A DNA stretch of 64,000 bases from positions 1 to 64,000 of the forward strand of contig DASYBM010000016.1 in assembly GCA_036500765.1 (NCBI GenBank). The letters run 5' to 3'. A program made the position numbers and the translations under genes. This DNA is from Candidatus Sulfotelmatobacter sp. (GTDB lineage Bacteria > Acidobacteriota > Terriglobia > Terriglobales > Acidobacteriaceae). Of the stretch, positions 1 through 64,000 are shown one piece after another. How positions within the stretch are numbered: the stretch's first letter is position 1; every line of letters begins with the position of its first letter. The notes beneath the pieces were generated by a model that worked only from the letters and a program-made list of their open reading frames with translations, ran no database searches and had not been told where the DNA came from.

Positions 1-658
<658 letters not shown>

Positions 659-660
659 CG

Positions 661-823
661 GTCGTTGCTCGTCGGTCGTTGGTCGTTGGTCGTCAGTCGT
701 TGGTCGTTGGAAAACGCGGGACGATGCGAAATGCAGAGATCCTTCGGCGACAAAGAACGTCGCCTCAGGATGACAAAGGGCTTGAGCTAAAAGCTAAAGG
801 CCAATAGCCAGTAGCTAATAAGC
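661..823. repeat. Compound intergenic repeat block between tuf and rpsJ
   Basis: Three kinds of repeat sit side by side. Bases 661-710 are a degenerate tract of a 7-nt GTCGTYG unit. Bases 736-775 are an element running from GATCCTTCGG to CTCAGGATGACA around a short inverted pair. Bases 784-823 are a tract of AGCTAAA-like units. No ORF or promoter is evident. Each type recurs elsewhere in the window. Confidence 0.8.
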
Positions 824-887
824 GGCTTGCAACTTGCCGCCAGTTCTTTCCTCCTGGAGATGCCAGGAGAGTCGGAGAGATGAAACA

Positions 888-1217
888 GTGATTGGAAAAG
901 AAAGAATTCGCATCCGGTTGAAGGCTTACGACTACCGCATCCTGGACCAGTCGACGGGCGAGATTGTCGAAACCGCACGCCGCACCGGAGCCCAGATTGC
1001 GGGGCCGATTCCACTGCCCACGATGAAGAACAAGTACTGCGTGCTGCGTTCGCCGCACGTGGACAAGAAGTCGCGGGAGCAGTTTGAGATCCGCACCCAC
1101 AAGCGCCTGCTTGATATTCTGGAGCCGACGCAGCAAACGGTGGACGCGCTGATGAAGCTCGATCTGCCGGCGGGCGTGGATGTGGAGATCAAGGCGTTCG
1201 GGAAAGAACATAAATAA
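888..1217 (+). CDS. rpsJ: 30S ribosomal protein S10
   Basis: S10 is a small-subunit head protein and, in other bacteria, the NusE antitermination partner of NusB. The product starts [16 protein letters not shown] and has 109 residues, close to the family length of about 103. The frame is open back to an ATG at 834, but homology begins at the GTG at 888. A GGAGAG-like sequence lies just upstream, and the extra 18 residues would be repeat-derived, so I take GTG. The conserved [19 protein letters not shown] segment is present. It is the first gene of the S10 block. Confidence 0.95.
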
Positions 1218-1242
1218 GCTTCTGGCTCCTGGCTTCTAGCTA
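1217..1242. repeat. AGCTTCT-type tract, rpsJ-rplC gap
   Basis: Short single-arm tract of 7-nt units such as AGCTTCT and GGCTCCT, starting at the rpsJ stop codon. Confidence 0.65.
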
Positions 1243-1310
1243 GGGCGGCAAGCTTCCCAGCCAATAACCGTCGTAACAACGACAGAGCCAAGCTGGGCAC
1301 GGAGAAGGAA

Positions 1311-2045
1311 ATGGCGACGAAGGTAGCTGGGATTCTGGGCAAGAAGGTCGGGATGACGCAACTGTTTGACTCCAAGGGTGATGTTCGCCCGGTCACAGTG
1401 CTCAAGGCTGGTCCGTGTGTGGTGACGCAGCACAAAACCGCCACGCGCGACGGCTATGAGGCGGCCCAGATCGGCCTGGTTGAGTTTGTGAAAGAGTCGC
1501 GGCTCACCAAGCCGGCGCAAGGACACTTGGCGAAGCACAATCTGCCGCCGGTAAAGTTCATGCGAGAAGTGCCGCTCGAGATCGACGGCGCGGCCGATGG
1601 CGAGGGTTCCGTAAAAGTCGGCGACCGCGTGCTGGTTGAGATGTTCGACGGCGAGCGTTTTGTGGACATCGTCGGTATCAGCAAGGGACGCGGGTTTCAG
1701 GGCGTGGTGAAGCGGCATCATTTTGCCGGCGGTCCGAAGTCGCACGGTTCGATGTTCCAAATTACCGGTTCGATCGGATCGTCGGCGTTTCCGTCGCGCG
1801 TATTTAAAGGCATGCGGATGTCGGGGCACATGGGCAATGCCCGCGTGACTCAGCGCAATCTTCGAGTCCTTGGGGTTGACAAGGAAGAAAATTTGCTGGT
1901 GGTCGAAGGCAGCGTGCCCGGACCGGAGAATGGCTACATCATTATTACGAAGGCGAAGAAGCCGCCACGAGAGCGCCGCGGGTTCGCAGGTTCGGCGACG
2001 GTGGATCCGTTGAAGGCTGCGAAGCGGGCGGCGAAGAAGGCATAA
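1311..2045 (+). CDS. rplC: 50S ribosomal protein L3
   Basis: L3 is an early-assembly large-subunit protein whose central extension reaches the peptidyl-transferase centre. The signature [20 protein letters not shown] lies around residues 125-145. At 244 residues it is longer than the usual 205-215. The excess is a basic, Ala/Lys-rich C-terminal tail that ends in AAKRAAKKA. The ATG is preceded by GGAGAAGGAA, a good ribosome-binding site. It lies 94 nt after rpsJ and before rplD, as expected. Confidence 0.97.
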
Positions 2046-2049
2046 GAAC

Positions 2050-2074
2050 GGTCGTCGGTCGTTGGTCGTCGGCC
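2050..2074. repeat. GTCGTYG tract, rplC-rplD gap
   Basis: Single-arm tract of three to four GTCGTCG/GTCGTTG units filling most of the 43-nt gap and ending 14 nt before the rplD ATG. Confidence 0.7.
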
Positions 2075-2088
2075 AAAGCAGAAAACAT

Positions 2089-2823
2089 ATGGCAACGATA
2101 GATATACACAATTTGCAGGGCGAGAAGGTTGGGACTTTGGATCTCGCCGACGAAATTTTCGGCGCGGTCAACGAAGACCTGCTCTGGGAAGCGGTGAAAC
2201 ATTACCGCGCCTCGGAACGCGCCGGCACGCATAAAACCAAAGCCCGCTGGGAAGTTTCCGGCTCCGGCAAGAAGCTCTGGAAGCAGAAGGGCACGGGCCG
2301 GGCCCGCATCGGATCGATCCGGTCGCCTCTGTGGCGGCATGGTGCGACCGTGCATGGACCGCAACCGCGTTCTTACGACTACACCTTTCCCAAGAAGAAG
2401 CTGATGGGTGCGCTGCGTTCGGCGCTGGCGGCGAAACTGGCGGATGGCAAGCTGATCGTGGTGAACACGTTTGAAATGAAGGAACCGAAGACCAAAGAGT
2501 TCCGCAAGTCGCTTGACCTGCTGCAGGTCGATAAAACGGTTCTGATCGTCGAAGAAGCGAAGCACGAGAGCGCGAACCTGGCCTTGAGCGCGCGCAACAT
2601 TGCGGGGCTGGAACTGGCGCGGAGCAACGAAGTGCATCCGTATCACCTGCTGAAGTATGATCGCGCGATTTTCTCGCAGCCGGCGATAGAGAAGTTGCAG
2701 GTTTCCTTGCAGTCATCGGTGTCGAAGCGGCAGCACAAGCCGGAACCGGACGATATCGCAAAGAAACCGGTGCGCGAACGGCGGCGTCGTACGCGGCATG
2801 AAAAAGCGGCGGAGGTAGCCTAG
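2089..2823 (+). CDS. rplD: 50S ribosomal protein L4
   Basis: L4 lines the peptide exit tunnel, and in enterobacteria it also represses the S10 operon. The tunnel-loop segment GSGKKLWKQKGTGRARIGS lies near residues 57-75 and is typical. I chose the ATG at 2089 (ATIDIHNLQGEK) rather than an upstream in-frame start at 2062, because the earlier codons lie inside a repeat tract. The 244 residues exceed the usual 205 by a basic C-terminal tail (RERRRRTRHEKAAEVA). Confidence 0.95.
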   Translation: MATIDIHNLQGEKVGTLDLADEIFGAVNEDLLWEAVKHYRASERAGTHKTKARWEVSGSGKKLWKQKGTGRARIGSIRSPLWRHGATVHGPQPRSYDYTFPKKKLMGALRSALAAKLADGKLIVVNTFEMKEPKTKEFRKSLDLLQVDKTVLIVEEAKHESANLALSARNIAGLELARSNEVHPYHLLKYDRAIFSQPAIEKLQVSLQSSVSKRQHKPEPDDIAKKPVRERRRRTRHEKAAEVA

Positions 2824-2840
2824 CATTTGGCTAAGCAAAT

Positions 2841-3134
2841 ATGAAAAGCGCATACCAGATTATTCGCCGTCCGGTGATTACGGAAAAGGGCCTGGCCATC
2901 AAGGAAAACCAGAACACGCTGGTCTTCCAGGTGGAGCCGAAGGCAACCAAGACCGAAATTAAGCAGGCAGTGCAGACGATTTTCAAAGTGAAAGTGCATT
3001 CGGTGCGCACCGCCACCTATGTTGGAAAAGAGCGGCGGCGCGGCAAGTTTGCCGGCTACCGTCCGGACTGGAAGAAGGCGTACGTGCGGTTGCGCTCCGG
3101 GGAAAAGATGCCGGAGTACGCGCAGAATCTGTAA
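2841..3134 (+). CDS. rplW: 50S ribosomal protein L23
   Basis: L23 sits at the tunnel exit and docks trigger factor and SRP. The product has 97 residues, the normal size. It opens with YQIIRRPVITEKG, the family signature, and has the central VEPKATKTEIKQAVQTIF helix region and a basic GKERRRGKFAGYRPDWKKAYV end. It starts 17 nt after rplD. Confidence 0.96.
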   Translation: MKSAYQIIRRPVITEKGLAIKENQNTLVFQVEPKATKTEIKQAVQTIFKVKVHSVRTATYVGKERRRGKFAGYRPDWKKAYVRLRSGEKMPEYAQNL

Positions 3135-3137
3135 AAC

Positions 3138-3207
3138 CGTCGTCGGTCATCGGTCGTTAGTCGTCGGCCGAGTTTGCTGAAGACCGACGACTGAAGACCG
3201 ACGACAG
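3138..3207. repeat. Inverted GTCGTYG repeat, rplW-rplB gap
   Basis: A forward arm of GTCGTCG/GTCGTTA units (3138-3167) is followed by a spacer of about 12 nt and a reverse-complement arm of GACCGACGACTGAA units. The arms could fold into a long imperfect stem that ends 17 nt before the rplB ATG. Confidence 0.8.
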
Positions 3208-3224
3208 AATTAAGAGCTGATTTT

Positions 3225-4049
3225 ATGCCGATTAAAACATACCGACCGACGACGCAGACGGTGCGCTATCGCACGACGCTGGTCAACGACGACATTACGA
3301 CCAAGCATCCGCACAAGCCGCTGCTCGAACCGAAACCTCGCACCGGCGGACGGCGAAATTCGGGCGACACCACGATGCGGTTCATCGGGGGCGGTCACAA
3401 GCGCAAGTTGCGCATCATCGACTTCAAGCGCGACAAGACCGGCATTCCCGCAACCGTCGCGACGATCGAGTACGATCCCAACCGCTCGGCGCGCATCGCG
3501 CTGCTGGCTTATGCCGATGGCGAGAAGCGTTACATCCTGCAGCCGGAAGGGCTGAAGGTGGGGCAGAAAGTTTTGAGCGGTCCTGATGCGGACATTCTTG
3601 TGGGCAACGCGCTGCCGCTGCGCAATATTCCACCCGGCACGCAGATTCACAATCTGGAACTGAAACCCGGCAAAGGGGCGCAGATGGTGCGCTCGGCGGG
3701 CGGTTCCGCGCAGCTGATCGCGAAAGAAGAAGAGTACGCCCTGGTCAAGCTGCCCTCGGGCGAGACTCGCAAGATTTCGCAGGACTGCATGGCGACGATT
3801 GGGCAGGTCGGCAATCTCGATCACGAGAACGTCACCATCGGCAAGGCGGGTCGGTCGCGCTGGCTGGGCAAGCGTCCGCATAACCGCGGCGTTTCGATGA
3901 ACCCGGTCGACCATCCGCACGGCGGCGGTGAAGGCAAAACCTCCGGCGGACGGCATCCGGTCACGCCGTGGGGACAGCCGACGCGCGGGTACAAGACGCG
4001 GAACAACAAGCGCACCGATAAGTTTATTGTGAGCCGGCGGAGCAAATAG
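3225..4049 (+). CDS. rplB: 50S ribosomal protein L2
   Basis: L2 contributes to subunit association and the peptidyl-transferase region of 23S rRNA. It is 274 residues long, the normal size. It starts [16 protein letters not shown] and contains the invariant [18 protein letters not shown] loop near residue 223. The tail is basic ([19 protein letters not shown]). The order rplW-rplB-rpsS is conserved. Confidence 0.98.
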
Positions 4050-4178
4050 TCGTTAGTCGTCGGTCGTTAGTCGTTGGCCAAAACAAAAGATTCCTCACCG
4101 GCGAAGCAAGCCAGTTCGGAATGACAGAGATTTTGGTTTGGGTTAGCTAAGAGCTAGAAGCTAAGAGCTAGAGGCTGA
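4049..4178. repeat. Compound repeat block, rplB-rpsS gap
   Basis: The 133-nt gap is almost entirely repeat. Bases 4049-4079 are GTCGTTA/GTCGTCG units. Bases 4088-4129 run from GATTCCTCACC to TCGGAATGACAG, a variant of the ATCCTTCG...AGGATGAC element. Bases 4145-4178 are AGCTAGA/AGCTAAG units ending 4 nt before the rpsS ATG. The AGAGG in that last tract is the only Shine-Dalgarno candidate. Confidence 0.8.
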
Positions 4179-4182
4179 ATTT

Positions 4183-4530
4183 ATGGCACGTTCCACGAAG
4201 AAAGGCGCGTTCGTCGATGCCTACCTGCAATCGCGGGTAGAGGGCATGAATGCGCGCAATGAGAAGAAAGTGCTGCGCACCTGGTCGCGGCGTTCGACGG
4301 TGATCCCGGAGATGGTGGGACACACGATCGCGGTGCATAACGGCAAAAAGTTTATTCCGGTGTACGTCACCGAAAACATGGTCGGCCACAAGCTGGGTGA
4401 ATTCAGTTTCACTCGCACATTCAAGGGCCACTCCATGCGGGCGGCGACGGAAGTGGCAGCCAAGCCGGCCGGTATTCCGGGCGGTCCCGGAGCGGCGGCT
4501 CCGGCGGCGGCGCCGGCGCCGAAGGCGTAG
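4183..4530 (+). CDS. rpsS: 30S ribosomal protein S19
   Basis: S19 forms a complex with S13 in the small-subunit head. The core is typical: [18 protein letters not shown] at the start, [20 protein letters not shown] in the middle and [13 protein letters not shown] at the end of the conserved part. It is 115 residues against about 92 in the family. The extra C-terminus is Ala/Pro/Gly-rich ([17 protein letters not shown]), probably disordered and of unknown role. Confidence 0.96.
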
Positions 4531-4537
4531 CAAATCA

Positions 4538-4648
4538 GCTTCTAGCTATTAGCTTCCAGCTACTGGCGAAAAGCGAGTTGGGCGGATTGCAGAATTGTTT
4601 TCCTGGCTTCTAGGTCAGCTAGAAGCTAGTGGCTAGGAGCTGGCAGCT
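4538..4648. repeat. Inverted AGCTNNN repeat, rpsS-rplV gap
   Basis: The forward arm AGCTTCTAGCTATTAGCTTC (4538-4563) and a second block (4603-4648) with AGCTAGAAGCTAGTGGCTAG are roughly reverse complements around an unrelated spacer. The block ends 3 nt before the rplV ATG, and its TAGGAG is the best ribosome-binding sequence for rplV. Confidence 0.8.
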
Positions 4649-4651
4649 ACC

Positions 4652-5113
4652 ATGGAATTTCGAGCGGAAATGCGGTATTTGCGGGTGTCGCCGCAGAAGG
4701 CGCGGCTGGTACTTGATTTGATCAAGGGCAAGCGCGTGGAAGAGGCGCGCAACACGCTGGCGTTTACCAAGAAGCGGGTGGCGGCGAACGTGGGCAAGCT
4801 GCTGCAATCGGCGCTGGACAACGCGAACTTTCTCAGCGCAGAAAAGAATCTCGACGTGGAGATCGACAACCTCTACGTGAAGAGCGCGATCGCCAACGAG
4901 GGGCCGCGCATGAAGCGTATCCGCCCGGCGCCGCAGGGACGGGCGTACCGCTATCAGCGGCGGATCGCGCACATCATTGTGATTTTGGCGGAGCGCGGGA
5001 AGAGCGGCGAAGCGGTCTCTGGCGGCACGAGTGCGGCGGCTGCGCCGCGGCGGCGAGTTCCGGCGGCGAAGGCGGCCGCAGGGAAGAGTAAGAAAAGAGC
5101 AACGGCGAAGTAA
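4652..5113 (+). CDS. rplV: 50S ribosomal protein L22
   Basis: L22 spans the large subunit and its hairpin lines the exit tunnel. The conserved part has [20 protein letters not shown] near the start and [18 protein letters not shown] near residue 89. At 153 residues it exceeds the usual 110. The tail of about 40 residues is Ala/Arg/Lys-rich and low in complexity. The ATG is fixed by the following [12 protein letters not shown]. Confidence 0.96.
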
Positions 5114-5121
5114 GGCAACAG

Positions 5122-5160
5122 CAGGTTCCTCACCCGCGCTTTGCGCGAGTTCGGAATGAC
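5122..5160. repeat. GGATGAC-type element, rplV-rpsC gap
   Basis: Element running from GGTTCCTCACCC to TTCGGAATGAC with a small internal palindrome (CGCGCTTTGCGCG). It is closest to the copy at 4088-4129. Confidence 0.6.
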
Positions 5161-5205
5161 AAAGTTTATTTGAGTTCGATTGAGCGGGTTGATTTAGGAG
5201 AAGCA

Positions 5206-5874
5206 ATGGGACAAAAAGTCCATCCTTATGGTTTCCGCCTCGGCTTCACCAAGCCGTGGAAGTCGCGCTGGTTTGCCGAGCGGGATTACGACAAACAGCT
5301 GCACGAAGACGTCCTGCTGAAGGCCGAGTTGAAAGACAAGCTGAAGTCGGCGGGCATCAGCGCAATTGAGATCGAGCGGCCGGGCAACAAGCTGCGCATC
5401 ATCATCAAGACCGCGAGGCCAGGAATCATCATCGGACGCAAGGGCGCGGAAATCGACAAGCTCAAGGGCGAGCTGCAGAAAAAGACCGCGGGCAAAGATA
5501 TTTTTGTCGACATCCAGGAAGTGCACAAGCCGGAACTTGACGCTCAACTCGTTTCCGAGGCGATCGCGCTGCAACTGGAAAAGCGCGTGGGCTTCCGCCG
5601 CGCGATGCGCAAAGCCGTCGACTCAGCCCTGCGCTTCGGCTGCAAGGGAATTAAAGTCCGCGTGAGCGGACGCCTCAACGGCAACGAAATCGCGCGCTCG
5701 GAATGGTATTTGCAAGGGCGATTGCCGCTGCACACGCTGCGCGCCGATATCGACTACGGCTTCACCGAAGCCCGCACGACGTACGGCGTGATCGGCGTGA
5801 AGTGTTGGGTGTACAAAGGCGAGATTCTTCCGCAGAAAAAGCGGGAAGCGACGGCAGTTGCCGGCGGATTCTAA
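5206..5874 (+). CDS. rpsC: 30S ribosomal protein S3
   Basis: S3 lies at the mRNA entry channel. The type-II KH domain has the [11 protein letters not shown] loop near residue 77. The C-terminal domain carries [14 protein letters not shown] and [14 protein letters not shown]. The frame is open to 5170, but the ATG at 5206 ([13 protein letters not shown]) has TTAGGAG 5 nt upstream and matches the family start exactly. The length of 222 residues is normal. Confidence 0.97.
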
Positions 5875-5884
5875 AGGAAGATTT

Positions 5885-5916
5885 GCTAAGAGCTATAAGC
5901 TAGAAGCTAAGAGCTG
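5885..5916. repeat. AGCTAGA tract, rpsC-rplP gap
   Basis: Tract of GCTAAGA/GCTATAA/GCTAGAA units ending about 5 nt before the rplP ATG. Its AAGAG is the only purine-rich sequence at ribosome-binding distance. Confidence 0.7.
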
Positions 5917-5921
5917 ATTCT

Positions 5922-6341
5922 ATGTTGATGCCAAAGAAGGTGAAGTATCGCAAGCAGCAGCGCGGGCGCATGACCGGCAAGGCGTGGCGCGGGTCGACGC
6001 TGGCGTTCGGCGACTTCGGGTTGAAGGTGCTCGAGCCTGGCTGGATCACCGACCGGCAGATTGAAGCCAGCCGCGTGGCCATGACGCGTTTCGTGAAGCG
6101 CGGAGGAAAGATCTGGATCCGCGTGTTTCCCGATAAGCCGGTCACCAAGAAGCCGGCCGAAACCCGTATGGGCAAAGGCAAAGGCGCTCCCGATCATTGG
6201 GTCGCAGTGGTGAAGCCGGGAAAGATTCTGTTTGAGATGGAAGGCGTAGCCCTGGCGGATGCGACCGAGGCAATGCGTCTGGCGTCACACAAGCTGGCGC
6301 TGCGCACGACGCTGGTGAAGCGCGAAGGCGCGAAGCATTAA
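5922..6341 (+). CDS. rplP: 50S ribosomal protein L16
   Basis: L16 helps position the A-site tRNA acceptor arm. It is 139 residues long, the family size. It starts [19 protein letters not shown] and contains [20 protein letters not shown] and [19 protein letters not shown] second ATG two codons in (at 5928) is possible, but most family members begin MLMPK. Confidence 0.97.
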
Positions 6342-6343
6342 AA

Positions 6344-6416
6344 GCAGCTTTCAGCCGTCAGCTATCAGCAAAAGCGACGGTTCAGAAAAGCTGAGAGCTG
6401 AAAGCTGAGAGCTTAA
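6344..6416. repeat. Inverted AGCTNNN repeat, rplP-rpmC gap
   Basis: The forward arm CAGCTTTCAGCCGTCAGCTA and the reverse arm AGCTGAGAGCTGAAAGCTGA flank a 22-nt spacer. The reverse arm ends 5 nt before the rpmC ATG and contains the only GAGAG at translation-initiation distance. Confidence 0.8.
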
Positions 6417-6418
6417 CT

Positions 6419-6628
6419 ATGAAATCGGACAAGATTCGCAATTTAACGGATGTGGAGTTGAAGAACCAGGAAGGCGAACTCGCCGACCAGCTCTTCAAGC
6501 TGAAATTTCAGATGAACATGGGCCAGACGGAGAGTCTGAAGAAGGTTCGCGGCCTGCGCAAGGATATTGCCCGGGTTAAGACGATCCAGGGCGAGCGCTC
6601 GCGCGCGGCCGCTGCGGAGAAGAAATAA
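6419..6628 (+). CDS. rpmC: 50S ribosomal protein L29
   Basis: L29 is a small two-helix protein near the tunnel exit. It is 69 residues long, with the typical NLTDVELKNQEGELADQLFK and KKVRGLRKDIARVKT segments. Its TAA stop shares one base with the ATG of rpsQ (TAATG), so the two are probably translationally coupled. The spelling of the N-terminus (KSDKIRNLT) fits the family. Confidence 0.95.
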   Translation: MKSDKIRNLTDVELKNQEGELADQLFKLKFQMNMGQTESLKKVRGLRKDIARVKTIQGERSRAAAAEKK

Positions 6629-6966
6629 TGGCGGAAAACAATTCAGTTCAAACCAAAGCAGCAACCCCGGCCACAGAAAAAGTGCAGGGCCGCCGCAAGG
6701 AAGTGGTGGGCGAAGTGGTCGCCAACCGCATGCAGAAGACGATTGTGGTGAAGGTGACGCGCAAGCGGGCGCATCCGTTCTACGGCCGCGTGGTGGCGCG
6801 CAACAAGAAGTTCTACGCCCACGACGAGAACAACGAAGCGCATGTGGGCGACGTGGTCCGGATCGAAGAGACGCGTCCGCTGTCGAAGCTGAAGCGCTGG
6901 AAGCTGAAAGATATTGTGCGCAAGACCACGCTGGTGCCGGAAGCTGTGACGGACGTTAAAGCGTAA
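6628..6966 (+). CDS. rpsQ: 30S ribosomal protein S17
   Basis: S17 is an early 16S-binding OB-fold protein. The core starts at about residue 24 (RKEVVGEVVANRMQKTIVV) and has RKRAHPFYGRVV and GDVVRIEETRPLSKLKRW. The total of 112 residues includes an N-terminal extension of about 24 residues rich in Ala, Thr, Asn and Gln that the family normally lacks. The start codon overlaps the rpmC stop. Confidence 0.96.
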   Translation: MAENNSVQTKAATPATEKVQGRRKEVVGEVVANRMQKTIVVKVTRKRAHPFYGRVVARNKKFYAHDENNEAHVGDVVRIEETRPLSKLKRWKLKDIVRKTTLVPEAVTDVKA

Positions 6967-6999
6967 GAGAGGGCAGACGGAAACAGGGAGATTGACGCC

Positions 7000-7371
7000 A
7001 TGGCTGTGATGATGAGATCGATGCTGGAAGTCGCCGACAACTCCGGGGCCCGCAAGCTGCAGATGATTCTGCCGCTCGGCGGCTCGACCGGATTGAATGC
7101 CGGCCTCGGCGACATAATCACGGCGGCGGTGAAAGAGTCGGTGCCCGAGGGCCAGGTGCAGAAGGGCAAAGTGGTGAAGGCGGTCATCGTACGCACGCGC
7201 AAAGAGCATCGCCGGCGCGACGGCACTTATATCCGCTTCGACCAGAACGCGGCGGTGCTGATCAACGACGCCGGCGAGCCGGTGGGCACGCGCGTGTTCG
7301 GTCCGGTGGCGCGCGAGTTGCGCGAGAAGAAATTCTTGAAGATTGTGTCGCTGGCGCCGGAAGTGATCTAA
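7000..7371 (+). CDS. rplN: 50S ribosomal protein L14
   Basis: L14 lies at the subunit interface. It is 123 residues long, the normal size. The signature [16 protein letters not shown] at the N-terminus and [20 protein letters not shown] near residue 67 are typical. An ATG at 7000 is used; two more in-frame ATGs follow within six codons. It has AGGGAG at good distance upstream. Confidence 0.97.
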
Positions 7372-7373
7372 GG

Positions 7374-7411
7374 ATTGGGTAATTGAGTAATTTTGTAATT
7401 GGGTAATTGAA
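7374..7411. repeat. AT-rich GGTAATTG tract, rplN-rplX gap
   Basis: Four degenerate copies of an 8-nt GGTAATTG/AGTAATTT unit fill the gap and end 4 nt before the rplX ATG. The base composition contrasts strongly with the flanking genes. The unit recurs, in inverted arms, before nusA. Confidence 0.75.
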
Positions 7412-7414
7412 AAC

Positions 7415-7756
7415 ATGCGAACTGCAAGCACCGAAAATAAGCGAGTGGATCTGCGGCGGAACGATACCGTGAAGGTGATCACCGGGCGCGACAAAGGCAA
7501 GGAAGGGCGCGTCTTGCGCGTGTTTCCCAACGACGCCAAACTGCTGGTCGAGCATGTGATGATGGTGAAGAAGCATGTTCGGCCCAACCCTCAGCGCAAC
7601 ATCAAGGGTGGCATTGCCGAGCAGGAGAGCCGGATCGCCATCTCCAACGTGCAACTCGTCTGCTCGACTTGCGGGCCGGTGCGCATCGGACACGAGGTGC
7701 GCGGCGATCGAAAAGTGCGCGTCTGTAAGAAGTGCGGAACGACACTGGATAAGTAA
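7415..7756 (+). CDS. rplX: 50S ribosomal protein L24
   Basis: L24 initiates large-subunit assembly through its KOW domain, visible near residues 14-40 (KVITGRDKGKEGRVLRVF). The C-terminal region has a four-cysteine pattern (CSTC then CKKC, around residues 88-110) that probably forms a zinc ribbon, as in many bacterial L24 proteins. It is 113 residues long, normal size. Confidence 0.95.
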   Translation: MRTASTENKRVDLRRNDTVKVITGRDKGKEGRVLRVFPNDAKLLVEHVMMVKKHVRPNPQRNIKGGIAEQESRIAISNVQLVCSTCGPVRIGHEVRGDRKVRVCKKCGTTLDK

Positions 7757-7872
7757 GCTGTTAGCTCTTAGCTTTTAGCTTATGGCGGCAGCTAAAACAG
7801 CAGAAACAGAACTTGAGTCTCACGAACCGGTAAACGTTGAGCTAAAGGCTAAGAGCTAACAGCTAAAAGCTG
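7757..7872. repeat. Inverted AGCTNNN repeat, rplX-rplE gap
   Basis: The forward arm TAGCTCTTAGCTTTTAGCTT (7760-7782) and the reverse arm AGCTAAAGGCTAAGAGCTAA (7840-7872) flank a spacer of about 55 nt. The arms are nearly perfect reverse complements. Unlike most blocks it ends about 48 nt before the next ATG. Confidence 0.8.
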
Positions 7873-7919
7873 ATCGCCGACAATCCGAAACCGTGAGAGG
7901 AAGTTGAAGAAGAGACGAA

Positions 7920-8555
7920 ATGGCAAAAGATAATAAAGATAATAAAGAGAAAAAGGGACAGAAGGAATCGCAGGAGCAGAAGGCGCCCGATCAGGCGCGG
8001 CATAGCGCGAAGGAACGTCCGCGTCTGCGCGCCCGGTTCGACAAGGAAGTCGCTCCGGCGCTGCTGAAAGAACTGGAATTGAAGAACGTGATGGCGGTTC
8101 CGCGGCTGCACAAGATTGTCGTCAACATGGGCGTGGGCGAAGCGACGCAGAATTCGAAAGTGCTCGACCCGGCCGTGAACGAACTGGGACAGATCACCGG
8201 ACAAAAGCCGGTCACCACCAAGGCGCGCAAGTCGATTGCCGCCTTCAAGGTGCGCGAAGGGCAGTCGATTGGCGCGATGGTCACGCTGCGCGGCGACCGC
8301 ATGTACGAATTTTTTGACCGCCTGGTGAATATCGTTCTGCCGCGCGTGCGCGACTTCAAGGGAGTTTCGACCAAGTCGTTCGACGGGCGCGGGAATTACA
8401 CGATCGGCTTGCACGACCAGTTGATCTTCCCGGAAATTTCCTACGAGAAGGTCGACAAGCAGAAAGGCATGAACGTAACCATCGTGACCACCGCCGCGAA
8501 CGACAACCAGGCGCGCACGCTGTTGAAGCACATGGGCATGCCGTTTAGAGCATAG
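7920..8555 (+). CDS. rplE: 50S ribosomal protein L5
   Basis: L5 binds 5S rRNA in the central protuberance. The conserved part begins near residue 50 ([20 protein letters not shown]) and includes [21 protein letters not shown] and [18 protein letters not shown]. The 211 residues include an N-terminal extension of about 30, highly charged and Lys/Glu/Gln-rich ([19 protein letters not shown]), that standard L5 (about 179) lacks. Confidence 0.96.
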
Positions 8556-8645
8556 GTTTCAAAGTTGCAGGGTTTCAAAGTTTCAAGATAAGTGAGTTGA
8601 AGGTGGAGTTGGCTGAGAGCTGAGAGCTAGAAGCTAGGAGCTAAG
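8556..8645. repeat. Two repeat tracts, rplE-rpsN gap
   Basis: Bases 8556-8587 are four degenerate copies of an 8-nt GTTTCAAA/GTTGCAGG unit beginning at the rplE stop. Bases 8611-8645 are AGCTGAG/AGCTAGA/AGCTAGG units that run to one base before the rpsN TTG start. The AGGAG of the last unit serves as its ribosome-binding site. Confidence 0.8.
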
Positions 8646-8646
8646 T

Positions 8647-8862
8647 TTGGCAACTACAGCAAAACGGGTTAAAGACGGAGTGGGGCTGCACCAGAAGCCC
8701 GAGGACGTGAAGAAGCCGAAGTTCTCCACGCGCAAACATAACCGCTGCAATATCTGCGGACGTCCGCGCGCGTTTCTGCGCAAGTTTGGCGTATGCCGCT
8801 TGTGCTTCCGCCAGCTCGCGCTGCGCGGGGAGATTCCCGGGGTTTCGAAGTCGTCCTGGTAG
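8647..8862 (+). CDS. rpsN: 30S ribosomal protein S14, zinc-binding (type Z)
   Basis: S14 completes assembly of the 30S head. This is the short zinc form: a C-x2-C-x12-C-x2-C pattern (CNIC then CRLC) lies near residues 36-55. Start is TTG at 8647 with AGGAG upstream supplied by a repeat unit. The predicted 71 residues exceed the usual 61 by an N-terminal stretch ([19 protein letters not shown]). The C-terminal [11 protein letters not shown] is the family ending. Confidence 0.95.
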
Positions 8863-8867
8863 AAAAG

Positions 8868-8956
8868 CGTCGTCGGTCGTCAGTCGTTGGTCGTTCGCCA
8901 AATCGAATGGACAATGGCAGCAAGGCTAACGACTAACGACCGACGACCAACGACTC
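8868..8956. repeat. Inverted GTCGTYG repeat, rpsN-rpsH gap
   Basis: Forward arm GTCGTCGGTCGTCAGTCGTT (8869 on) and reverse arm AACGACTAACGACCGACGAC (8929 on) flank a spacer of about 32 nt. It ends about 80 nt before the rpsH ATG. Confidence 0.8.
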
Positions 8957-9035
8957 GACTTAACGACCGAAGTACCGCTGCCGCAGGTTCTCCGCTTCAC
9001 GCGGAGCGAACGGGTGGCACGAGGAGAAGCAAACG

Positions 9036-9434
9036 ATGAGGTTGACCGATCCGGTGGCAGACATGCTGACGCGAGTGCGCAACGCACTCCAGGCCCGGCA
9101 CCAGAAAGTGGACATCCCGGCTTCGCGCCTGAAGCTGGAGATCGCCCGCATTCTGAAAGAAGAGGGCTACATTTCCAATTTCAAGCCGACCGAAGAGGAA
9201 GGCCACAAGGTCATCCGGATTTATCTGAAGTATGGCGCCAACAACGAGGCGGCCATCTCCAAAGTCGAGCGCGTATCGCGCCCCGGCTGCCGCGTGTACG
9301 TGCGGCGCAGCGAGATTCCCCGCGTGCTGGGCGGCATGGGGATCAACATCCTCACCACCCCGCGCGGCGTCATGACCGGACGCCAGGCCCGCAAAGAGGG
9401 CGTAGGCGGCGAGTTGCTGTGCCAGATTTATTAG
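9036..9434 (+). CDS. rpsH: 30S ribosomal protein S8
   Basis: S8 is a primary 16S rRNA binder and the autogenous repressor of the spc operon in enterobacteria. It is 132 residues long, normal size. It starts RLTDPVADMLTRVRNALQAR and ends in the conserved GVMTGRQARKEGVGGELLC region. An AGGAGAAG ribosome-binding site lies 7 nt upstream of the ATG. Confidence 0.97.
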   Translation: MRLTDPVADMLTRVRNALQARHQKVDIPASRLKLEIARILKEEGYISNFKPTEEEGHKVIRIYLKYGANNEAAISKVERVSRPGCRVYVRRSEIPRVLGGMGINILTTPRGVMTGRQARKEGVGGELLCQIY

Positions 9435-9435
9435 G

Positions 9436-9556
9436 CGGCTGTTGGCTATTGGCCTTTGGCTTTTAGCTAAGACCGCGTGAGAGTTTGCGGGAGTCGGGTT
9501 GAATTGCCGAAACAGAGAGATTTAGCCAAAAGCTAAAGGCCAAGAGCCAAGAGCGA
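9436..9556. repeat. Inverted GGCTNNN/AGCTNNN repeat, rpsH-rplF gap
   Basis: Forward arm TTGGCCTTTGGCTTTTAGCT (to about 9469) and reverse arm AGCCAAAAGCTAAAGGCCAA (from about 9525) flank a spacer of about 55 nt. The reverse arm ends 4 nt before the rplF ATG and supplies its purine-rich leader. Confidence 0.8.
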
Positions 9557-9559
9557 ACT

Positions 9560-10099
9560 ATGTCACGAATTGGAAAAAAACCGATCCCGATCCCCAAAGG
9601 GGTGACGGTCAAACTCGAAGGCAACACCGTGCTGGTGCAGGGGCCGAAGGGTAGGCTGGATACTGCGCTGCCAACCGGCATCAAGGTCGAGCAGAAGGAC
9701 GGCATCATCGTCGCCGTTCGCGAGAACGATTCCCAGGCCGCGGTGCACGGACTGGCCCGCGCCCTGGTCAACAACGCCGTTGAAGGCGTGACCAAGGGAT
9801 GGACGCGTGAACTGGAAATCGTCGGCATCGGCTACCGCGCCGAAATGAAGGGCAAGTCGATGGTGGTGTTCAACCTGGGCTATTCGCATCCCATCGAGTA
9901 CCCGCTGCCGACGGGCGTCGACGCGACGGTGGATCCCAAGCAGACCAAGATTGCGCTGACCGGAATCGACCGCCAAAAGGTAGGACAGGTGGCCGCGGAA
10001 ATGCGCTCGCTGCGTCCGCCCGATCCGTACAAGAACAAGGGCGTCCGCTATGCGGGCGAGCGGCTGAAGAAGAAGGTTGGAAAGACCGGAGCGAAATAA
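9560..10099 (+). CDS. rplF: 50S ribosomal protein L6
   Basis: L6 is a two-domain protein near the sarcin-ricin loop. It is 179 residues long, the usual size. It starts [16 protein letters not shown] and ends with the family motif [20 protein letters not shown] near residue 153. Confidence 0.97.
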
Positions 10100-10102
10100 C
10101 CG

Positions 10103-10227
10103 CGGCGTCGGTCGTCGGTCGTTGGTCTCCGGCCCATCTGGCGTGGCGCCAGCGTCCGAGAAGTAGGTGTTGTGAGCGAATGGTTCAGGCCAACGACCGA
10201 TGACCGATGGCCGACGACCGAGGACAG
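10103..10227. repeat. Inverted GTCGTYG repeat, rplF-rplR gap
   Basis: Forward arm GTCGGTCGTCGGTCGTTGGT (10106-10129) and reverse arm AACGACCGATGACCGATGGC (10190-10227) flank a 60-nt spacer. An in-frame GTG inside the spacer would extend rplR but is not supported by homology. Confidence 0.75.
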
Positions 10228-10231
10228 ATTT

Positions 10232-10597
10232 ATGCTGACACGAGTTACTAAAAACGAGAAACGCGGCCACGTACACGACCGCATTCGCAAGAAGATGCAA
10301 GGGACTGCGGATCGGCCGCGGCTGAACGTGTACCGTTCACTGAATCACATTTACGTCCAGGTGATCGACGACTTGCACGGCCAGACGCTGGTTTCCGCCA
10401 GCACTGCCGAAGGCAAGAAAGAAAACCGGACCACCGGCGGCAACGTGGCCGCGGCGAAGGCCGTAGGAAAGACCATTGCCGAGCGTGCCAAGGCCAAAGG
10501 CGTCACTAAAGTCGTGTTCGACCGCGGCGGTTACATTTATCACGGGCGCGTCAAGGCTTTAGCCGATGCGGCGCGCGAAGCGGGATTGCAGTTCTAG
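10232..10597 (+). CDS. rplR: 50S ribosomal protein L18
   Basis: L18 binds 5S rRNA together with L5. The product is 121 residues with [20 protein letters not shown] near residue 29 and the C-terminal [20 protein letters not shown]. The frame opens at 10172, but I use the ATG at 10232 ([16 protein letters not shown]), where homology begins. The upstream codons are repeat sequence. Confidence 0.95.
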
Positions 10598-10599
10598 AA

Positions 10600-10684
10600 A
10601 TCAGCTGCTAGCTTCTAGCTCCTAGCTAACCCAGAAGCAAGTGCGGGGTGGCTAGAAGCTAGCGGCTAGAAGCTAGAAGCTAGG
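10600..10684. repeat. Inverted AGCTNNN repeat, rplR-rpsE gap
   Basis: The clearest stem of the set. CAGCTGCTAGCTTCTAGCTC and its continuation (10602-10628) are followed by a 23-nt spacer and the reverse arm AGCTAGAAGCTAGCGGCTAG (10651 on). It ends about 7 nt before the rpsE ATG. Confidence 0.85.
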
Positions 10685-10691
10685 TTCAAGA

Positions 10692-11201
10692 ATGCCAACA
10701 GTAATCAAGAAGCTTGATGCGAATTCGTTCCAGTTGAAGGATCAGGTCGTGGCCATCAACCGCGTGACCAAGGTCGTCAAGGGCGGCAAGAATCTTTCCT
10801 TTGCCGCGCTGGTGGTGGTCGGCGATCCTTCGGCCGGAGTGGTCGGGCACGGCGCCGGGAAGGCCAAGGAAGTTCCGCAAGCCATCCGGAAGGCGATCGA
10901 GTCGGCCAAAAAGAATCTGATTAAGGTGAACCTGACGCAGACCAGCATTGCCCACCTCGTGCTGGGACGCTATGGGTCGGGAACGGTGCTGCTGAAGCCG
11001 GCGCCGGAAGGCACGGGCGTAATTGCGGGTGGCGCGGTACGCGCGGTCATGACTTCCGCCGGCGTCCAGAACGTGCTGACGAAATCGATTGGCACCACCA
11101 ATCCGCATAACGTGATCAAGGCGACCTTCGACGCGCTCAAGCAACTGAAGACGCGCGAAGGCGTCGCGACCATGCGCGGAAAGACCGCGCAGGAGCTGTA
11201 A
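10692..11201 (+). CDS. rpsE: 30S ribosomal protein S5
   Basis: S5 affects translational accuracy and mRNA unwinding. It is 169 residues long, normal size. It has the double-stranded RNA-binding-like N domain ([19 protein letters not shown] near residue 16) and the conserved [20 protein letters not shown] and [17 protein letters not shown] segments. It precedes rpmD as usual. Confidence 0.97.
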
Positions 11202-11285
11202 AACAGGACCGAGTTGTGAGTACCGAGAAAAGATGAAAGATTGAAGCTGGCCATTGGTCCCTGACCCTTGGCCCCTGAGGTTGAA

Positions 11286-11489
11286 ATGACGGCGAAGAAA
11301 ACAAGTTCGAGCGGCGCGACCATTCAGTTGAAGTGGGTGCGCTCCGCCATTTGTGCCCCGGTAAAGCAGAAGCGCGTGATCAAGGGGCTCGGCTTTACCC
11401 GGCTGAACCAGGTCATCGAGCGGCCGAACAATTCGGCCATCCGCGGCATGGTGGCCAAAGTTCCGCACATGGTGGAAGTTGTGAACTGA
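11286..11489 (+). CDS. rpmD: 50S ribosomal protein L30
   Basis: L30 is a small large-subunit protein. It is 67 residues from the ATG at 11286. The core IQLKWVRSAICAPVKQKRVI and LGFTRLNQVIERPNNSAIRG is typical, with a short Lys/Ser-rich N-terminus. The open frame reaches 11268, but the shorter start gives the usual length. Confidence 0.93.
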   Translation: MTAKKTSSSGATIQLKWVRSAICAPVKQKRVIKGLGFTRLNQVIERPNNSAIRGMVAKVPHMVEVVN

Positions 11490-11556
11490 AGCGTTCAGCG
11501 TTCAGCCCAGCGTAACCCGCTGCTGGCTGAAAGCTGACAGCTGACAGCTGAGAGCT
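11490..11556. repeat. AGCTGAC-type tract, rpmD-rplO gap
   Basis: Forward units GCGTTCAGC (11491-11505) and a reverse arm GCTGAAAGCTGACAGCTGAC (11527-11556) flank a spacer. It ends 5 nt before the rplO ATG and includes the only GAGAG near it. Confidence 0.7.
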
Positions 11557-11561
11557 TACTT

Positions 11562-12026
11562 ATGAATTTATCCAACATACGAGCACCGAAGAAGGCGACG
11601 GAAAAACGCAAACGCGTGGGTCGCGGTATGGGGTCGGGCATGGGCAAGACATCCACCCGTGGACACAAAGGCCAGCGTTCGCGCACCGGTTCGCGCATGA
11701 TCCGCGGCTTTGAGGGCGGCCAGATGCCGCTGCACCGCCGCATGCCCAAGCGCGGCTTCACCAATATTTTCCGCAAGGAATTCAATATCGTAAGCCTTGA
11801 GCGGCTGATGGAGATGGGTGAAGAATTTCACGGAGAGCCCATCACTCCCGAAGTGCTGCGCAAGGCTGGAGTCATCAAGACCAAACTTCCAGTCAAGATT
11901 TTGAGCGACGGCGAAGTCACCGTCGCGATCACCGTGCACGCGCACAAGTTCTCCAAGGCGGCGCAAGACAAAATCACCAGGGCGGGCGGCAAGGTTGAGG
12001 TCTTATCAGTGAAGGCGGGGCAGTAA
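11562..12026 (+). CDS. rplO: 50S ribosomal protein L15
   Basis: L15 is a late-assembly protein with a long basic N-terminal extension into 23S rRNA. It is 154 residues, normal size. It begins NLSNIRAPKKATEKRKRVGRG and has GRGMGSGMGKTSTRGHKGQ and GFEGGQMPLHRRMPKRGF. The TAA stop overlaps the secY ATG by one base. Confidence 0.96.
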   Translation: MNLSNIRAPKKATEKRKRVGRGMGSGMGKTSTRGHKGQRSRTGSRMIRGFEGGQMPLHRRMPKRGFTNIFRKEFNIVSLERLMEMGEEFHGEPITPEVLRKAGVIKTKLPVKILSDGEVTVAITVHAHKFSKAAQDKITRAGGKVEVLSVKAGQ

Positions 12027-13414
12027 TGTTTGAAAAACTGGCGAATATCTTCCGGATTCCCGACCTGCGCAAACGCATCCTGTTCACCCTGGGAATGCTG
12101 TTCGTGTACCGGTTGGGCGGGCACCTTCCAACGCCGGGAATCGATACGGCCAAGCTGGAAAGTTTCTTCACGCAGAGCGGGACCAGCGGATCGCTGCTGG
12201 GCTTTGTCGACCTGTTCTCCGGCGGCCAGTTGCGCCGCATGACAATTTTCGCCCTGGGCATCATGCCGTACATCACGGCATCCATCATTCTGCAATTATT
12301 GACCGTGGTCTATGAGCCGCTGGCCAAATTGCAGAAAGAAGGCGAACTGGGGCGCAAGAAGATCACGCAGTGGACGCGCTACATCACGGTCATCCTCAGC
12401 GCGGTGCAATCGTTCGGCATCGCCATCGGTTTGGAAAAGGGCGGCTTCGCGCTCAACCCCGGCTGGGGCTTCCGCCTGATGACCATGCTCACTCTCACCA
12501 CAGGCAGCGCGTTCATCATGTGGCTGGGCGAACAGATTACCGAACGCGGCGTGGGCAACGGCATGTCGCTGCTGATTTTTGCCGGCATTGTCGTAGGCCT
12601 GCCCCGCGGCGTCGTGGATCTGATCGACAAGGCCAAGAACGCCGCCTGGGGCGCAATGACCTTCCCGCTCATGGTCTTTTTGATCGTCTTCATGGTCGCG
12701 GTGGTCGGGTTCATTGTGTGGGTGGAACGAAGCGAACGGCGAATTCCCGTGCAGTACGCCAAGCGTGTGGTCGGACGCAAGGTGATGGGCGGGCAGTCGA
12801 CGCACCTGCCGTTGCGCGTGAACGCCGGCGGCGTGATGCCTGTAATCTTCGCGTCCTCGATTCTGACCCTGCCGCAGACCGTTGGGTACGGTATGCGCAA
12901 CAACCGCTACTTCGGGCCGCTGTTTGACGCGCTCAAATGGGGCGAGCCGCTGTACACGCTTCTGTATGCGGTGGGCATCATTTTCTTCGCGTATTTCTAC
13001 GTTTCCATCGTTTTCAATCCCAGCGAAGTTGCCGACAACATGCGCAAGTACGGCGGATTTATTCCTGGAATTCGTCCCGGGAAGCGTACGGCAGACTTTA
13101 TCAATGAGGTGCTTACGCGCATCACGCTGGTGGGAGCGCTGTACCTGATCATCATTTCGTTCATTCCGGAGTGGATGATTGCCGGCGTGCACCTCAACCA
13201 TCTTTACGGCCCCATCGGGAGATTCTTCGAAGGGCTGCCGAATTGGGTGACGAATGGGTTGGGTGTGACCTTTTATTTTGGCGGGACGTCGTTGCTGATC
13301 GTGGTGGGTGTGGCCATGGACACGGTGCAGCAGATCGAGGCGCAATTGATTATGCGCCACTACGACGGATTTACGCCGCGCAGCGGCCGCATTCGCGGAC
13401 GCCGCACCTGGTAA
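12026..13414 (+). CDS. secY: Protein translocase subunit SecY
   Basis: SecY is the channel of the Sec translocon in the inner membrane. It is 462 residues with about ten hydrophobic segments. Family motifs include MPYITASIILQLLTVV near residue 79, GQITERGVGNGMSLLIF-like sequence near 171, and the cytoplasmic loop ERSERRIPVQYAKR near residue 233. It overlaps rplO by one base, so expression is coupled to the ribosomal genes. Confidence 0.97.
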   Translation: MFEKLANIFRIPDLRKRILFTLGMLFVYRLGGHLPTPGIDTAKLESFFTQSGTSGSLLGFVDLFSGGQLRRMTIFALGIMPYITASIILQLLTVVYEPLAKLQKEGELGRKKITQWTRYITVILSAVQSFGIAIGLEKGGFALNPGWGFRLMTMLTLTTGSAFIMWLGEQITERGVGNGMSLLIFAGIVVGLPRGVVDLIDKAKNAAWGAMTFPLMVFLIVFMVAVVGFIVWVERSERRIPVQYAKRVVGRKVMGGQSTHLPLRVNAGGVMPVIFASSILTLPQTVGYGMRNNRYFGPLFDALKWGEPLYTLLYAVGIIFFAYFYVSIVFNPSEVADNMRKYGGFIPGIRPGKRTADFINEVLTRITLVGALYLIIISFIPEWMIAGVHLNHLYGPIGRFFEGLPNWVTNGLGVTFYFGGTSLLIVVGVAMDTVQQIEAQLIMRHYDGFTPRSGRIRGRRTW

Positions 13415-13525
13415 TGGTTTGAACCGGCAACGGTTTGAACCTGGTAACTGTTTTTGTGGGGTGGCTGCACCTCGGCTCGAATTGGGCGCCGGGGAGACTG
13501 AGCTCGGGAGGCTTTAGTCAGGCCG

Positions 13526-14227
13526 ATGGCGCAGGAAACCTCGCGTAATGTGGGTCCCGTTGTGCTGCTCGGACCACCGGGTGCCGGAAAAGGCACTCAA
13601 GCCAAGCGCATCATGGAACGTTATGGAATTCCCCAAATATCGACCGGGGACTTGCTGCGGGAGAACGTAGTCCGCGGCACGGAACTGGGACAGGCCGCCA
13701 AGGCCGTGATGGCGCGGGGAGAATTAGTTTCCGACGATTTGGTTTGCGTTATGGTCCGCGAACGGCTGGTACAGCCAGACTGCAAGCGCGGATATGTGTT
13801 AGACGGATTTCCCCGGACTGCGGCCCAGGCCGGGTGGCTCGATGCACTGCTCGACCATGAGCTCTTTGACAAATCGCGTCCTACCCGGGCTTGGCCAATT
13901 GTGATCTGCCTGGACGTGGACTATAATCAACTTTTACTCCGGATTACTGGACGCCGTTCTTGTCCCTCCTGTGGGCGGATTTATAACGTCCACTTCCAGC
14001 CGCCCCGCGTCGATGAGCTTTGCGACGAAACCGGGGAAAAGCTGGTGACCCGCAATGACGACCGGTTGGAAGTAATTCAGCCCAGACTCACGGCCTACCA
14101 GGAGCAGACGCGTCCGGTCGCGGATTACTATCAGCGTACCGGGCGGCTGATCTCGGTGAATGGCGATCTGCCCATGGACGATGTCACCGAGCAGATTTTC
14201 AGGATATTGGAAGATCATCGCGATTAG
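13526..14227 (+). CDS. adk: Adenylate kinase with zinc lid
   Basis: Catalyses ATP + AMP to 2 ADP in the cytosol. The P-loop GPPGAGKGTQAKRI is near residues 14-27 and DGFPRTAAQ near residue 93. The LID domain carries CPSCGRIY near residue 147 and a third Cys in DELCDETG, with Asp as the likely fourth zinc ligand, as in Gram-positive-type enzymes. It is 233 residues, slightly long because of a short N-terminal extension (AQETSRNVGPV). Position between secY and map is conserved. Confidence 0.96.
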   Translation: MAQETSRNVGPVVLLGPPGAGKGTQAKRIMERYGIPQISTGDLLRENVVRGTELGQAAKAVMARGELVSDDLVCVMVRERLVQPDCKRGYVLDGFPRTAAQAGWLDALLDHELFDKSRPTRAWPIVICLDVDYNQLLLRITGRRSCPSCGRIYNVHFQPPRVDELCDETGEKLVTRNDDRLEVIQPRLTAYQEQTRPVADYYQRTGRLISVNGDLPMDDVTEQIFRILEDHRD

Positions 14228-14263
14228 GCGTCAGGCTTCAAAACACCGCAGAGTCAACCAAGA

Positions 14264-15016
14264 ATGGCGATTGTGTGTAAATCGACGGCGGAAATAGAGA
14301 AGATGCGAGCGAGCGGCCATATCGTTCGCCAGGTTCTCGATCACGTCAGGACGATGGTTGTGGCCGGCGCTTCGACCATGGATTTGGAACGCGCTGCCGA
14401 GAAAAAAATTAAGGATCTCGGGGCTAAGCCCGCCTTCAAAGGGTATTACGATTATCCCTGCGTGCTGTGCACTTCGGTGAATGAAGAGATTGTGCACGGC
14501 ATTCCGTCCGAGAAGCGGGTGTTGCAGGCAGGCGATATTGTTTCAGTCGATTGCGGAGTGGTACTCGACGGCTACTACGGCGATGCGGCCATTACCGTTC
14601 CGGTGGGCAACGGAATCAAGCCGGAGTTGCAGAAGTTGCTGGAAGTAACGGAAGCGTCGTTGTACCGCGGCATTGAGCAGGCGCGGGTCGGAAACTCAGT
14701 CGGCGACGTTGGCGCGGCGGTGCAAGAGCACGTGGAAGCTGCCGGATTCAGCGTGGTACGCGAGTTCGTAGGACACGGCATTGGGACGAAGCTACACGAA
14801 GAGCCACAGGTTCCGAACTTCGGCGCGCGCGGGCATGGCGCCAAGTTGCGCGAGGGTATGGTGATCGCGATTGAGCCGATGGTGAATTACGGCAAGCCCG
14901 AGACCCGAGTGCTCGACGATAAATGGACCGCAGTCACCGCCGACGGCAGTTTCAGTGCGCACTTCGAGCATTGCGTGGCGGTAACCAAAGATGGTCCGGT
15001 GATTTTGACGCAGTAA
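14264..15016 (+). CDS. map: Methionine aminopeptidase, type I
   Basis: Removes the N-terminal Met from nascent proteins using two metal ions. It is 250 residues. The metal ligands are all visible: Asp in SVDCGVVLDGYYGDAA (two), His in GHGIGTKLHEEPQ, Glu in IEPMVNYG and Glu in FEHCVAVT. The ATG at 14264 follows adk by 36 nt. The adk-map-infA order is usual for this operon. Confidence 0.97.
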   Translation: MAIVCKSTAEIEKMRASGHIVRQVLDHVRTMVVAGASTMDLERAAEKKIKDLGAKPAFKGYYDYPCVLCTSVNEEIVHGIPSEKRVLQAGDIVSVDCGVVLDGYYGDAAITVPVGNGIKPELQKLLEVTEASLYRGIEQARVGNSVGDVGAAVQEHVEAAGFSVVREFVGHGIGTKLHEEPQVPNFGARGHGAKLREGMVIAIEPMVNYGKPETRVLDDKWTAVTADGSFSAHFEHCVAVTKDGPVILTQ

Positions 15017-15077
15017 AAGCTATTAGCTTTTAGCTCTTGGCTTTTAGCTAAGAGCCAAAGGCCAAGAGCCAAGAGCT
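15017..15077. repeat. Inverted GGCTNNN repeat, map-infA gap
   Basis: AGCTTTTAGCTCTTGGCTTT (15024 on) meets its reverse complement AGCTAAGAGCCAAAGGCCAA with almost no spacer, so it can close a compact hairpin. AAGGAG just after it is the infA ribosome-binding site. Confidence 0.8.
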
Positions 15078-15089
15078 TTTAAGGAGTCA

Positions 15090-15308
15090 ATGAGCAAAGA
15101 AGACGCGATTGAAGTGATGGCGGTGGTGCTGGAGCCGCTGCCCAATGCCATGTTCCGGGTGGAGCTGGAAAATAAACACCAGGTGCTGGCGCACGTATCC
15201 GGCAAAATGCGCAAGAACTTTATTCGCATTCTGCCAGGGGACAAAGTCGCGGTCGAACTTTCGCCCTACGATCTGAATCGCGGACGAATAGTATATCGGT
15301 ACAAATGA
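15090..15308 (+). CDS. infA: Translation initiation factor IF-1
   Basis: IF-1 occupies the A site during initiation. It is a 72-residue single S1/OB-fold protein. [20 protein letters not shown] and [18 protein letters not shown] are characteristic. AAGGAG is 6 nt upstream of the ATG. Confidence 0.97.
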
Positions 15309-15317
15309 TTTTTGTTT

Positions 15318-15350
15318 GCTGACAGCTGATAGCTGACGGCTGAAAGCTGG
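15318..15350. repeat. AGCTGAC-type tract, infA-rpmJ gap
   Basis: Tract of four to five units (GCTGACA, GCTGATA, GCTGACG, GCTGAAA), single orientation, ending 7 nt before the rpmJ ATG. Confidence 0.7.
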
Positions 15351-15356
15351 TCTTAT

Positions 15357-15470
15357 ATGAAAGTACGAGCATCGGTAAAGAAAATTTGCGACAAGTGCAA
15401 AGTCATCCACCGCAAAGGTGTGGTGCGGGTGATTTGCGTCAACTCGAAACATAAACAGCGCCAGGGCTAA
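15357..15470 (+). CDS. rpmJ: 50S ribosomal protein L36
   Basis: L36 is a 37-residue zinc-ribbon protein and the smallest gene of the cluster. The translation starts [20 protein letters not shown] and ends SKHKQRQG. The zinc ligands are the C-x2-C pair at residues 11 and 14, Cys27 and the His in SKHKQ. Its place between infA and rpsM is canonical. All positions follow directly from reading the bases. Confidence 0.96.
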
Positions 15471-15473
15471 AAA

Positions 15474-15537
15474 ATAGCTTTTTGGCTCTTAGCTCTTGGC
15501 TTTTAGCTAAGAGCCAAAAGCCAAAAGCCAAAAGCAG
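15474..15537. repeat. Inverted GGCTNNN repeat, rpmJ-rpsM gap
   Basis: TTTTTGGCTCTTAGCTCTTG (15479 on) faces AAGAGCCAAAAGCCAAAAGC directly, with a loop of only a few bases. The end of the tract merges with AGGAG, the rpsM ribosome-binding site. Confidence 0.8.
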
Positions 15538-15546
15538 GAGTTGAGA

Positions 15547-15933
15547 ATGGCACGTATTGCAGGCGTCGATCTACCGCGCCAGAAGCACATTAACATCGCG
15601 TTGACTTATATCTATGGCATCGGTCATCCGCGCGCCAGCCGCCTGTGCGATGAGGCGAAGGTCGACCCGATGAAAAAGGTGCAGGACCTCAGCGAAGAAG
15701 AGGTCAACCGCATCCGCACGGTCATTGAGCAGGAAGGCCTGGTCGAGGGCGATCTGCGCAAGGAAGTTTCGATGAACATCAAGCGTCTCATCGAAATCGG
15801 CTCCTATCGCGGATTCCGCCATCGCCGCAACCTGCCGGTCCGCGGCCAACGAACTCACACCAATGCCCGTACCCGTAAAGGTCCGCGCAAAGGAACGGTC
15901 GCACAGAAGAAGAAGGCGACGGCAAAGACTTAA
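15547..15933 (+). CDS. rpsM: 30S ribosomal protein S13
   Basis: S13 contacts the P-site tRNA and forms bridges to the large subunit. It is 128 residues from the ATG at 15547, which has AGGAG 6 nt upstream; a TTG at 15541 is less likely. It starts [20 protein letters not shown] and has the C-terminal [20 protein letters not shown]. Confidence 0.97.
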
Positions 15934-15936
15934 GAG

Positions 15937-15991
15937 CAGCTTCTAGCTTCTAGCCTCTGGCTAGAAGCTAAAAGCTAGGAGCTAAGAGCTA
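15937..15991. repeat. Inverted AGCTNNN repeat, rpsM-rpsK gap
   Basis: AGCTTCTAGCTTCTAGCCTC pairs with AGAAGCTAAAAGCTAGGAGC around a very short loop. It ends 3 nt before the rpsK ATG, and its TAGGAG is the ribosome-binding candidate. Confidence 0.8.
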
Positions 15992-15993
15992 CC

Positions 15994-16428
15994 ATGGCTA
16001 AACCAGCAGCAGCGGGCGGCGCAGCCGCCGCACCGGATAAAAAAGGCAAGAAAAAAACCTTCAAAAAGAAGGAGCGCAAGCACGTCCCGCACGGACTGTG
16101 CTATGTGCAGGCTTCTTTCAACAATACGATCGTGACCATTACTGACATGAACGGCAACGTTCTGTCGTGGAAGAGTTCAGGCTCGCTCGGCTTCCGCGGA
16201 TCGCGTAAAGGCACGCCCTTCGCCGCCCAGCAGGCCGCGTCGAACGCCGCCAACATGGCGCGCGATCACGGCGTGCGCAGCGTGGATGTGCGCGTCAGCG
16301 GCCCGGGCTCCGGCCGCGAGTCGGCCGTGCGCGCGTTGGCGTCCTCGGGAATCGAAGTGCGCTCCATACGCGACGTCACCCCGATTCCGCACAACGGATG
16401 CCGTCCGCCAAAGAGAAGGCGCGTTTAA
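15994..16428 (+). CDS. rpsK: 30S ribosomal protein S11
   Basis: S11 lies in the platform near the E-site codon. The core [20 protein letters not shown] starts near residue 36 and [20 protein letters not shown] ends the protein. It is 144 residues with an N-terminal extension of about 15 residues rich in Ala and Lys. Confidence 0.97.
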
Positions 16429-16445
16429 GCAGCCGCAGTAGTGAA

Positions 16446-16521
16446 TAAGCTGCTAGCTTCTAGCTCCTGGCAAAGCGGACCTGGATTAGCTAGAAGCTAG
16501 CGGCTAGAAGCTAGAAGCTGT
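16446..16521. repeat. Inverted AGCTNNN repeat, rpsK-rpsD gap
   Basis: AGCTGCTAGCTTCTAGCTCC (16449 on) and AGCTAGAAGCTAGCGGCTAG (16489 on) flank a 20-nt spacer. The arms are close to those of the rplR-rpsE block, but here 60 nt of unrelated leader separates the block from the start codon. Confidence 0.85.
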
Positions 16522-16584
16522 TTTACCGTCCGGGACGAAGGGTGAAGCCAAACCCGTAAACCGGTCATCTAAAGGAGAAGAAAC

Positions 16585-17214
16585 TTGGCCCGTTATACCG
16601 ATGCAGTCTGCCGTCTATGTCGCCGCGAGGGCATGAAGCTGTTCCTCAAAGGCGCAAAGTGCTTCAGCGATAAATGTCCTATCGAGAAGCGCAACTTCGC
16701 TCCCGGACAACATGGCAAGGACCGCAAAGCCAAGATTGTTGGCTACGGCTTGCAGTTGCGCGAGAAGCAGAAGGCCAAACGTATTTACTTTACGCAGGAA
16801 GGCCAGTTCCGCAACTACTTCGAGAAGGCCGCGGCCTCGCAGGGCGTAACCGGCGAGAAGCTGCTGCAACAGCTCGAGCGCCGTCTCGACAACGTTGTCT
16901 TCCGCCTGGGATTCGCCCAGTCCCGGCGTCAGGCGCGCCAGTTGGTGCGTCACGGCCACGTTGCCGTGGATAATCGCAAGGTGAACATTCCGTCGTATGA
17001 AGTAAGCGCCGGCGAAGAGATCGCGATTCGCGAGAACAGCAAGAAGCTCGCCGTGCTCGAACTGGCCAAGGAATTCGCCAGCCACGGCACGATGCCAAAC
17101 TGGCTGGAAGTCGACCGCGACAATTACAAGGCAAGAGTACTGAGCCTGCCCAAGCGCGAAGATATTCAGCTGCCGGTAAACGAGCAGTTGATTGTGGAAC
17201 TGTATAGTAAGTAA
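16585..17214 (+). CDS. rpsD: 30S ribosomal protein S4, zinc-binding form
   Basis: S4 is a primary 16S rRNA binder and, in many bacteria, the repressor of the alpha operon. It is 209 residues. Start is TTG at 16585 with AAAGGAGAAG upstream. The N-terminus keeps four cysteines (CRLC at residues 9-12, then Cys in KCFSDKC), the zinc-containing form. The S4 RNA-binding domain is [20 protein letters not shown] near residue 99. Confidence 0.97.
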
Positions 17215-17293
17215 GTCGTTGTTCAGTTCGTCGGTCGTCAGTCGTCGGCTAGAATCCGACGGCCGACGACCGACGACCGACGACCGACGACGG
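17215..17293. repeat. Inverted GTCGTYG repeat, rpsD-rpoA gap
   Basis: Forward arm GTCGGTCGTCAGTCGTCGGC (17230 on) and reverse arm CCGACGGCCGACGACCGACG (17257 on) with a spacer of about 7 nt. The reverse arm holds four consecutive CGACGAC units. It is about 110 nt before rpoA. Confidence 0.85.
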
Positions 17294-17400
17294 TTTTAGG
17301 TCCAACACATTCGAGCCATTACAGCCTCTGCCAGCGCCTGACCTGAGTCCGGACCGATTCAGGGAGCCGGCACCGAGCCAAACGGCCGAAGGAGAAACAC

Positions 17401-18438
17401 ATGCTTTGGAAGGGTTTTCAAAAACCGAAACGCCTCGCCACCGACACCTCCAGCCTCACCGACAAGTACGGCATGTTCTGGGCGCAGCCCTTCGAGCGCG
17501 GCTTTGGCACCACCGTGGGCAACGCCCTGCGGCGCGTGCTGCTGAGCTCGATTGAAGGCGCGGCCGTCACCGCCGTGAAGATGGAAGGCGTGCTGCACGA
17601 ATTTCAGTCGATCCCCGGTGTAGTCGAGGACGCGACCGACATCATCCTCAACCTGAAGCAGATTCCGTTCAAGCTTTCGGGCGACGCGCCCAAGGCGATC
17701 TATCTGCGCGCGGATCAGCCCGGAGTCGTGACCAGCGGCATGATCGAAGCCGACGGTGACGTCGAGGTTCTCGACAAAGACGTCTACATCGCCACTGTCA
17801 GCGAAGGCGGCAAGCTCGACATGGAGATGCGCCTGAAGCGCGGACGCGGCTACACCTCCGCCGATAAGAATTTCGACGAGGATCTGGGCATCGGCTTCAT
17901 CCCGATCGACTCCGTTCACTCGCCAGTGCGCAAGTGCAATTACACCGTCGAAGCCGCGCGTCTCGGCCAGATTACCGACTACGACAAGCTGACTCTCGAA
18001 GTGTGGACCAACGGCTCCATCACGCCCGCCGACTCGCTCGGCCTCGCCGCGAAGCTGCTGAAGGACCACATGAACATCTTCATCAACTTCGAAGAAGAAA
18101 TCGAAACCGGCACGTCGTCGTCCGACGATCGCAAGCCCGAGATTCACAACGAGAACCTGAACCGCTCCGTGGAAGAGCTCGAGCTTTCGGTGCGAAGCTA
18201 CAACTGCCTGAAGAATGCGAACATCCAGACCATCGGCGAACTCGTGCAGAAGACCGAATCCGAAATGCTGAAGACCAAGAATTTCGGCCGCAAGTCACTG
18301 AACGAGATCAAAGAGATTCTTTCCTCTATGGGTTTGAGCCTGGGCATGAAGATCGACGAGCACGGCAACGCCGTACCCGGGCCCACGTCGAACCTGGTCC
18401 TTCCGGCATCCGCCTACGGGCCGGACGATCAGCTGTAA
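17401..18438 (+). CDS. rpoA: DNA-directed RNA polymerase subunit alpha
   Basis: The alpha dimer nucleates RNA polymerase assembly, and its C-terminal domain contacts UP elements and activators. It is 345 residues. The NTD has [20 protein letters not shown] near residue 31 and the CTD has [20 protein letters not shown] and [25 protein letters not shown] precedes the ATG. The tail after the CTD is slightly longer than in E. coli. Confidence 0.98.
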
Positions 18439-18439
18439 G

Positions 18440-18610
18440 AAGCAAAGTTGCAAGGTTTCAGAGTTGCAAGGTTTCAAGGAATTCGTGGGCTAAAGGTTCT
18501 GGGAAGGGCACGGCTTTAGCCGTGCCGCCCGGAGCAACAAACGATTCGCGGCTTTAGCCGCTGCGGTTTGTTTTTGAGCTAAAAGCTAGAAGCTAAGAGC
18601 TAGAAGCTGA
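18440..18610. repeat. Compound repeat block, rpoA-rplQ gap
   Basis: Four elements follow each other: GTTGCAAG/GTTTCAGA 8-nt units (18444-18481), a palindrome around GGGCACGGCTTTAGCCGTGC (18504-18526), a second palindrome around GCGGCTTTAGCCGC (18548-18562) and AGCTAGA/AGCTAAG units (18578-18610) ending 10 nt before the rplQ ATG. The CGGCTTTxGCCG palindrome recurs near 37300. Confidence 0.8.
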
Positions 18611-18619
18611 GGTTTCCCC

Positions 18620-19123
18620 ATGCGTCACGGAAAAGCAGGATACAAACTCGGACGGAACACATCGCACCGGCGCTCGCTGCTGCGCAACCTGGTCACATCC
18701 GTGATCGTGGAAGAGCGCATCGAGACCACCGTTCCCAAAGCGAAAGCGGCGAAGCCGATCGTCGAGAAGATGATCACGTTGGGCAAACGCGGCGATCTCG
18801 CCGCCCGCCGCCTGGCCGCTTCCTATCTGATGACCGATGAGGCCGTCGTGAAGTTATTCGACACCGTCGGGCCTCGCTTCGGCGATCGCCAGGGCGGCTA
18901 CACCCGCATCATCCGCACCGCCTGGAACAAAGGCGACGGCGCCGACAAAGCCTTCCTCGAACTGCTCGGGAGCGAGAAAATCCTCGACGAGAAAAAAGAG
19001 AAGCGCGCCGAAGCCCGCGCCAAGAAAGCCGCCGAAACCAAGAAAGCCATGGAAGAAGCGGAAGCGCAAGCCCAGGCCGAACAAGAATCCGCCGTCGCCG
19101 AGAGCGGCGACAAGAAAGAATAA
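18620..19123 (+). CDS. rplQ: 50S ribosomal protein L17
   Basis: L17 is at the peptide exit side of the large subunit. It starts [20 protein letters not shown], the family signature, and has [20 protein letters not shown] near residue 84. At 167 residues it is about 45 longer than usual. The C-terminal extension is Ala/Glu/Lys-rich, probably helical ([18 protein letters not shown]). It is the last gene before the terminator. Confidence 0.96.
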
Positions 19124-19144
19124 GTTTCCCTCAAGTGCGAACCA

Positions 19145-19176
19145 AGGCACGGCACTGCGCCGTGCCTTTTTCTTTG
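19145..19176 (+). terminator. Intrinsic terminator of the ribosomal superoperon
   Basis: A 9-bp perfect stem, AGGCACGGC with GCCGTGCCT, closes on a 5-nt loop and runs straight into TTTTTCTTT. It lies 22 nt after the rplQ stop. Confidence 0.9.
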
Positions 19177-19304
19177 TACTTCCGGCGCAAACTTTCTGAT
19201 TGTTCAGGTGAAGAGCGGATTCCTCGGCCCCACTCGTACATGTACGTCTGCGCTTCCCACTGGTAATCTTCCCTCGCCTTCGACATTTCCCTAGACTTCC
19301 TGCA

Positions 19305-19802
19305 ATGGCTTTCACTCGCACGCAAATCGGCATCGCCGTCGGCGCCGGAGTTCTTCTCGTGGGCGTGTTCGTCGGCTACCTGTGGTGGCTGAGCAATCAG
19401 GGACCGGTGCTGGCGCGGTCGGACGATCACGATCCGCTGACCGGACTGCCGGTCAGCATCAAGATGAATCCGCTGCGCGACCGCTCCACCGAGAAGGCTG
19501 CGAACAAATTTCTGCGCGAGATTCGTGACGGCCACTGCGACGATCTGCTTTCGAAGTGGGAACACGACTACCACAAGAAATACGCGCACTACATCTGCAA
19601 CTCCGAAGCGCAGCACCCGCTGCTCTCGTGGGAACTGGTCGATTGGGAAGATGCGCCGCCGCTGGTGATTCTCCACTATCGCGGCAAACGCCCCAGCAAC
19701 GCTGGGCCGGAGCAATCTGGGATCGATCAGGATCTGTTCACGCTTACTCTCGCGAACAAGGGTGGCGATTGGAACGTGACGAAGTACGACGCGATGTATT
19801 AG
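19305..19802 (+). CDS. Membrane-anchored hypothetical protein
   Basis: I do not recognise this 165-residue protein. Residues 8-30 form one hydrophobic helix (GIAVGAGVLLVGVFVGYLWW) after a short N-terminus, which suggests a single-pass protein with the rest outside the cytoplasm. The remaining 130 residues look like a compact soluble domain with two cysteines (GHCDDLL and YICNSEA) that could pair. It stands alone between the L17 terminator and the MFS gene. The ATG has no strong ribosome-binding site. Codon use resembles its neighbours, so it is probably a real gene. Confidence 0.75.
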   Translation: MAFTRTQIGIAVGAGVLLVGVFVGYLWWLSNQGPVLARSDDHDPLTGLPVSIKMNPLRDRSTEKAANKFLREIRDGHCDDLLSKWEHDYHKKYAHYICNSEAQHPLLSWELVDWEDAPPLVILHYRGKRPSNAGPEQSGIDQDLFTLTLANKGGDWNVTKYDAMY

Positions 19803-19803
19803 A

Positions 19804-19829
19804 GCGTCGTCAGTCGTCAGTCGTTGGTC
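19804..19829. repeat. GTCGTYG tract after the hypothetical gene
   Basis: Single-arm tract of GTCGTCA/GTCGTTG units directly after the stop codon, as in the ribosomal gaps. Confidence 0.65.
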
Positions 19830-19902
19830 TCTGTTTCTCTCCCGGCTATTTCATTCCCTCACTTTTCTCCGTGCCTCGGTGACTCCGTGGTAAAACTTTC
19901 CT

Positions 19903-21129
19903 ATGCCTGCTAGCTTGCCTGAACCTCAACCATCCGCTGCGCGCAATATCTACGCCTTCGGAATCACCTCGTTCCTGAACGACACGGCCACCGAGATGGC
20001 GTACTGGGTGCTGCCGGCATTTCTGATCTCCCTGGGCGCGGGGCCGGCGCAGTTGGGATTGATCGAGGGACTAGCGGAAAGCGTCGCGTCGTTCGCCAAG
20101 CTGTTCTCGGGATATTTGACCGACCGCATCGAGCGCCGCAAGCCGCTGGTGGTCGCGGGATATTTCGTGGCCAATGCAGTGAAGCCGCTGCTGGCCGTGG
20201 CCGGCGCGTGGTGGCACATTTTATTGATTCGCTTCACCGATCGCCTCGCCAAGGGAGTGCGTGGAGCGCCCCGCGATGTGATGGTAGCCGAGTCCGTGCC
20301 GAAGGAGCGACTCGGATCGGCCTACGGCCTCATCCAGTCGATGGACTCCGCTGGTGCGATCGCCGGGCCGCTGGCGGCCCTAGTGCTGCTTGCGCGCTTT
20401 GGAATCCGAAGCGTTTTTTGGGCGGCTGCGGTTCCGGGCGCGCTATGCGTAATGGTGGCGCTGTTCGGCATCCGCGAAACTCAAGGTCGCAAAGAAAGAC
20501 CCACCGCGGAGAAATCCGGCCTTGCGCCCGCTAAGAAGTCCGATACTCCCGCTTTAACTCCGGGCACGCTGCCTAATTCCTTCTACATGGTGTTGATCGC
20601 AGTGACTCTGTTCTCGCTGGGAAACTCGAGTGATATGTTCTTGGTGATGCGGGCGCAGAACGTCGGGATTCCGGTGGCGCTGGCGCCGCTGCTGGGGCTG
20701 GTCTTTAATCTCACGTACACTCTGGGCTCGTGGCCGGCCGGCTGGTTCAGCGACCATTTTTCTCGGCGCTGGATTGCCGCGGCCGGATACTTTATTTTCG
20801 CCGGAGTTTATTACGCCTTTGGGCGCGCGCCGTCGACGCTGGCCATCTGGATCACGATGGCGGTCTACGGCTTGTACTACGCCTTAACGCAGCCAGTGCT
20901 GAAAGCTTTGGTCGTAGAGACCGTCGGCCAAAATGTGCGCGGCCGCGCGCTTGGCGTTTATTTTTTCGTGACCAGCGTGGCGACTTTGGCCGCGAGTTTA
21001 ATTACTGGGCAATTGTGGAACCATTACGGCGCGAGCATCCCCTTCTATTTCTCCGCGGGACTCGCGGCTGTATCGGCGATTCTGCTCTTGATCGCGCCCA
21101 GCGGAGCGGCGAAACGCGCGGCGACATAA
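19903..21129 (+). CDS. Major facilitator superfamily transporter
   Basis: A 408-residue inner-membrane transporter with about twelve hydrophobic segments in two halves. The loop after the second segment has GYLTDRIERRKPL, the MFS motif A (G-x3-D-R-x-x-R-R/K), and GWFSDHFSRRW repeats it in the second half. RLAKGVRGAPRDVMVAESVP resembles a subgroup of MFS proteins common in acidobacteria and Chloroflexi with unknown substrate. It converges on the VanZ-like gene with 5 nt between stop codons. The direction of transport and the substrate cannot be told from sequence. Confidence 0.9.
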   Translation: MPASLPEPQPSAARNIYAFGITSFLNDTATEMAYWVLPAFLISLGAGPAQLGLIEGLAESVASFAKLFSGYLTDRIERRKPLVVAGYFVANAVKPLLAVAGAWWHILLIRFTDRLAKGVRGAPRDVMVAESVPKERLGSAYGLIQSMDSAGAIAGPLAALVLLARFGIRSVFWAAAVPGALCVMVALFGIRETQGRKERPTAEKSGLAPAKKSDTPALTPGTLPNSFYMVLIAVTLFSLGNSSDMFLVMRAQNVGIPVALAPLLGLVFNLTYTLGSWPAGWFSDHFSRRWIAAAGYFIFAGVYYAFGRAPSTLAIWITMAVYGLYYALTQPVLKALVVETVGQNVRGRALGVYFFVTSVATLAASLITGQLWNHYGASIPFYFSAGLAAVSAILLLIAPSGAAKRAAT

Positions 21130-21134
21130 GCTTT

Positions 21135-21587
21135 TCAGAACCACCTCATCCAAAGAAGCAGAACGATCTGCGCGCCGATTCCAGCGCAGGTATCGAGGAT
21201 AACGTCCCGCACCGTCCCGGTGCGAGTCGGGATATAACTCTGATGCCACTCGTCGAGGCTGGCGACCAGCGCGGTCCCCAGGACAGCGATGTTCGCCCAG
21301 CGGAAGGTCCACTTTGCATTTTCCACGACGGGCAAGGTTTCGCGCCAGGCGCGGAAGAGCAGAATGCTCAACAGGCCGTAGCCGAAGACGTGTCCTGCCT
21401 TGCGAAGCAGGAAATGCCAGGGCTCGAAACGGGCGCGAGTGACGCCAAACAAAAAGTGCAGCAGCGGGTAAAGGATGCGGCTCGTATTTTGCGCGGAGAG
21501 ATACGAAGTCGATTCAATGGCGATGACGATCAGCCAGAGAATCAGGGCGATCCATGCTTTCAGAGGATGGTGGCGGTCAGTGCTCAA
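21135..21587 (-). CDS. VanZ-like membrane protein
   Basis: VanZ-family proteins are small integral-membrane proteins; VanZ itself gives low-level teicoplanin resistance by an unclear route. The family signature is near the C-terminus: a DEWHQSYIPTRTGTVRDVIL segment between the last two membrane helices, and LLRKAGHVFGYGLLSILLFR in the middle. About four hydrophobic segments are visible. I use the TTG at 21587 (150 residues). The frame stays open to a TTG at 21659, but those extra codons are a dispersed palindromic repeat. It follows guaB on the same strand. Confidence 0.8.
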   Translation of the reverse strand: MSTDRHHPLKAWIALILWLIVIAIESTSYLSAQNTSRILYPLLHFLFGVTRARFEPWHFLLRKAGHVFGYGLLSILLFRAWRETLPVVENAKWTFRWANIAVLGTALVASLDEWHQSYIPTRTGTVRDVILDTCAGIGAQIVLLLWMRWF

Positions 21588-21613
21588 GCGGGTGGGGAAC
21601 TCAGCGAAATTCG

Positions 21614-21671
21614 TAGATCCGCGGGTGCGAGGGCGGGACGCCCTCGCGACAGCCGGCAAGCTGCCGGCGCT
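21614..21671. repeat. Palindromic repeat between guaB and the VanZ-like gene
   Basis: Two adjacent palindromes, GCGAGGGCGGGACGCCCTCGC (stem GCGAGGGCG/CGCCCTCGC) and AGCCGGCAAGCTGCCGGCGCT, followed by ACAC. The stems are strong but no T-run follows in either direction. Confidence 0.7.
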
Positions 21672-21698
21672 ACACGACCATGCAGCTTCGACGTTTTT

Positions 21699-23372
<1,674 letters not shown>

Positions 23373-23374
23373 TC

Positions 23375-23656
23375 ATGACAGCTAAACCTAAGAAAGCAAA
23401 GCGACGGAGGGCGCGGCCCAAGCCAACGATAATCCCCTGGCTGCATGCATCGGTTGAGGATGACCTGGTTTCCTTGGCGGATGAGGAGACGGACGCAGAG
23501 TCGCGCTGGAACCGTCCACGGAAGCGGAGGATCTCGTTGCGCGTGGACGCCGAAGTGGTGGACTGGTTCAAATCCAAAGGCCCGGGCTACCAGACGCGAA
23601 TTAACCGGATATTGAGAAGAGTGATGATGGAGGGTAAGGGGCGCACGGAAAGATAG
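23375..23656 (+). CDS. BrnA-like antitoxin/regulator (orphan)
   Basis: The C-terminal half (RISLRVDAEVVDWFKSKGPG then YQTRINRILRRVM, about residues 51-87) matches the BrnA family (COG3514), ribbon-helix-helix antitoxins that repress their own promoter and neutralise the RNase BrnT. The N-terminal 20 residues are unusually Lys/Arg-rich (KPKKAKRRRARPKP). BrnT normally sits directly upstream; here that position is the guaB promoter region and no BrnT-like frame exists nearby. It could be a solitary repressor or a stranded antitoxin. The palindrome at 23323 is a plausible binding site. Confidence 0.75.
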   Translation: MTAKPKKAKRRRARPKPTIIPWLHASVEDDLVSLADEETDAESRWNRPRKRRISLRVDAEVVDWFKSKGPGYQTRINRILRRVMMEGKGRTER

Positions 23657-23668
23657 GGGATCGACTCC

Positions 23669-23702
23669 CCCCACTCAAGCCAAAGGAGGGCTTGAGTGGG
23701 CC
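23669..23702. repeat. Strong hairpin after the BrnA-like gene
   Basis: CCCACTCAAGCC and GGCTTGAGTGGG form a 12-bp perfect stem around a 7-nt loop. No T-run follows, so termination would have to be Rho-assisted. It may instead be a dispersed palindrome. Confidence 0.65.
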
Positions 23703-23744
23703 ACCCGCGAACTTTAGAAATGGGCCGCCCGCCCCCGTCCGCTT

Positions 23745-23773
23745 TTGCCTTTTCCCCCGCACCCGCGTATATT
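23745..23773 (+). promoter_or_regulatory. Candidate promoter of the rimP-nusA-infB operon
   Basis: TTGCCT, a 17-nt spacer and TATATT. The -35 hexamer equals that of guaB. It would give a leader of about 128 nt before rimP. Confidence 0.45.
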
Positions 23774-23821
23774 AGGTAACTGAGAACTGTTGTGTACTAC
23801 CGGCATTTGGCGAAGCACACC

Positions 23822-23845
23822 AGTGGGCGCAAGCCCACTTTTTAG
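23822..23845 (+). terminator. Terminator-like hairpin in the rimP leader
   Basis: AGTGGGC and GCCCACT form a 7-bp stem on a GCAA tetraloop, followed by TTTTTAG. It lies between the candidate promoter and rimP, so it may be an attenuator. The following AGCCCTTCGGGTT could form a competing stem. An imperfect direct repeat of GTCAGTAAGATAT (23875-23900) precedes the ATG. Confidence 0.6.
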
Positions 23846-23907
23846 TTGGAGCCCTTCGGGTTGGTGCCGTCATTGTCAGTAAGATATGTCAGTAAGTTAT
23901 TGGCTAC

Positions 23908-24426
23908 ATGGCGCTTGACGTTGATCGTGTGCGGGAAATCGCGGACCGCGTAGCTCTCTCCAGCGGGCTCGAAGTGGTGGAAATCGAGATCCTGGGAGGA
24001 GGCAAGGCGCGCATGTTGCGGGTGTTTTTGGATAAGGCCTCGGCTGGCACCGATCCACTGGCCGGGGTCACGCATGAAGACTGCGCGAATTTCAGCCGCG
24101 AGTTTGGCACGATTCTCGATGTCGAAGATGTGATGCCGGGCTCGTACACCCTGGAAGTTTCGTCGCCGGGGTTGGATCGGAAGTTGATCAAGGCCGCCGA
24201 TTTTACGCGCTTCACTGGCAGCCGCGTAAAGTTGACCACGCGGCAACCGGTCGACAATAACCGGCACTTTGAAGGACGGCTGGAAAGTTTTTCGGACGGA
24301 CGCTTGACGCTGGATTTGAGCGTGGCCAGTCACAAGTCGCGCAAGAAGATGGGTGCGGCGGCGGGCGAGAAAATTGAAATCGATTTCGCCAATGTGGAGA
24401 AGGCGAATCTGGTTCCGGAGATCTAG
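23908..24426 (+). CDS. rimP: Ribosome maturation factor RimP
   Basis: RimP helps assemble the 30S subunit by assisting S12 and S19 incorporation. It is 172 residues. The N domain has VEIEILGGGKARMLRVFLDK and the signature VSSPGLDRKLIKAADFTRF sits near residue 88. The C-terminal Sm-like barrel carries the KLTTRQPVDNNRHFEGRLES region. Its place before nusA and infB is the classic operon. No clear ribosome-binding site precedes the ATG. Confidence 0.95.
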   Translation: MALDVDRVREIADRVALSSGLEVVEIEILGGGKARMLRVFLDKASAGTDPLAGVTHEDCANFSREFGTILDVEDVMPGSYTLEVSSPGLDRKLIKAADFTRFTGSRVKLTTRQPVDNNRHFEGRLESFSDGRLTLDLSVASHKSRKKMGAAAGEKIEIDFANVEKANLVPEI

Positions 24427-24540
24427 AAGGATTGAGTAATTTGGTATTTGAGTAATTTGGCAATTGAGAATCGGGCCACGGGCCAGTGCGTATGCTTTTG
24501 GTTTTCGATTACAAAATTACGAAATTACCAAATTCGGTTT
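24427..24540. repeat. Inverted AT-rich repeat, rimP-nusA gap
   Basis: Forward arm of AGTAATTTGGTATTTGAGTA-type 8-nt units (24432-24467) and reverse arm ATTACAAAATTACGAAATTA (24509 on) flank a 40-nt GC-rich spacer. It is the same unit family as 7374-7411 and ends 8 nt before the nusA ATG. Confidence 0.8.
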
Positions 24541-24547
24541 TTTCTTT

Positions 24548-26056
24548 ATGGCAAGCGAGCTCTACAACACGATCGACGCACTCAGCCGGGAAAAAGGAAT
24601 TGATCCGCAAATTGTAGTCAGCGCGGTGGAAGACGCCATTGTTATGGCCACGCGCAAGTACTACAAGTCGCAGGAAAACCTGCGGGCCAAGCTCGACAAG
24701 GACACCGGTAAGATCAATGCTTTCGCGGTCAAGGCTGTGGTGGAAACTCCGGAACAGGTCGAAGATCCGAATCTCCAGATCACGGTGGAAGACGCGCGCA
24801 AGGTCGATCCGGCGTTAGAGATCGGTGGCGAACTGCTGATTCCCAAGGTTACGGAAGGAATTTTAGGACGCATCGCGGCGCAACTCGCGAAGCAAGTGAT
24901 TTTCCAGAAGGTGCGCGAAGCCGAGCGCGACACCGTTTATAACGAATACATCGGGCGCGTCGGCGAAATCGTGAACGCGACTGTGAAGCGCGTCGAAGGG
25001 CCGGATGTAATTTTCGACATCGGCAAGGCCGAAGCCCGCATGCCGCGCAAAGAACAATCGCGGCTGGAATCGTTTGCCATCAGCGAGCGCGTACGGGTGG
25101 TAATCGCCCGCGTCGAGAGGGCTTCGAAAGGACCAGGGGTTGTGGTTTCGCGCGCCGCGCCGGAGTTGGTGCAGCACCTGTTTCAGACCGAAGTTCCGGA
25201 AATTTACGACGGCACCGTTGTGATCCGGGCCATCGCGCGCGAAGCCGGCGAGCGCACCAAGATCGCGGTCATGTCTAAGGACAAGGATGTGGATGCCGTG
25301 GGCGCGTGCGTTGGAATGAAGGGCATGCGCGTGCAGTCGATCATCCGCGAACTGCGCGGGGAGAAGATTGACATCATCGAGTATCACGAAGATGCTGTCA
25401 CTTTCGCTGAGAAGGCGCTGCAACCCGCGAAGGTGAGCCGGGTGACGATCGTCGACAGCGGCGACAAGCATCTTGAAGTAGTGGTCGACGATAGCCAGCT
25501 GTCTCTGGCGATTGGCAAAAAAGGACAGAATGTCCGCCTCGCGGCAAAGTTGCTCGGATGGAAGATCGACATCAAGAGCGAAGAAGAGAAGCGCCAGGAG
25601 GTCGAGCTCCAGATGGCCGCGATGGCGCCGCAAGCGACTACCCCGCTCGAGAACGTGACCGGATTGGGCGAAGGGTTGGTCGAGAAGCTGAGCGCCGCAG
25701 GCGTGACTACGGTCGAAGCGCTCGCCGATATGACGCCGGAGCAACTCGAAGCCATTGAGGGCATCGGACCGAAGACGGTGGAAAGAATCAGTCTCGCGGT
25801 GAATAATTATTTTGCAAGTCTCGAGGCCGGCGTGGCCGAAGCAGGAGTTGCCGCGGAGGGTGAAGCAGCCGCCGAGGATGTTGTCGCGGCGGAGCCCTCT
25901 GAAGTTCCGGTAGAAGGCGAGCAGACCGCGGTTCCTGAAACGACAGCGAAAACCGAAGGCACAGCAGAGACCGAAGGCACAGCAGAAGGAACCACTGCGT
26001 CAAGGAAGAACAACGAAGAGCACGAGCCGAACGCGGGCTCGGAAACAACTGAATAG
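24548..26056 (+). CDS. nusA: Transcription termination/antitermination factor NusA
   Basis: NusA binds RNA polymerase and modulates pausing, termination and antitermination. It is 502 residues from the ATG at 24548 (ASELYNTIDALSREKGIDPQ). An NTD (1-130), an S1 domain (about 135-200, GRVGEIVNATVKRVEGPDV), KH domains (GMKGMRVQSIIRELRG and IGKKGQNVRLAAKLLGW) and a helix-hairpin-helix region (GIGPKTVERI, near 415) can be traced. The final 75 residues are Ala/Glu/Thr-rich with repeated TEGTAE units. The usual ylxR gene between nusA and infB is absent. Confidence 0.97.
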   Translation: MASELYNTIDALSREKGIDPQIVVSAVEDAIVMATRKYYKSQENLRAKLDKDTGKINAFAVKAVVETPEQVEDPNLQITVEDARKVDPALEIGGELLIPKVTEGILGRIAAQLAKQVIFQKVREAERDTVYNEYIGRVGEIVNATVKRVEGPDVIFDIGKAEARMPRKEQSRLESFAISERVRVVIARVERASKGPGVVVSRAAPELVQHLFQTEVPEIYDGTVVIRAIAREAGERTKIAVMSKDKDVDAVGACVGMKGMRVQSIIRELRGEKIDIIEYHEDAVTFAEKALQPAKVSRVTIVDSGDKHLEVVVDDSQLSLAIGKKGQNVRLAAKLLGWKIDIKSEEEKRQEVELQMAAMAPQATTPLENVTGLGEGLVEKLSAAGVTTVEALADMTPEQLEAIEGIGPKTVERISLAVNNYFASLEAGVAEAGVAAEGEAAAEDVVAAEPSEVPVEGEQTAVPETTAKTEGTAETEGTAEGTTASRKNNEEHEPNAGSETTE

Positions 26057-26161
26057 GCGATGACTCGCGTGCAAATCTTCAATCGCGTGCGAGTGCAGAA
26101 TGTTGACTCCGTGAGGGCTGCAATGAAGACCTAACACAACGCGGAGTTCAAGAAAGGCCGG

Positions 26162-29092
26162 ATGAGTAAGGTTCGAATCAACGATCTCGCCAGGGAGCTG
26201 GAAGTTAAAAGCAAAGCCATTCTCGACACGCTGCCGATCGTCGGGGTGACGGAGAAGAAGACCCATTCCAGTTCACTCGAGGAGCATGAGGCGGAAAAAG
26301 TGCGGATCCATCTCCGCGGCTCGTCCGAGGCGCAGACGTCGTCTGCCAAATCCGCGCGCCCGCTGCGCGGCGAAGAAGAAATCAAGACCAAGATCGACCT
26401 GTCGAACATCTCCCGACCGGGCGATGTGCTGAAAGCCATTACGCAGCAACGCGAAGCTGTGACGCCGCCCCCCCGACCGTCGGTTCCACCGGTGGCGGCT
26501 CGACCGGTGGCTGTGCCGCCATTCGCCGCGCCGGCTCCGCCTCCCGCGGCGCCCTCAACTCTGGCCGCAAAGGCTCCCGTGCCGGTGCCCGCTGCGCGGC
26601 CTGAGGCGGTTGCACCCGCGGCGGAAAAACCAGTTCCTGTTGCGACTCCAGCCGCGCCGGCAATCGCCCCTCCAGTCGTTGCACCGCGCCTGGTGACGCC
26701 TCCTCAGCCTCGGGTAGTGGCGCCACCAATCGCGCCCACGGTTGCAGCATCCGTCGTGCCACCAGCTCCAGTGGCAGCCGCTCCGATGGCAACGCCGCCG
26801 GCTCAGGTCGCGCCCGCGGGCCCGCCGCAGCCTCCGGCGCCGCGCATGATTGTTCCGCAGACTGGACCGCGTCCGGTGTACAAGGCTCCGCCACCCCGGC
26901 CCGTGCCCGTCGTTCCAAGTAGTGCCCAGAACAACTCGCCGAGCATGCAGGGAAGCGCGGCCGCAGGGACCATGCGTCCCGCGCCGGGACGTCCGGTGCC
27001 CGGTCAGCCGATTTTTCAGCGTCCGCGTCCACAGGTGCCGGGCGGAGGTCCGCCGCGTCCCTTGCGTCCCGGTGAGCGCCGCCCGATGCACCCCACGCGC
27101 TCGACGCCGGCAGGCCCACGTCCTCTCGGTGTCGGTCCGGGACTTCCACCGCCAGGGCCAGCTCGTCCCGGCGCGCGCCCCGGTGCTCCGGCGCGTCGGC
27201 CCGGCCAGCGTTATGTTCCGCGTGGCGTAAAAGAAGGCCCGATGAAGGGCTACACGCCACCGCCGCGGATGGTGGTGTCGAATGAGCCGATGCCGATCAC
27301 GCGCAACATCACCATCACCGAAGGCATCAGCGTGAAGGATCTCGCGGAGAAGCTCGACGTGCGCGCGAAAGATTTGATCTCGCGTCTGCTCGGCCGCGGA
27401 GTTTTCGCGACCATCAACCAGACGCTCGATGCCGAACTGGCCAGCGAGATGGCTCGCTTTTTCGGAGCCGAGACTAACGTGATCACGTTCGAAGAGCAGG
27501 CTTCGAAAGATATCGATGCAGCTGCTGGCAGCGGGGAAGAGTCCGCCGTTGAAATCACGCCGCGCCCGCCAGTGGTTACCATCATGGGCCACGTGGACCA
27601 CGGCAAAACGACGCTGCTCGACTCGATTCGCGAGACTGCCGTTGCCGAAGGCGAAGCGGGAGGCATCACCCAGCACATCGGCGCCTACAAAGTTCGGATC
27701 ACCGACAAAGAATCTCCGGCGTATGGCCGCGAGATTGTGTTCCTCGATACGCCGGGTCACGAAGCATTTACCCGGATGCGTTCGCGCGGCGCGAAAGCTA
27801 CCGACATTGTTGTGCTTGTCGTTGCCGCCGATGACGGCGTGATGCCGCAGACGGTGGAAGCCATCGACCACGCTCATGCCGCTGAAGTTCCCATCATCGT
27901 CGCGGTTAATAAAATCGATAAGCCCGATGCCTTGCCCGACCGCGTGAAGAAGCAACTCGCCGATCGTGGACTGGTGCCGGAAGAGTGGGGCGGCAAGACG
28001 GTGTTCGTCGACGTTTCGGCCAAGAAGAAAACTAACCTCAACCTGCTGATGGAAATGATCTGCCTGGTTGCAGATCTGGCGGAGCTGAAGGCAACTCCGG
28101 AACGCGCCGCAACAGGCGTCGTCCTCGAAGCGAAACTCGATCGCGGCCGGGGACCCGTCGCGACATTGCTGGTGCAGAACGGCACGCTCGTTGCCGGCGA
28201 CAATTTTGTCGTGGGCAATGTTTACGGAAAAATCCGTGCCATGTTCGACGATCGCGGAAACTCATTAGCTTCGGCCCCGCCCTCCACGCCGGTAGAGATT
28301 CTCGGCATGGAAGGTTTGCCGCAAGCCGGCGATCAATTTGTCGTCGTCGCGGATCGCGATAAAGCTCGCGGCATTTCGGAATACCGCGAACAGAAAGCCC
28401 GTGAAGCCGCGCTGGCCAAGAGTTCTCGCGTATCGCTCGAGGGCCTGGCCGAACAGATCAAGACCGCCGGTACCAAGGAACTCAACATCATCCTAAAGGG
28501 CGATGTACAGGGTTCGGTCGAAGTGCTCAGCGACCTGCTTTCGCGGCTCTCGAACGAAAAAGTTCGCCTGCGCCTGCTGCGTTCGGGCGTGGGAGCAATC
28601 ACCGAAACCGACGTGCTGCTGGCCTCGGCGTCGAACGCCATCATCATCGGCTTCAACGTGCGCCCCGAGCGCAAGGCGCAGGAACTCGCCGAGCAGGAAG
28701 AAGTCGACATCCGCCTGCACTCGATCATTTACGAATTGCAGGACGAGATCAAGCGCGCCATGACCGGCCTGCTCGAGCCGACGATCAAAGAGACTTATCA
28801 GGGCCGTGCCGAAGTGCTGGAAGTCTTCCGCATCCCGAAAGTCGGAACCGTCGCGGGCTGTCGCGTAACCGATGGCCAGATCAAGCGTGACTCCGAGGTC
28901 CGCCTGCTGCGCGACAACGTCGTCGTCTTCAAGGGAAAAATCGGTTCGCTGCGCCGCTTCAAGGACGACGCCAAAGAAGTCACCAACGGCATGGAATGCG
29001 GCATCTCGATCGCGAACTACGGCGACATCAAAGCCCGCGACGTGCTTGAAGCATTCTCCACGGAACGGATCGCGGCAGAAGCAATGGCGTAG
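26162..29092 (+). CDS. infB: Translation initiation factor IF-2
   Basis: IF-2 is the GTPase that brings fMet-tRNA to the P site and joins subunits. It is 976 residues. An IF2-N-like segment at the start ([19 protein letters not shown]) is followed by a Pro/Ala-rich linker (about 100-370) and a second IF2-N segment near 380. The G domain has [19 protein letters not shown] near residue 476, [15 protein letters not shown] near 529 and NKIDKPDA near 582. Domains II to IV follow, with the C-terminal tRNA-binding part ([18 protein letters not shown]). The Pro/Ala linker resembles that of myxobacterial and acidobacterial IF-2. Confidence 0.98.
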
Positions 29093-29096
29093 AAAG

Positions 29097-29176
29097 CGTC
29101 GTTGGTCGATAGTCGTTGGTCGTTTGCCTCGAGTCGCCAATCGGTGGTTTTGCCAACGACCGACGACTGACGACTC
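29097..29176. repeat. Inverted GTCGTYG repeat, infB-ylxP gap
   Basis: Forward arm GTCGTTGGTCGATAGTCGTT (29099 on) and reverse arm CCAACGACCGACGACTGACG flank a spacer of about 32 nt. It ends one base before the next ATG, and no purine-rich ribosome-binding site is left. Confidence 0.8.
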
Positions 29177-29177
29177 C

Positions 29178-29468
29178 ATGCCTATCGCTTTGCTCACCCT
29201 CGAACTCCACATCGAAGCTGCGCAGTCGGTCAAAGACCGACGCCAAGTGGTGCGCAGCTTGAAAGACCGGCTGCGCACCAGCTTCAACGTCTCCGTCGCC
29301 GAACTCGACGCCGCCGAACTCTGGAACCGCGCCACCATCGGCTTGGTGGCGATTTCGAATTCTCGCGACTATCTCGACGGCCTGATGAAAAACGTGGAGC
29401 GCGCCGCCGCCCGCATCGCCAACAACCACGGTGCCGAGATCGCCGATTCATTCGTCGAATATTTCTAG
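29178..29468 (+). CDS. DUF503 family protein (YlxP-like)
   Basis: A 96-residue protein matching the YlxP/DUF503 family, often found in the nusA-infB-rbfA cluster and of uncertain function in ribosome biogenesis. The start LLTLELHIEAAQSVKDRRQV and the later SFNVSVAELDAAELWNRATI are characteristic. I use the ATG at 29178; the frame is open much further up only because it runs antisense-free through infB. An rbfA gene, expected next, is not present. Confidence 0.85.
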   Translation: MPIALLTLELHIEAAQSVKDRRQVVRSLKDRLRTSFNVSVAELDAAELWNRATIGLVAISNSRDYLDGLMKNVERAAARIANNHGAEIADSFVEYF

Positions 29469-29530
29469 AAATGCTTAGGTTGAGGCGGCGTCGGCTTTAG
29501 AAAGCCGGGGTGGCTGCACCCGCGACAATC

Positions 29531-29833
29531 TTACAGGCCTTTCTGTTGGCGGTCGGCGCGGTCTTGCGGCGTGCGGATGAACATTTCGACGAAGTAGTCG
29601 TGCAGGGCGTCGAAAAGCTGGCGCTGGAAGCTCCATTCGAATTGCGGGTCGTCGAGATCGCGGGGATGGAGGTCGAAGTAGTAAATGTGAACGGGAATGG
29701 ATTCGTCTTTGAAGCTGATGATGACTTCGACGCCTTCACCCTTCGCGCGGGCGGAAAAATTCAGCAGGGGATGTTCGTAGAGGCGGAGTTGGGCGAGGAC
29801 GCGGTCGAGGCGAGTCGACGAGAGTTCGGGCAC
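29531..29833 (-). CDS. Hypothetical protein, possibly leaderless
   Basis: I do not recognise this 100-residue protein (GTG start). It has a regular soluble composition: RLDRVLAQLRLYEHPLLNFS at the start, then VEVIISFKDESIPVHIYYFD and a Phe/Tyr-rich amphipathic part (LFDALHDYFVEMFI). TACAAT ends 6 nt before the GTG on this strand, the same geometry as before the BrnA-like gene. The frame is open for 50 more codons upstream, but those cover a dispersed GGATGAC-type repeat. Confidence 0.65.
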   Translation of the reverse strand: MPELSSTRLDRVLAQLRLYEHPLLNFSARAKGEGVEVIISFKDESIPVHIYYFDLHPRDLDDPQFEWSFQRQLFDALHDYFVEMFIRTPQDRADRQQKGL

Positions 29834-29919
29834 ATGGGGATTGTAGCGCGGGCGTAAGGTGTCGCGTCGGGTCTGCCTCAGGAACTCCTCTTCGAGCCGC
29901 GGTCGGCGTTGAGGTGAAA

Positions 29920-29980
29920 GGGTCCTTCGACTGCGTTGCCGATTTCGCTTCGCGCATCGGCAACTTCGCTCAGGATGACA
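29920..29980. repeat. GGATGAC-type element
   Basis: Runs from GGTCCTTCGACTGCG to TTCGCTCAGGATGACA. The middle holds a palindrome, GCCGATTTCGCTTCGC facing GCGCATCGGC. It lies between the hypothetical gene and the permease gene. Confidence 0.75.
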
Positions 29981-29990
29981 CACTCAGAAA

Positions 29991-31229
29991 TTATTCGTAG
30001 CGTAACGCTTCGATTGGATTCAGCGTTGCCGCTTTAATCGCGGGGAGCATGCCGCTGATGATTCCGACGAAGCTTAGAATTGCCGTCGACCAGAGCAGCG
30101 TGGCGAAGTCGATGTAGAGATGAATGTCGCCTTCGCTGGCGTTTTCTTCGAAGGCGCTCCAGAGGGTAAGCGATCCTACGGACCATGAGACCAGGTAGGC
30201 GAAGATCACGCCTAACAGGCCGCCCAGCGCGGTGATTACGAGGGCTTCGGCGAGAAACTGAAACAGGATGTGCCAGCGGTGCGCGCCCAGGGCTTTCTCG
30301 ACGCCGATTTCGCGGGTGCGCTGCGTGACTGAGACCAGCATGATATTCATCAGGCCGACGCCGCCAATACCCAGCGTGAGCAGGCCGATGAAGCCGAGAA
30401 GAATTTTTATGCCCGTCGAGATCACCTGCAAATCCATCAGGTCGGCGAAGACGTCGAAGACGAAGATCGCCCGTTGATCCTTGGGATCGAAGCTGTGATG
30501 GAAGGCCATCGATTCGCGCACGGCTTTGACGATTTTGGCGTGATCGCCTTCGTACTCCATGACGACCGAGCTTAAGTAATAGGTGTTGGTCAGATCGCTC
30601 ATGGCGCTGTAGGGGACGTAGACGTGTTCGTTGATGTTGTCGTCCCCGTTCTGAACTTGATGCTTGAGAATTCCGACGATCTGATAGGAGATGCCGTCGA
30701 GCCGGATGTTTTCGCCGAGCGCGTTCTGGCCGGAAAATAATTTCTTCTTGGCATCGGAGCCGATGACGGCGACGCGGGTGTGAGTGAAGTCGTCGGCCTC
30801 GCTGAAGAAAGTGCCTTCGGCGACATCCATTTTGCGCATGCGGCCGTAGGCGGCGTAAACGCCGCTAACGCCGTAGTTCGCGCTGCGAGTACCGTAGGCG
30901 ACCGCGCAATTCTTGAAGGCTTCGGGAGAGACGCGCTTCAACAAGGGGACTTCGGCGCGGATGGAGTCGAGGTCGTTGATGGTGAGACGGACTTGCGTGC
31001 CGGCTTTGGTGCCGCCGGCCTGGAGTTCGGTGCGGCCGGGAAAAATGAAGACGAGATTGGTGCCGAAGGAGCGGAAGGCGGACCAGAGTCCGCGCTCGAA
31101 GCCTGTTCCGTAGGCCAGGAGAAGCACAACGGTGGCTATGCCCCACGCCATGCCTAGCATGGTCAGGACGCTGCGGCGGCGGTTGTAGCGGAGCGCGTTG
31201 TAGGCCTGGGTGGCGAGATCGAGGATCAT
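29991..31229 (-). CDS. ABC transporter permease, MacB/FtsX type
   Basis: A 412-residue membrane protein of the MacB/FtsX superfamily: one N-terminal helix (SVLTMLGMAWGIATVVLLLA), a large periplasmic MacB-PCD-like domain (about 50-270) and three C-terminal helices. GGVGLMNIMLVSVTQRTREI, near residue 290, and the final AIKAATLNPIEALRYE are family signatures. Such proteins work with an ATP-binding subunit in mechanotransmission or export. Neither neighbour encodes one. The next gene upstream is a paralogue on the same strand, 139 nt away. Confidence 0.92.
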   Translation of the reverse strand: MILDLATQAYNALRYNRRRSVLTMLGMAWGIATVVLLLAYGTGFERGLWSAFRSFGTNLVFIFPGRTELQAGGTKAGTQVRLTINDLDSIRAEVPLLKRVSPEAFKNCAVAYGTRSANYGVSGVYAAYGRMRKMDVAEGTFFSEADDFTHTRVAVIGSDAKKKLFSGQNALGENIRLDGISYQIVGILKHQVQNGDDNINEHVYVPYSAMSDLTNTYYLSSVVMEYEGDHAKIVKAVRESMAFHHSFDPKDQRAIFVFDVFADLMDLQVISTGIKILLGFIGLLTLGIGGVGLMNIMLVSVTQRTREIGVEKALGAHRWHILFQFLAEALVITALGGLLGVIFAYLVSWSVGSLTLWSAFEENASEGDIHLYIDFATLLWSTAILSFVGIISGMLPAIKAATLNPIEALRYE

Positions 31230-31230
31230 G

Positions 31231-31265
31231 GGAAAACAGCTCCTAGCTACTAGCTTCTAGCTTCT
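31231..31265. repeat. AGCTNNN tract between the two permease genes
   Basis: CAGCTCCTAGCTACTAGCTT units, single arm, directly upstream (on the - strand) of the first permease start. Further on, GGGACGGACGAATGCGTCCGTC (31340-31361) is a palindrome that also occurs inside the ABC exporter gene near 40765. Confidence 0.75.
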
Positions 31266-31367
31266 CTACCCTTTACTTACTCGTCTCGGTTCCGCTCGGC
31301 TTCGCCCCTTCGACTTCGCACAGGGCAGGCTTTTGCGGGACGGACGAATGCGTCCGTCGCTACGCGA

Positions 31368-32615
31368 TTATTCTTGTCTTAATGCTTCTACTGGTGGCAG
31401 CAGGGCTGCTTTTCTTGCGGGATACAGGCCTGCGGCGATTCCTGCTACCGCCAGCGATCCGATCGCGGCCAGGGCCGACGCCGGAATAATTCTTGGCGTG
31501 TCGAAGCCTTCCGGCGACGGGAGCATGGCCAGCAACGTTACGAAACCCGTAGCGATGGCCAGGCCGATGGCGCCGCTGAAGGCGGTGAGAAAAGCTCCCT
31601 CGATGAAGAACTGCGTCAGGATCGCGCGGTAGGTTGCGCCGAGGGCTTTTCGCAGGCCAATCTCTTTGGTGCGCTCGGTTACCGAGACCAGCATGATGTT
31701 GATGATGCCGATCGCTCCCAGGCCCAGGGTGACGACCCCGACTACGCCGAGGAACCAGTCCATGGCATCGAAAATTTTTCCCACGCGCTTCATATTTTCG
31801 ATCGTGTCCCAGTCTTCGAAGGCGTCTTGCAGTTTGGGACTGAAGCCGTGGCGGCGGGCGAGGATGCGGTGAATTTCTTCTTTCGCTTCGGCGTGCAGAT
31901 CTTTGCTGATCGGCTGATAATTCAGGAATGAAATCGCATCTTCGGAGTTTGCTTTGGTGAGCGGAAAAAGATCGCGCATGGTTTCTATGGGGATGAAGAT
32001 ACGCGAGTTGGTTCCGTTATTGCCGTCGCGTCCGACTTTCGCGACTACGCCGACGACGTCGAAGTTAATGCCGTTGAGCAGAATCGTCGAACCGACGGCG
32101 GGACGCCCGGGAAACATATTTTTCAGCAGTTCCCAGCCGACGACGGCGACGCGGCGGCGGTCGGCGTTGTCCTGGTTATTGAACCAGCGGCCGGGTTCGA
32201 CTGGGACGTTGCGAATCTGGTTGTAATCGGAGGCGACGCCGAAGACCTGGCCATTGGTGGATCCGTAATCGCTGACGGCGCGAATGTCCTCGCGATTCAG
32301 AACTGGAGACAATGCGCCGACGAACTGAGCTTCACTGCGGACGGCCAGATAATCTTTGTAAGTGAAGTAATAGGTCTTGCCGGACTGCGTGCTGCCCTCG
32401 ACGGCGGGAATGCGTCCGGGAAACATGAACATAATGTTCTGCCCGAGGGTGGCGAGTTGCTTTTCCTGGCCACTGCGGAAACCTTCTCCCAGTCCGACCA
32501 GCAGCAGCAACGACCCCACGCCCCAGGCGATGCCGAACATCGTCAGAAACGAACGCAGCTTGTGCGCCCAGAGCGTGGACAGAGACTGGCGAATGATGTC
32601 GAAGAGCAGGCGCAT
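31368..32615 (-). CDS. ABC transporter permease, MacB/FtsX type
   Basis: A 415-residue paralogue of the neighbouring permease with the same layout: N-terminal helix (LRSFLTMFGIAWGVGSLLLL), a MacB-PCD-like periplasmic region and three C-terminal helices. GAIGIINIMLVSVTERTKEI and YPARKAALLPPVEALRQE are diagnostic. I choose the ATG at 32615 (RLLFDIIRQSLSTLWAHK); the frame continues 16 codons upstream into a dispersed hairpin. Two permeases together could act as a heteromeric transporter, but the ATPase must be elsewhere. Confidence 0.92.
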   Translation of the reverse strand: MRLLFDIIRQSLSTLWAHKLRSFLTMFGIAWGVGSLLLLVGLGEGFRSGQEKQLATLGQNIMFMFPGRIPAVEGSTQSGKTYYFTYKDYLAVRSEAQFVGALSPVLNREDIRAVSDYGSTNGQVFGVASDYNQIRNVPVEPGRWFNNQDNADRRRVAVVGWELLKNMFPGRPAVGSTILLNGINFDVVGVVAKVGRDGNNGTNSRIFIPIETMRDLFPLTKANSEDAISFLNYQPISKDLHAEAKEEIHRILARRHGFSPKLQDAFEDWDTIENMKRVGKIFDAMDWFLGVVGVVTLGLGAIGIINIMLVSVTERTKEIGLRKALGATYRAILTQFFIEGAFLTAFSGAIGLAIATGFVTLLAMLPSPEGFDTPRIIPASALAAIGSLAVAGIAAGLYPARKAALLPPVEALRQE

Positions 32616-32660
32616 AATCAAGTTCCGAGGACCGGCGGTCCGTCGCCACGTGAATTGAAT

Positions 32661-32700
32661 CATGCCCCCACGCCTCCGGGGAGGGGCGTGGGGACACCCG
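32661..32700. repeat. Hairpin upstream of the second permease gene
   Basis: CCCCCACGCCTC and GAGGGGCGTGGGG face each other around CGGG. It is the start of an 830-base stretch (32616-33444) that has no intact gene. Confidence 0.6.
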
Positions 32701-32853
32701 GGTAACGTTCAGGCGAGGGGTCTCAATCCCGCCCAACCATCTGATCAGTAAATACGCAGCCGGGCTCGGGAAAGTTCCCGGCTGGCATCTGAGGAGTTAG
32801 ACATGGGGAAAGAGAAAAAGGTTAGCTGATGCTGTGGCATTGAATGAGCGCTC

Positions 32854-33284
32854 TCATCGTCGATGAGCGTAATGGCGATTTATCGCCAGTTGACCTGCGC
32901 TGGTCGAACTACTTGTATCTGCTGTAAAAGAACGCTCGGCTCTTCGACCAATCAACGGCGAAGAGCAAGATAAAGTTCTGAACTGAGTTACCGGGCCGTT
33001 CAATCGTGTAGAGATCGAAACGCTGGTGGCGAATTCCCTTCGCGTCAAGATTTCCTTTGAGCGCAGAAGGCCACCAAAGCACTTTGGGTCTCGGATACTC
33101 CGAATTGACGCCTGAGGACGCGCCGGTCGGGCAGGCGGCGCGGGCTGGGTCGTCCACGTCATGTCGCTTTTAAGGCACGCTGAAATTACGCTTACTCGTT
33201 GCAGTTCCTTCTGTCTCAACGCGAATGTCTTTTCCCTCATGGGGTGACATTTTAAACTTTGCTGTTAAGGGGTGACAAAATCAT
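32854..33284 (-). mobile_element. Decayed insertion-sequence remnant (transposase N-terminus plus end)
   Basis: On the - strand an ATG at 33240 opens a frame whose first 27 residues (REKTFALRQKELQRVSVISA) resemble the start of ISNCY-type transposases. Homology is then lost and the frame runs on as Ala/Pro/Arg/Ser-rich sequence, which suggests a frameshift or deletion. Just outside, GGGGTGACA occurs at 33241-33249 and 33269-33277 around TTTTAAACTTTGCTGTTAA, like the terminal region of such elements. No second end is visible. A different frame (32909-33157, GTG start) gives 82 residues ending LFAVDWSKSRAFFYSRYK, which looks like the tail of another truncated protein. I recalled the family resemblance and could not check it. 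Confidence 0.45.
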
Positions 33285-33312
33285 AGTGCTAAGACATGCA
33301 AATCCCTTCATC

Positions 33313-33341
33313 TTGACAGCTTGTTCCCAGCGCGGCAGACT
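33313..33341 (+). promoter_or_regulatory. Candidate promoter of the TIGR03803-type protein gene
   Basis: A perfect TTGACA at 33313 is followed, after 17 nt, by CAGACT, a weak -10. It lies 36 nt past the end of the IS remnant and 104 nt upstream of the ATG. Confidence 0.4.
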
Positions 33342-33444
33342 CTGTGCTTCCGGGTTTGGCTCGCACGAGTCGGAGGTATCTTCGCCGTCACTCGCGGGCT
33401 CATAGCCATTTCTACGAAACACTTTGTCCTGAGAGAATATTCAA

Positions 33445-34812
33445 ATGAGAATTGAGAAACTTGGCGCGAATCTCTATCGCAGTCTCTTTGCGATGCTCAC
33501 CCTTGCCGTGATTGCGGCCGGACTGGCCACCGGCGCTCAGGCCGTTACCTACCGCGTCATTCACAGCTTCGATGGCACGACGGACGGTTCGAACCCGTAC
33601 GGTGACCTCGTAGCAGACGCCGCCGGAAACTTGTACGGCACAACCTCCACTGGCGGCCCCCGGAACTGCAGCAGTGCAGAGACAACTTGTGGGGGCACCG
33701 TGTTTCAGTTGTCGAAGACCTCGACGGGCGGATGGACGCGGAAAGTTCTACACGCTTTCGCCGGCCCTGATGGTGCGTCTCCGCAATCTGGTCTGGTCTT
33801 CGACAGCGCTGGCAATTTGTATGGCACCACTTTTATAGGCGGAGTGGGCTGCCAATCTGAATCTGGATGCGGGGTCGTGTTCAAACTGTCACCAACCACA
33901 TCCGGAGGCTGGACCTATTCGGTGATACTTCAGTTTTCGGATTCCAATGCGAACGGAACCTTACCCACTGGCAACCTGATCATGGATTCCGCGGGTAACC
34001 TCTACGGCACGACCCTCCTAGGCGGAAATTTCGAGAACGGTGGTAGTGGATGCGGTGTCGTATACGAGTTGTCTCACGGCGCCAGAGGATGGACCGAGAC
34101 TGTCCTCTACACGTTCATCGGCCATCCGGACGGGTGCGGTCCTAACGGGATCGTCTTCGACGCCACCGGTAACCTCTACACCACGACGACTAGCGGTGGC
34201 ACTTCCTCAAACCAGATCTGCAGCGGAGGCTATGGTTGCGGCTCGGTGATTCAACTCTCGCCCAATTCGTCGGGCGCATTTACCGAGACCGTGCTGTACA
34301 GCTTCAGCGGCGGTAGCGACGGCAACCTGCCCACTGGCAGCTTAGTCCTTGATAACAGCGGCAACCTCTATGGCGTTACAAGAGCAGGAGGCACGTCTAT
34401 CGGATGTACTTGGAATGTGCCAGGGTGTGGAGTTGTGTTCAAGCTATCGAACTCGTCCGGCGGATGGAAACAAACTGTGATCCACACCTTCCAGCCCACT
34501 TCCAGCGGCGCCGCAGGCGAAGGCGGAGGATCGCCTGCTTCCAATCTTACTTTCGATACGGCAGGCAACCTGTACGGCACTGCTCCTTTTGGTGGCCGTG
34601 GGAACGGAGTTGTGTTCAAGCTTTCACCCAACTCCAGCGGGGGCTGGACGGAAAGCGGCGTCCATGCGTTTTCGGGTGGAACCGGCGGGGAGTTGCCGAA
34701 TTCCGGCGTGATCTTTGACTCGGCTGGCAACATCTTTGGCACAACTCTGTATGGAGGCAGCAGCACGGCTTGCCCCAGTCGCTGTGGCGTCGTGTTCGAA
34801 ATCACACCGTAG
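33445..34812 (+). CDS. Secreted protein with TIGR03803-type repeats
   Basis: A 455-residue exported protein. A signal peptide is visible (residues about 1-32, LAVIAAGLATGAQA). The rest is a series of about nine repeats of 40-55 residues, each with a DSAGNLYGTTxxGG core, a GVVFKLSP strand and a GGWTETVLYSF strand. This repeat (TIGR03803) occurs in proteins of Gloeobacter, Verrucomicrobia and Acidobacteria. A beta-propeller fold is likely from the strand-rich periodicity. Function is unknown. Cysteine pairs in some repeats may be disulfide-bonded. Confidence 0.88.
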   Translation: MRIEKLGANLYRSLFAMLTLAVIAAGLATGAQAVTYRVIHSFDGTTDGSNPYGDLVADAAGNLYGTTSTGGPRNCSSAETTCGGTVFQLSKTSTGGWTRKVLHAFAGPDGASPQSGLVFDSAGNLYGTTFIGGVGCQSESGCGVVFKLSPTTSGGWTYSVILQFSDSNANGTLPTGNLIMDSAGNLYGTTLLGGNFENGGSGCGVVYELSHGARGWTETVLYTFIGHPDGCGPNGIVFDATGNLYTTTTSGGTSSNQICSGGYGCGSVIQLSPNSSGAFTETVLYSFSGGSDGNLPTGSLVLDNSGNLYGVTRAGGTSIGCTWNVPGCGVVFKLSNSSGGWKQTVIHTFQPTSSGAAGEGGGSPASNLTFDTAGNLYGTAPFGGRGNGVVFKLSPNSSGGWTESGVHAFSGGTGGELPNSGVIFDSAGNIFGTTLYGGSSTACPSRCGVVFEITP

Positions 34813-35073
34813 CGTGTCAACGCCGCGGCGCCCCTGCGTTGGCGTTCCGCAATGTGGAGGGACAGCTCTGTAAGGTGCGCATTCTTGCTGGAATGTCCGG
34901 TTGGAAAACCGCTGCGGACTTCGGTTAGAGTTTGTGAAGCCATTTGAACACCGCCTTGGGTTCGTTTGGTTAGAGCCTGTTCACAGTGACGCTGTGGGCA
35001 GGGTCGTTAATTGCTGAGTGTCTTCTGTGTTGCAACCTCCAGCATTTTCAACCCATCAGTCACTAGTCTCCCC
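34813..35073. other. Gap without a gene (261 nt)
   Basis: AACGCC and GGCGTT form a weak inverted pair just after the upstream stop, with no T-run. I see no ORF, promoter or repeat of the local families here. Confidence 0.5.
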
Positions 35074-37128
35074 TTACTGCGAGGGTCTTTCTTTGGGTCG
35101 CTCATAAGCCTTCTGTAGGTATTTGCGGGCTTCTTCGAGAGCGCCGAAAGTATTGTCGTTGGTTTGTGTGGCCTGGCGATATTGGCCGACGGCGCGTTCG
35201 CGCTGGCCGGTGATATCGAAAATCTTGCCGAGTTGAATGTGGCTCCAGACTTCGGTCCAGCGCGGCTCGCCGTCGCCATCAATGGCGGCGCGATAGGCGT
35301 TGGCGGAGGATTGATAGTTGCGCTGGAAGAAGAAGACTTCGGCGATGCGGTAATGCGCGAGCGAGCTGTTTTTGTTGAGGTCGAGAGCTTTGTTGAATTC
35401 GACGAGTGCGCCCGATAGGTCTCCCTGCTGCTGCATGGCTTGGCCGCGCAGGATGGAGGCGCGCAGCTTCACATCGGTCGAGTTCGTCAGGACGTGATGG
35501 TCGGGATCGACCGAGATGCGGCGCGGACGGCCGAAGGTCTCGATGGAAAATGGTGACGTCGTGCCGACGACTTCGATGCGCTTGTTTTCGGTTTTGCCGT
35601 CGGTGTCGATGCGCAGGTCAACGGGCATGCGGAACAGATCGAGATCCTGTGAAATTTCGCCGGTCACGCGGAATCCGGGAGCCTTTTCATCCTTGGGGTT
35701 TTGGGCGGCTGCGCCGCCGAGGCGATATGTGGTGTACTTCACTTTGAACTCGGGCGCGCCGGTCGAATCGAGCCACTGCGAGAAGAACCAGGTGAGCTGG
35801 TCGCCGTAATTTTTCTCGGCGATGGTTTTGAAGTCGTCCATGCTGGCGGATTTCCCGGCGAACTCGGCGGCGAATTCGCGCATGGTCTTGTTGTATTTGT
35901 CCTCGCCCAGCACCCAGCGCAGCATGTGCAGAATCATTGCGCCCTTGTCGGTGGCGAGCGACTGAAATTCGGTCGAGAAAATATCGAGCTTGCTGGCGCT
36001 CGAAAGCGGAACGGTGTCATAGGCCAGAGCTCCGACCGACATATCCTTAACGGCTTCTTCGAGACCCGCGGAGCCGGCGGCATTCTCCACATACATGGCT
36101 TCGGAATAGCGGGAGAAGCCGTCGGTCAGCCACCAGTCGTCCTTGGATGCGGGAGTCACCGAAACGCCCCACCACTGATGAGCGATGGCATCGGCGAGCA
36201 GGCGATAGTTGGTTTTCTCGGTGATCGAGGGTCCAGCCAGGCCGGCGATCTCCGGCGCCCAGGCGTAGGGAACTGTATCTCCGGGTAACTCAACTACGCT
36301 CAGCCTCTGCGACTGAGGCAAGCCGTAGAGGGTGATGAAGTAGGTGAACTCCTGAACCGCAGTGGTTGTATACGCCGGAGCCAGGCTCTGATGCGTGGGT
36401 TTGAAGTAGACGTGCAGGTCGAGACCGGCTTCGTCGCTCTTGTACTCCTGAAAAACTCCGGCGACGATGGTGCCGGGGAAGCTGGGCTTGTCGGAGACGA
36501 AGGTGTAAGTCTTGGTGGGCAGGACGCTGGCGCCGGGCTTGTTCGAGGCCGGATGTTCCTCGGTCGTCACTTTGCCGCTGCCGATGACGAGCATGTGCGC
36601 GGGCAGAGTCACACTAATCGTCGAGGTGAAGCGGTTCAGGCCGTAGCCGCTGACCGGGAACCAGCGTCCGGCATAGAACAGGTAGCTGGTGTCGTCGCCG
36701 ATGTAGGCCAGCTTCAGGCCGGGTACGGGGCTGTTGTCGGGGGATTCGAGTTGGCCCTCGTATTCGAAGGTAAGGGTGGTAGACGCGTCTTTGGAGAGGC
36801 CTGCGGGCAGCGGAACGCGCACGGTGGAGTCCTGAGTGACGCGCTCGGCGGATAGGGGCTGGTTTTTTTCGTCGACTACTTTGGTGACGCGCAGGTCGTT
36901 ATGCAGTTCGAAAATGGCGACGCTCAGATCCTGCATGGCCGTGAACTTGACTTTGGCGGTGGCCTTGATCTGATGGAGGTGCGGGTCGAGTTCGGCATCG
37001 ATCTGATAGTCGTCGACGCGCAGGCGGGCTTTTTCAGCGGCTCGCGATGGGAGCGCAAGCAGGACCAGCAGCGAAAGGGTCAGGGAACTGGTGAGGGCGC
37101 CTATGGCGCGCCGCGGGTGGATCCACAT
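35074..37128 (-). CDS. M1-peptidase-like protein with degenerate zinc site and TPR tail
   Basis: A 684-residue exported protein (signal peptide about 1-30, LSLLVLLALPSRAA). Residues about 35-500 follow the M1 aminopeptidase layout: a beta-rich N-domain, then the catalytic-like domain. The zinc motif HExxH-x18-E is lost: the site reads DAIAHQWWG, giving Asp313, Ala314, His317, and Asp336 (LTDGFSRY) where Glu is expected. No GAMEN-like exopeptidase motif is seen. The C-terminal 130 residues carry about three TPR-like repeats (GDLSGALVEFNKALDLNKNS). It is probably a pseudoenzyme that binds rather than cuts. Neighbours are secreted or envelope genes. Confidence 0.85.
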   Translation of the reverse strand: MWIHPRRAIGALTSSLTLSLLVLLALPSRAAEKARLRVDDYQIDAELDPHLHQIKATAKVKFTAMQDLSVAIFELHNDLRVTKVVDEKNQPLSAERVTQDSTVRVPLPAGLSKDASTTLTFEYEGQLESPDNSPVPGLKLAYIGDDTSYLFYAGRWFPVSGYGLNRFTSTISVTLPAHMLVIGSGKVTTEEHPASNKPGASVLPTKTYTFVSDKPSFPGTIVAGVFQEYKSDEAGLDLHVYFKPTHQSLAPAYTTTAVQEFTYFITLYGLPQSQRLSVVELPGDTVPYAWAPEIAGLAGPSITEKTNYRLLADAIAHQWWGVSVTPASKDDWWLTDGFSRYSEAMYVENAAGSAGLEEAVKDMSVGALAYDTVPLSSASKLDIFSTEFQSLATDKGAMILHMLRWVLGEDKYNKTMREFAAEFAGKSASMDDFKTIAEKNYGDQLTWFFSQWLDSTGAPEFKVKYTTYRLGGAAAQNPKDEKAPGFRVTGEISQDLDLFRMPVDLRIDTDGKTENKRIEVVGTTSPFSIETFGRPRRISVDPDHHVLTNSTDVKLRASILRGQAMQQQGDLSGALVEFNKALDLNKNSSLAHYRIAEVFFFQRNYQSSANAYRAAIDGDGEPRWTEVWSHIQLGKIFDITGQRERAVGQYRQATQTNDNTFGALEEARKYLQKAYERPKERPSQ

Positions 37129-37207
37129 TCAGGAGAGTCTCCGGGAAATGATAACCCATTTCCTATGATGAAGATTCTCACGCAAAAGATGCTGGGAGGG
37201 CAAGGGA

Positions 37208-37318
37208 AGCAGCTTTTGGCTCTTGGCTCTTAGCTCTTAGCTTAAGGCTTCCCATGAATGCGATGCTCGAGCTTCCCATGAATCCGGTCGGGAAGGGCCC
37301 GGCTTTCGGCCGGGCCGT
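37208..37318. repeat. Compound repeat, upstream of lpxB's downstream neighbour
   Basis: GGCTCTTGGCTCTTAGCTCT units (37218-37243) are followed by a direct repeat of GCTTCCCATGAAT (37248 and 37271) and the palindrome GGGCCCGGCTTTCGGCCGGGCC (37295-37316), the same type as 18504-18526. It fills most of the gap between the lpxB stop and the M1-like start. Confidence 0.75.
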
Positions 37319-37362
37319 CAAACGGCAAGTGATGTGAGCTTTAGCCCATGGGGGAACGCGGC

Positions 37363-38640
37363 TCAAGAGGCCATGCCGAGAATGATCTCGGCAGCCTTAT
37401 CGGCTGGGTGCTGCGCGCCGCCGGGAGCGCCCGGAGGGCGCAGGAGCGCTTTTACTCTGGCTAGACCTTCGAGCATGCGGTCTCGAGGGGGACCGTCCGG
37501 GAGGATTTCGTTGAGCTTCGCGACTACATTTTCTGCTGTGAAATCATGCTGCACCAATTCTGGGACGACTTCCTCGCCGGCGATCAGATTGACCATGGCG
37601 AATCTGGGGACTTTTACCCGGGGCTTGCCCAGCAGATAGGTGAGCGGCGAGACGCGGTAAACCATGACGAACGGAGTGTTCATCATGGCGGCTTCGACTG
37701 TGGCGGTGCCGCTGGCCACGATTCCAGCGCGGGAATGCCACAGCGCGGGCAGGGATTCGGGGACGAGAGTGATTGTTTGTGTGCCGATTCGACTGGCGAG
37801 GAAGCTGCGGTCGAGCGTGGGGGCGACTGGGAGGAGAAATTCGTAGGCTGCGCCGAGTTGAGACGCCGATTCCAGAATGGTCGGCAGGTTCATGCGGACC
37901 TCTTTGACACGGCTGCCGGGCATGAGCGTGATCCAGGGCTTCGCGGGATCGAGATGAAATTGGGCTGCATAGTCGATGCGCTCAATGGCCGGGTGCGGAA
38001 GTTCTGCCAAAGGATGGCCGACGAAGGTCGCGTCGACACCGCGGTCGCGGTAAAACTTTTCTTCGAAGGGGAAGATAACGAGCGCCTTATCGATGTAGTC
38101 GCGCAGCAGGCGTACGCGGCCCTGCCGCCACGCCCAGAACTGCGGCGCGACGTAGTAGACTGTGCGAATGCCCCGCCGCTTCATCTGGCGGGCGACGCGC
38201 CAGTTGAAGGCCGGCGAGTCGATGACGATGGCGAGGCTAGGCTTGCGGCGGTCGGCCTCGGCGATCAGGCGTTTGTAGCGGGTCAATATTTTCGGCAGAT
38301 GGCTGAGGATTTCGGTGATGCCGACGACGGCGAGGTCTTTGGCGTCGACGACGGTATCGCACCCGGCAGCGCGCATGCGATCTCCGCCTACGCCGAAGAA
38401 TTCCAGCTGATTTGTTTCTGCCAGGCTAGATGCTTCTGTGGGGACAGCCGCCCTCGGCTGTCCAGCGGACCGAAGGTCCGCAGCCTCTGCCGGCTGAGAG
38501 CCCGCAGAGCTTCGCTCTGCCGGACAGCCGGGGTCGGCTGTCCCCACATGATTCGTGCGATGGGCGCGGCGCAGCGCCTCGATCAGCTTCGCGCCGTACA
38601 TTTCTCCCGAGGCTTCGCCCGCTGAAATCAGAATGAGCAA
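37363..38640 (-). CDS. lpxB: Lipid-A-disaccharide synthase with an in-frame repeat insertion
   Basis: Joins UDP-diacylglucosamine to lipid X in lipid A synthesis at the inner membrane. It is 425 residues from a TTG start (ILISAGEASGEMYGAKLIEA). Family motifs include YYVAPQFWAWRQGRVRLLRD near residue 160 and VFVGHPLAELP and LMPGSRVKEV later. Between LIEALRR and EFFGVGGDRM, where E. coli LpxB has a few residues, about 45 extra residues are present (residues 26-72). They are encoded by a palindromic repeat (38438-38547). The rest aligns without gaps, so the enzyme may still work. Confidence 0.93.
   Translation of the reverse strand: MLILISAGEASGEMYGAKLIEALRRAHRTNHVGTADPGCPAERSSAGSQPAEAADLRSAGQPRAAVPTEASSLAETNQLEFFGVGGDRMRAAGCDTVVDAKDLAVVGITEILSHLPKILTRYKRLIAEADRRKPSLAIVIDSPAFNWRVARQMKRRGIRTVYYVAPQFWAWRQGRVRLLRDYIDKALVIFPFEEKFYRDRGVDATFVGHPLAELPHPAIERIDYAAQFHLDPAKPWITLMPGSRVKEVRMNLPTILESASQLGAAYEFLLPVAPTLDRSFLASRIGTQTITLVPESLPALWHSRAGIVASGTATVEAAMMNTPFVMVYRVSPLTYLLGKPRVKVPRFAMVNLIAGEEVVPELVQHDFTAENVVAKLNEILPDGPPRDRMLEGLARVKALLRPPGAPGGAQHPADKAAEIILGMAS
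38438..38547. repeat. Palindromic repeat inserted in lpxB
   Basis: Outer arms GTGGGGACAGCCG and CGGCTGTCCCCAC enclose four smaller palindromes: GACAGCCGCCCTCGGCTGTC, CGGACCGAAGGTCCG, GCAGAGCTTCGCTCTGC and GACAGCCGGGGTCGGCTGTC. The insertion keeps the lpxB reading frame. Confidence 0.85.
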
Positions 38641-38665
38641 GGGAGCATTGTATCGGACACTTCTC

Positions 38666-39781
38666 TTACTTCACCGGCGTCAGCTTGAACATCGATTCCC
38701 GCGAACCATTGGCGGTGATGCCGTAGAGATTGCCCGCTGTATCCATCGCAAGGACTGGGCTAAGAAGGGGTTGACCGGCGTTGTAGATCAGGCCCTCAAC
38801 GCCGCCCGCGGGGAGTTCAAATACGCCGGATGCAGTCGTGCCGAAAATATTTCCCTTCGAGTCCACAAGCAACGAGCCGGTGGGATTGCTTCCACCGGTG
38901 CATTTGGTGGCGGCACAGAAGGTGTAGAGAGTGGAAAACCCGGTGCTGGGGCTGATCTTGAAAATCGTTCCAGCGCCCTTGGCGCCGCCCTGGTACGTGG
39001 TTCCGTAGAGATTGCCGGCGGCATCTTGAGCAAGACCATTGGGATAAGAGCCGTCGTTCACATCGAATTGGTGGAGGATCTTGAGGCCAGCCTGGGGCGA
39101 AAAATCGAAAACGTATCCGGCGTCGCCCTGTTGGGTATCGCCGCCGTTCGCGCCGTAAATGCGGCCATTGTCCACGATCAAATTGCTGGGATTGAATGCG
39201 AAGTCTCCAGAAAAATCCCACAGATCGGTCCACTGGCCCCCGGCGGGAATGGCGAACAGACTGGGATAGGAACAGTTGTAGTTGCCGTAGTAGCACATGA
39301 TGCCGTAGAGGTTCCCCGCGGAGTCGAGCGCCAGATCCTGCGGCCCACCGTTGTAGTTCGTGTAGACCGTGGAGAAGGCATAAGTTCCGGCGGTGAGTTC
39401 AAAGACGGCTCCGGGATTGTCATATTCTCCGCGCACATAGGGCGTGCCGCCGAAGATGTTTCCCTTGCCATCGCGGACAACGTCGTTGGGATTGATGGGG
39501 CCGAATGACGAGTCCGACGGAAAATTGTAGAGCACGGTACCTTTGCCGGCGGGCGTCACTTTGAAAACCATCCCCTGATTGTTTGCGCCACCGTAATAGG
39601 AGCTGCCGTAGAGATTGCCAGCGTCGTCGATGATGAGAGATGTCGGGTGATTCAGCGTTGTTCCTGGGAAGGTGTAAAGGGTGCTGAATTTGTAGTTCTG
39701 AGCTTGCATGGGCAAGGCAATCGCAATCGCAAGGCACAACAGAAGTGAAGAGTGGGCGACGGCTGAAATTCGATGCGACAT
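38666..39781 (-). CDS. Secreted protein with TIGR03803-type repeats
   Basis: A 371-residue exported protein. The signal peptide is clear (SSLLLCLAIAIALPMQAQ, cleavage near residue 27). About seven repeats follow, with DDAGNLYGSSYYGGANNQG- and DSAGNLYGI-type cores and FSTLYTF strands. It is a distant relative of the protein at 33445-34812, on the opposite strand. The last repeat ends AGNLYGITANGSRESMFKLT near the stop. It lies 25 nt upstream of the lpxB start on the same strand. Function is unknown. Confidence 0.88.
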   Translation of the reverse strand: MSHRISAVAHSSLLLCLAIAIALPMQAQNYKFSTLYTFPGTTLNHPTSLIIDDAGNLYGSSYYGGANNQGMVFKVTPAGKGTVLYNFPSDSSFGPINPNDVVRDGKGNIFGGTPYVRGEYDNPGAVFELTAGTYAFSTVYTNYNGGPQDLALDSAGNLYGIMCYYGNYNCSYPSLFAIPAGGQWTDLWDFSGDFAFNPSNLIVDNGRIYGANGGDTQQGDAGYVFDFSPQAGLKILHQFDVNDGSYPNGLAQDAAGNLYGTTYQGGAKGAGTIFKISPSTGFSTLYTFCAATKCTGGSNPTGSLLVDSKGNIFGTTASGVFELPAGGVEGLIYNAGQPLLSPVLAMDTAGNLYGITANGSRESMFKLTPVK

Positions 39782-39960
39782 AGCAATCCTTGTAGACGGA
39801 GTTTTGAATGCGCGGGCCCAGCGGAGTGTTCAGTTCGGAGGGGAGGCGTGTGAACTGAACGAGGAAAGTTTGGCATTTGCCGGACGTGCTGTCAAGCAGA
39901 GTCGATTAACATCTTAACCATAGAGGACACAGAGGAACACTGAGGACAGTGCACGCGGCT

Positions 39961-42015
39961 TCAGTCGTCCCCTGTGGCGGTGACTTCGGGCTCGCGGAAC
40001 TCGTTAGCGGACGCACGCGCCACATTCAACTCCTGATCCTTGTACTGGAGCTGATAGAGCTTGAAGTAGATGCCGCGGTGGGCTAGTAGTTCCTGGTGGG
40101 TGCCCATTTCGCGCACCTGGCCTTTGTGCATGACGATGATTTTGTCGGCGCGCTGCACGGTCGAGAGGCGGTGGGCGATGATCAGCGAAGTTCGGCCTTC
40201 GACCATGCGGCTGAGGGCGTCGCGGACTTTGAATTCGGTTTCGGTATCCACGCTCGAGGTGGCTTCGTCGAGGATGAGAATTTTCGGCTCGTGGGCCAGG
40301 GCGCGGGCGAAGGAGATGAGTTGTTTCTGTCCGGTCGAAAGAGTTGAGCCGCGTTCGCGGACTTCCTCGTCGAAACCTTTGGGCAGGGCGCGAACGAAGT
40401 CGCCCAGATTCACATCTTCGGCTGCCTTGGCGACATGCGAGTCCTGAATGCGCCCGGTGCCGAGGCGGATGTTGCCGCCGATCGTTCCGCTGAACAGAAA
40501 TGGATCTTGCAGCACGACGCCGAAACGGGAGCGCAGGTCGGCGAGGTCCATTTCTTTTACATCGACGCCGTCGATCCGGATGGCGCCTTGCTGCACGTCG
40601 TAGAAACGGAGGAGCAGGGAGATGAGTGTGGTTTTTCCTGCGCCGGTGTGGCCGACTACGGCGATGGTTTCTCCGGGCTCGATGGTAAAGGAGACGTCGC
40701 GGAGCACCCAGTCGGGGGTGGGGCCGTTGCCGGCTGAATGCGCCGCCGAGCCTTGCTCGGCCGGACGGACGAATGCGTCCGTCCCCACGTGGGGCTTGCC
40801 GGGCCTAGATGGCGTGGTTTCTTCCGGCACGTCGCGGTAGGCGAACCAGACATGGTCGAATTCGATGCGGCCGGGGCCTTGCGGCTTTTTAGTTGCAGTG
40901 GGGGAGACGATATCTGCCGGTGTATCGAGCAGCTTGAAGATCCGTTCGCTGGCGGCCATCGCGGACTGGAGAATGTTGTATTTCTCGCTGAAGTCCATGA
41001 TGGGGCGGAAGAAGCGCTGCGCGTACTGAGTGAACGCGATGACCACGCCGAGGGAGGCGACGGTCGCGACCAGGTGAAACGCGAGCAGCGAGTGCGGGTT
41101 GAACTCGATAGAGACACTGCTGGAAACCAATCCGCGCATTACATCCTGGCCGCCGAACCAGATGACGCAGGCGATCGCGATCGCGGAAAAGAAATCGACG
41201 GCGGGGTAGTAGAGAGAATAGGCCAGAATGGCGTCTTTGTAGGCATCCATGTGGACGCGGTTGATCTCCGAGAAGCGGTCGTAGGCTTTGCGTTCGCGGT
41301 TAAACAGTTGGAGCACGACCATGCCGCTGACGTGTTCCTGCAAATAGGAATTGATGCGGGCAATAGCGGTGCGAATGCGGCGGTAGGAATCGCGCACCTT
41401 GTCGCGGAAAAGTTTGGTCGCGATCACAATGAATGGAAGTACGGCGAAGGTGATCAGCGCCAGCTTCCAGTTCATGCACAGCATAACGGCCAGAATTCCC
41501 AGAAGCACGAAGATGTCTTCGAAGATTGAAACCACACCTGAGGTGAACATTTCATTCAATGCGTCCACGTCGGTGGTGACGCGGGTGACCAGGCGGCCGA
41601 CGGGATTCTTGTCGTAAAAAGCGACGTGCATGCGCTGCAAGTGGCGGAAAATCTGGCTGCGCAGGTCGAACATGACTTTCTGTCCGGTCCACTGCATGAA
41701 GTAAGTTTGCAGGAACTCGAAGACGAAGGTCAGGCCGAGGATTCCAAAATAAATGGAGGAGATTTGCGCGACGCCGGTCAGCGGACGCGGGCTCAGCCAA
41801 CTCCACAGGCCGGAGGCGCTGCCCTTGACCGGGGCTAGATACCGATCGACAGCGACCTTCACGAGGTATGGCCCCAAAACGTCGCAGAACGATTTGACGA
41901 TGATGGAGACAAGGGCAATCACGACCTGCCAGCGGTAGGGACGCAGATAGGTGAGCAGTCGCCGCATCAGGCGACTGTCATACGCTTTGCCTAATACTTC
42001 TTCTTCCTGGGCCAT
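39961..42015 (-). CDS. ABC exporter, fused permease and ATPase, with an in-frame repeat insertion
   Basis: A 684-residue type-I (MsbA/LmrA-like) half-transporter that would act as a homodimer. The first 370 residues hold six hydrophobic helices. The NBD has a Walker A VGHTGAGKTTLI, signature TLSTGQKQLISFARAL (LSTGQ rather than LSGGQ) and Walker B ILILDEATSSVDTE. About 25 residues between YRDVPEE and DWVLRDVSF, just before the Walker A strand (residues about 402-428), are an insertion encoded by a palindromic repeat. Proximity to lpxB makes lipid export possible, but the substrate is unknown. Confidence 0.94.
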   Translation of the reverse strand: MAQEEEVLGKAYDSRLMRRLLTYLRPYRWQVVIALVSIIVKSFCDVLGPYLVKVAVDRYLAPVKGSASGLWSWLSPRPLTGVAQISSIYFGILGLTFVFEFLQTYFMQWTGQKVMFDLRSQIFRHLQRMHVAFYDKNPVGRLVTRVTTDVDALNEMFTSGVVSIFEDIFVLLGILAVMLCMNWKLALITFAVLPFIVIATKLFRDKVRDSYRRIRTAIARINSYLQEHVSGMVVLQLFNRERKAYDRFSEINRVHMDAYKDAILAYSLYYPAVDFFSAIAIACVIWFGGQDVMRGLVSSSVSIEFNPHSLLAFHLVATVASLGVVIAFTQYAQRFFRPIMDFSEKYNILQSAMAASERIFKLLDTPADIVSPTATKKPQGPGRIEFDHVWFAYRDVPEETTPSRPGKPHVGTDAFVRPAEQGSAAHSAGNGPTPDWVLRDVSFTIEPGETIAVVGHTGAGKTTLISLLLRFYDVQQGAIRIDGVDVKEMDLADLRSRFGVVLQDPFLFSGTIGGNIRLGTGRIQDSHVAKAAEDVNLGDFVRALPKGFDEEVRERGSTLSTGQKQLISFARALAHEPKILILDEATSSVDTETEFKVRDALSRMVEGRTSLIIAHRLSTVQRADKIIVMHKGQVREMGTHQELLAHRGIYFKLYQLQYKDQELNVARASANEFREPEVTATGDD
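40742..40795. repeat. Palindromic repeat inserted in the ABC exporter gene
   Basis: Three palindromes in series: CCGAGCCTTGCTCGG, GGACGGACGAATGCGTCC (extended by GTCC) and CCCCACGTGGGG. The middle one recurs at 31340-31361. The insertion keeps the frame. Confidence 0.8.
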
Positions 42016-42167
42016 GAGTTCGGACGAAGCTCGCAGAGGATGGACTCTGCCGGCCGCGTTTTCTTAACTCTCTCTCCTAAATAGGGTACCCCAACATAGA
42101 TGGTCGAGGTAGGCGTGAGGATGGAAAACGTTCGCTGGTGGGATAATCATTTCGAGGATAATCCGGA

Positions 42168-43358
42168 TTGGGCCTGGGAATCTATATTTCGGTGCCGTTT
42201 TGCAAGACGAAATGCAGTTATTGCAACTTTGCCTCCGACGTGTTTTCGCGGGTGCTATTTGAGGGCTACGTAGACCGCGTGTGCTCTGACATCGTGAATG
42301 CTGCGCGGAATGCAGAGGAGATGGGCGGACGGTTCGAGCGCGAAGTGGACTCGATCTATCTCGGTGGTGGAACGCCGACGCTCCTCGCGGCTGCACAGTT
42401 GCAGCGAATCTTCGTTGCGTTGCGGGAGCAATTCTCAGTGCGGTCGGATGCTGAAATTACGGTCGAGTGTGCCCCGGGGACGCTCGTGCCCGATATGATC
42501 GAGGGACTGCTGCGTTGCGGTGTAAACCGCGTCAGCCTGGGCGTGCAATCCTTTATTGACGTGGAAGCCGCAGCGGTGGGGCGACTTCACAAGCGCGCCA
42601 TTGTCCTGGACGATGTTGCCCGCCTGCGCGCCGCGCATATCGCGAACATCAATGTCGATCTAATCGCCGGGCTTCCGCATCAGACGGCGGAAAGCTGGCG
42701 GGAATCGCTGGCGCAGACGATCGCGACCGGCGCGCCGCATGTAAGCGTCTACATGCTCGAAGTGGACGAAGACTCGCGCCTGGGCCGCGAAGTGATGGCG
42801 GGCGGCACGCACTATCACGCGCATCTCGTGCCGGATGAAGAAGCAACGGCGGATTTCTATCTCGCAGCGTGCGATGGGCTCGAATCGGCAGGCATTGCGC
42901 AGTATGAAATTTCAAATTTTGCGCGCGACGGTTTTCAATCGCAACACAACCTAAAATATTGGACGCGTCGGCCTTATCTGGGCTTTGGCGTGGACGCGCA
43001 TTCCATGTTGCTATCCGCGAGGACGGAAGAAGACGCGGTACGGTTCTCCACCACGGATGTCCTTGAAAAATATGTTGCTGGAGCTTCCTCGCAGAGAAGC
43101 GTGGTGTCTCCCGCAAACGCGCTGGAAGAGCGCTTCTTTCTTGGATTGCGCCTGAACCGAGGGGTCGACCTGCGAGGAGTGGCTGCGAATTTCGGCCAGC
43201 GTGCCCTCGACAACTTGCGTCCCGTTGTCGCAGGACTGGTTGACGACGGACTCATGGAACGACACGGCGATTGCATTCGGCTCACTGCACGAGGTCGCTT
43301 ACTTTCGAATGAGGTCTTTCAGGTTTTCCTGGCGACCTCGGCCGGTTCAATTATTTGA
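42168..43358 (+). CDS. hemW: Radical SAM protein HemW-like
   Basis: HemW is a haem-binding radical SAM protein, often annotated as oxygen-independent coproporphyrinogen oxidase, that probably inserts haem into respiratory enzymes. The start is TTG at 42168 (GLGIYISVPFCKTKCSYC). The Fe-S motif C-x3-C-x2-C is at Cys12, Cys16 and Cys19. YLGGGTPTLL, VNRVSLGVQSF, and HNLKYW (residues about 262-268) match HemW. At 396 residues it is of normal length. A divergent ABC exporter lies upstream. Confidence 0.9.
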   Translation: MGLGIYISVPFCKTKCSYCNFASDVFSRVLFEGYVDRVCSDIVNAARNAEEMGGRFEREVDSIYLGGGTPTLLAAAQLQRIFVALREQFSVRSDAEITVECAPGTLVPDMIEGLLRCGVNRVSLGVQSFIDVEAAAVGRLHKRAIVLDDVARLRAAHIANINVDLIAGLPHQTAESWRESLAQTIATGAPHVSVYMLEVDEDSRLGREVMAGGTHYHAHLVPDEEATADFYLAACDGLESAGIAQYEISNFARDGFQSQHNLKYWTRRPYLGFGVDAHSMLLSARTEEDAVRFSTTDVLEKYVAGASSQRSVVSPANALEERFFLGLRLNRGVDLRGVAANFGQRALDNLRPVVAGLVDDGLMERHGDCIRLTARGRLLSNEVFQVFLATSAGSII

Positions 43359-43536
43359 GGTAAGGCCGGTTTTCAGAGAAACCATCCGGTCGGTTGGCTG
43401 GCAAAGCAAAACCAGTGGAATCGTTAGTATTCACGCGGCTTCGCCGTATTTCCTCATTCTCATCCGAGGGTAACTTCTTTCGCGGGGGAGCGCTATGTTC
43501 TAATCACAATTTGGGCGTTTGTGCGCGGGAGGGACT

Positions 43537-44679
43537 TTGGATTTCCAACTGAACGATGAACAATTGCAACTGAAAAAGAGTGTTCGTGAGTTTGCCGAGC
43601 GCGAGATCAAGCCGCACGTCATGGAGTGGGACGAAGCCGGCGAGTTCCCGCTCGCTACGATCAAGGAACTGGGTAAGCTTGGCTATCTTGGAATGATTTT
43701 TCCGTCCGACTACGGCGGGGCGGGGATGGGTTATGTGGAATACGTCACCGCGATCGAGGAACTTTCCCGGGTCGACGGTTCTGTAGGCATCATCGTGGCG
43801 GCGCATACGTCGCTGTGCTCGAACCATATTTTTCTTGCTGGGAACGAGGCGCAGAAAAAGAAGTATGTGAGCAAGCTGGCGACGGGAGAATTTATCGGCG
43901 CCTGGGGATTGACCGAGCCCTCTTCAGGGTCGGACGCGGGCAGCGCGCGCATGACCGCAGTTCGCAAGGGAAATAACTGGGTACTGAACGGCACCAAGAC
44001 ATTCTGCACGAACGGACATTATGCCGACGCCGTCGTGGTGCTAGCGGTGACCGATCGCGCCGCGCACACGCATGGAATTTCCGCATTCGTTGTCGACAAG
44101 GACACGAAAGGATTTCGTCCCGGGAAGAAAGAAAACAAGCTGGGACTGCGGGCCAGCGATACGGCGGAGTTGATCTTTGAAGACTGCGTGATTCCAGCGG
44201 AGAATTTGCTGGGAGGCGAAGGGCAGGGATTTCCCGACGCCATGCGCGTGCTCGACGGCGGGCGCATCTCGATTGCCGCGTTGTCGCTGGGCATGGCGGA
44301 AGGCGCCTATGAAGCGGCGCTGAAGTATTCGAAGCAGCGCAAACAGTTCGGCAAAGCGATCAGCGATTTTCAGGCGATCCAGTGGAAACTGGCCGACATG
44401 GCCACCGAGATCGATGCAGCTATGCTGCTCACCATGCGCGCGGCCTCTATGAAAGATGCGGGGATGAAGTCCACGCAGGAGTCGTCCATGGCGAAGCTTT
44501 ACGCGAGTGAAGTCGCCGTGAAATGCGCGAACGAAGGGGTGCAGATTCACGGCGGGTATGGGTTCATTAAGGATTATCCCGCGGAGAAGTTTTATCGCGA
44601 TGTGAAGCTATGCACGATTGGCGAGGGCACGAGCGAAATTCAGCGACTGGTGATCGCGCGGCAGTTGTTGAAGGAGTAA
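43537..44679 (+). CDS. Acyl-CoA dehydrogenase, short-chain type
   Basis: FAD-dependent dehydrogenase that introduces the alpha-beta double bond of an acyl-CoA. It is 380 residues from the TTG at 43537 with GGGAGGGA 3-10 nt upstream; the frame opens six codons earlier. [31 protein letters not shown] ([11 protein letters not shown]), and the C-terminal [17 protein letters not shown] (with the catalytic Glu of the family) are present. It may serve butyryl-CoA or another short acyl-CoA. It is followed, two genes later, by meaB. Confidence 0.93.
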
Positions 44680-44687
44680 ACCGGCTC

Positions 44688-44727
44688 ATAGCTGTTAGCT
44701 CTTGGCTGTTGGCTCTTAGCTCTTGCC
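44688..44727. repeat. GGCTNNN/AGCTNNN tract after the acyl-CoA dehydrogenase gene
   Basis: TAGCTGTTAGCTCTTGGCTG-type units, single orientation, in the gap before the zinc-ribbon gene. Confidence 0.7.
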
Positions 44728-44815
44728 AAACCTGGTGCGCGAATCGTTCCTAAAATCCTAACCGCCCGTCGATGAAGTGAGCTAAGATACGCCAGCGCGT
44801 TCCTGGCGAATCGCC

Positions 44816-45328
44816 ATGCTGATCGTTCACGGCGCTTACCATTTCTGGCCGAGGCGGGTTGCGTACCGCAACGACTATTGCCTTTCCTGCCACGCGCCGT
44901 GCCAATCGGTCGCGATCCGAACTTTCGATGTGGGGCACATTTTTGGAATTCCGATTTTGCCCGTCGGCTTTTGGAAGCATTGGCGATGCAGCGGATGCGG
45001 CCGCGATCCGCACGTCAACCGGAAGACGCGGCGTTCGTTTAAGTGGATCGGCTTGTTCTTGCTGATGCTGTTGTCGGTAGCCTTTTGGCTATCGCCGATT
45101 GACTTGGATTTTGAGGCGGGCTGCTGGATCATTCGAATCGCCGCGCCTGTCGGTGCGATTCTCGTTTTCATTCATCTTCTTCGCAGTCACGGGGAGCCAT
45201 CCCTAAGGGAACGCCTTGCGACAATTCCGTCGGCAGCCGATAGTACTTGCCCATTTTGTGCGACACCACTGGTCTGTGGGACGAGCGCACGCTGGTCATG
45301 CCCGGCTTGCAGTGTGGTCAGGTACTAG
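44816..45328 (+). CDS. Zinc-ribbon membrane protein, hypothetical
   Basis: Unrecognised 170-residue protein. The N-terminal 65 residues hold two C-x2-C pairs (CLSC and CSGC, with another Cys between) that look like a zinc ribbon. Two hydrophobic helices follow (IGLFLLMLLSVAFWLSPID and IRIAAPVGAILVFIHLL). A second pair of knuckles, CPFC and CPAC, is at the C-terminus. The order ribbon-membrane-ribbon means both ends are probably cytoplasmic. It lies between the acyl-CoA dehydrogenase and meaB on the same strand. It may bind metal or nucleic acid; I assign no function. Confidence 0.75.
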   Translation: MLIVHGAYHFWPRRVAYRNDYCLSCHAPCQSVAIRTFDVGHIFGIPILPVGFWKHWRCSGCGRDPHVNRKTRRSFKWIGLFLLMLLSVAFWLSPIDLDFEAGCWIIRIAAPVGAILVFIHLLRSHGEPSLRERLATIPSAADSTCPFCATPLVCGTSARWSCPACSVVRY

Positions 45329-45396
45329 ATGGCAAGGCGGCCCTACGTCGAAGGCCTGTGGTTCCGCACGCTGTGCTCCTGCTTTACACTGTTTGC

Positions 45397-46362
45397 TTGG
45401 ATACGAAGGCACTGAACCAGGACATTCGGTCACAGATCAACGCACTGCGCTCCGGCAATGTTCGCGCACTGGCGCGGGCTATCTCCACGGTTGAGAATCG
45501 CGTGCCAGGGTGGTCCGAGCTACTGAAGTCGTTGTTTCCGCATACGGGGCGGGGGCGCGTGATCGGGCTGACGGGGGCCCCGGGGGCGGGGAAGAGCACG
45601 CTGGTCGATCATTTGGCACGGCTCTATCGCAAACAGAATCGTACGGTGGGAATTGTCGCCGTGGATCCGACGAGTCCGTATACCGGGGGAGCGATTCTCG
45701 GCGACCGCATCCGCATGCAGGAGCATTTTGCCGACGAGGGAATCTACATTCGCAGCATGGCGACCCGGGGATCGCTCGGCGGGTTAGCGCGCACAACGGC
45801 CGACGTTACGGCTGTGCTCGATGCCGCCGGGCGCGATGTGATTCTGGTGGAGACTGTAGGCGTAGGGCAGGATGAGATTGACATTGTGCGGCTGGCCGAC
45901 ATTACGGTCGTCATACTGGTTCCCGGCATGGGCGACGATGTGCAGACGATCAAGGCCGGAATTATGGAGATCGCCGATATTTTCGTGATCAATAAGAGCG
46001 ATCGCGAAGGCGCCGAGCGCGTGGAACGCGAGATCCGCGCTTTGCAGTCCCTGGCGCTCCGCCACGATGGCTGGACGCCGCCGATCGTGAAGACGGTGGC
46101 CAGCGACGGCACTGGAGTTGAAGACCTGGCGGCGGCAATCGCCGGATATGAGGCTTATCTCCGAAAAGAAAATCTCGATCTGAAAAAGCGTGTGGAGAAT
46201 TGGCAGGAGCGTTTAGTCGAGATGCTGCGCGACGTGATGCTGGAAAAGGCGCGGGCGCAGTTGGGCGAGGGGAACCTGGCCACACTGGCGTCGGAAGTTG
46301 CTGAACATAAACGGGACCCCTATACGCTGGTAGAGCAGATTGCGGCGAGGGCGGGGAAGTAG
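45397..46362 (+). CDS. meaB: MeaB/ArgK-type GTPase
   Basis: MeaB guards and assembles adenosylcobalamin-dependent methylmalonyl-CoA mutase. It is 321 residues from the TTG at 45397. The frame opens at 45247, where it overlaps the previous gene, and a GTG at 45373 is an alternative. Walker A GLTGAPGAGKSTLVDHL is near residue 57, ETVGVGQDEIDIVRLAD near residue 152 is the MeaB signature, and NKSDREGAERVER is the G4 region. Pairing with methylmalonyl-CoA epimerase next door supports this role. The mutase is not in the window. Confidence 0.93.
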   Translation: MDTKALNQDIRSQINALRSGNVRALARAISTVENRVPGWSELLKSLFPHTGRGRVIGLTGAPGAGKSTLVDHLARLYRKQNRTVGIVAVDPTSPYTGGAILGDRIRMQEHFADEGIYIRSMATRGSLGGLARTTADVTAVLDAAGRDVILVETVGVGQDEIDIVRLADITVVILVPGMGDDVQTIKAGIMEIADIFVINKSDREGAERVEREIRALQSLALRHDGWTPPIVKTVASDGTGVEDLAAAIAGYEAYLRKENLDLKKRVENWQERLVEMLRDVMLEKARAQLGEGNLATLASEVAEHKRDPYTLVEQIAARAGK

Positions 46363-46373
46363 CGAGAGCAAGC

Positions 46374-46440
46374 AGGTCCCTCGACTACGCATTGCGATTG
46401 ATGACGCCAATCGCAATGCTGCGCTCCGGGATGACAATGG
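46374..46440. repeat. GGATGAC-type element, meaB-epimerase gap
   Basis: Runs from GGTCCCTCGACTACG to CCGGGATGACAATGG and encloses a palindrome, GCATTGCGATTG facing CAATCGCAATGC. Confidence 0.75.
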
Positions 46441-46491
46441 TTTGTTATCGATTGTGAACTGATCTGATGTGAAACTGATCTGAGGGGCCAA

Positions 46492-46887
46492 GTGGATTTT
46501 AGTATCGATCATCTAGGTATTGCGGTGAAGTCGTTGGCGGCAGCCAAGGCGATTTATGAAAAGCTCGGCCTCGCCGTTTCGCCGGAAGAAACGGTGGAGC
46601 AGGAGCAGGTGCGACTGGTGATGGTTCCGGTGGGCGAGAGCCGACTGGAGTTGCTGGAGGCGACGTCGCAAGATTCTACGATCGCGAAGTTCATCGCCAA
46701 GCGGGGCGAAGGTTTGCATCATGTGTGTCTCAAGGTGCCGGATTTAGCGGCGGCGGTAGGGCGGCTGAAAAAAGATGGAATTCGTTTAGTCTCGGAAGAA
46801 ATCAAGACCGGAGCGGGCGGGCATCGGTACGTGTTTGTGCATCCTGCGAGCACCGGTGGGGTGTTGCTGGAACTTGTGCAGGGGTAA
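46492..46887 (+). CDS. mce: Methylmalonyl-CoA epimerase
   Basis: Interconverts (2R)- and (2S)-methylmalonyl-CoA. It is 131 residues with a GTG start and GAGGGG upstream. Metal ligands of the vicinal-oxygen-chelate fold are visible: His in IDHLGIAVKSL near residue 7, His in GLHHVCLKV near residue 76, and Glu in the C-terminal LLELVQG. Together with meaB it points to propionate or odd-chain fatty acid breakdown. Confidence 0.94.
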   Translation: MDFSIDHLGIAVKSLAAAKAIYEKLGLAVSPEETVEQEQVRLVMVPVGESRLELLEATSQDSTIAKFIAKRGEGLHHVCLKVPDLAAAVGRLKKDGIRLVSEEIKTGAGGHRYVFVHPASTGGVLLELVQG

Positions 46888-46937
46888 AACTGGCCACGGG
46901 TTTTCACGGATTCTCACGGATAAATCTGAAATAAAAA

Positions 46938-47618
46938 ATGCTGCTTCTTGTGACTGATACTTCCGGACGGGGTGGGACCGTGGCCCTGGCGCGAGCGGGC
47001 GAGAGCGATCGTCAGGATGTCAAAGTGATCGAGGTTGCGGCACTGGCGGGCGGGATGTTTTCGGCACAACTGGTGCCGCAGATTGCGGCTCTGCTTCAGA
47101 AGCATCAATTCAGCAAGAGCGATATTGACGGCTTTGTTGTAGTGTCCGGGCCGGGATCGTTTACCGGGCTGCGCGTCGGTCTGGCGGCGATCAAGGCGTT
47201 GGCGGAGATTCTGCGGAAGCCGATCGCGGCGGTATCGCTGTTAGAGTTGGTGGCTAAGGCTAGTCGTCTCCAGGGCAAAGTTGTAGCCGTTCTGGATGGA
47301 GGACGCGGCGAAGTTTTCTTCGGGGCTTACTCGATTGCGGGCGAATCGATGCAGGTTCTGCGCGAGGAGCTTCTGTCGAAGGCGGAGTTCCTATCGCAGG
47401 CGCGAGACTCAACCGTTGCAACTCCAGATTTGACGTTAGCCGAAATGGCGCGGGACACGGCTTTGACCGTGGCCGCCGTCGAGCAGCCGAGTGCGGCGAC
47501 GATCGCTCGCCTCGGGTGGGAGCAGATACAGGCTGGCAAGACGGTTTCGCCGGAGCGCCTGGAAGCGAACTACATGCGGCGCTCGGATGCGGATATGTAT
47601 GTGAAGGTCAGTTCCTAG
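46938..47618 (+). CDS. tsaB: tRNA threonylcarbamoyladenosine biosynthesis protein TsaB
   Basis: TsaB is a regulatory partner of TsaD in making t6A37 in tRNAs that read ANN codons. It is 226 residues, the normal size. LLVTDTSGRGGTVALARAGE at the N-terminus, VVVSGPGSFTGLRVGLAAIK near residue 70, and the C-terminal LEANYMRRSDA are family features. The nearby rimI gene is a common partner. Confidence 0.94.
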   Translation: MLLLVTDTSGRGGTVALARAGESDRQDVKVIEVAALAGGMFSAQLVPQIAALLQKHQFSKSDIDGFVVVSGPGSFTGLRVGLAAIKALAEILRKPIAAVSLLELVAKASRLQGKVVAVLDGGRGEVFFGAYSIAGESMQVLREELLSKAEFLSQARDSTVATPDLTLAEMARDTALTVAAVEQPSAATIARLGWEQIQAGKTVSPERLEANYMRRSDADMYVKVSS

Positions 47619-47645
47619 CTTCCAGCTCTTAGCTTTTAGCTAAAA
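47616..47645. repeat. AGCTNNN tract, tsaB-rimI gap
   Basis: Units AGCTTCC/AGCTCTT/AGCTTTT, single orientation, starting at the tsaB stop. Confidence 0.65.
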
Positions 47646-47671
47646 CAAATCGCGACGACCCCTGGAAAACC

Positions 47672-48178
47672 TTGCGCATCCGGTCTGCCAATCTCGCTGA
47701 CATTTCTTCCGTCATCAGGCTGGAGCGGGAATCCGCGACTGCGGGCCACTGGACGCAAGAGCAGTATGAGCAAGCGTTCACGCCGGATCGACCGAAAAGG
47801 CTTGTGCTGGCGGCCGAAGAGGCGCTTTCGACCCCGGCCCGGTCCGTTGCTCACGCGGCTCCGCATACGAGTCAGGGTTCGGACGTCCTTCTCGTAGGTT
47901 TTCTAGTTGCGCGGCATGTTGCGCCGGAGTGGGAGTTGGAGAACATTGTTGTGAATCCATTGGCCCGGCGAAAAGGAATTGGGAACCGACTCCTGGATGC
48001 TCTGTTGGCAGCCGCACAGCAAACAAACAGCAACGCCGTGTTTCTTGAAGTGCGGGAATCGAACTTGGCGGCGCGAAGTTTTTACGAAACGGCCGGGTTC
48101 GAGCAGACGGGACGCCGAAAGTTGTACTATGCCAATCCGGCAGAGGATGCGATGTTATACCGCCGGAAGATCGGTTAG
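47672..48178 (+). CDS. rimI: Ribosomal protein alanine N-acetyltransferase RimI-like
   Basis: GNAT-family N-acetyltransferase that in E. coli acetylates S18. It is 168 residues with a TTG start (RIRSANLADISSVIRLERES). The acetyl-CoA loop is NPLARRKGIGNRLLDALLAA near residue 91. VFLEVRESNLAARSFYETAG is the usual motif B. Between LVLAAEE and LVGFLVARHV about 20 residues (STPARSVAHAAPHTSQGSDV) seem extra, and may be another insertion. The TsaB-RimI pairing supports the assignment. Confidence 0.85.
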   Translation: MRIRSANLADISSVIRLERESATAGHWTQEQYEQAFTPDRPKRLVLAAEEALSTPARSVAHAAPHTSQGSDVLLVGFLVARHVAPEWELENIVVNPLARRKGIGNRLLDALLAAAQQTNSNAVFLEVRESNLAARSFYETAGFEQTGRRKLYYANPAEDAMLYRRKIG

Positions 48179-48314
48179 CTCTCGATTTCAGTGAATGGCG
48201 CTCGGATTAAGGTAATATGATTCTCACAATGAGATTTGCACCACTCTTGGGCATTGCCCCTGTTTTTGGGCTATGTTAATGTACGGTAAATAATCCCGGT
48301 TGGAGGTCTGCTGG

Positions 48315-48545
48315 ATGCTGACTTCGAGAGACCAACTCCTCACTAACCATGAGGAATTCCGCAAACTAGCCCAAGAACACACCGAATATTCGAGACGCCT
48401 CGACACACTCACTCAAAAACGCTATCTCAGCGAAGATGAGAAGCTGGAAGAAGTCCGGCTGAAAAAGCTGAAACTCCGCCTTAAGGACCAGATGGAGTCC
48501 ATTGAGCGCGAGTACCGGCTTCAGTACGGCGTCAACGTAGCGTAA
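48315..48545 (+). CDS. DUF465 family protein (YdcH-like)
   Basis: A 76-residue cytoplasmic coiled-coil protein of unknown function. [20 protein letters not shown] and the C-terminal [20 protein letters not shown] are the family core. The ATG at 48315 is preceded by GGAGG 7 nt upstream, better than the in-frame TTG at 48300. It has its own gap on either side and is probably monocistronic. Confidence 0.85.
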
Positions 48546-48787
48546 TTTCTGGCCAATCCTGAGCGGCCTCGCCGCTGAGGGATAGACCTATCTCTTGAGA
48601 GTACCCTCAGAGCGCCTCTTGCGCTTAGAGTGTTGAGTCTTAGGCGGTCGGACGTCAGACATCGCCCTAAAGCCTCATTCGCCTTGATGCGGAACCCAAT
48701 TCATTAAGACCTAAGACCCAAAACTCCGTGAAACCGCAACCTGTTCTGTTACGTGCTCTATAATTAGGGCTATCTGGTTGAGAACAC
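48546..48787. other. Gap without a gene (242 nt)
   Basis: Only a short GCGGC/GCCGC stem-loop near 48565 and a few weaker inverted pairs are visible. The promoter of psd lies at its right end. Confidence 0.5.
48759..48764 (+). promoter_or_regulatory. -10 element upstream of psd
   Basis: A perfect TATAAT 23 nt before the ATG. No hexamer close to TTGACA lies at 16-18 nt upstream, so the call rests on the -10 only. Confidence 0.45.
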
Positions 48788-49453
48788 ATGGTTCGTGACG
48801 GCTACTTTTACGCTTTGGCTTTGATCGCGGCCGCTGTTCTGCTGGGCTGGCTGACACGCCCGGCGTGGGCTATTGTTCCGTGTCTGCTGGCATTTTTCTT
48901 TTTGTGGTTCTTTCGCGATCCGGAGCGAGCCATTCCGAAGGATCCAGGTGCGGTGGTTTCTCCGGGAGATGGAAAGGTCACCGACATTGCGACGGTGATG
49001 GTGGCCGGCGAGAAGCAAGTGCGGGTCAGCATTTTCCTCAACGTGTTTAATGTGCATGTGAATCGGTCGCCAATTGCGGGAGTGGTTCGCGAGGTGCGAT
49101 ATCAGCGCGGCCAGTATCTGAATGCCATGAATACGGCCTCGGCGGAGTTGAACGAGCAAAATGTCGTCGCCGTTGAGGGAGACGGAAAGCGGGTGGTATT
49201 CAAGCAGATCGCGGGTCTGTTAGCGCGGCGCATTGTGTTTTATCCGAAAGTTGGAGACCGGCTGGAGCGCGGCCAGCGCGTGGGATTGATCAAGTTTGGG
49301 TCGCGCGTGGATGTGTTGCTCGAGGCGACGGCGCAAGTAAATGTGAAAATCGGCGACCATGTGAAGGGCGGGGCAAGTGTCCTGGCCTATCTGCAACCGC
49401 TGGGCGCATTGACGGCCGCGGGCAGCGCGCCTTCCAGCGAAAGGGCGCATTAG
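48788..49453 (+). CDS. psd: Phosphatidylserine decarboxylase proenzyme, short form
   Basis: Makes phosphatidylethanolamine from phosphatidylserine at the inner membrane. It is 221 residues, the short (archaeal-type) form. Two N-terminal hydrophobic segments are followed by [33 protein letters not shown] and [18 protein letters not shown]. The self-cleavage and pyruvoyl site is in [13 protein letters not shown] near residue 173, the Ser of GS. The last base of its TAG is the first base of the pssA GTG. Confidence 0.95.
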
Positions 49454-50328
49454 TGGATCAACCCGGAATGAGCCAAGGTCCTCCTAAACCGCACCGCCGG
49501 CGAAGCAAGGGGATGTACATTCTGCCCTCGCTGTTCACCACCGCAAACATGGCGATGGGCTTCTACGCCATTCTGCAGGTGCTGGATTTTGCCACGAACC
49601 GCACCGATTTCTGGCATCTCGATCACAGCGCTATTGCGATTGGCTTTGCGGTGCTCTTTGATGGTCTTGACGGGCGCATCGCCCGCATGACCGGGACCAG
49701 CAGCGATTTCGGAAAGGAACTGGATTCCCTGGCCGATGCGATTACCTTCGGAGTCGCTCCGGCGCTGCTCGCCTGGACCTGGGGATTTTATGGGGTTCCG
49801 CCGGTTCTACTGACCGAGTGGCACATCAAGTTGACGCAACTGGGAGCGGCCGCCAGTTTTTTGTTTTTGATGGCGGGCGCGAGTCGCCTGGCGCGTTTCA
49901 ATATCACGAATAATCCGCAGCCTTCGAATCCCGGGCGTCCGGGAAAAAAATATTTTGTCGGCATGCCCATTCCCGCGGGCGCAGGCGTAATCGCCGCGGT
50001 GGTTCACTTCGAAGCGGGAGATCCGATCATGTCGTGGTACACAGCGCTGACCTGGCTGGCGATGGTGACGACGGTAGGCTATCTGATGGTGAGTACGTGG
50101 CGCTTCTATAGCTTCAAGGATATCGATTTCAAATCGAGCCATCCCTTCCGGCTGATTCTGTTTCTAGGCGCTCTCTTTGCCGCAATCTGGTTTTATTCGC
50201 AGCCGGTGCTCTTTGCGGTGGCCCTGCTGTACATGGTTTCGGGAGTTTTCTGGCGGCTGCAATGGATCTTTCGTCGCAAGTCGTCGCCGCCACCCCCGCC
50301 TTACACGGAGGCTTCGCAGACTTCATGA
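49453..50328 (+). CDS. pssA: CDP-diacylglycerol-serine O-phosphatidyltransferase
   Basis: Integral-membrane enzyme that makes phosphatidylserine from CDP-diacylglycerol. It is 291 residues with a GTG start. The CDP-alcohol phosphotransferase motif D-G-x2-G-R-x8-G-x3-D-x3-D is visible in FDGLDGRIARMTGTSSDFGK and ELDSLAD near residues 75-100. Six or more hydrophobic segments follow. ATGA of the next start overlaps its stop. Substrate choice (serine) follows from pairing with psd. Confidence 0.95.
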   Translation: MDQPGMSQGPPKPHRRRSKGMYILPSLFTTANMAMGFYAILQVLDFATNRTDFWHLDHSAIAIGFAVLFDGLDGRIARMTGTSSDFGKELDSLADAITFGVAPALLAWTWGFYGVPPVLLTEWHIKLTQLGAAASFLFLMAGASRLARFNITNNPQPSNPGRPGKKYFVGMPIPAGAGVIAAVVHFEAGDPIMSWYTALTWLAMVTTVGYLMVSTWRFYSFKDIDFKSSHPFRLILFLGALFAAIWFYSQPVLFAVALLYMVSGVFWRLQWIFRRKSSPPPPPYTEASQTS

Positions 50329-51401
50329 ACGATTCGCTCAAGCCTCCAGCTCCGTCGCATCCCGTTGCTCCGCGCGGGAATCTTTATCGTGCGGCGATCG
50401 TGGGCGCTGCTTCGCTCAAGGGCAAAGAGGTTGCCGAGATGCTGAACGAGCGCAATTTTCCGGCTGCCGATATTCGCCTGCTGGATGACGATGAATCCAT
50501 GGGTCAGCTCGAGGCCATGGGCGACGAGATCAGTTTTATTCAAAGGGTGCGGGCCGAGCAGTTTGAAAATGTGGATTTTACTTTTTTCGCTTCGGATGAA
50601 GAGTGCACGCGCAAGAATTGGAAGGATGCCCGCGACGCCGGCAGCGCCATCATCGATCTTTCCGGCGCTTTGGAGAATGAGGCCGGTGCCAGCGTCCGTT
50701 CTCTGTGGGTAGAGCGCGAGTTGGGAAAAATTCCTGCTCCGGAACTCCAGCCGGGCCCCTGCATAACGGCCCATCCGGCGGCGGTGACGCTGGCATTGCT
50801 TCTGTTGCGGGCCAATAAAGCGGCTGCGATCCGGCGCGCGGTGGCTACAATTCTAGAACCTGCGTCTGAGCATGGTCAGCGCGGCATGGACGAGTTGCAT
50901 CAGCAGACGGTGAACCTGCTGTCATTTCAGTCATTACCCAAAGACGTGTATGACGCCCAGGTGGCCTTCAACATGGTGGCGCGATACGGGCAGAAATCGC
51001 AGCCGGCGCTCGACTCGGTGGAAGCTCGCATTGCCCGGCACTACCAGAAGATTGAGGGTGGCAATGCCCCTACGCCTTCGATCCTGCTGTTGCAGGCGCC
51101 GGTGTTCCATGGGCACGCGTTGGCTGTTTTTCTTGAGATGGAGCTGCCGGTGGATGTGCAGGAGTTATCGCAGGCGTTGGCCGGCGATCACGTTGCGATC
51201 CCCGGAGCTGAAGAGGATCCGCCCAGCAACGTGAGTTCGGCGGGGCAGGCGGACATTCAACTGGCTCTGAAGACGGATCCCGTGCAACCCAATGGCGTCT
51301 GGCTGTGGACGGCGGCGGACAATCTTCGCATCGCAGCCCTGACCGCGGTGGACTGCGCCGAGAGCATGACAGCGACGCGCCCGACGGGAAAGATTCAGTG
51401 A
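50325..51401 (+). CDS. Aspartate-semialdehyde dehydrogenase-like protein lacking the catalytic Cys
   Basis: A 358-residue protein with the layout of aspartate-semialdehyde dehydrogenase: an N-terminal Rossmann domain (YRAAIVGAASLKGKEVAEML) and a dimerisation domain. At the catalytic site, where PNC is expected, it reads THE SEQUENCE CITAHPAAVTLAL: Ala153 replaces Cys. The nearest Cys is at 146. E. coli Usg shows a comparable relationship to the enzyme. It starts inside the pssA stop (ATGA) and ends over the lptE start (GTGA). It is therefore probably not the lysine/threonine-pathway enzyme but a paralogue of other use. Confidence 0.82.
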   Translation: MNDSLKPPAPSHPVAPRGNLYRAAIVGAASLKGKEVAEMLNERNFPAADIRLLDDDESMGQLEAMGDEISFIQRVRAEQFENVDFTFFASDEECTRKNWKDARDAGSAIIDLSGALENEAGASVRSLWVERELGKIPAPELQPGPCITAHPAAVTLALLLLRANKAAAIRRAVATILEPASEHGQRGMDELHQQTVNLLSFQSLPKDVYDAQVAFNMVARYGQKSQPALDSVEARIARHYQKIEGGNAPTPSILLLQAPVFHGHALAVFLEMELPVDVQELSQALAGDHVAIPGAEEDPPSNVSSAGQADIQLALKTDPVQPNGVWLWTAADNLRIAALTAVDCAESMTATRPTGKIQ

Positions 51402-51928
51402 AGAACGGCGCGGCGCGAAGCCTGGGGCTGCCGCTGTTTGCGCTCTCCCTGACTTTGGGTTGCGGCTACCACACCGCCGGTCACGCGGTGAACCTTCCCG
51501 AGAACGTGAAGACCATCGCGGTTCCGGCCTTTAAGAATGAGACGCTCACCTATCGCATCGAACAGATGCTAACGGCGTCGGTAGTGCGCGAGTTCACGAC
51601 GCGCACGCGCTATCGCATTGTGAACGATACCAGCGAGGATGCTGACGCTACATTGCGCGGGACGGTGCTCTCGACAAGCGCAACTCCGCTGGCGTATGAC
51701 ACGGCGACGGGTCGCGCCGCCAGCATTCTGGTGGTGGTCAGCATGAAGGTGACGCTGACCGATCGCAGTGGCAAAGTGCTGTATCAGAATCCGGCTTACC
51801 TGTTTCGCGAGCAATACGAAGTTTCGCAGGATCTGGCCAGTTTTTTTGAGGAAGACTCTCCGGCCTTCCGCCGTCTGTCGCGGGATTTCGCGCGGACCTT
51901 GGTGTCTAACATCCTGGAGGGCTTCTAA
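51398..51928 (+). CDS. lptE: LptE-like outer-membrane lipoprotein
   Basis: LptE plugs the LptD barrel that inserts LPS in the outer membrane. It is 176 residues with a GTG start overlapping the previous stop. The lipobox is SLTLGCGY near residues 16-22, so Cys21 or so is lipidated. GYHTAGHAVNLPENVKTIAV and PAFKNETLTYRIEQMLTASV resemble the LptE/LPS-assembly family. An lptE next to holA is a common order and supports the call. Confidence 0.87.
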   Translation: MKNGAARSLGLPLFALSLTLGCGYHTAGHAVNLPENVKTIAVPAFKNETLTYRIEQMLTASVVREFTTRTRYRIVNDTSEDADATLRGTVLSTSATPLAYDTATGRAASILVVVSMKVTLTDRSGKVLYQNPAYLFREQYEVSQDLASFFEEDSPAFRRLSRDFARTLVSNILEGF

Positions 51929-51950
51929 GTGTTACAGTCTTCGAGACCGT

Positions 51951-52028
51951 CGTTGGTCATCGGTCGTCGGTCGTCGGCCCCGCAGCCGCTGCAGTTCGTC
52001 AACGACCAACGACCGACGACCGACGACG
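51951..52028. repeat. Inverted GTCGTYG repeat, lptE-holA gap
   Basis: Forward arm GTCGTTGGTCATCGGTCGTC (51951 on) and reverse arm CAACGACCAACGACCGACGA (51999 on) flank a GC-rich spacer of about 22 nt. It ends 35 nt before the holA ATG. Confidence 0.85.
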
Positions 52029-52062
52029 CAACCAGATCTCGCGTGCTCAAGGAAAGTTTCTG

Positions 52063-53187
52063 ATGCGGGCCTTCGCCCAAGCCGAACGCTTTGTCAGTGA
52101 ACTGGAATCGCGCAAGCTGCGGGCGGCCTACGTGTTTGTGGGTGATGAAGCTTTTTTTCGCAAGCGCTTTCGTGATGCGATCCTCGAACACCTTGTACCG
52201 GCCGATCTGCGGGATTTCAGTTTCTTCGAGTTCGATCTAACCGATACCGATCTTGCGGAGGTCCTTGACCGCGCGCGCACGCCTTCGTTGATGGCCCCGT
52301 TTCAAGTCTTCTTCGTGCGCGGGGTGAAGAATCTTTTTGGACGCGGATCGAACGAAGAAAAGCTTGCTGCGATCGAGGGCTACTGCCAGAATCCCAATCC
52401 CGACGCTCTGGTCGTATTCGTCGCCGACCACATCAGCATTCCCGCCGACGTCCGCCGCATGGAAATGCAGGACAAAGAGCGTTACCAGCGCATCCGCGAA
52501 ACCATGGGACAGTATTGCGGCATCGTGGAACTGGCGCGTGTGGAAGAGGGCGAAGCGGTGCGCTGGATTTCCGAGTACTGCGGCAACGGCGGCGTGAAAA
52601 TCGACGCTGACGGCGCACGCGAACTTGTCGACGCTCTCGGCGGCGACATGATGATGATCTCCAACGAACTGGAGAAGCTGATTCTCTATGTCGGCGAAAA
52701 GAAACGCATCACGTTGGGTGATGTCGAAACCATGGTTCTTGCAGCCAAGCAGCGCTCGTTATATGAGCTGACGGATGCGATCTCCGCCAAAGATCGCGTG
52801 CGCGCGCTGGAAATTCTGGATGCTATTCTGCTCTCTGGCGAAGGGGAAGAGGCCGCCATCGGACACATCTACATGCTGGCGAAAACTTTCCGCCAGATGC
52901 TGGTAATTCTGGAGCGCAACGTCCGCGACCAGCGCATGTTGTGGGCCGCGCTGTGGCAGGGCTTTCGCGTGCCCCCGTTCGCTGCCGACGACATCATCAA
53001 ACAGGCCCGCCGCTACAAATCCCGCCGGGAACTCACGCGGGCGATTCGCCTGGTGGCCAAGGCCGACCTGGCGTTGCGCTCCAATCCCGTAAGCAAACGC
53101 ATGGTGCTGGAGCGGTTAGTGATGGACCTGACTACTGAGCCGAAGGTTGAGACGCCGGGGTGGATGCAGGATCAGTTGCCGGTGTGA
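52063..53187 (+). CDS. holA: DNA polymerase III subunit delta
   Basis: Delta opens the beta sliding clamp in the clamp loader. It is 374 residues. AYVFVGDEAFFRKRFRDAIL near residue 24 is the N-terminal AAA-like entry, LVDALGGDMMMISNELEKLI near residue 187 the helical middle, and ITLGDVETMVLAAKQRSLYE the third-domain entry. AAGGAA lies upstream of the ATG. It is about 35 residues longer than the E. coli protein. Confidence 0.92.
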   Translation: MRAFAQAERFVSELESRKLRAAYVFVGDEAFFRKRFRDAILEHLVPADLRDFSFFEFDLTDTDLAEVLDRARTPSLMAPFQVFFVRGVKNLFGRGSNEEKLAAIEGYCQNPNPDALVVFVADHISIPADVRRMEMQDKERYQRIRETMGQYCGIVELARVEEGEAVRWISEYCGNGGVKIDADGARELVDALGGDMMMISNELEKLILYVGEKKRITLGDVETMVLAAKQRSLYELTDAISAKDRVRALEILDAILLSGEGEEAAIGHIYMLAKTFRQMLVILERNVRDQRMLWAALWQGFRVPPFAADDIIKQARRYKSRRELTRAIRLVAKADLALRSNPVSKRMVLERLVMDLTTEPKVETPGWMQDQLPV

Positions 53188-53216
53188 AGAAGCAGCTGTC
53201 AGCTTTCAGCTCTTAG
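53188..53216. repeat. AGCTNNN tract after holA
   Basis: AGCAGCTGTCAGCTTTCAGC units, single arm, starting at the holA stop codon. Confidence 0.65.
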
Positions 53217-53317
53217 CCAAATCAAGCGTCGTGGGGACGTGATTTATTCACCTAGAACCCGCGCAGTTTGCAACCAGATCCCTTCAAGGGCACAATTGAG
53301 TCAGCGAGGTCACGACC

Positions 53318-53527
53318 ATGCGCGTCGGAACGTTCACGGCGGTTTTGCACAAGGAAAGCGATTTATACGTAGCTGAATGCCCGGAGGTGGGCACGGTCAG
53401 CCAGGGCAAGACTGTCGAAGAGGCAGTCGCTAATCTTCGCGAGGCGACGGAGCTTTACCTGGAGGAGTTCCCACCGCGCGAAACGGGACGTCCTCTTGTT
53501 ACCATCTTTGAGGCGCGTTTTGCCTAG
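53318..53527 (+). CDS. HicB-like antitoxin
   Basis: A 69-residue HicB-family protein with the partial RNase-H-like fold: TAVLHKESDLYVAECPEVGT then GKTVEEAVANLREATELYLE. The C-terminal DNA-binding domain of longer HicB proteins is missing. Its last 8 nt overlap the hicA start, so the pair is translationally coupled, antitoxin first. A short HicB without DNA-binding domain may rely on the toxin complex for autoregulation. Confidence 0.88.
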   Translation: MRVGTFTAVLHKESDLYVAECPEVGTVSQGKTVEEAVANLREATELYLEEFPPRETGRPLVTIFEARFA

Positions 53528-53747
53528 GCTCCCTCGTGTCTCCGGCGCCGAAGCCATTCGAGCGCTGGAGCGGCTGGGTTTCGTGCAAGTGCGTCAGCGC
53601 GGAAGTCATGTCGTGCTCAAGAAAGTTGGGCCGGACGGCACAACGGGTTGTGTTGTCCCTCTGCATTCCGAACTAGCCGTCGGTACGCTTCGCGGGATCC
53701 TGAAACAGGCAGGAATAAGAGCGGAAGATTTCGTAAAGGAAATCTGA
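53520..53747 (+). CDS. HicA-like toxin (mRNA interferase)
   Basis: A 75-residue HicA-family double-stranded-RNA-binding-fold protein, from TTG at 53520. RVSGAEAIRALERLGFVQVR, then GSHVVLKK with the family's catalytic His (His30), and VPLHSELAVGTLRGILKQAG. HicA toxins cut mRNA. The frame opens earlier (53496), but the TTG gives the family N-terminus. All key residues are present, so it is probably active if expressed. Confidence 0.88.
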   Translation: MPRLPRVSGAEAIRALERLGFVQVRQRGSHVVLKKVGPDGTTGCVVPLHSELAVGTLRGILKQAGIRAEDFVKEI

Positions 53748-53755
53748 ATCCTCAA

Positions 53756-53798
53756 AAGAAAAAAGGGCAGAACCATCCCAAGTCTGCCTTTGATTTTC
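53756..53798. terminator. Bidirectional intrinsic terminator between hicA and rpsT
   Basis: GGCAGA and TCTGCC pair around an 11-nt loop. T-rich sequence follows on both strands: TTTGATTTT on + and CTTTTTTCTTTT on -. It can serve both the hicA transcript and rpsT, which converge here. Confidence 0.75.
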
Positions 53799-53799
53799 T

Positions 53800-53826
53800 G
53801 AAAGCTGACGGCTAAGAGCTGAAAGC
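53800..53826. repeat. AGCTGAC-type tract at the 3' end of rpsT
   Basis: GAAAGCTGACGGCTAAGAGC units, abutting the rpsT stop codon on the other strand. Confidence 0.6.
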
Positions 53827-54090
53827 CTACTTGATCGCGCTGACTCGTTTACCCAAGCGGGACTTGTAACGCGAGGCGGTGTTCTCGTGCAGCGTCCCTT
53901 TCTGGATCGCCTTGTCGAGGGCGGAGACGGTCTTGCGATACGACTGCTCGGCGGCGGCCTTGTCGCCCTTTTCGATGGTCTCGCGCAAGTCGCGCAACTG
54001 CGTGCGTAGGGTAGAAGTATTCGCGCGATTGATGGCCGTACGCTTAGTGGTCTGGCGCGCACGCTTCAGCGCCGATAGATGATTTGCCAT
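53827..54090 (-). CDS. rpsT: 30S ribosomal protein S20
   Basis: S20 is a three-helix primary 16S-binding protein. It is 87 residues with [20 protein letters not shown] at the N-terminus and a [12 protein letters not shown] ending. It is transcribed against hicA and toward the shared terminator. Confidence 0.97.
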
Positions 54091-54236
54091 AACTGGTTCG
54101 TTACCTTCGTTTTGCAGAGAGATATTCGGGGTAGGTCCGAATTACTTATTATAGGGGAGCGTTTCGCGGGCGGTCAAACGGATCGTGGCTTGGGGTGCTT
54201 GCGCCGCGTGGCTTCCGCGCCAGGCCGGTTCAGCTA

Positions 54237-54281
54237 GAGATCCTTCGCTCCGCCTGAAGAACGGCTTCGCTCAGGATGACA
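54237..54281. repeat. GGATGAC-type element upstream of the AAA ATPase gene
   Basis: Runs from AGAGATCCTTCGCTCC to GCTTCGCTCAGGATGACA. The core is closest to the copy at 29920-29980. Confidence 0.75.
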
Positions 54282-54353
54282 TCGCATTTTTGGAGCGTGG
54301 CAGTTCAGAGATTACGAGTTTCATAACCAGTTCACGGCTTCCGAGTTTCATAT

Positions 54354-56066
54354 ATGACAGACGGACTTGATCGCCTGAAAGTGCTTATCAACTCCTCGAC
54401 GCCCATCGTAGTGATGGAGACGGCGGAGGAGGTGCACGCTGTCAAGATGGTGCGCGACGCCTGCGTCGAACTCAATATGGCGACGTTCGAGTGGAGCATC
54501 GCCGATGGCTTGCTGCGCTCGGGCACGAACGAACCGCCTGAGGGACAGAAGATATCGTTGCAAGCCCGCATCGATCAGGCGATGGCCTGGAACCAGCGCA
54601 GTCAGCCGCACGTGCGAACCTCGCTGAGCCCCGGCGCCGCCGAAGGGGATCGGTTGGCTCGGGCGATGGCTTCGACGTTGGGGTCATCATCACCGGGTGG
54701 AACTGGCGTCGCCGCCGCGGCCAGCGGCACGGCGATCTATAACACGCGCGAACCGGTGCAGGCGCTGGCGAATATGGAGTCGATGACGATCGAAGCCGTA
54801 TTTATCCTGAAAGATTTTCATCGCCACATGGATGATCCAGTTGTAGTGCGGCGGCTGCGCGACGTGGGACAGAAATTTGCCGCCAACCGGCGAACCGTGG
54901 TCATCACGGCGCCCGAAATCTCCGTGCCCGCAGAGCTGGCCAAGCTGGTGGAATATTTCGATCTGCCGCTGCCCGACCGCGATCGCCTGCGCGAGATTAT
55001 CCACGAGATGTTCGCGCGGCTCTCGAAGACTTACACATTGAAGATGCAGTTGGACGCCGCCGGTGCCGATGCCATGGCGGCGAACCTGCGCGGCCTGACC
55101 GAAGAGGAGGCCGAACGTGCCATTTCGCAGGCGCTGGTGACGCGCTACGCGCTGTGCCCGGAGAGCGTGACCGATGTGCTCGAGGCCAAGAAGCAACTGC
55201 TGCGGCGGTCGGGCTTGCTGGAGTTTGTGGAAGCTTCCGACACTTTGTCTGCAATCGGAGGATTGGAGAATCTGAAACACTGGCTCGGCCAGCGGCGCGG
55301 GGCTTGGGAAGATTCCGCGAGAGAATTCGGACTGGAGCCGCCGCGGGGAATGATTATCCTGGGCGTACAGGGATGCGGCAAATCACTATGCGCGCGCGCC
55401 GTGGCCGGCGAGTGGAAACTGCCGCTGGTCAAGTTCGATACGTCGGCGGTTTACGACAAGTTCATCGGCGAGACGGAAAAGCGTATTCGCAAAGTGTTTC
55501 AGGTCGCCGAAGGACTTGCTCCGTGCGTGCTTTGGATTGACGAGTTGGAAAAAGTTTTTGCCGGAAGCGGGCCGGATTCGGCTTCGGCCGATGCGGGCGT
55601 TTCTTCGCGGCTGCTGGCGTCGTTTCTGTCGTGGATGCAAGACAAGAAGGCGCCGGTTTTCGTCGCCGCTACATGCAACAACGTGACCGTGCTGCCGCCG
55701 GAATTGATTCGCAAGGGCCGCTTTGATGAATTGTTCTTCGTCGATCTGCCCAATCAGGCTGAGCGCAAGCAGATCCTCACGATACAACTTACGAAGCGTA
55801 AGAGGAATCCGGCAGATTTTGATCTGGAAAAAATCGCGACGGCGGCCAAGGGATACTCCGGCGCCGAAATCGATGCCGCCGTGCAGGGCGGACTGTACGC
55901 GGCTTACTCGGAGAAGAAGCCGCTCTCCACGCAGTCGCTGCTCGATGCACTGGCCCAGACCGTCCCACTCTCGATCACCCGCGCGGAAGAAATTGAGACG
56001 CTGCGCGATTGGGCGCGGACGCGGGCTGTGCCTGCGACGGCTCGGGATGCAATCGCCGGGGGCTAG
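54354..56066 (+). CDS. AAA ATPase of the Ycf46 type
   Basis: A 570-residue AAA protein. The N-terminal 300 residues (LKVLINSSTPIVVMETAEEV) match the Ycf46-like regulatory part, and a G/A/S-rich linker (about 82-125) interrupts it. The AAA module has GVQGCGKSLCARAVAGEW (Walker A, near residue 340), CVLWIDELEKVF (Walker B, near 391) and GRFDELFFVDLP (Arg-finger side). Ycf46 proteins are of unknown function and are linked in cyanobacteria to photosynthesis and CO2 uptake. A short, decayed second copy of its 3' part lies at 56618. Confidence 0.88.
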   Translation: MTDGLDRLKVLINSSTPIVVMETAEEVHAVKMVRDACVELNMATFEWSIADGLLRSGTNEPPEGQKISLQARIDQAMAWNQRSQPHVRTSLSPGAAEGDRLARAMASTLGSSSPGGTGVAAAASGTAIYNTREPVQALANMESMTIEAVFILKDFHRHMDDPVVVRRLRDVGQKFAANRRTVVITAPEISVPAELAKLVEYFDLPLPDRDRLREIIHEMFARLSKTYTLKMQLDAAGADAMAANLRGLTEEEAERAISQALVTRYALCPESVTDVLEAKKQLLRRSGLLEFVEASDTLSAIGGLENLKHWLGQRRGAWEDSAREFGLEPPRGMIILGVQGCGKSLCARAVAGEWKLPLVKFDTSAVYDKFIGETEKRIRKVFQVAEGLAPCVLWIDELEKVFAGSGPDSASADAGVSSRLLASFLSWMQDKKAPVFVAATCNNVTVLPPELIRKGRFDELFFVDLPNQAERKQILTIQLTKRKRNPADFDLEKIATAAKGYSGAEIDAAVQGGLYAAYSEKKPLSTQSLLDALAQTVPLSITRAEEIETLRDWARTRAVPATARDAIAGG

Positions 56067-56113
56067 AGGCGGAGAACGACAGTAGCAGGTTTTGCCAGGA
56101 GGCAGAGACGAAA

Positions 56114-56596
56114 ATGTTGGCTCCAACCTCAAGGATCGCGGCAGTTTTATCCGCAACGGTGTTTCTCTGCTGCAGCATGCTTTACGCACAGGAGACACAG
56201 CAACACCACGGATATTCCGCCGCCGCAGAACAAGCGGTCACCAAACTCGAGCAGGAATGGTTTGCCGACCAACTGGCCCTGTCCTGGCCCAAGCTCAAGA
56301 GCATGATTTCCGAAGACTTTGTGCTTACGGAGTCAGACGGCAAGCTTGGCACTCGAGAAACGATGTTGGAAGGGTATAAGACGGAATCGTCCTTAACCTC
56401 GAACATCAAGATGACGTTTCTTGTGGTCCACGCCGTAGCTGCCTACGCGGTAATAGCCATCGGACTGGACGACATTACTCTGAAGGCCAAGGACGGACGC
56501 ATCAGCCATCGCTACGAGCGTTTTACCGATACCTGGATCTTGCGCGATGGCCGCTGGCAGTGTGTCGCAGAACAATTGACCCTGGGCCAGCCATAG
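56114..56596 (+). CDS. Exported DUF4440-like (NTF2-like fold) protein
   Basis: A 160-residue protein with a signal peptide (RIAAVLSATVFLCCSMLYAQ, near residues 7-26). The rest resembles DUF4440/SnoaL-like domains: KLEQEWFADQLALSWPKLKS, then DFVLTESDGKLGTRETMLEG and RYERFTDTWILRDGRWQCVA. The frame is open from 56009, inside the AAA gene, but the ATG at 56114 gives the signal peptide. Such domains bind small ligands; the function is unknown. Confidence 0.82.
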   Translation: MLAPTSRIAAVLSATVFLCCSMLYAQETQQHHGYSAAAEQAVTKLEQEWFADQLALSWPKLKSMISEDFVLTESDGKLGTRETMLEGYKTESSLTSNIKMTFLVVHAVAAYAVIAIGLDDITLKAKDGRISHRYERFTDTWILRDGRWQCVAEQLTLGQP

Positions 56597-56617
56597 CTGC
56601 AGGTTGGCAAATGTCCC

Positions 56618-56670
56618 GGGCGGCCTCTACGCGGCGTACTTTGAGAAGACGCCGCTCTCCACTCAGTAGT
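56618..56670 (+). pseudogene. Fragment of a decayed AAA ATPase paralogue
   Basis: About 52 nt match 55886-55937 of the AAA ATPase gene with roughly seven to nine differences. The frame reads GGLYAAYFEKTPLSTQ and then TAG, against GGLYAAYSEKKPLSTQ in the intact gene. No other part of the gene is present. Confidence 0.7.
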
Positions 56671-56875
56671 CGGCGTGACTTGAATTCTCGGCCGCGTGAA
56701 CGGTTTTGCAGTGACGATCAAAGGCGCGTTCCAACTGCCTTACGTATTCTTCGCGGGTTGGACGATGGCTGGCCGAGTTTACGCGGAAAGTTTCTTTCCC
56801 CGGGCACGCGATGCATTCCGCTTCGACGGGAATATCTCCCAGCCACTTGGTGACGCGCAGAAACGGCTTCTTCAT
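56663..56875 (-). CDS. Small Cys/His protein, hypothetical
   Basis: A 70-residue protein from the ATG at 56875 (KKPFLRVTKWLGDIPVEAEC). A C-x2-C pair (ECIAC) and H-x4-H pair (DRHCKTVH) about 26 residues later give a zinc-finger-like C2H2 spacing. I recall similar short proteins from acidobacterial genomes but cannot name a family. The frame is open to a GTG at 56905. It is transcribed opposite to the DUF4440-like gene and overlaps the AAA fragment by a few bases. Confidence 0.6.
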   Translation of the reverse strand: MKKPFLRVTKWLGDIPVEAECIACPGKETFRVNSASHRPTREEYVRQLERAFDRHCKTVHAAENSSHADY

Positions 56876-56977
56876 ACTAATAGCTTCCCACAAGCTGACA
56901 GGCACGCCAACTTTCCCGCCGATTGCCGGGCGAAATTATTTTGGCCGAACTTATTGTGCCCAACTTATTATGCCGAG

Positions 56978-57814
56978 CTAGGGCGTCCTCAAGAAACCGT
57001 GAGTAACGGCTTGGCTATCGGTGTATTGCCCCACTATCTCCAGATTATTGTTGATGTCGAGAGCCTGGAAATTAGTGCTTCCCGGAATGGCGATCCTCAG
57101 GTAGCTACCTCGGTAGTATTCGAATCCGATGGTGTTGCTGGTGCTGCCAACAATCTGCTCATAACCGACAACGCGATCGAGATCGTTGATTCCATTGGCA
57201 TTGGTTGAGAGGGCTCCGGGAGCGCTCAGAACAACGTAGGCGCCGTTGCGGATCAGAAGTCCCTGGTCGTTGCCGTTGCCGAATCTCCCGACCATATCCC
57301 CAAAGTTGTTGATGCCTCTCAATTGGGTGTAGGTCGCGCTGGTAACGGTGATGTCGGTGTATGTTCCGGACTGGTATAAAAATCCGTGGACGCCGACTCC
57401 GGTCGAATATTCTCCGACGACCTGCCCGGCATTGTTGATGCCCCACGCCTCCGTATAGGTCGAGCCGGGGAAGTTCAGCGTGGTAAAGGTAGTGCCCTGC
57501 ATGAGGAAACCCTGAGGCTGTGAGTTGCCGGGAGCAATGTACCAGCCAACGATTTCGCCAGCATCGTTGATGCCTTCGCACCAGGTCGAGGTTCCACTCC
57601 CTGGAAAATCGATCGTGGCGTAGACCCCTCCGCTCAGAAGGAATCCGTGTGTCCCCGAGCTGTTGTAAATGCCCACGATTTGGCCGGAAGAATTGATTCC
57701 GTTCGCCGCTGTCAGTTCCGCTCCGGGAAAATCGAGGGTGGTGAAGGTCACAGCTTTGGCTGAAGAGAGGGCGAGGGTGAGGAACAGGCAGCCGATCACA
57801 GCGCGAGAGTTCAT
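56978..57814 (-). CDS. Exported HAF-repeat protein
   Basis: A 278-residue protein with a signal peptide (VIGCLFLTLALSSAKA). It is made of about six HAF-type repeats of 38-45 residues, each with a GINNAGQVVGxYSTG core, a xHGFLY motif and a FTTLDFPGA strand. TIGR02913 describes this extracellular repeat. The fold is likely a beta-propeller. It has no cell-anchoring motif and no known function. Another HAF protein is cut by the right edge. Confidence 0.87.
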   Translation of the reverse strand: MNSRAVIGCLFLTLALSSAKAVTFTTLDFPGAELTAANGINSSGQIVGIYNSSGTHGFLLSGGVYATIDFPGSGTSTWCEGINDAGEIVGWYIAPGNSQPQGFLMQGTTFTTLNFPGSTYTEAWGINNAGQVVGEYSTGVGVHGFLYQSGTYTDITVTSATYTQLRGINNFGDMVGRFGNGNDQGLLIRNGAYVVLSAPGALSTNANGINDLDRVVGYEQIVGSTSNTIGFEYYRGSYLRIAIPGSTNFQALDINNNLEIVGQYTDSQAVTHGFLRTP

Positions 57815-58290
57815 ATCAATCTTCCTGAGATCGAGTCTTCGTTTTGAGAAAAAACGAAGTCGATTCTACATCCATTCCATGTGACTGGTTCGTGAAAATC
57901 TCCGGAAGCCTCCAACAGGCCCCAGAAAGGCAGCAGTGCAATAATCTGCATGGTATTTCCAGACGATCGGCCATCCCAAAGCTGGGACATGGCTTCTAGC
58001 TGGAGTAACATCGCCAGCATCCTCCTTATTGACTGATATGGCGTCAGAAGGCAAACGGCCGGTCTCCCATTGACTCCCGCTTCGCTGCGGGTTAGGCTTT
58101 AAACTAATGGTAGTGACTTGCCTTCTGGGCATGCGTCGTCCGGCTGGTCCCGTCTTCAAGCGAAACCCTGCTTTGTTTGTGATATTGCAACAGTCCACAC
58201 GTGTATTTCAATCTGAGCAGCCGAGCTGCGCTCGGCGGATGGGCGAGCGCGCCCGTCCCTACATAATCTGTTCAGGAAACTGAATACGGA
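57815..58290. other. Gap without a gene (476 nt) with inverted repeats
   Basis: CAGAAGGCAA (58045-58054) and TTGCCTTCTG (58118-58127) are a perfect 10-bp inverted pair 63 nt apart, with a CCCGCTTCGCTGCGGG stem between them. Near the right end, GAGCTGCGCTC and GGGCGAGCGCGCCC (58214-58254) are further palindromes. A 110-codon frame on the - strand has no protein-like features. Confidence 0.5.
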
Positions 58291-59373
58291 ATGAAGAAGA
58301 ATATCGGAGTTGGCCCTAACATCGAGACGTTGTTCGGTACGCGGGATGAAAATGTGCGCCTGCTCGAAGACGGCCTCAACGTCACCATCAATCTAAAATC
58401 GAACGCCATTGAACTGGAGGGCGCGGCGCGGGACGTGGCGCGGGCCGAGCAGGTATTTGCCGACTACGATAGCCTGCAACGCTCTGGCCACACTTTCAAT
58501 AATGGCGACCTGCATAGCATGATGCGGGTGCTGATCTCCGATCCCAATACGACGCTGCGCGGATTAGCCGACGCCGGGAGGCAGCGGTCGCTGGGACGCC
58601 GTACCGTACAGCCTAAGAGCAGCAATCAGCGCCGCTATCTCGAGACCATCGAGAAGCACGACATGGTTTTTGGCATCGGCCCGGCTGGTACGGGCAAGAC
58701 TTATCTAGCCGTGGCAATGGCGATTTCCGCGTTGCTGGCCAAGCGTGTGAACCGCATCATTCTGGCGCGTCCGGCGGTCGAGGCGGGCGAGCGCCTCGGT
58801 TTTCTGCCGGGCACTTTGCAGGACAAGATTGATCCATACTTGCGGCCGCTGTACGACGCCTTGTATGACATGATCGATCCGGAGAAAGTGGATCGCTACC
58901 TCGAGAAGAACGTCATCGAGATTGCGCCCATTGCGTTTATGCGCGGGCGCACACTCAACGATTCGTTCGTCATTCTCGACGAGGCGCAGAACACGACATC
59001 GGAGCAGATGAAGATGTTCGTCACGCGCCTGGGATTTAATTCGAAGGCGGTCATCACCGGCGATGTTACGCAGATCGATCTGCCTAACGCGCGCCGCAGC
59101 GGGTTGCTCGAAGCCATGGACGTACTGAAAAATGTTGAGGGACTGGCCTTTGTCCAGTTCGATGAGAGCGACGTGGTGCGGCATCACTTAGTGCAACGCA
59201 TCGTTCGGGCCTACGACGAACACAAGACCAGGATTGCAGGACAGCAGCAGATGTTCCTGCTGGCCGAGCCCCGGTCGGAGCAAAGAGCTGAGCAGCGCCA
59301 AGGTGACGCGGCAACGGCTGACCAGACAGCGACAAAGGACGACAAGCGGACCTCCGCCGAAGCTAAGGGATAA
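58291..59373 (+). CDS. phoH: PhoH-like ATPase (YbeZ type)
   Basis: A 360-residue P-loop protein of the PhoH family, a predicted RNA-acting ATPase linked to ribosome maturation and the RNase YbeY. Walker A IGPAGTGKTYLAVAMAI lies near residue 128 and Walker B SFVILDEAQNTTSEQMK near residue 227. An N-terminal KH-like part precedes it. The C-terminal tail (from about 325) is Gln/Ala-rich. The next gene is ybeY, the normal partner. Confidence 0.92.
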   Translation: MKKNIGVGPNIETLFGTRDENVRLLEDGLNVTINLKSNAIELEGAARDVARAEQVFADYDSLQRSGHTFNNGDLHSMMRVLISDPNTTLRGLADAGRQRSLGRRTVQPKSSNQRRYLETIEKHDMVFGIGPAGTGKTYLAVAMAISALLAKRVNRIILARPAVEAGERLGFLPGTLQDKIDPYLRPLYDALYDMIDPEKVDRYLEKNVIEIAPIAFMRGRTLNDSFVILDEAQNTTSEQMKMFVTRLGFNSKAVITGDVTQIDLPNARRSGLLEAMDVLKNVEGLAFVQFDESDVVRHHLVQRIVRAYDEHKTRIAGQQQMFLLAEPRSEQRAEQRQGDAATADQTATKDDKRTSAEAKG

Positions 59374-59468
59374 GCCGTGAAACGTTGGGGCCGGAGGGCT
59401 GCGACCTGGCTCTCGCGTTCGCTTGGCCCTGACGGTTTTTGTGTCAGGTCAGAGCGCGAGTGCGAGAG

Positions 59469-60008
59469 ATGGATTTGGTTATTTTGCAGAGGAAAGTCGC
59501 AGGTTTGAACGGAGCGGCGCTTGATCGCTTTGTGCGCCGGGCACGGAAGGCCGCCGGCCTGCACGGACAGGTGAATGTATTAGTCACCAGCGGTGCGGCC
59601 GTACGCGCCCTGAATCGTCAGTTTCGGGACCAAAACAAAGCCACAGATGTGCTGTCGTTCGCATCTCCATTTGCGCCGCTGGAACGTCGCAAGCGGCCCC
59701 AACTGGCGGGCGAAATCGCCATTTCTGCCGACATGGCGCGGGAAAATTCTGCCCAGCTTGGGCATTCCGTCGCCGAGGAAGTGAAAATTCTGGCGTTGCA
59801 CGGCATTCTGCATCTGGCAGGCTTTGACCATGAGCGCGATAATGGTCAAATGGCGCGCAAGGAGTCTACATTGCGTAGGGCGCTCGGGCTACCGGTTGCC
59901 CTGATCGAACGAGTGCACGTGCACGCTCCGGAGAGAAAATCCTCAAGGTTCCAGCGTGGCGCCCGCGGTCGCCCGGCGCAGCGGACAGCAGCGCGGGGGA
60001 CGGCATGA
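59469..60008 (+). CDS. ybeY: Endoribonuclease YbeY
   Basis: Zinc-dependent RNase for 16S 3'-end maturation and ribosome quality control. It is 179 residues from the ATG at 59469 (DLVILQRKVAGLNGAALDRF). The zinc site H-G-x-L-H-L-x-G-x-D-H is intact in HGILHLAGFDHERDNG near residue 107. A TTG at 59439 could extend it. The C-terminal 30 residues are basic and extra to the family. Its stop overlaps the next start (ATGA). Confidence 0.93.
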   Translation: MDLVILQRKVAGLNGAALDRFVRRARKAAGLHGQVNVLVTSGAAVRALNRQFRDQNKATDVLSFASPFAPLERRKRPQLAGEIAISADMARENSAQLGHSVAEEVKILALHGILHLAGFDHERDNGQMARKESTLRRALGLPVALIERVHVHAPERKSSRFQRGARGRPAQRTAARGTA

Positions 60009-61270
60009 ACCTGGCCGTTTCCATCTCGCTTCTTTTCCTGCTCGGATTGCTTACCCTGGTTTCATACGTAGATCTTGTATATCAGGAGATCGGAAAATTT
60101 CTTTCCCGCGAATTCCAGGACAACATTGATGTCTTCGAACTGAAAATCGAACCGGAACTGGGAGTTGCGCGCCCACGCGCCGCGCTGTCCATGGCCGTGC
60201 TCAAACAACTGACCACCGCGACCATTGCGCTGCTGGTCGGTTACCTGGTCTTCAGCGATCAATCCTGGGGCATTTACGAGATTCTACAGGCGGCGATCAG
60301 CCTGATCCTGATCATCATCGTCTGCAACCGCTTTCTGCCGTTCGTATTTTTCTCGCGAACCAAGGGCGAGTGGCTGGCGCACTGGACGCTTATTCTCAAA
60401 GTTCTGATCTATCTGGTCATGCCGGTCACGCTGGTTCTGGGTTTCCTGCAGTCGGTGGCTTCGCTGACCAAACAGAACACTGGCGAGCAGCCCGAGACTT
60501 CGGCGGAGGCGGTCGACGCGTTGATTGAAGCAGGGCAGGAAGAAGGCATTATTCAGGAAGGCGACCGCGACCTGATTCAGTCGGTGGTGGAGTTCAGCGG
60601 CAAAACCGTCCGCGAGGCAATGAAGCCGCGCCCGCAGATGTTTGCCGTGCCTTCCGATACCACGGTCGAGCGCTTCATCGAGATGCTCCGCGCCAAACAC
60701 TATTCGCGCGTGCCCGTATATGAAGGCAGCATCCATAACATCAAAGGGATCGTCTACACGCAGGACGTGTTGCAGGTGCCCGACAGCGAAGCCCGCGTGC
60801 GCACGGTCGATTCCATCATGCGGCGCGATGTCTACTTCGTTCCCGAGAGCAAGTTGGGAAGCGATCTGCTGCGCGAGATGCAAAAGCAGAATATCCGCAT
60901 GGCGATTGTCGTCGATGAATACGGCGGTGTTGCCGGGCTGGTGACGATTGAAGATCTGGTCGAGGAGATTGTCGGGGAGATCCGCGACGACCACGAGAAA
61001 CCGGAAATTGTGCGCGAGGGCGATCGTTCCTTCATCGTCGCAGGCGGCACGGATGTCGACCGGCTCGACGAGCTTTTCGGCGCCAAGCCTGAGGGCAAAG
61101 AGTCTTCCACCATCGCGGGCCTCGTCAGCGAACTCGCGGGAAGAATTCCGCGCAAGGGCGAAGTGGTGGAGGAAGACGGCCTGCGCTTCGAAGTGCTGGA
61201 ATCCACCGACCGCAAAGTGGAGCGCGTGCGAGTGACTGCCGTGCAACCCCGGCAGATGAAGCTGATATGA
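60005..61270 (+). CDS. CorC/HlyC-type CBS-domain protein
   Basis: A 421-residue membrane protein. Residues 1-160 have about four hydrophobic segments in the place of the DUF21 module, but diverged from it. A CBS pair follows (residues about 210-330: [20 protein letters not shown] and [20 protein letters not shown]) and the C-terminal CorC-HlyC domain ([20 protein letters not shown]). The family is linked to Mg/Co efflux. ybeY-corC-era order is typical and translation is coupled by ATGA. Confidence 0.88.
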
Positions 61271-61412
61271 GACAGCTTCTTGCTGCTAGCTCCTAGCTTC
61301 TAGCCAATTCATCAATTCTCGCCGTCGGCACATCATTGCAAATTGGCCTAAGATGAAAAAGTGAATCACGACCATGCAGTAGCTAGAAGCTAGCAGCTAG
61401 CAGCAAGAAGCT
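61271..61412. repeat. Inverted AGCTNNN repeat, corC-era gap
   Basis: Forward arm AGCTTCTTGCTGCTAGCTCC (61273 on) and reverse arm AGCTAGAAGCTAGCAGCTAG (61381 on) flank a 70-nt spacer. The reverse arm ends about 8 nt before the era ATG. The spacer shows no ORF. Confidence 0.85.
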
Positions 61413-61420
61413 GATTTCCT

Positions 61421-62458
61421 ATGCCCTTCCGCTCCGGATTCGTTTGCATTCTTGGCCGCCCTAACGCGGGGAAGTCTACTTTGCTCAATGCGCTGGTGGG
61501 CGAGAAGCTGGCGATCATTTCTCCTAAACCCCAGACTACTCGCAACCGCATTCAGGGTGTGGTGCATGTGCCCCAGCGCAAAGGCAAGAACGGAAAGAGT
61601 GAAGGCGGCGGCCAGATTGTGCTGGTCGACACGCCCGGCGTGCACAAACCTGACAGTTCCCTCGGCCGCAAGATGATGGTCGAAGTGCGCGAGGCGCTGG
61701 AGGGTTGCGACCTGGTACTGGTGATCATGGATGTCACGCGCAAGCTTGATCCGCGCGACCAGTTCGCATTGGAATTGCTGCGGCGGCCGAAGGGTGCGAG
61801 CAAGACGAAAGCATTTCTTATATTGAATAAGGTCGACCTGATTCGCGAGAAGTCGAAGCTGCTGCCGCTGATCGAGGAATACCGTAAGCTTTACGACTTC
61901 AGCGAAGTCATTCCCATTTCCGCGCTCAAGCGCAAGGGCCTTGACGATCTTCTCGAGCTGGCGATTTCGGCGCTACCCGCCGGACCGGCATATTTTCCCG
62001 AGGACCAGATCACCGATCAGCCGGCGCGATTCATGGCCGCGGAAATTATTCGTGAGCAAGTACTGCTGAACACCAGCGAAGAAATCCCCTACGCGACCAC
62101 GGTGATCGTCGACAGCTTCGAGGAGGGCGCGAGGCTGACCCGGATCGCGGCGACCATCTATTGCGAGCGCGAAGGGCAGAAGGGAATTCTCGTGGGTAAG
62201 GGCGGATCGATGCTGAAAAAAATCGGCACTTCGGCCCGGTTGCAGATTGAGCGCATGCTGGGGACGAAAGTATTTCTTGAGCTCTACGTCAAAGCCGAGC
62301 CGGGATGGCGCGATTCACGCCGCTTTGTTGAAGAACTCGATTGGCGGCGTCAGTTGGAGCAACGGATGTTTGAAAAGAGGGGGTTTGAACATAGGATGTT
62401 AGACGAGGCGGCAGAGCCGGTCGCTCCCGCGCGTACAACAACGAAGGGCGACTCGTAA
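61421..62458 (+). CDS. era: GTPase Era
   Basis: Era binds the 16S rRNA 3' end and couples ribosome assembly to growth. It is 345 residues; about 40 more than usual, at the C-terminus. G1 GRPNAGKSTLLNALVGEKL is near residue 11, G3 DTPGVHKPDSSLGR near 70 and G4 NKVDLIREK near 131. The KH domain has GQKGILVGKGGSMLKKIG near residue 252. A repetitive tail (EQRMFEKRGFEHRMLDE) follows. Confidence 0.96.
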   Translation: MPFRSGFVCILGRPNAGKSTLLNALVGEKLAIISPKPQTTRNRIQGVVHVPQRKGKNGKSEGGGQIVLVDTPGVHKPDSSLGRKMMVEVREALEGCDLVLVIMDVTRKLDPRDQFALELLRRPKGASKTKAFLILNKVDLIREKSKLLPLIEEYRKLYDFSEVIPISALKRKGLDDLLELAISALPAGPAYFPEDQITDQPARFMAAEIIREQVLLNTSEEIPYATTVIVDSFEEGARLTRIAATIYCEREGQKGILVGKGGSMLKKIGTSARLQIERMLGTKVFLELYVKAEPGWRDSRRFVEELDWRRQLEQRMFEKRGFEHRMLDEAAEPVAPARTTTKGDS

Positions 62459-62586
62459 CCCCACACCAGACTGAAGTTATGCTACGTTCGGCGAGCGCCT
62501 CGAGTGAGGCGGCCGTTGCCGGATTTCAGCCTTGCGACTAGAATCGCAATAGCCGCGCTGCAAGGGCGGACTGAGGCGATCCAACC

Positions 62587-63048
62587 ATGGAACCTGGGGC
62601 TTCTTCCGAGGAACAACTCCCCGAGCACGATTTCGATCCCAATAAACTTGATCTTCGGGTGCGGGTCACGCTCGCCGCCGACCGCAAGGCTGTGGACCCG
62701 GTTGTGGCGCAGGTTATGGAATCCGTTCGCCAGATGAAAAATGTCGATGGCAAGGAAGACGCCATCGAACTCGCTTTGCAGGAAGCGCTGGCCAATGCAG
62801 TCGTTCACGGCGCCAAGGAAGATCCCACGAAGATTGTTGAGTGCCTGGTGGCGTGCGACGAGCAGCGCGGCATTCTCATCATTGTGCGCGATCCTGGGCC
62901 GGGCTTCGATCCGCAGGCAATTCCCAGTTGCACGATGGGCGAGAATCTCTACTCCAATCACGGCCGCGGAATTTTTCTCATCAATCAACTGATGGATGAG
63001 GTGGAGTTCCACAAGAACGGGACTGAGATTCACATGGTGAAGCGGTAG
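62587..63048 (+). CDS. RsbW-like anti-sigma/histidine-kinase-like ATPase
   Basis: A 153-residue protein of the HATPase_c_2 family used by serine kinases that inhibit sigma factors. The N box is EDAIELALQEALANAVVHGA near residue 56, G1 VRDPGPGFDP near residue 100, and a GRGIFLINQLMDEV-type G2 near residue 125. No anti-anti-sigma partner is next to it, so the target is unknown. A loop inserted before residue 40 (KLDLRVRVTLAADRKAVDPV) is ordinary for the family. Confidence 0.86.
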   Translation: MEPGASSEEQLPEHDFDPNKLDLRVRVTLAADRKAVDPVVAQVMESVRQMKNVDGKEDAIELALQEALANAVVHGAKEDPTKIVECLVACDEQRGILIIVRDPGPGFDPQAIPSCTMGENLYSNHGRGIFLINQLMDEVEFHKNGTEIHMVKR

Positions 63049-63104
63049 GTTTTCGTGGCATCTCGCTGCTGCTCATCCTTTCCGATCAGTGTTAACCTTT
63101 CGGC

Positions 63105-63782
63105 ATGGCTAGCGATCCTGGTGTTCCTCCACGCTCGGTGCCGGTCAGATCCCGCGCGGCCGTTGCGTCTGCCCTCGTCGTTGGATTGTTCCTCGGGGTA
63201 ATCTTCGTCGGCTCGCTTGGAGCGGTGATGCTCTCGCGCGCTTCGGGACGATCCGCGTTAAGTCGCGCATGGTCGGCGGTGACCGGCAGAACGCTGACGA
63301 TTGATGTGAGCCAACCGACCGTTGTCGATCGCATTCAGCGGCTTCAGCGCCTTGAAACTGTGATTTATACGATGGATAAAATTGTGACTGGCGCAAAAGA
63401 AAATCCATTCCTGCCAAATTTTCTGGCGGGAGATCGGCTGCTAATGCTGGTGCACGGAGAGGTCGTGGCGGGCATCGATTTTTCCGTCTTAAAACCGGGC
63501 GACGTGACAGTGGATGGCAAAGCAGTTCGTTTGCATCTTCCCGCGCCTCAATTATTCAGCACTCGAATTGACAGCGCGAAGACTCGAGTATATTCGCGGC
63601 AAACCGGGTTGCTGGTGCCGACCGATCCCAATCTGGAAACGCAAGTGCGTCAGGAGGCAGAACGTCAACTGCAAGAGGCCGCTATGGCGGATGGCATTTT
63701 GCGAAACGCTCAGCAGAACGCCGCGGCGACGATCACTGGTTTGTTGCAGGGCTTAGGATTCGAGAAAATCGAATTCGACTAA
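63105..63782 (+). CDS. DUF4230 family protein
   Basis: A 225-residue membrane-anchored protein of unknown function. One transmembrane helix (residues about 18-42, AVASALVVGLFLGVIFVGSL) precedes a soluble domain with VVDRIQRLQRLETVIYTMDK and LVHGEVVAGIDFSVLKPGDV, the DUF4230 pattern. The C-terminus is Ala/Gln-rich and probably helical. It is the last complete gene in the window. Confidence 0.85.
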   Translation: MASDPGVPPRSVPVRSRAAVASALVVGLFLGVIFVGSLGAVMLSRASGRSALSRAWSAVTGRTLTIDVSQPTVVDRIQRLQRLETVIYTMDKIVTGAKENPFLPNFLAGDRLLMLVHGEVVAGIDFSVLKPGDVTVDGKAVRLHLPAPQLFSTRIDSAKTRVYSRQTGLLVPTDPNLETQVRQEAERQLQEAAMADGILRNAQQNAAATITGLLQGLGFEKIEFD

Positions 63783-63819
63783 CGGCTGCGGCTTGTCGAT
63801 GCGGGTTTACTGCGTAGGA

Positions 63820-64000
63820 CTATTTCTTTGCCGTATCAAGGAACGGGTTCCAGAGGAAGCCGTGACTTGTGCCGGTTGAGTCGTAGAATGTTCCTACTAC
63901 GTCGCCGCTCGCATTAATACCGGCGGCACTTGTATTCTTCGATCCCGGAAATTGCAGCGTTGTCAGGGTATCGTTCTGGTAAAGGAATCCCGCAGTGACT
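63820..64000 (-). CDS. HAF-repeat protein, C-terminal part (runs off the right edge)
   Basis: The last 59 codons on the - strand read in one frame to a TAG at 63820-63822. They show the HAF pattern: AGFLYQNDTLTTLQFPGSKN, then AAGINASGDVVGTFYDSTGT and SHGFLW. Thus a second HAF-type exported protein converges on the DUF4230 gene with 37 nt between the stop codons. The start lies beyond the window. Confidence 0.82.
   Translation of the reverse strand, partial: VTAGFLYQNDTLTTLQFPGSKNTSAAGINASGDVVGTFYDSTGTSHGFLWNPFLDTAKK

Follow-up and report, generated by a model that had tools for sequence, protein, structure and literature searches.

Cyanobacteria carry short tandemly repeated repetitive sequences (STRRs) with 7-nt units, several kinds of which can be present in one genome. 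The nearest published relatives of the arrays described here are the heptamer repeats of Xanthomonas, Nostoc and Beggiatoaceae. As described by Rehm et al. (2015, PMC4692102), the GGGAATC / GGGGA(C/T)T heptamers of Xanthomonas and Nostoc form convergent pairs (70 in one genome, 75 in another), lie up to 50 bp past a stop codon when on the sense strand and up to 50 bp ahead of a start codon when on the antisense strand, and use one G-rich, quadruplex-forming vocabulary in which four units are preferred; heptanucleotides of Calothrix are mentioned in the same paper. The TAACTGA repeats of Beggiatoaceae, in the account of MacGregor (2015, PMC4679880), are 7-nt tandem units placed directly before start codons, where they replace the Shine-Dalgarno (SD) region. 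They occur within ribosomal operons too, as direct repeats with one indirect case, and that account gives them no predicted stems. REP/REPIN sequences are presented by Bertels and Rainey (2011, PMC3116915) as hairpin-capable extragenic inverted pairs with a longer fixed sequence and a linked transposase family, and the SRPS of Bhaskar et al. (2021, PMC8219983) as intercistronic stem-loops in multi-subunit operons, those for ribosomal proteins and ATP synthases among them. An initial annotation of the DNA studied here had taken all known bacterial repeats to be longer, fixed units, which is wrong, since the convergent heptamer pairs of Xanthomonas are published (PMC4692102).

Heptad arrays in a Candidatus Sulfotelmatobacter genome

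We analysed a window of 64,000 nucleotides together with the genome to which it belongs. Base counts were taken from 464 kb of this Candidatus Sulfotelmatobacter-like genome (Acidobacteriota), comprising 70,312 intergenic and 393,688 coding bases. AGCT-N3-AGCT, a spacing of 7, occurred 89 times in the intergenic bases and once in the coding bases. At each other spacing up to 13 there were at most three intergenic AGCT pairs, and at spacing 14 there were 64; GTCG and CGAC followed the same intergenic versus coding pattern, less cleanly. Periods 7 and 8 dominated the strong tandem runs in the genome's intergenic DNA, with 97 runs at period 7, 68 at 14, 17 at 21, 11 at 8, 22 at 15, 20 at 16, ten each at 6 and 12, nine at 24 and at most five at any other period. 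Genome-wide, AGCTN3AGCTN3AGCT occurred 158 times, and a reversed-order control motif and an N2-spaced AGCT motif occurred 0 times each. Chance can be ruled out as the source of the arrays. Neighbouring units within an array were slightly more similar than shuffled units (0.587 vs 0.540). The initial annotation described two families, AGCT and GTCG, of 7-nt units, usually in inverted pairs. Many arrays are hairpins, but there are many more families than two, 8-nt units are included (AATTNNNN; GTTTCAAA), some arms stand alone, and some gaps are mixed, with GTCG on the left and AGCT on the right.

Of the arrays of the window given here, all but one read on the + strand, and z gives the folding of the window's own gaps relative to shuffled sequence. 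GTCG/CGAC hairpins occupy the L23-L2 gap (3139-3207, z -6.7), the S14-S8 gap (8869-8954, z -5.4), the L6-L18 gap (10106-10229, z -5.3) and the space between S4 and a conserved stretch 5′ of rpoA (17215-17291, whole-gap z -5.0). AGCT hairpins lie 3′ of S19 (4537-4648, arms 4537-4561 and 4617-4648, z -3.7), in the L18-S5 gap (10603-10681, z -3.6), in the S13-S11 gap (15938-15990, z -2.5), where relatives use many vocabularies, and between S11 and a conserved stretch 5′ of S4 (16448-16519, whole-gap z -4.8). Variant words form an AGCTNTC/AGCTGAN hairpin 3′ of L16 (6346-6413, z -4.4), a GGCTYTT/AGCCAAR hairpin in the S8-L6 gap (9437-9554, z -6.3), a nearly loopless AGCT/GGCT hairpin 5′ of IF-1 (15018-15077, z -4.1) and another AGCT/GGCT hairpin in the L36-S13 gap (15484-15529; L36 was placed by eye at 15357-15470). 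Mixed gaps precede S10 (659-887, z -2.4), with a GTCG-form array on the left (661-706) and an AGCT-form array on the right (785-816), and S19 (L2-S19, 4050-4182, GTCG left arm 4049-4073, AGCT right arm 4145-4176). The L2-S19 gap has another palindrome between its arms and folds little better than shuffled sequence (z -1.2). In the L24-L5 gap (7756-7871, z -4.3) AGCT arms flank the 5′ half of a conserved leader hairpin, such that the right arm is in the leader's loop and the left arm is outside it.

The remaining arrays of the operon are an AGCT/GGCT left-form array immediately 3′ of the S10 stop codon (1217-1241, z -1.9), a solo GTCG left-form array (2051-2068, z -1.0), a solo AGCT right-form array without a hairpin 6 nt 5′ of the L16 start codon (5891-5915, z +1.2), an unpaired 8-nt AATTNNNN array 5′ of L24 (7381-7408, z +1.0), and an AGCT right-form array 5′ of S14 (8611-8642, z +0.9) with 8-nt GTTTCAAA units on its left (8556-8586). 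An AGCTGAN right arm precedes the gene at 11562, L15 by order (11525-11556, z -3.4), with 7-nt AGCGTTC units to its left (11490-11506), and the rpoA-L17 gap (18446-18608, z -3.2) combines TTTCA 8/16-nt units (18446-18476) with an AGCT right-form array (18577-18608). Elsewhere in the window we found a solo GTCG left-form array 3′ of a stop codon (19806-19823, z -0.3), AATT 8-nt arms 5′ of nusA (24438-24534), GTCG/CGAC arms 3′ of infB (IF-2; 29098-29174), an AGCT right-form array on the - strand 8 nt 5′ of a start codon (31238-31262), a solo AGCT/GGCT left-form array 3 nt 3′ of a stop codon in a 678-nt gap (44683-44721), and two non-operon pairs, one GTCG/CGAC (51949-52027) and one AGCT (61260-61412), the latter 5′ of a gene with a match to a family of 50S ribosome-binding GTPases. 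The four operon tracts cited initially (L23-L2, L18-S5, S11-S4 and S4-rpoA) are thus all present, as are the tracts reported outside the operon near 29098, 51949 and 61260.

Arrays were present in 22 of 29 ribosomal-operon gaps. The corresponding counts were 28 of 180 for the remaining short co-directional gaps and 3 of 69 for gaps between convergent or divergent genes. With a looser threshold, co-directional gaps held arrays in 4 of 8 cases in the atp region and 5 of 10 in the nuo region. Polarity is fixed, with one form after stop codons and its reverse complement before starts in 67 of 76 edge arrays; within 40 nt of an edge, 33 of 40 arrays at stop edges were left-form and 34 of 36 arrays at start edges were right-form. 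Even in long gaps, arrays lay against gene edges in 12 of 17 cases, where 3.0 were expected. Slippage alone is an insufficient explanation for this polarity and for the enrichment in co-directional gaps and the ribosomal operon.

Right arms are rich in stop codons (0.098 per position vs 0.053 in shuffled arms), with all three frames stopped in 94 of 157, and SD motifs are scarcer at starts with an array (15/46 vs 170/332, p=0.019, with three starts counted twice). These observations, and the similar placement of TAACTGA as described for Beggiatoaceae (PMC4679880), would suit right-form arrays that act as a non-Shine-Dalgarno ribosome-binding element or an all-frame stop element, with left arms secondary. 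We regard this as very improbable, because left arms after stops are as frequent as right arms before starts (33 and 34) and many right arms are held in predicted stems.

The 28 own gaps of at least 40 nt folded with a mean z of -2.7. The expectation that gaps fold better than shuffled sequence was borne out in 17 of these (z < -2, of which 14 had z < -3) and failed in 11 (z > -2, including four above 0 and two at -0.3). Over 185 gaps with arrays, free energy per nt was -0.381 vs -0.262 for shuffled sequence. Loops shorter than 10 nt were found in 56 of 312 hairpins. The predicted fold did not shorten the path from stop to start relative to shuffled gaps (10 vs 9.5 nt). A search for intrinsic terminators (a G+C-rich stem followed by a T run) returned 34 sites vs 24.8 in shuffles, and only a few 5-pair matches fell on heptad hairpins (9437, 6357, 15337, 16497), so we rejected the hairpins as terminators. 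Rfam models gave twelve weak matches to positions 1-20000, none above the gathering score. A clear intrinsic terminator is located 3′ of L17 (19144-19168).

The same gaps in related genomes

Among genomes of the same genus, a given gap often contains a hairpin built from a different vocabulary, with its two arms still matching each other. Among 110 pairs with arrays in both halves, 62 could be labelled, and the vocabularies of the two arms agreed in 56; 2000 within-gap shuffles averaged 45.3 and reached at most 54. For 43 AGCT pairs, partner arms shared reverse-complement 9-mers at 0.171, a value reached in 0 of 5000 within-gap permutations; comparison with the same gap of other species gave 0.060, and comparison with the genome's other gaps 0.088. 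In 15 of 28 gaps, arms matched their partners no better than they matched arms from other species (median rank 0.5 or worse). The initial annotation had tied its reading to arms that keep their places and their pairing among relatives, and both were found: the arms are at the same gene edges, not scattered, and pairing persists while the letters change. Unit number varies and loops differ, some same-genus relatives have only 0-12 nt in the same gaps, which are empty of arrays, and some relatives use a rarer vocabulary, TNAGGGG, that holds a G run.

In two relatives with 93.4% identical SecY DNA, L123 and L124, the hairpin in the gap at 15934-15993 is of CAGTTCT type and of TTTCAAAG type, respectively; the gap at 11490-11561 measures 22 nt in one and 99 nt in the other, and that at 18439-18619 is almost unchanged. 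Within our own genome, two nearby nuo gaps have almost identical arms and a similar loop. Genomes in which <5% of gaps have arrays show a median ribosomal gap length of about 22 nt, those in which at least 40% do a median of 94 nt, and gap length correlates with array share across 86 genomes (rho 0.78). Hairpins gained, lost and swapped whole, similar hairpins in neighbouring gaps, and seven matches to Y1-type transposases in the genome could all be read as the work of REPIN/MITE-like mobile palindromes, which would insert into intergenic space and then decay. We consider such elements an improbable source, given that there is no fixed element sequence, that unit numbers and loops vary, that arrays keep to gene edges even in long gaps, and that host sequence separates the arms in the L24-L5 gap. 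Furthermore, arrays of any kind occur at 3 of the 7 Y1 loci (about 3.3 kb each), with the AGCC/AGCT type at one, which does not exceed the general density.

The L18-S5 gap was used for covariation (14 of 20 rows, AGCT types only). In relatives, the subtype changes jointly in all units of both arms. We counted 29 double-change cells vs 11.1 in shuffles (0/500), and 2-4 when the arms were slid; pairs changed on both sides numbered 9 of 21 vs 6.4 shuffled (22/500), and further pair types fell below shuffles (19 vs 22.3).

Proposed inverted copying and possible roles in mRNA

Hairpins of differing words in the same gap point to a poorly known process that rebuilds paired sequence at gene edges. 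We tentatively propose, with somewhat less than even confidence, that these hairpins, whose tandem units are 7 nt or, less often, 8 nt long, arise and are renewed in the DNA itself and are kept in operon gaps. Units would multiply through replication slippage over 7-8 nt, and template switching or fold-back synthesis may copy one arm into its inverted partner, so that the arms would stay complementary without selection on single pairs. Copies could then move between gaps by recombination, with most retained in operon-internal gaps, presumably because promoters are absent there and a stop-start stem is tolerated or mildly useful, be it for translation coupling or mRNA protection. Slippage with inverted copying is our best reading, loosely held, in view of the periods of 7 and 8, the partner-arm 9-mers, vocabulary concordance, en bloc switching, joint subtype change, the nuo copies, near-loopless hairpins, the likeness of adjacent units and gap growth. 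The L24-L5 gap counts against it, since placing the right arm within the leader loop and the left arm beyond it would require selection or two separate events. Among the relatives compared, we saw no intermediate of inverted copying.

A role in mRNA is nearly as likely, namely that the arrays are sequence-independent intercistronic stem-loops under selection. A stem some 4 nt 3′ of a stop codon could be opened by the terminating ribosome, which would free the downstream start, or the stem may protect or process the mRNA and set stoichiometry in multi-subunit operons. The presence of arrays in operons for large complexes (ribosomal, atp, nuo and nusA-infB), the stop-side and start-side polarity, the L18-S5 double changes, the low free energy of the 185 gaps and the scarcity of SD motifs all speak for such a role. 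Against it stand the deficit of further pair types, the unshortened stop-start path, the poorly folding 11 of 28 gaps, the nearly empty gaps of same-genus genomes and the 15 of 28 gaps where partner arms have no advantage.

RNA pairing was also assayed through G-U pairs. Mismatched stem pairs in the 312 hairpins showed no G-U excess (G-U 367 vs A-C 331, p=0.19). Conserved leaders in the same gaps gave G-U fractions of 0.60 (S8), 0.61 (S4) and 0.51 (rpoA); treated alike, G-U to A-C was 802 to 639 in the pooled leaders and 459 to 398 (0.54) in heptad hairpins, the cells not being independent. In an E. coli rRNA control, the threshold applied yielded no hairpin, and a looser one gave 14 vs 11. 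As the leaders too show hardly any G-U excess, the test has little power, and its outcome fits a DNA-level origin weakly and is weak evidence against an RNA role. The initial annotation had offered both explanations. The folding, placement and pairing checks that it named came out mostly positive but do not establish its RNA processing or stability element, which the weak G-U result, the whole-hairpin swaps and the empty gaps count against; its slippage products fit as well or better, provided that a step of inverted copying is added.

If slippage with inverted copying is right, the same essential operon gaps, filled in many species with different words in the same architecture, are a natural experiment on making and keeping paired sequence without conserved letters. 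It could then be tested whether inverted copying in replication mimics the covariation taken as proof of RNA structure. The arrays would also bear on why slippage prefers 7-8 nt, and they bear on the growth of ribosomal-operon gaps from about 22 to about 94 nt.

Relation to known repeat systems

The arrays resemble REP/REPIN, as described, in being inverted extragenic pairs able to form hairpins. We rejected membership because there is no fixed palindromic family, sequence is replaced between species at the same gap, and we found no RAYT-type linkage, the arrays not being concentrated at the seven Y1 matches. Intergenic stem-loops in multi-subunit operons are common to SRPS and the arrays here; the published SRPS are backed by RNA data, whereas the heptad hairpins are predicted from sequence. 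To our knowledge, SRPS stem-loops have no heptad units.

TAACTGA fits the right-arm grammar of our arrays, but in the published description it is one fixed unit in direct repeats, whereas the arrays here use other units, often in inverted pairs. With the Xanthomonas and Nostoc heptamers, as reported, the arrays share degenerate 7-nt tandem units in intergenic DNA, and the gene-edge strand rule holds here as well (33/40 and 34/36 within 40 nt). Unlike those heptamers, they comprise many vocabularies per genome, mostly without G-tracts and swapped between species, and their arms are often paired inside ribosomal, nuo and atp operons; units read through in the window's AGCT and GTCG arrays contained no GGG run of the quadruplex type. 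It is conceivable, if unlikely, that a general unrecognised process makes inverted 7-/8-nt arms at bacterial gene edges in a fixed orientation, with a shared grammar, YRGNNNY, reading outward from the gene. The sequence of the stem-loops in operon gaps could then be exchanged at will with no change of architecture, period or polarity, and the heptamers of Xanthomonas, Nostoc and Beggiatoaceae would be its single-vocabulary cases.

Tandem arrays in the gaps of the ribosomal operon

The initial annotation described tandem AGCTNNN and GTCGTYG units in most gaps of the S10-spc-alpha cluster, and we find this to be correct; cluster gaps also carry two 8-nt units, AATTNNNN and GTTTCAAA. Across 21 stretches of the same genome (464 kb), AGCT pairs at a spacing of 7 nt occur 89 times in intergenic DNA and once in coding DNA. 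Strong periodicity in this DNA falls at periods of 7 (97 runs), 14 (68) and 21 nt (17) and at 8 (11), 15 (22) and 16 nt (20); periods 6 and 12 gave 10 runs each, period 24 gave 9 and every other at most 5. When gaps of this genome were sorted by array period, 64 had 7/8, six had 5/6, three had 9/10, one had 10/11 and nine had 12/13. In 394 ribosomal gaps of the same genus, period 7 was counted 296 times, period 8 71 times, and periods 4–6 and 9–13 three times at most; the locus and genome records L009/G004, L010/G016, L012/G010 and L017/G014 are apparently duplicates, and the group at 79% or above in the periodicity count overlaps this same-genus set. The proposal that the arms pair into stems held for part of the gaps: folding gave a mean z of −2.7, with 14 of 28 gaps below −3, but 11 of 28 above −2.

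The source genome measures 5.04 Mb (Acidobacteriota), and the nearest named matches of its SecY are from Acidobacteriaceae palsa_252 (93%) and Candidatus Sulfotelmatobacter sp. (88%). S10, L23, L2, S19, L5, S14, L6, L18, S5, SecY, S11, S4 and RpoA were assigned via NCBIfam and L16, L24, S8, Adk, IF-1, S13 and L17 via Pfam; the remaining cluster genes are presumed from gene order alone. Gap boundaries came from a custom gene finder, which overlooked L36 (rpmJ, 15357–15470, identified by eye) and probably annotated too late a start for the gene that follows Adk; the gaps 15309–15546 and 14228–14359 therefore include some coding sequence. L36 sits within the first of these apparent gaps, with heptad elements flanking it on both sides. 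Neither rpoB nor 23S rRNA was found in this genome, which we attribute to assembly limits. Repeat misassembly is possible in metagenome-assembled genomes, yet an artefact is unlikely because many assemblies show the same pattern.

Among gaps of 30–300 nt, arrays occupy 22 of 29 in the ribosomal operon, 28 of 180 other co-directional gaps (p=1.5e-10 between the two), 2 of 37 convergent gaps and 1 of 32 divergent gaps; outside the ribosomal operon, co-directional gaps differ from the rest at p=0.017. At a looser threshold, arrays were present in 4 of 8 co-directional gaps of the atp region, 3 of 7 around tsf and 5 of 10 in the nuo region, where NADH dehydrogenase genes were identified.

Polarity at gene edges and unit grammar

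Arrays take a left form, typical after stop codons, and its reverse complement, the right form, typical before starts. Of the arrays up to 40 nt from a gene edge in this genome, 34 of 36 before starts were right-form and 33 of 40 after stops were left-form; at least one exception is a complete hairpin merged into a single array. Proximity to the edge persists in gaps longer than 300 nt: of the 17 arrays there, 12 are no more than 40 nt from an edge, compared with an expectation of 3.0 (a result seen in 0 of 100000 simulations). One convergent gap of 622 nt, at 17974–18595 of the fetched locus L167, has matching heptad arms at both extremes, about 550 nt apart. In relatives, form agreed with side in 178 of 238 same-genus arrays (27 disagreements) and in 143 of 192 from other genera (15 disagreements), the remainder being ties.

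Left units mostly read YRG-Y-NN-Y and right units are the reverse complement. The grammar YRGNNNY fits 199 of 238 and 147 of 192 arrays, compared with permuted fractions of 0.22 and 0.21, though the genomes used for scoring are the ones whose ribosomal gaps supplied it. Across ten additional genomes, it fits the outward strand of 36 of 67 edge arrays and the inward strand of 10 (permuted 0.17), with 35 of 57 in three genomes of the same family and 1 of 10 in the other seven. Among these ten, the grammar holds inside the family and not outside it.

Array units lie near phase 0 relative to the stop codon, in a sample where gaps from related species do not count as independent cases. We dropped the idea that left arrays grow out of a TAG stop codon, as TAG was not enriched beside arrays after gene stratification (odds ratio 1.05 in the genus and 1.30 in other genera; p=0.27 in the window's genome). 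In the comparison of SD motifs at array starts, three starts were counted twice as loci L139 and L168 overlap.

Paired arms and the level at which they arise

Orthologous gaps, read in 20 of 24 same-genus relatives, often differ in vocabulary. The S13-S11 gap alone holds AGCTYYT, GTTTCAAA, CAGTTCT, CAGTTG-type, AGCYRTT and GTCGTTG units across 15 genomes, and at the nine gap positions examined, the gap of a relative was 0–12 nt long in ten cases. Under strict labelling, both halves of the gap held arrays in 110 cases; in the 62 with both arms labelled, vocabulary agreed in 56 (within-gap shuffle mean 45.3, maximum 54). Over 43 AGCT pairs, reverse-complement 9-mer sharing was 0.171 between partner arms versus 0.060 with arms of that gap from other species. 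A comparison of 50-nt edges was mixed, with partners in the best tenth in 99 of 375 cases and 15 of 28 gaps without a partner advantage.

The L18-S5 gap was aligned for AGCT types only (14 of 20 rows), and RNAalifold returned a 21-pair helix with changes on both sides at 9 pairs (6.4 shuffled; reached in 22 of 500). Double-change cells, which count sequences rather than events, numbered 29 versus 11.1 shuffled (0 of 500) and 2–4 in slid controls; further pair types, at 19, fell below the shuffled 22.3. Unit subtypes shift jointly along both arms, a pattern that resembles concerted evolution more than compensation of individual pairs.

Our best reading, which we hold tentatively at somewhat under even probability, combines slippage, inverted copying, recombination and selective removal. 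Slippage over 7–8 nt would produce the arrays, inverted copying would make or correct the partner arm, and recombination would carry hairpins between gaps. Selection would then purge hairpins wherever DNA is coding or carries promoters, so that they remain in operon gaps. A DNA-level origin is favored because hairpins are swapped en bloc between close relatives, two nuo gaps carry similar hairpins, near-loopless hairpins occur and units change together in both arms.

The main rival, that intercistronic stems are selected for a function in mRNA, is nearly as likely. Hairpins have a median of 23 Watson-Crick pairs and a loop of 21 nt; stems start a median of 4 nt past the stop codon, which may put them within reach of the terminating ribosome, and end a median of 18.5 nt before the start. 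The stems may thus serve to couple translation of the two genes. Pairing selected in mRNA should tolerate G-U and not A-C. Mismatches in 312 array hairpins were 367 G-U and 331 A-C (p=0.19); the 60 hairpins with 90% or more matches had 24 and 17 (p=0.35), and neither test has much power. Three conserved leaders from the same gaps and genomes gave G-U fractions of 0.60, 0.61 and 0.51 (802 G-U versus 639 A-C), compared with 0.54 for heptad hairpins treated alike (459 versus 398). E. coli rRNA gave no hairpin at scores of at least 20, and 14 G-U versus 11 A-C at 14. We therefore rejected this comparison as a discriminator, since neither control showed it to have enough power; the leader result took our DNA-level reading from an even chance down to its present standing and made selection in mRNA slightly more probable.

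Several other identities were set aside: terminators, Rfam families, and linkage to RAYTs, as arrays are not concentrated around this genome's Y1-type transposase matches. There are seven such matches, on contigs C15, C16, C17 and C4, one with an internal stop. A model in which hairpins collapse the stop-to-start distance was not adopted, as the predicted exterior path was no shorter than in shuffled sequence.

The control leaders are stretches before S8 (8960–9035), S4 (16520–16584) and rpoA (17292–17400), non-coding and conserved in the genus; they are perhaps r-protein leader RNAs, and none had an Rfam match above the gathering score. Between L24 and L5 (7757–7919) lies a further conserved, leader-like hairpin (tctcacgaaccggt ... 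ccgaaaccgtgag), which a pattern search matched in 12 of 18 rows and did not find in six. Its loop is 8 nt in the relatives' loci L122 and L124 and houses an AGCT arm of 32–65 nt in the window's genome and nine other relatives, an arrangement that speaks against insertion as a single unit. With a heptad arm in its loop, this hairpin might pair with the arm upstream as a pseudoknot or a switch. In several genomes the left and right arms also enclose a distinct dispersed palindrome (GATTCCTC ... GGAATGACA), seen at 4080–4145 in the window and, in related loci, in gaps 4 and 5.

Distribution among genomes and known heptamer systems

Gap length rises with array share (rho 0.78) over the 86 genomes that have 10 or more ribosomal gaps each, species counts not being independent. 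The median ribosomal gap is 22.5 nt in the 34 genomes with arrays in under 5% of gaps and 94 nt in the 27 with arrays in at least 40%. Most loci of Bryobacterales have 0 or 1 array-bearing gap, Terriglobus albidus has 0 of 27 and a Terracidiphilus MAG 15 of 26. In the phylum sample, the AGCT triple is present in 37 of 149 genomes, and counts above 60 are confined to the family of the window's genome. One genus of that family has nearly none (0–3 in seven genomes), and four genomes from other families have 26–55. Some other families have TCGANNN triples in place of AGCT triples, perhaps another vocabulary. The counts are 173, 97 and 74 in genomes G143, G108 and G070, where the AGCTNNN triple is absent; the stretches fetched from G070 and G108 held no period-7 array.

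Among the matches listed in a search of open-licence papers, none described such hairpins from Acidobacteriota. Read outward from genes, three units published for other bacteria, CAGTTAT, CGGGAAT and TGGGGAT, all match YRGNNNY, a lead only, given a chance fit of about 0.2 per unit by our estimate. The Xanthomonas and Nostoc heptamers share with the present arrays units of seven, convergent pairs and the strand rule at gene edges (PMC4692102), and TAACTGA repeats share the start-codon position and the presence in ribosomal operons (PMC4679880). Compared with these heptamers, the present arrays have more vocabularies and are tied to operon hairpins.
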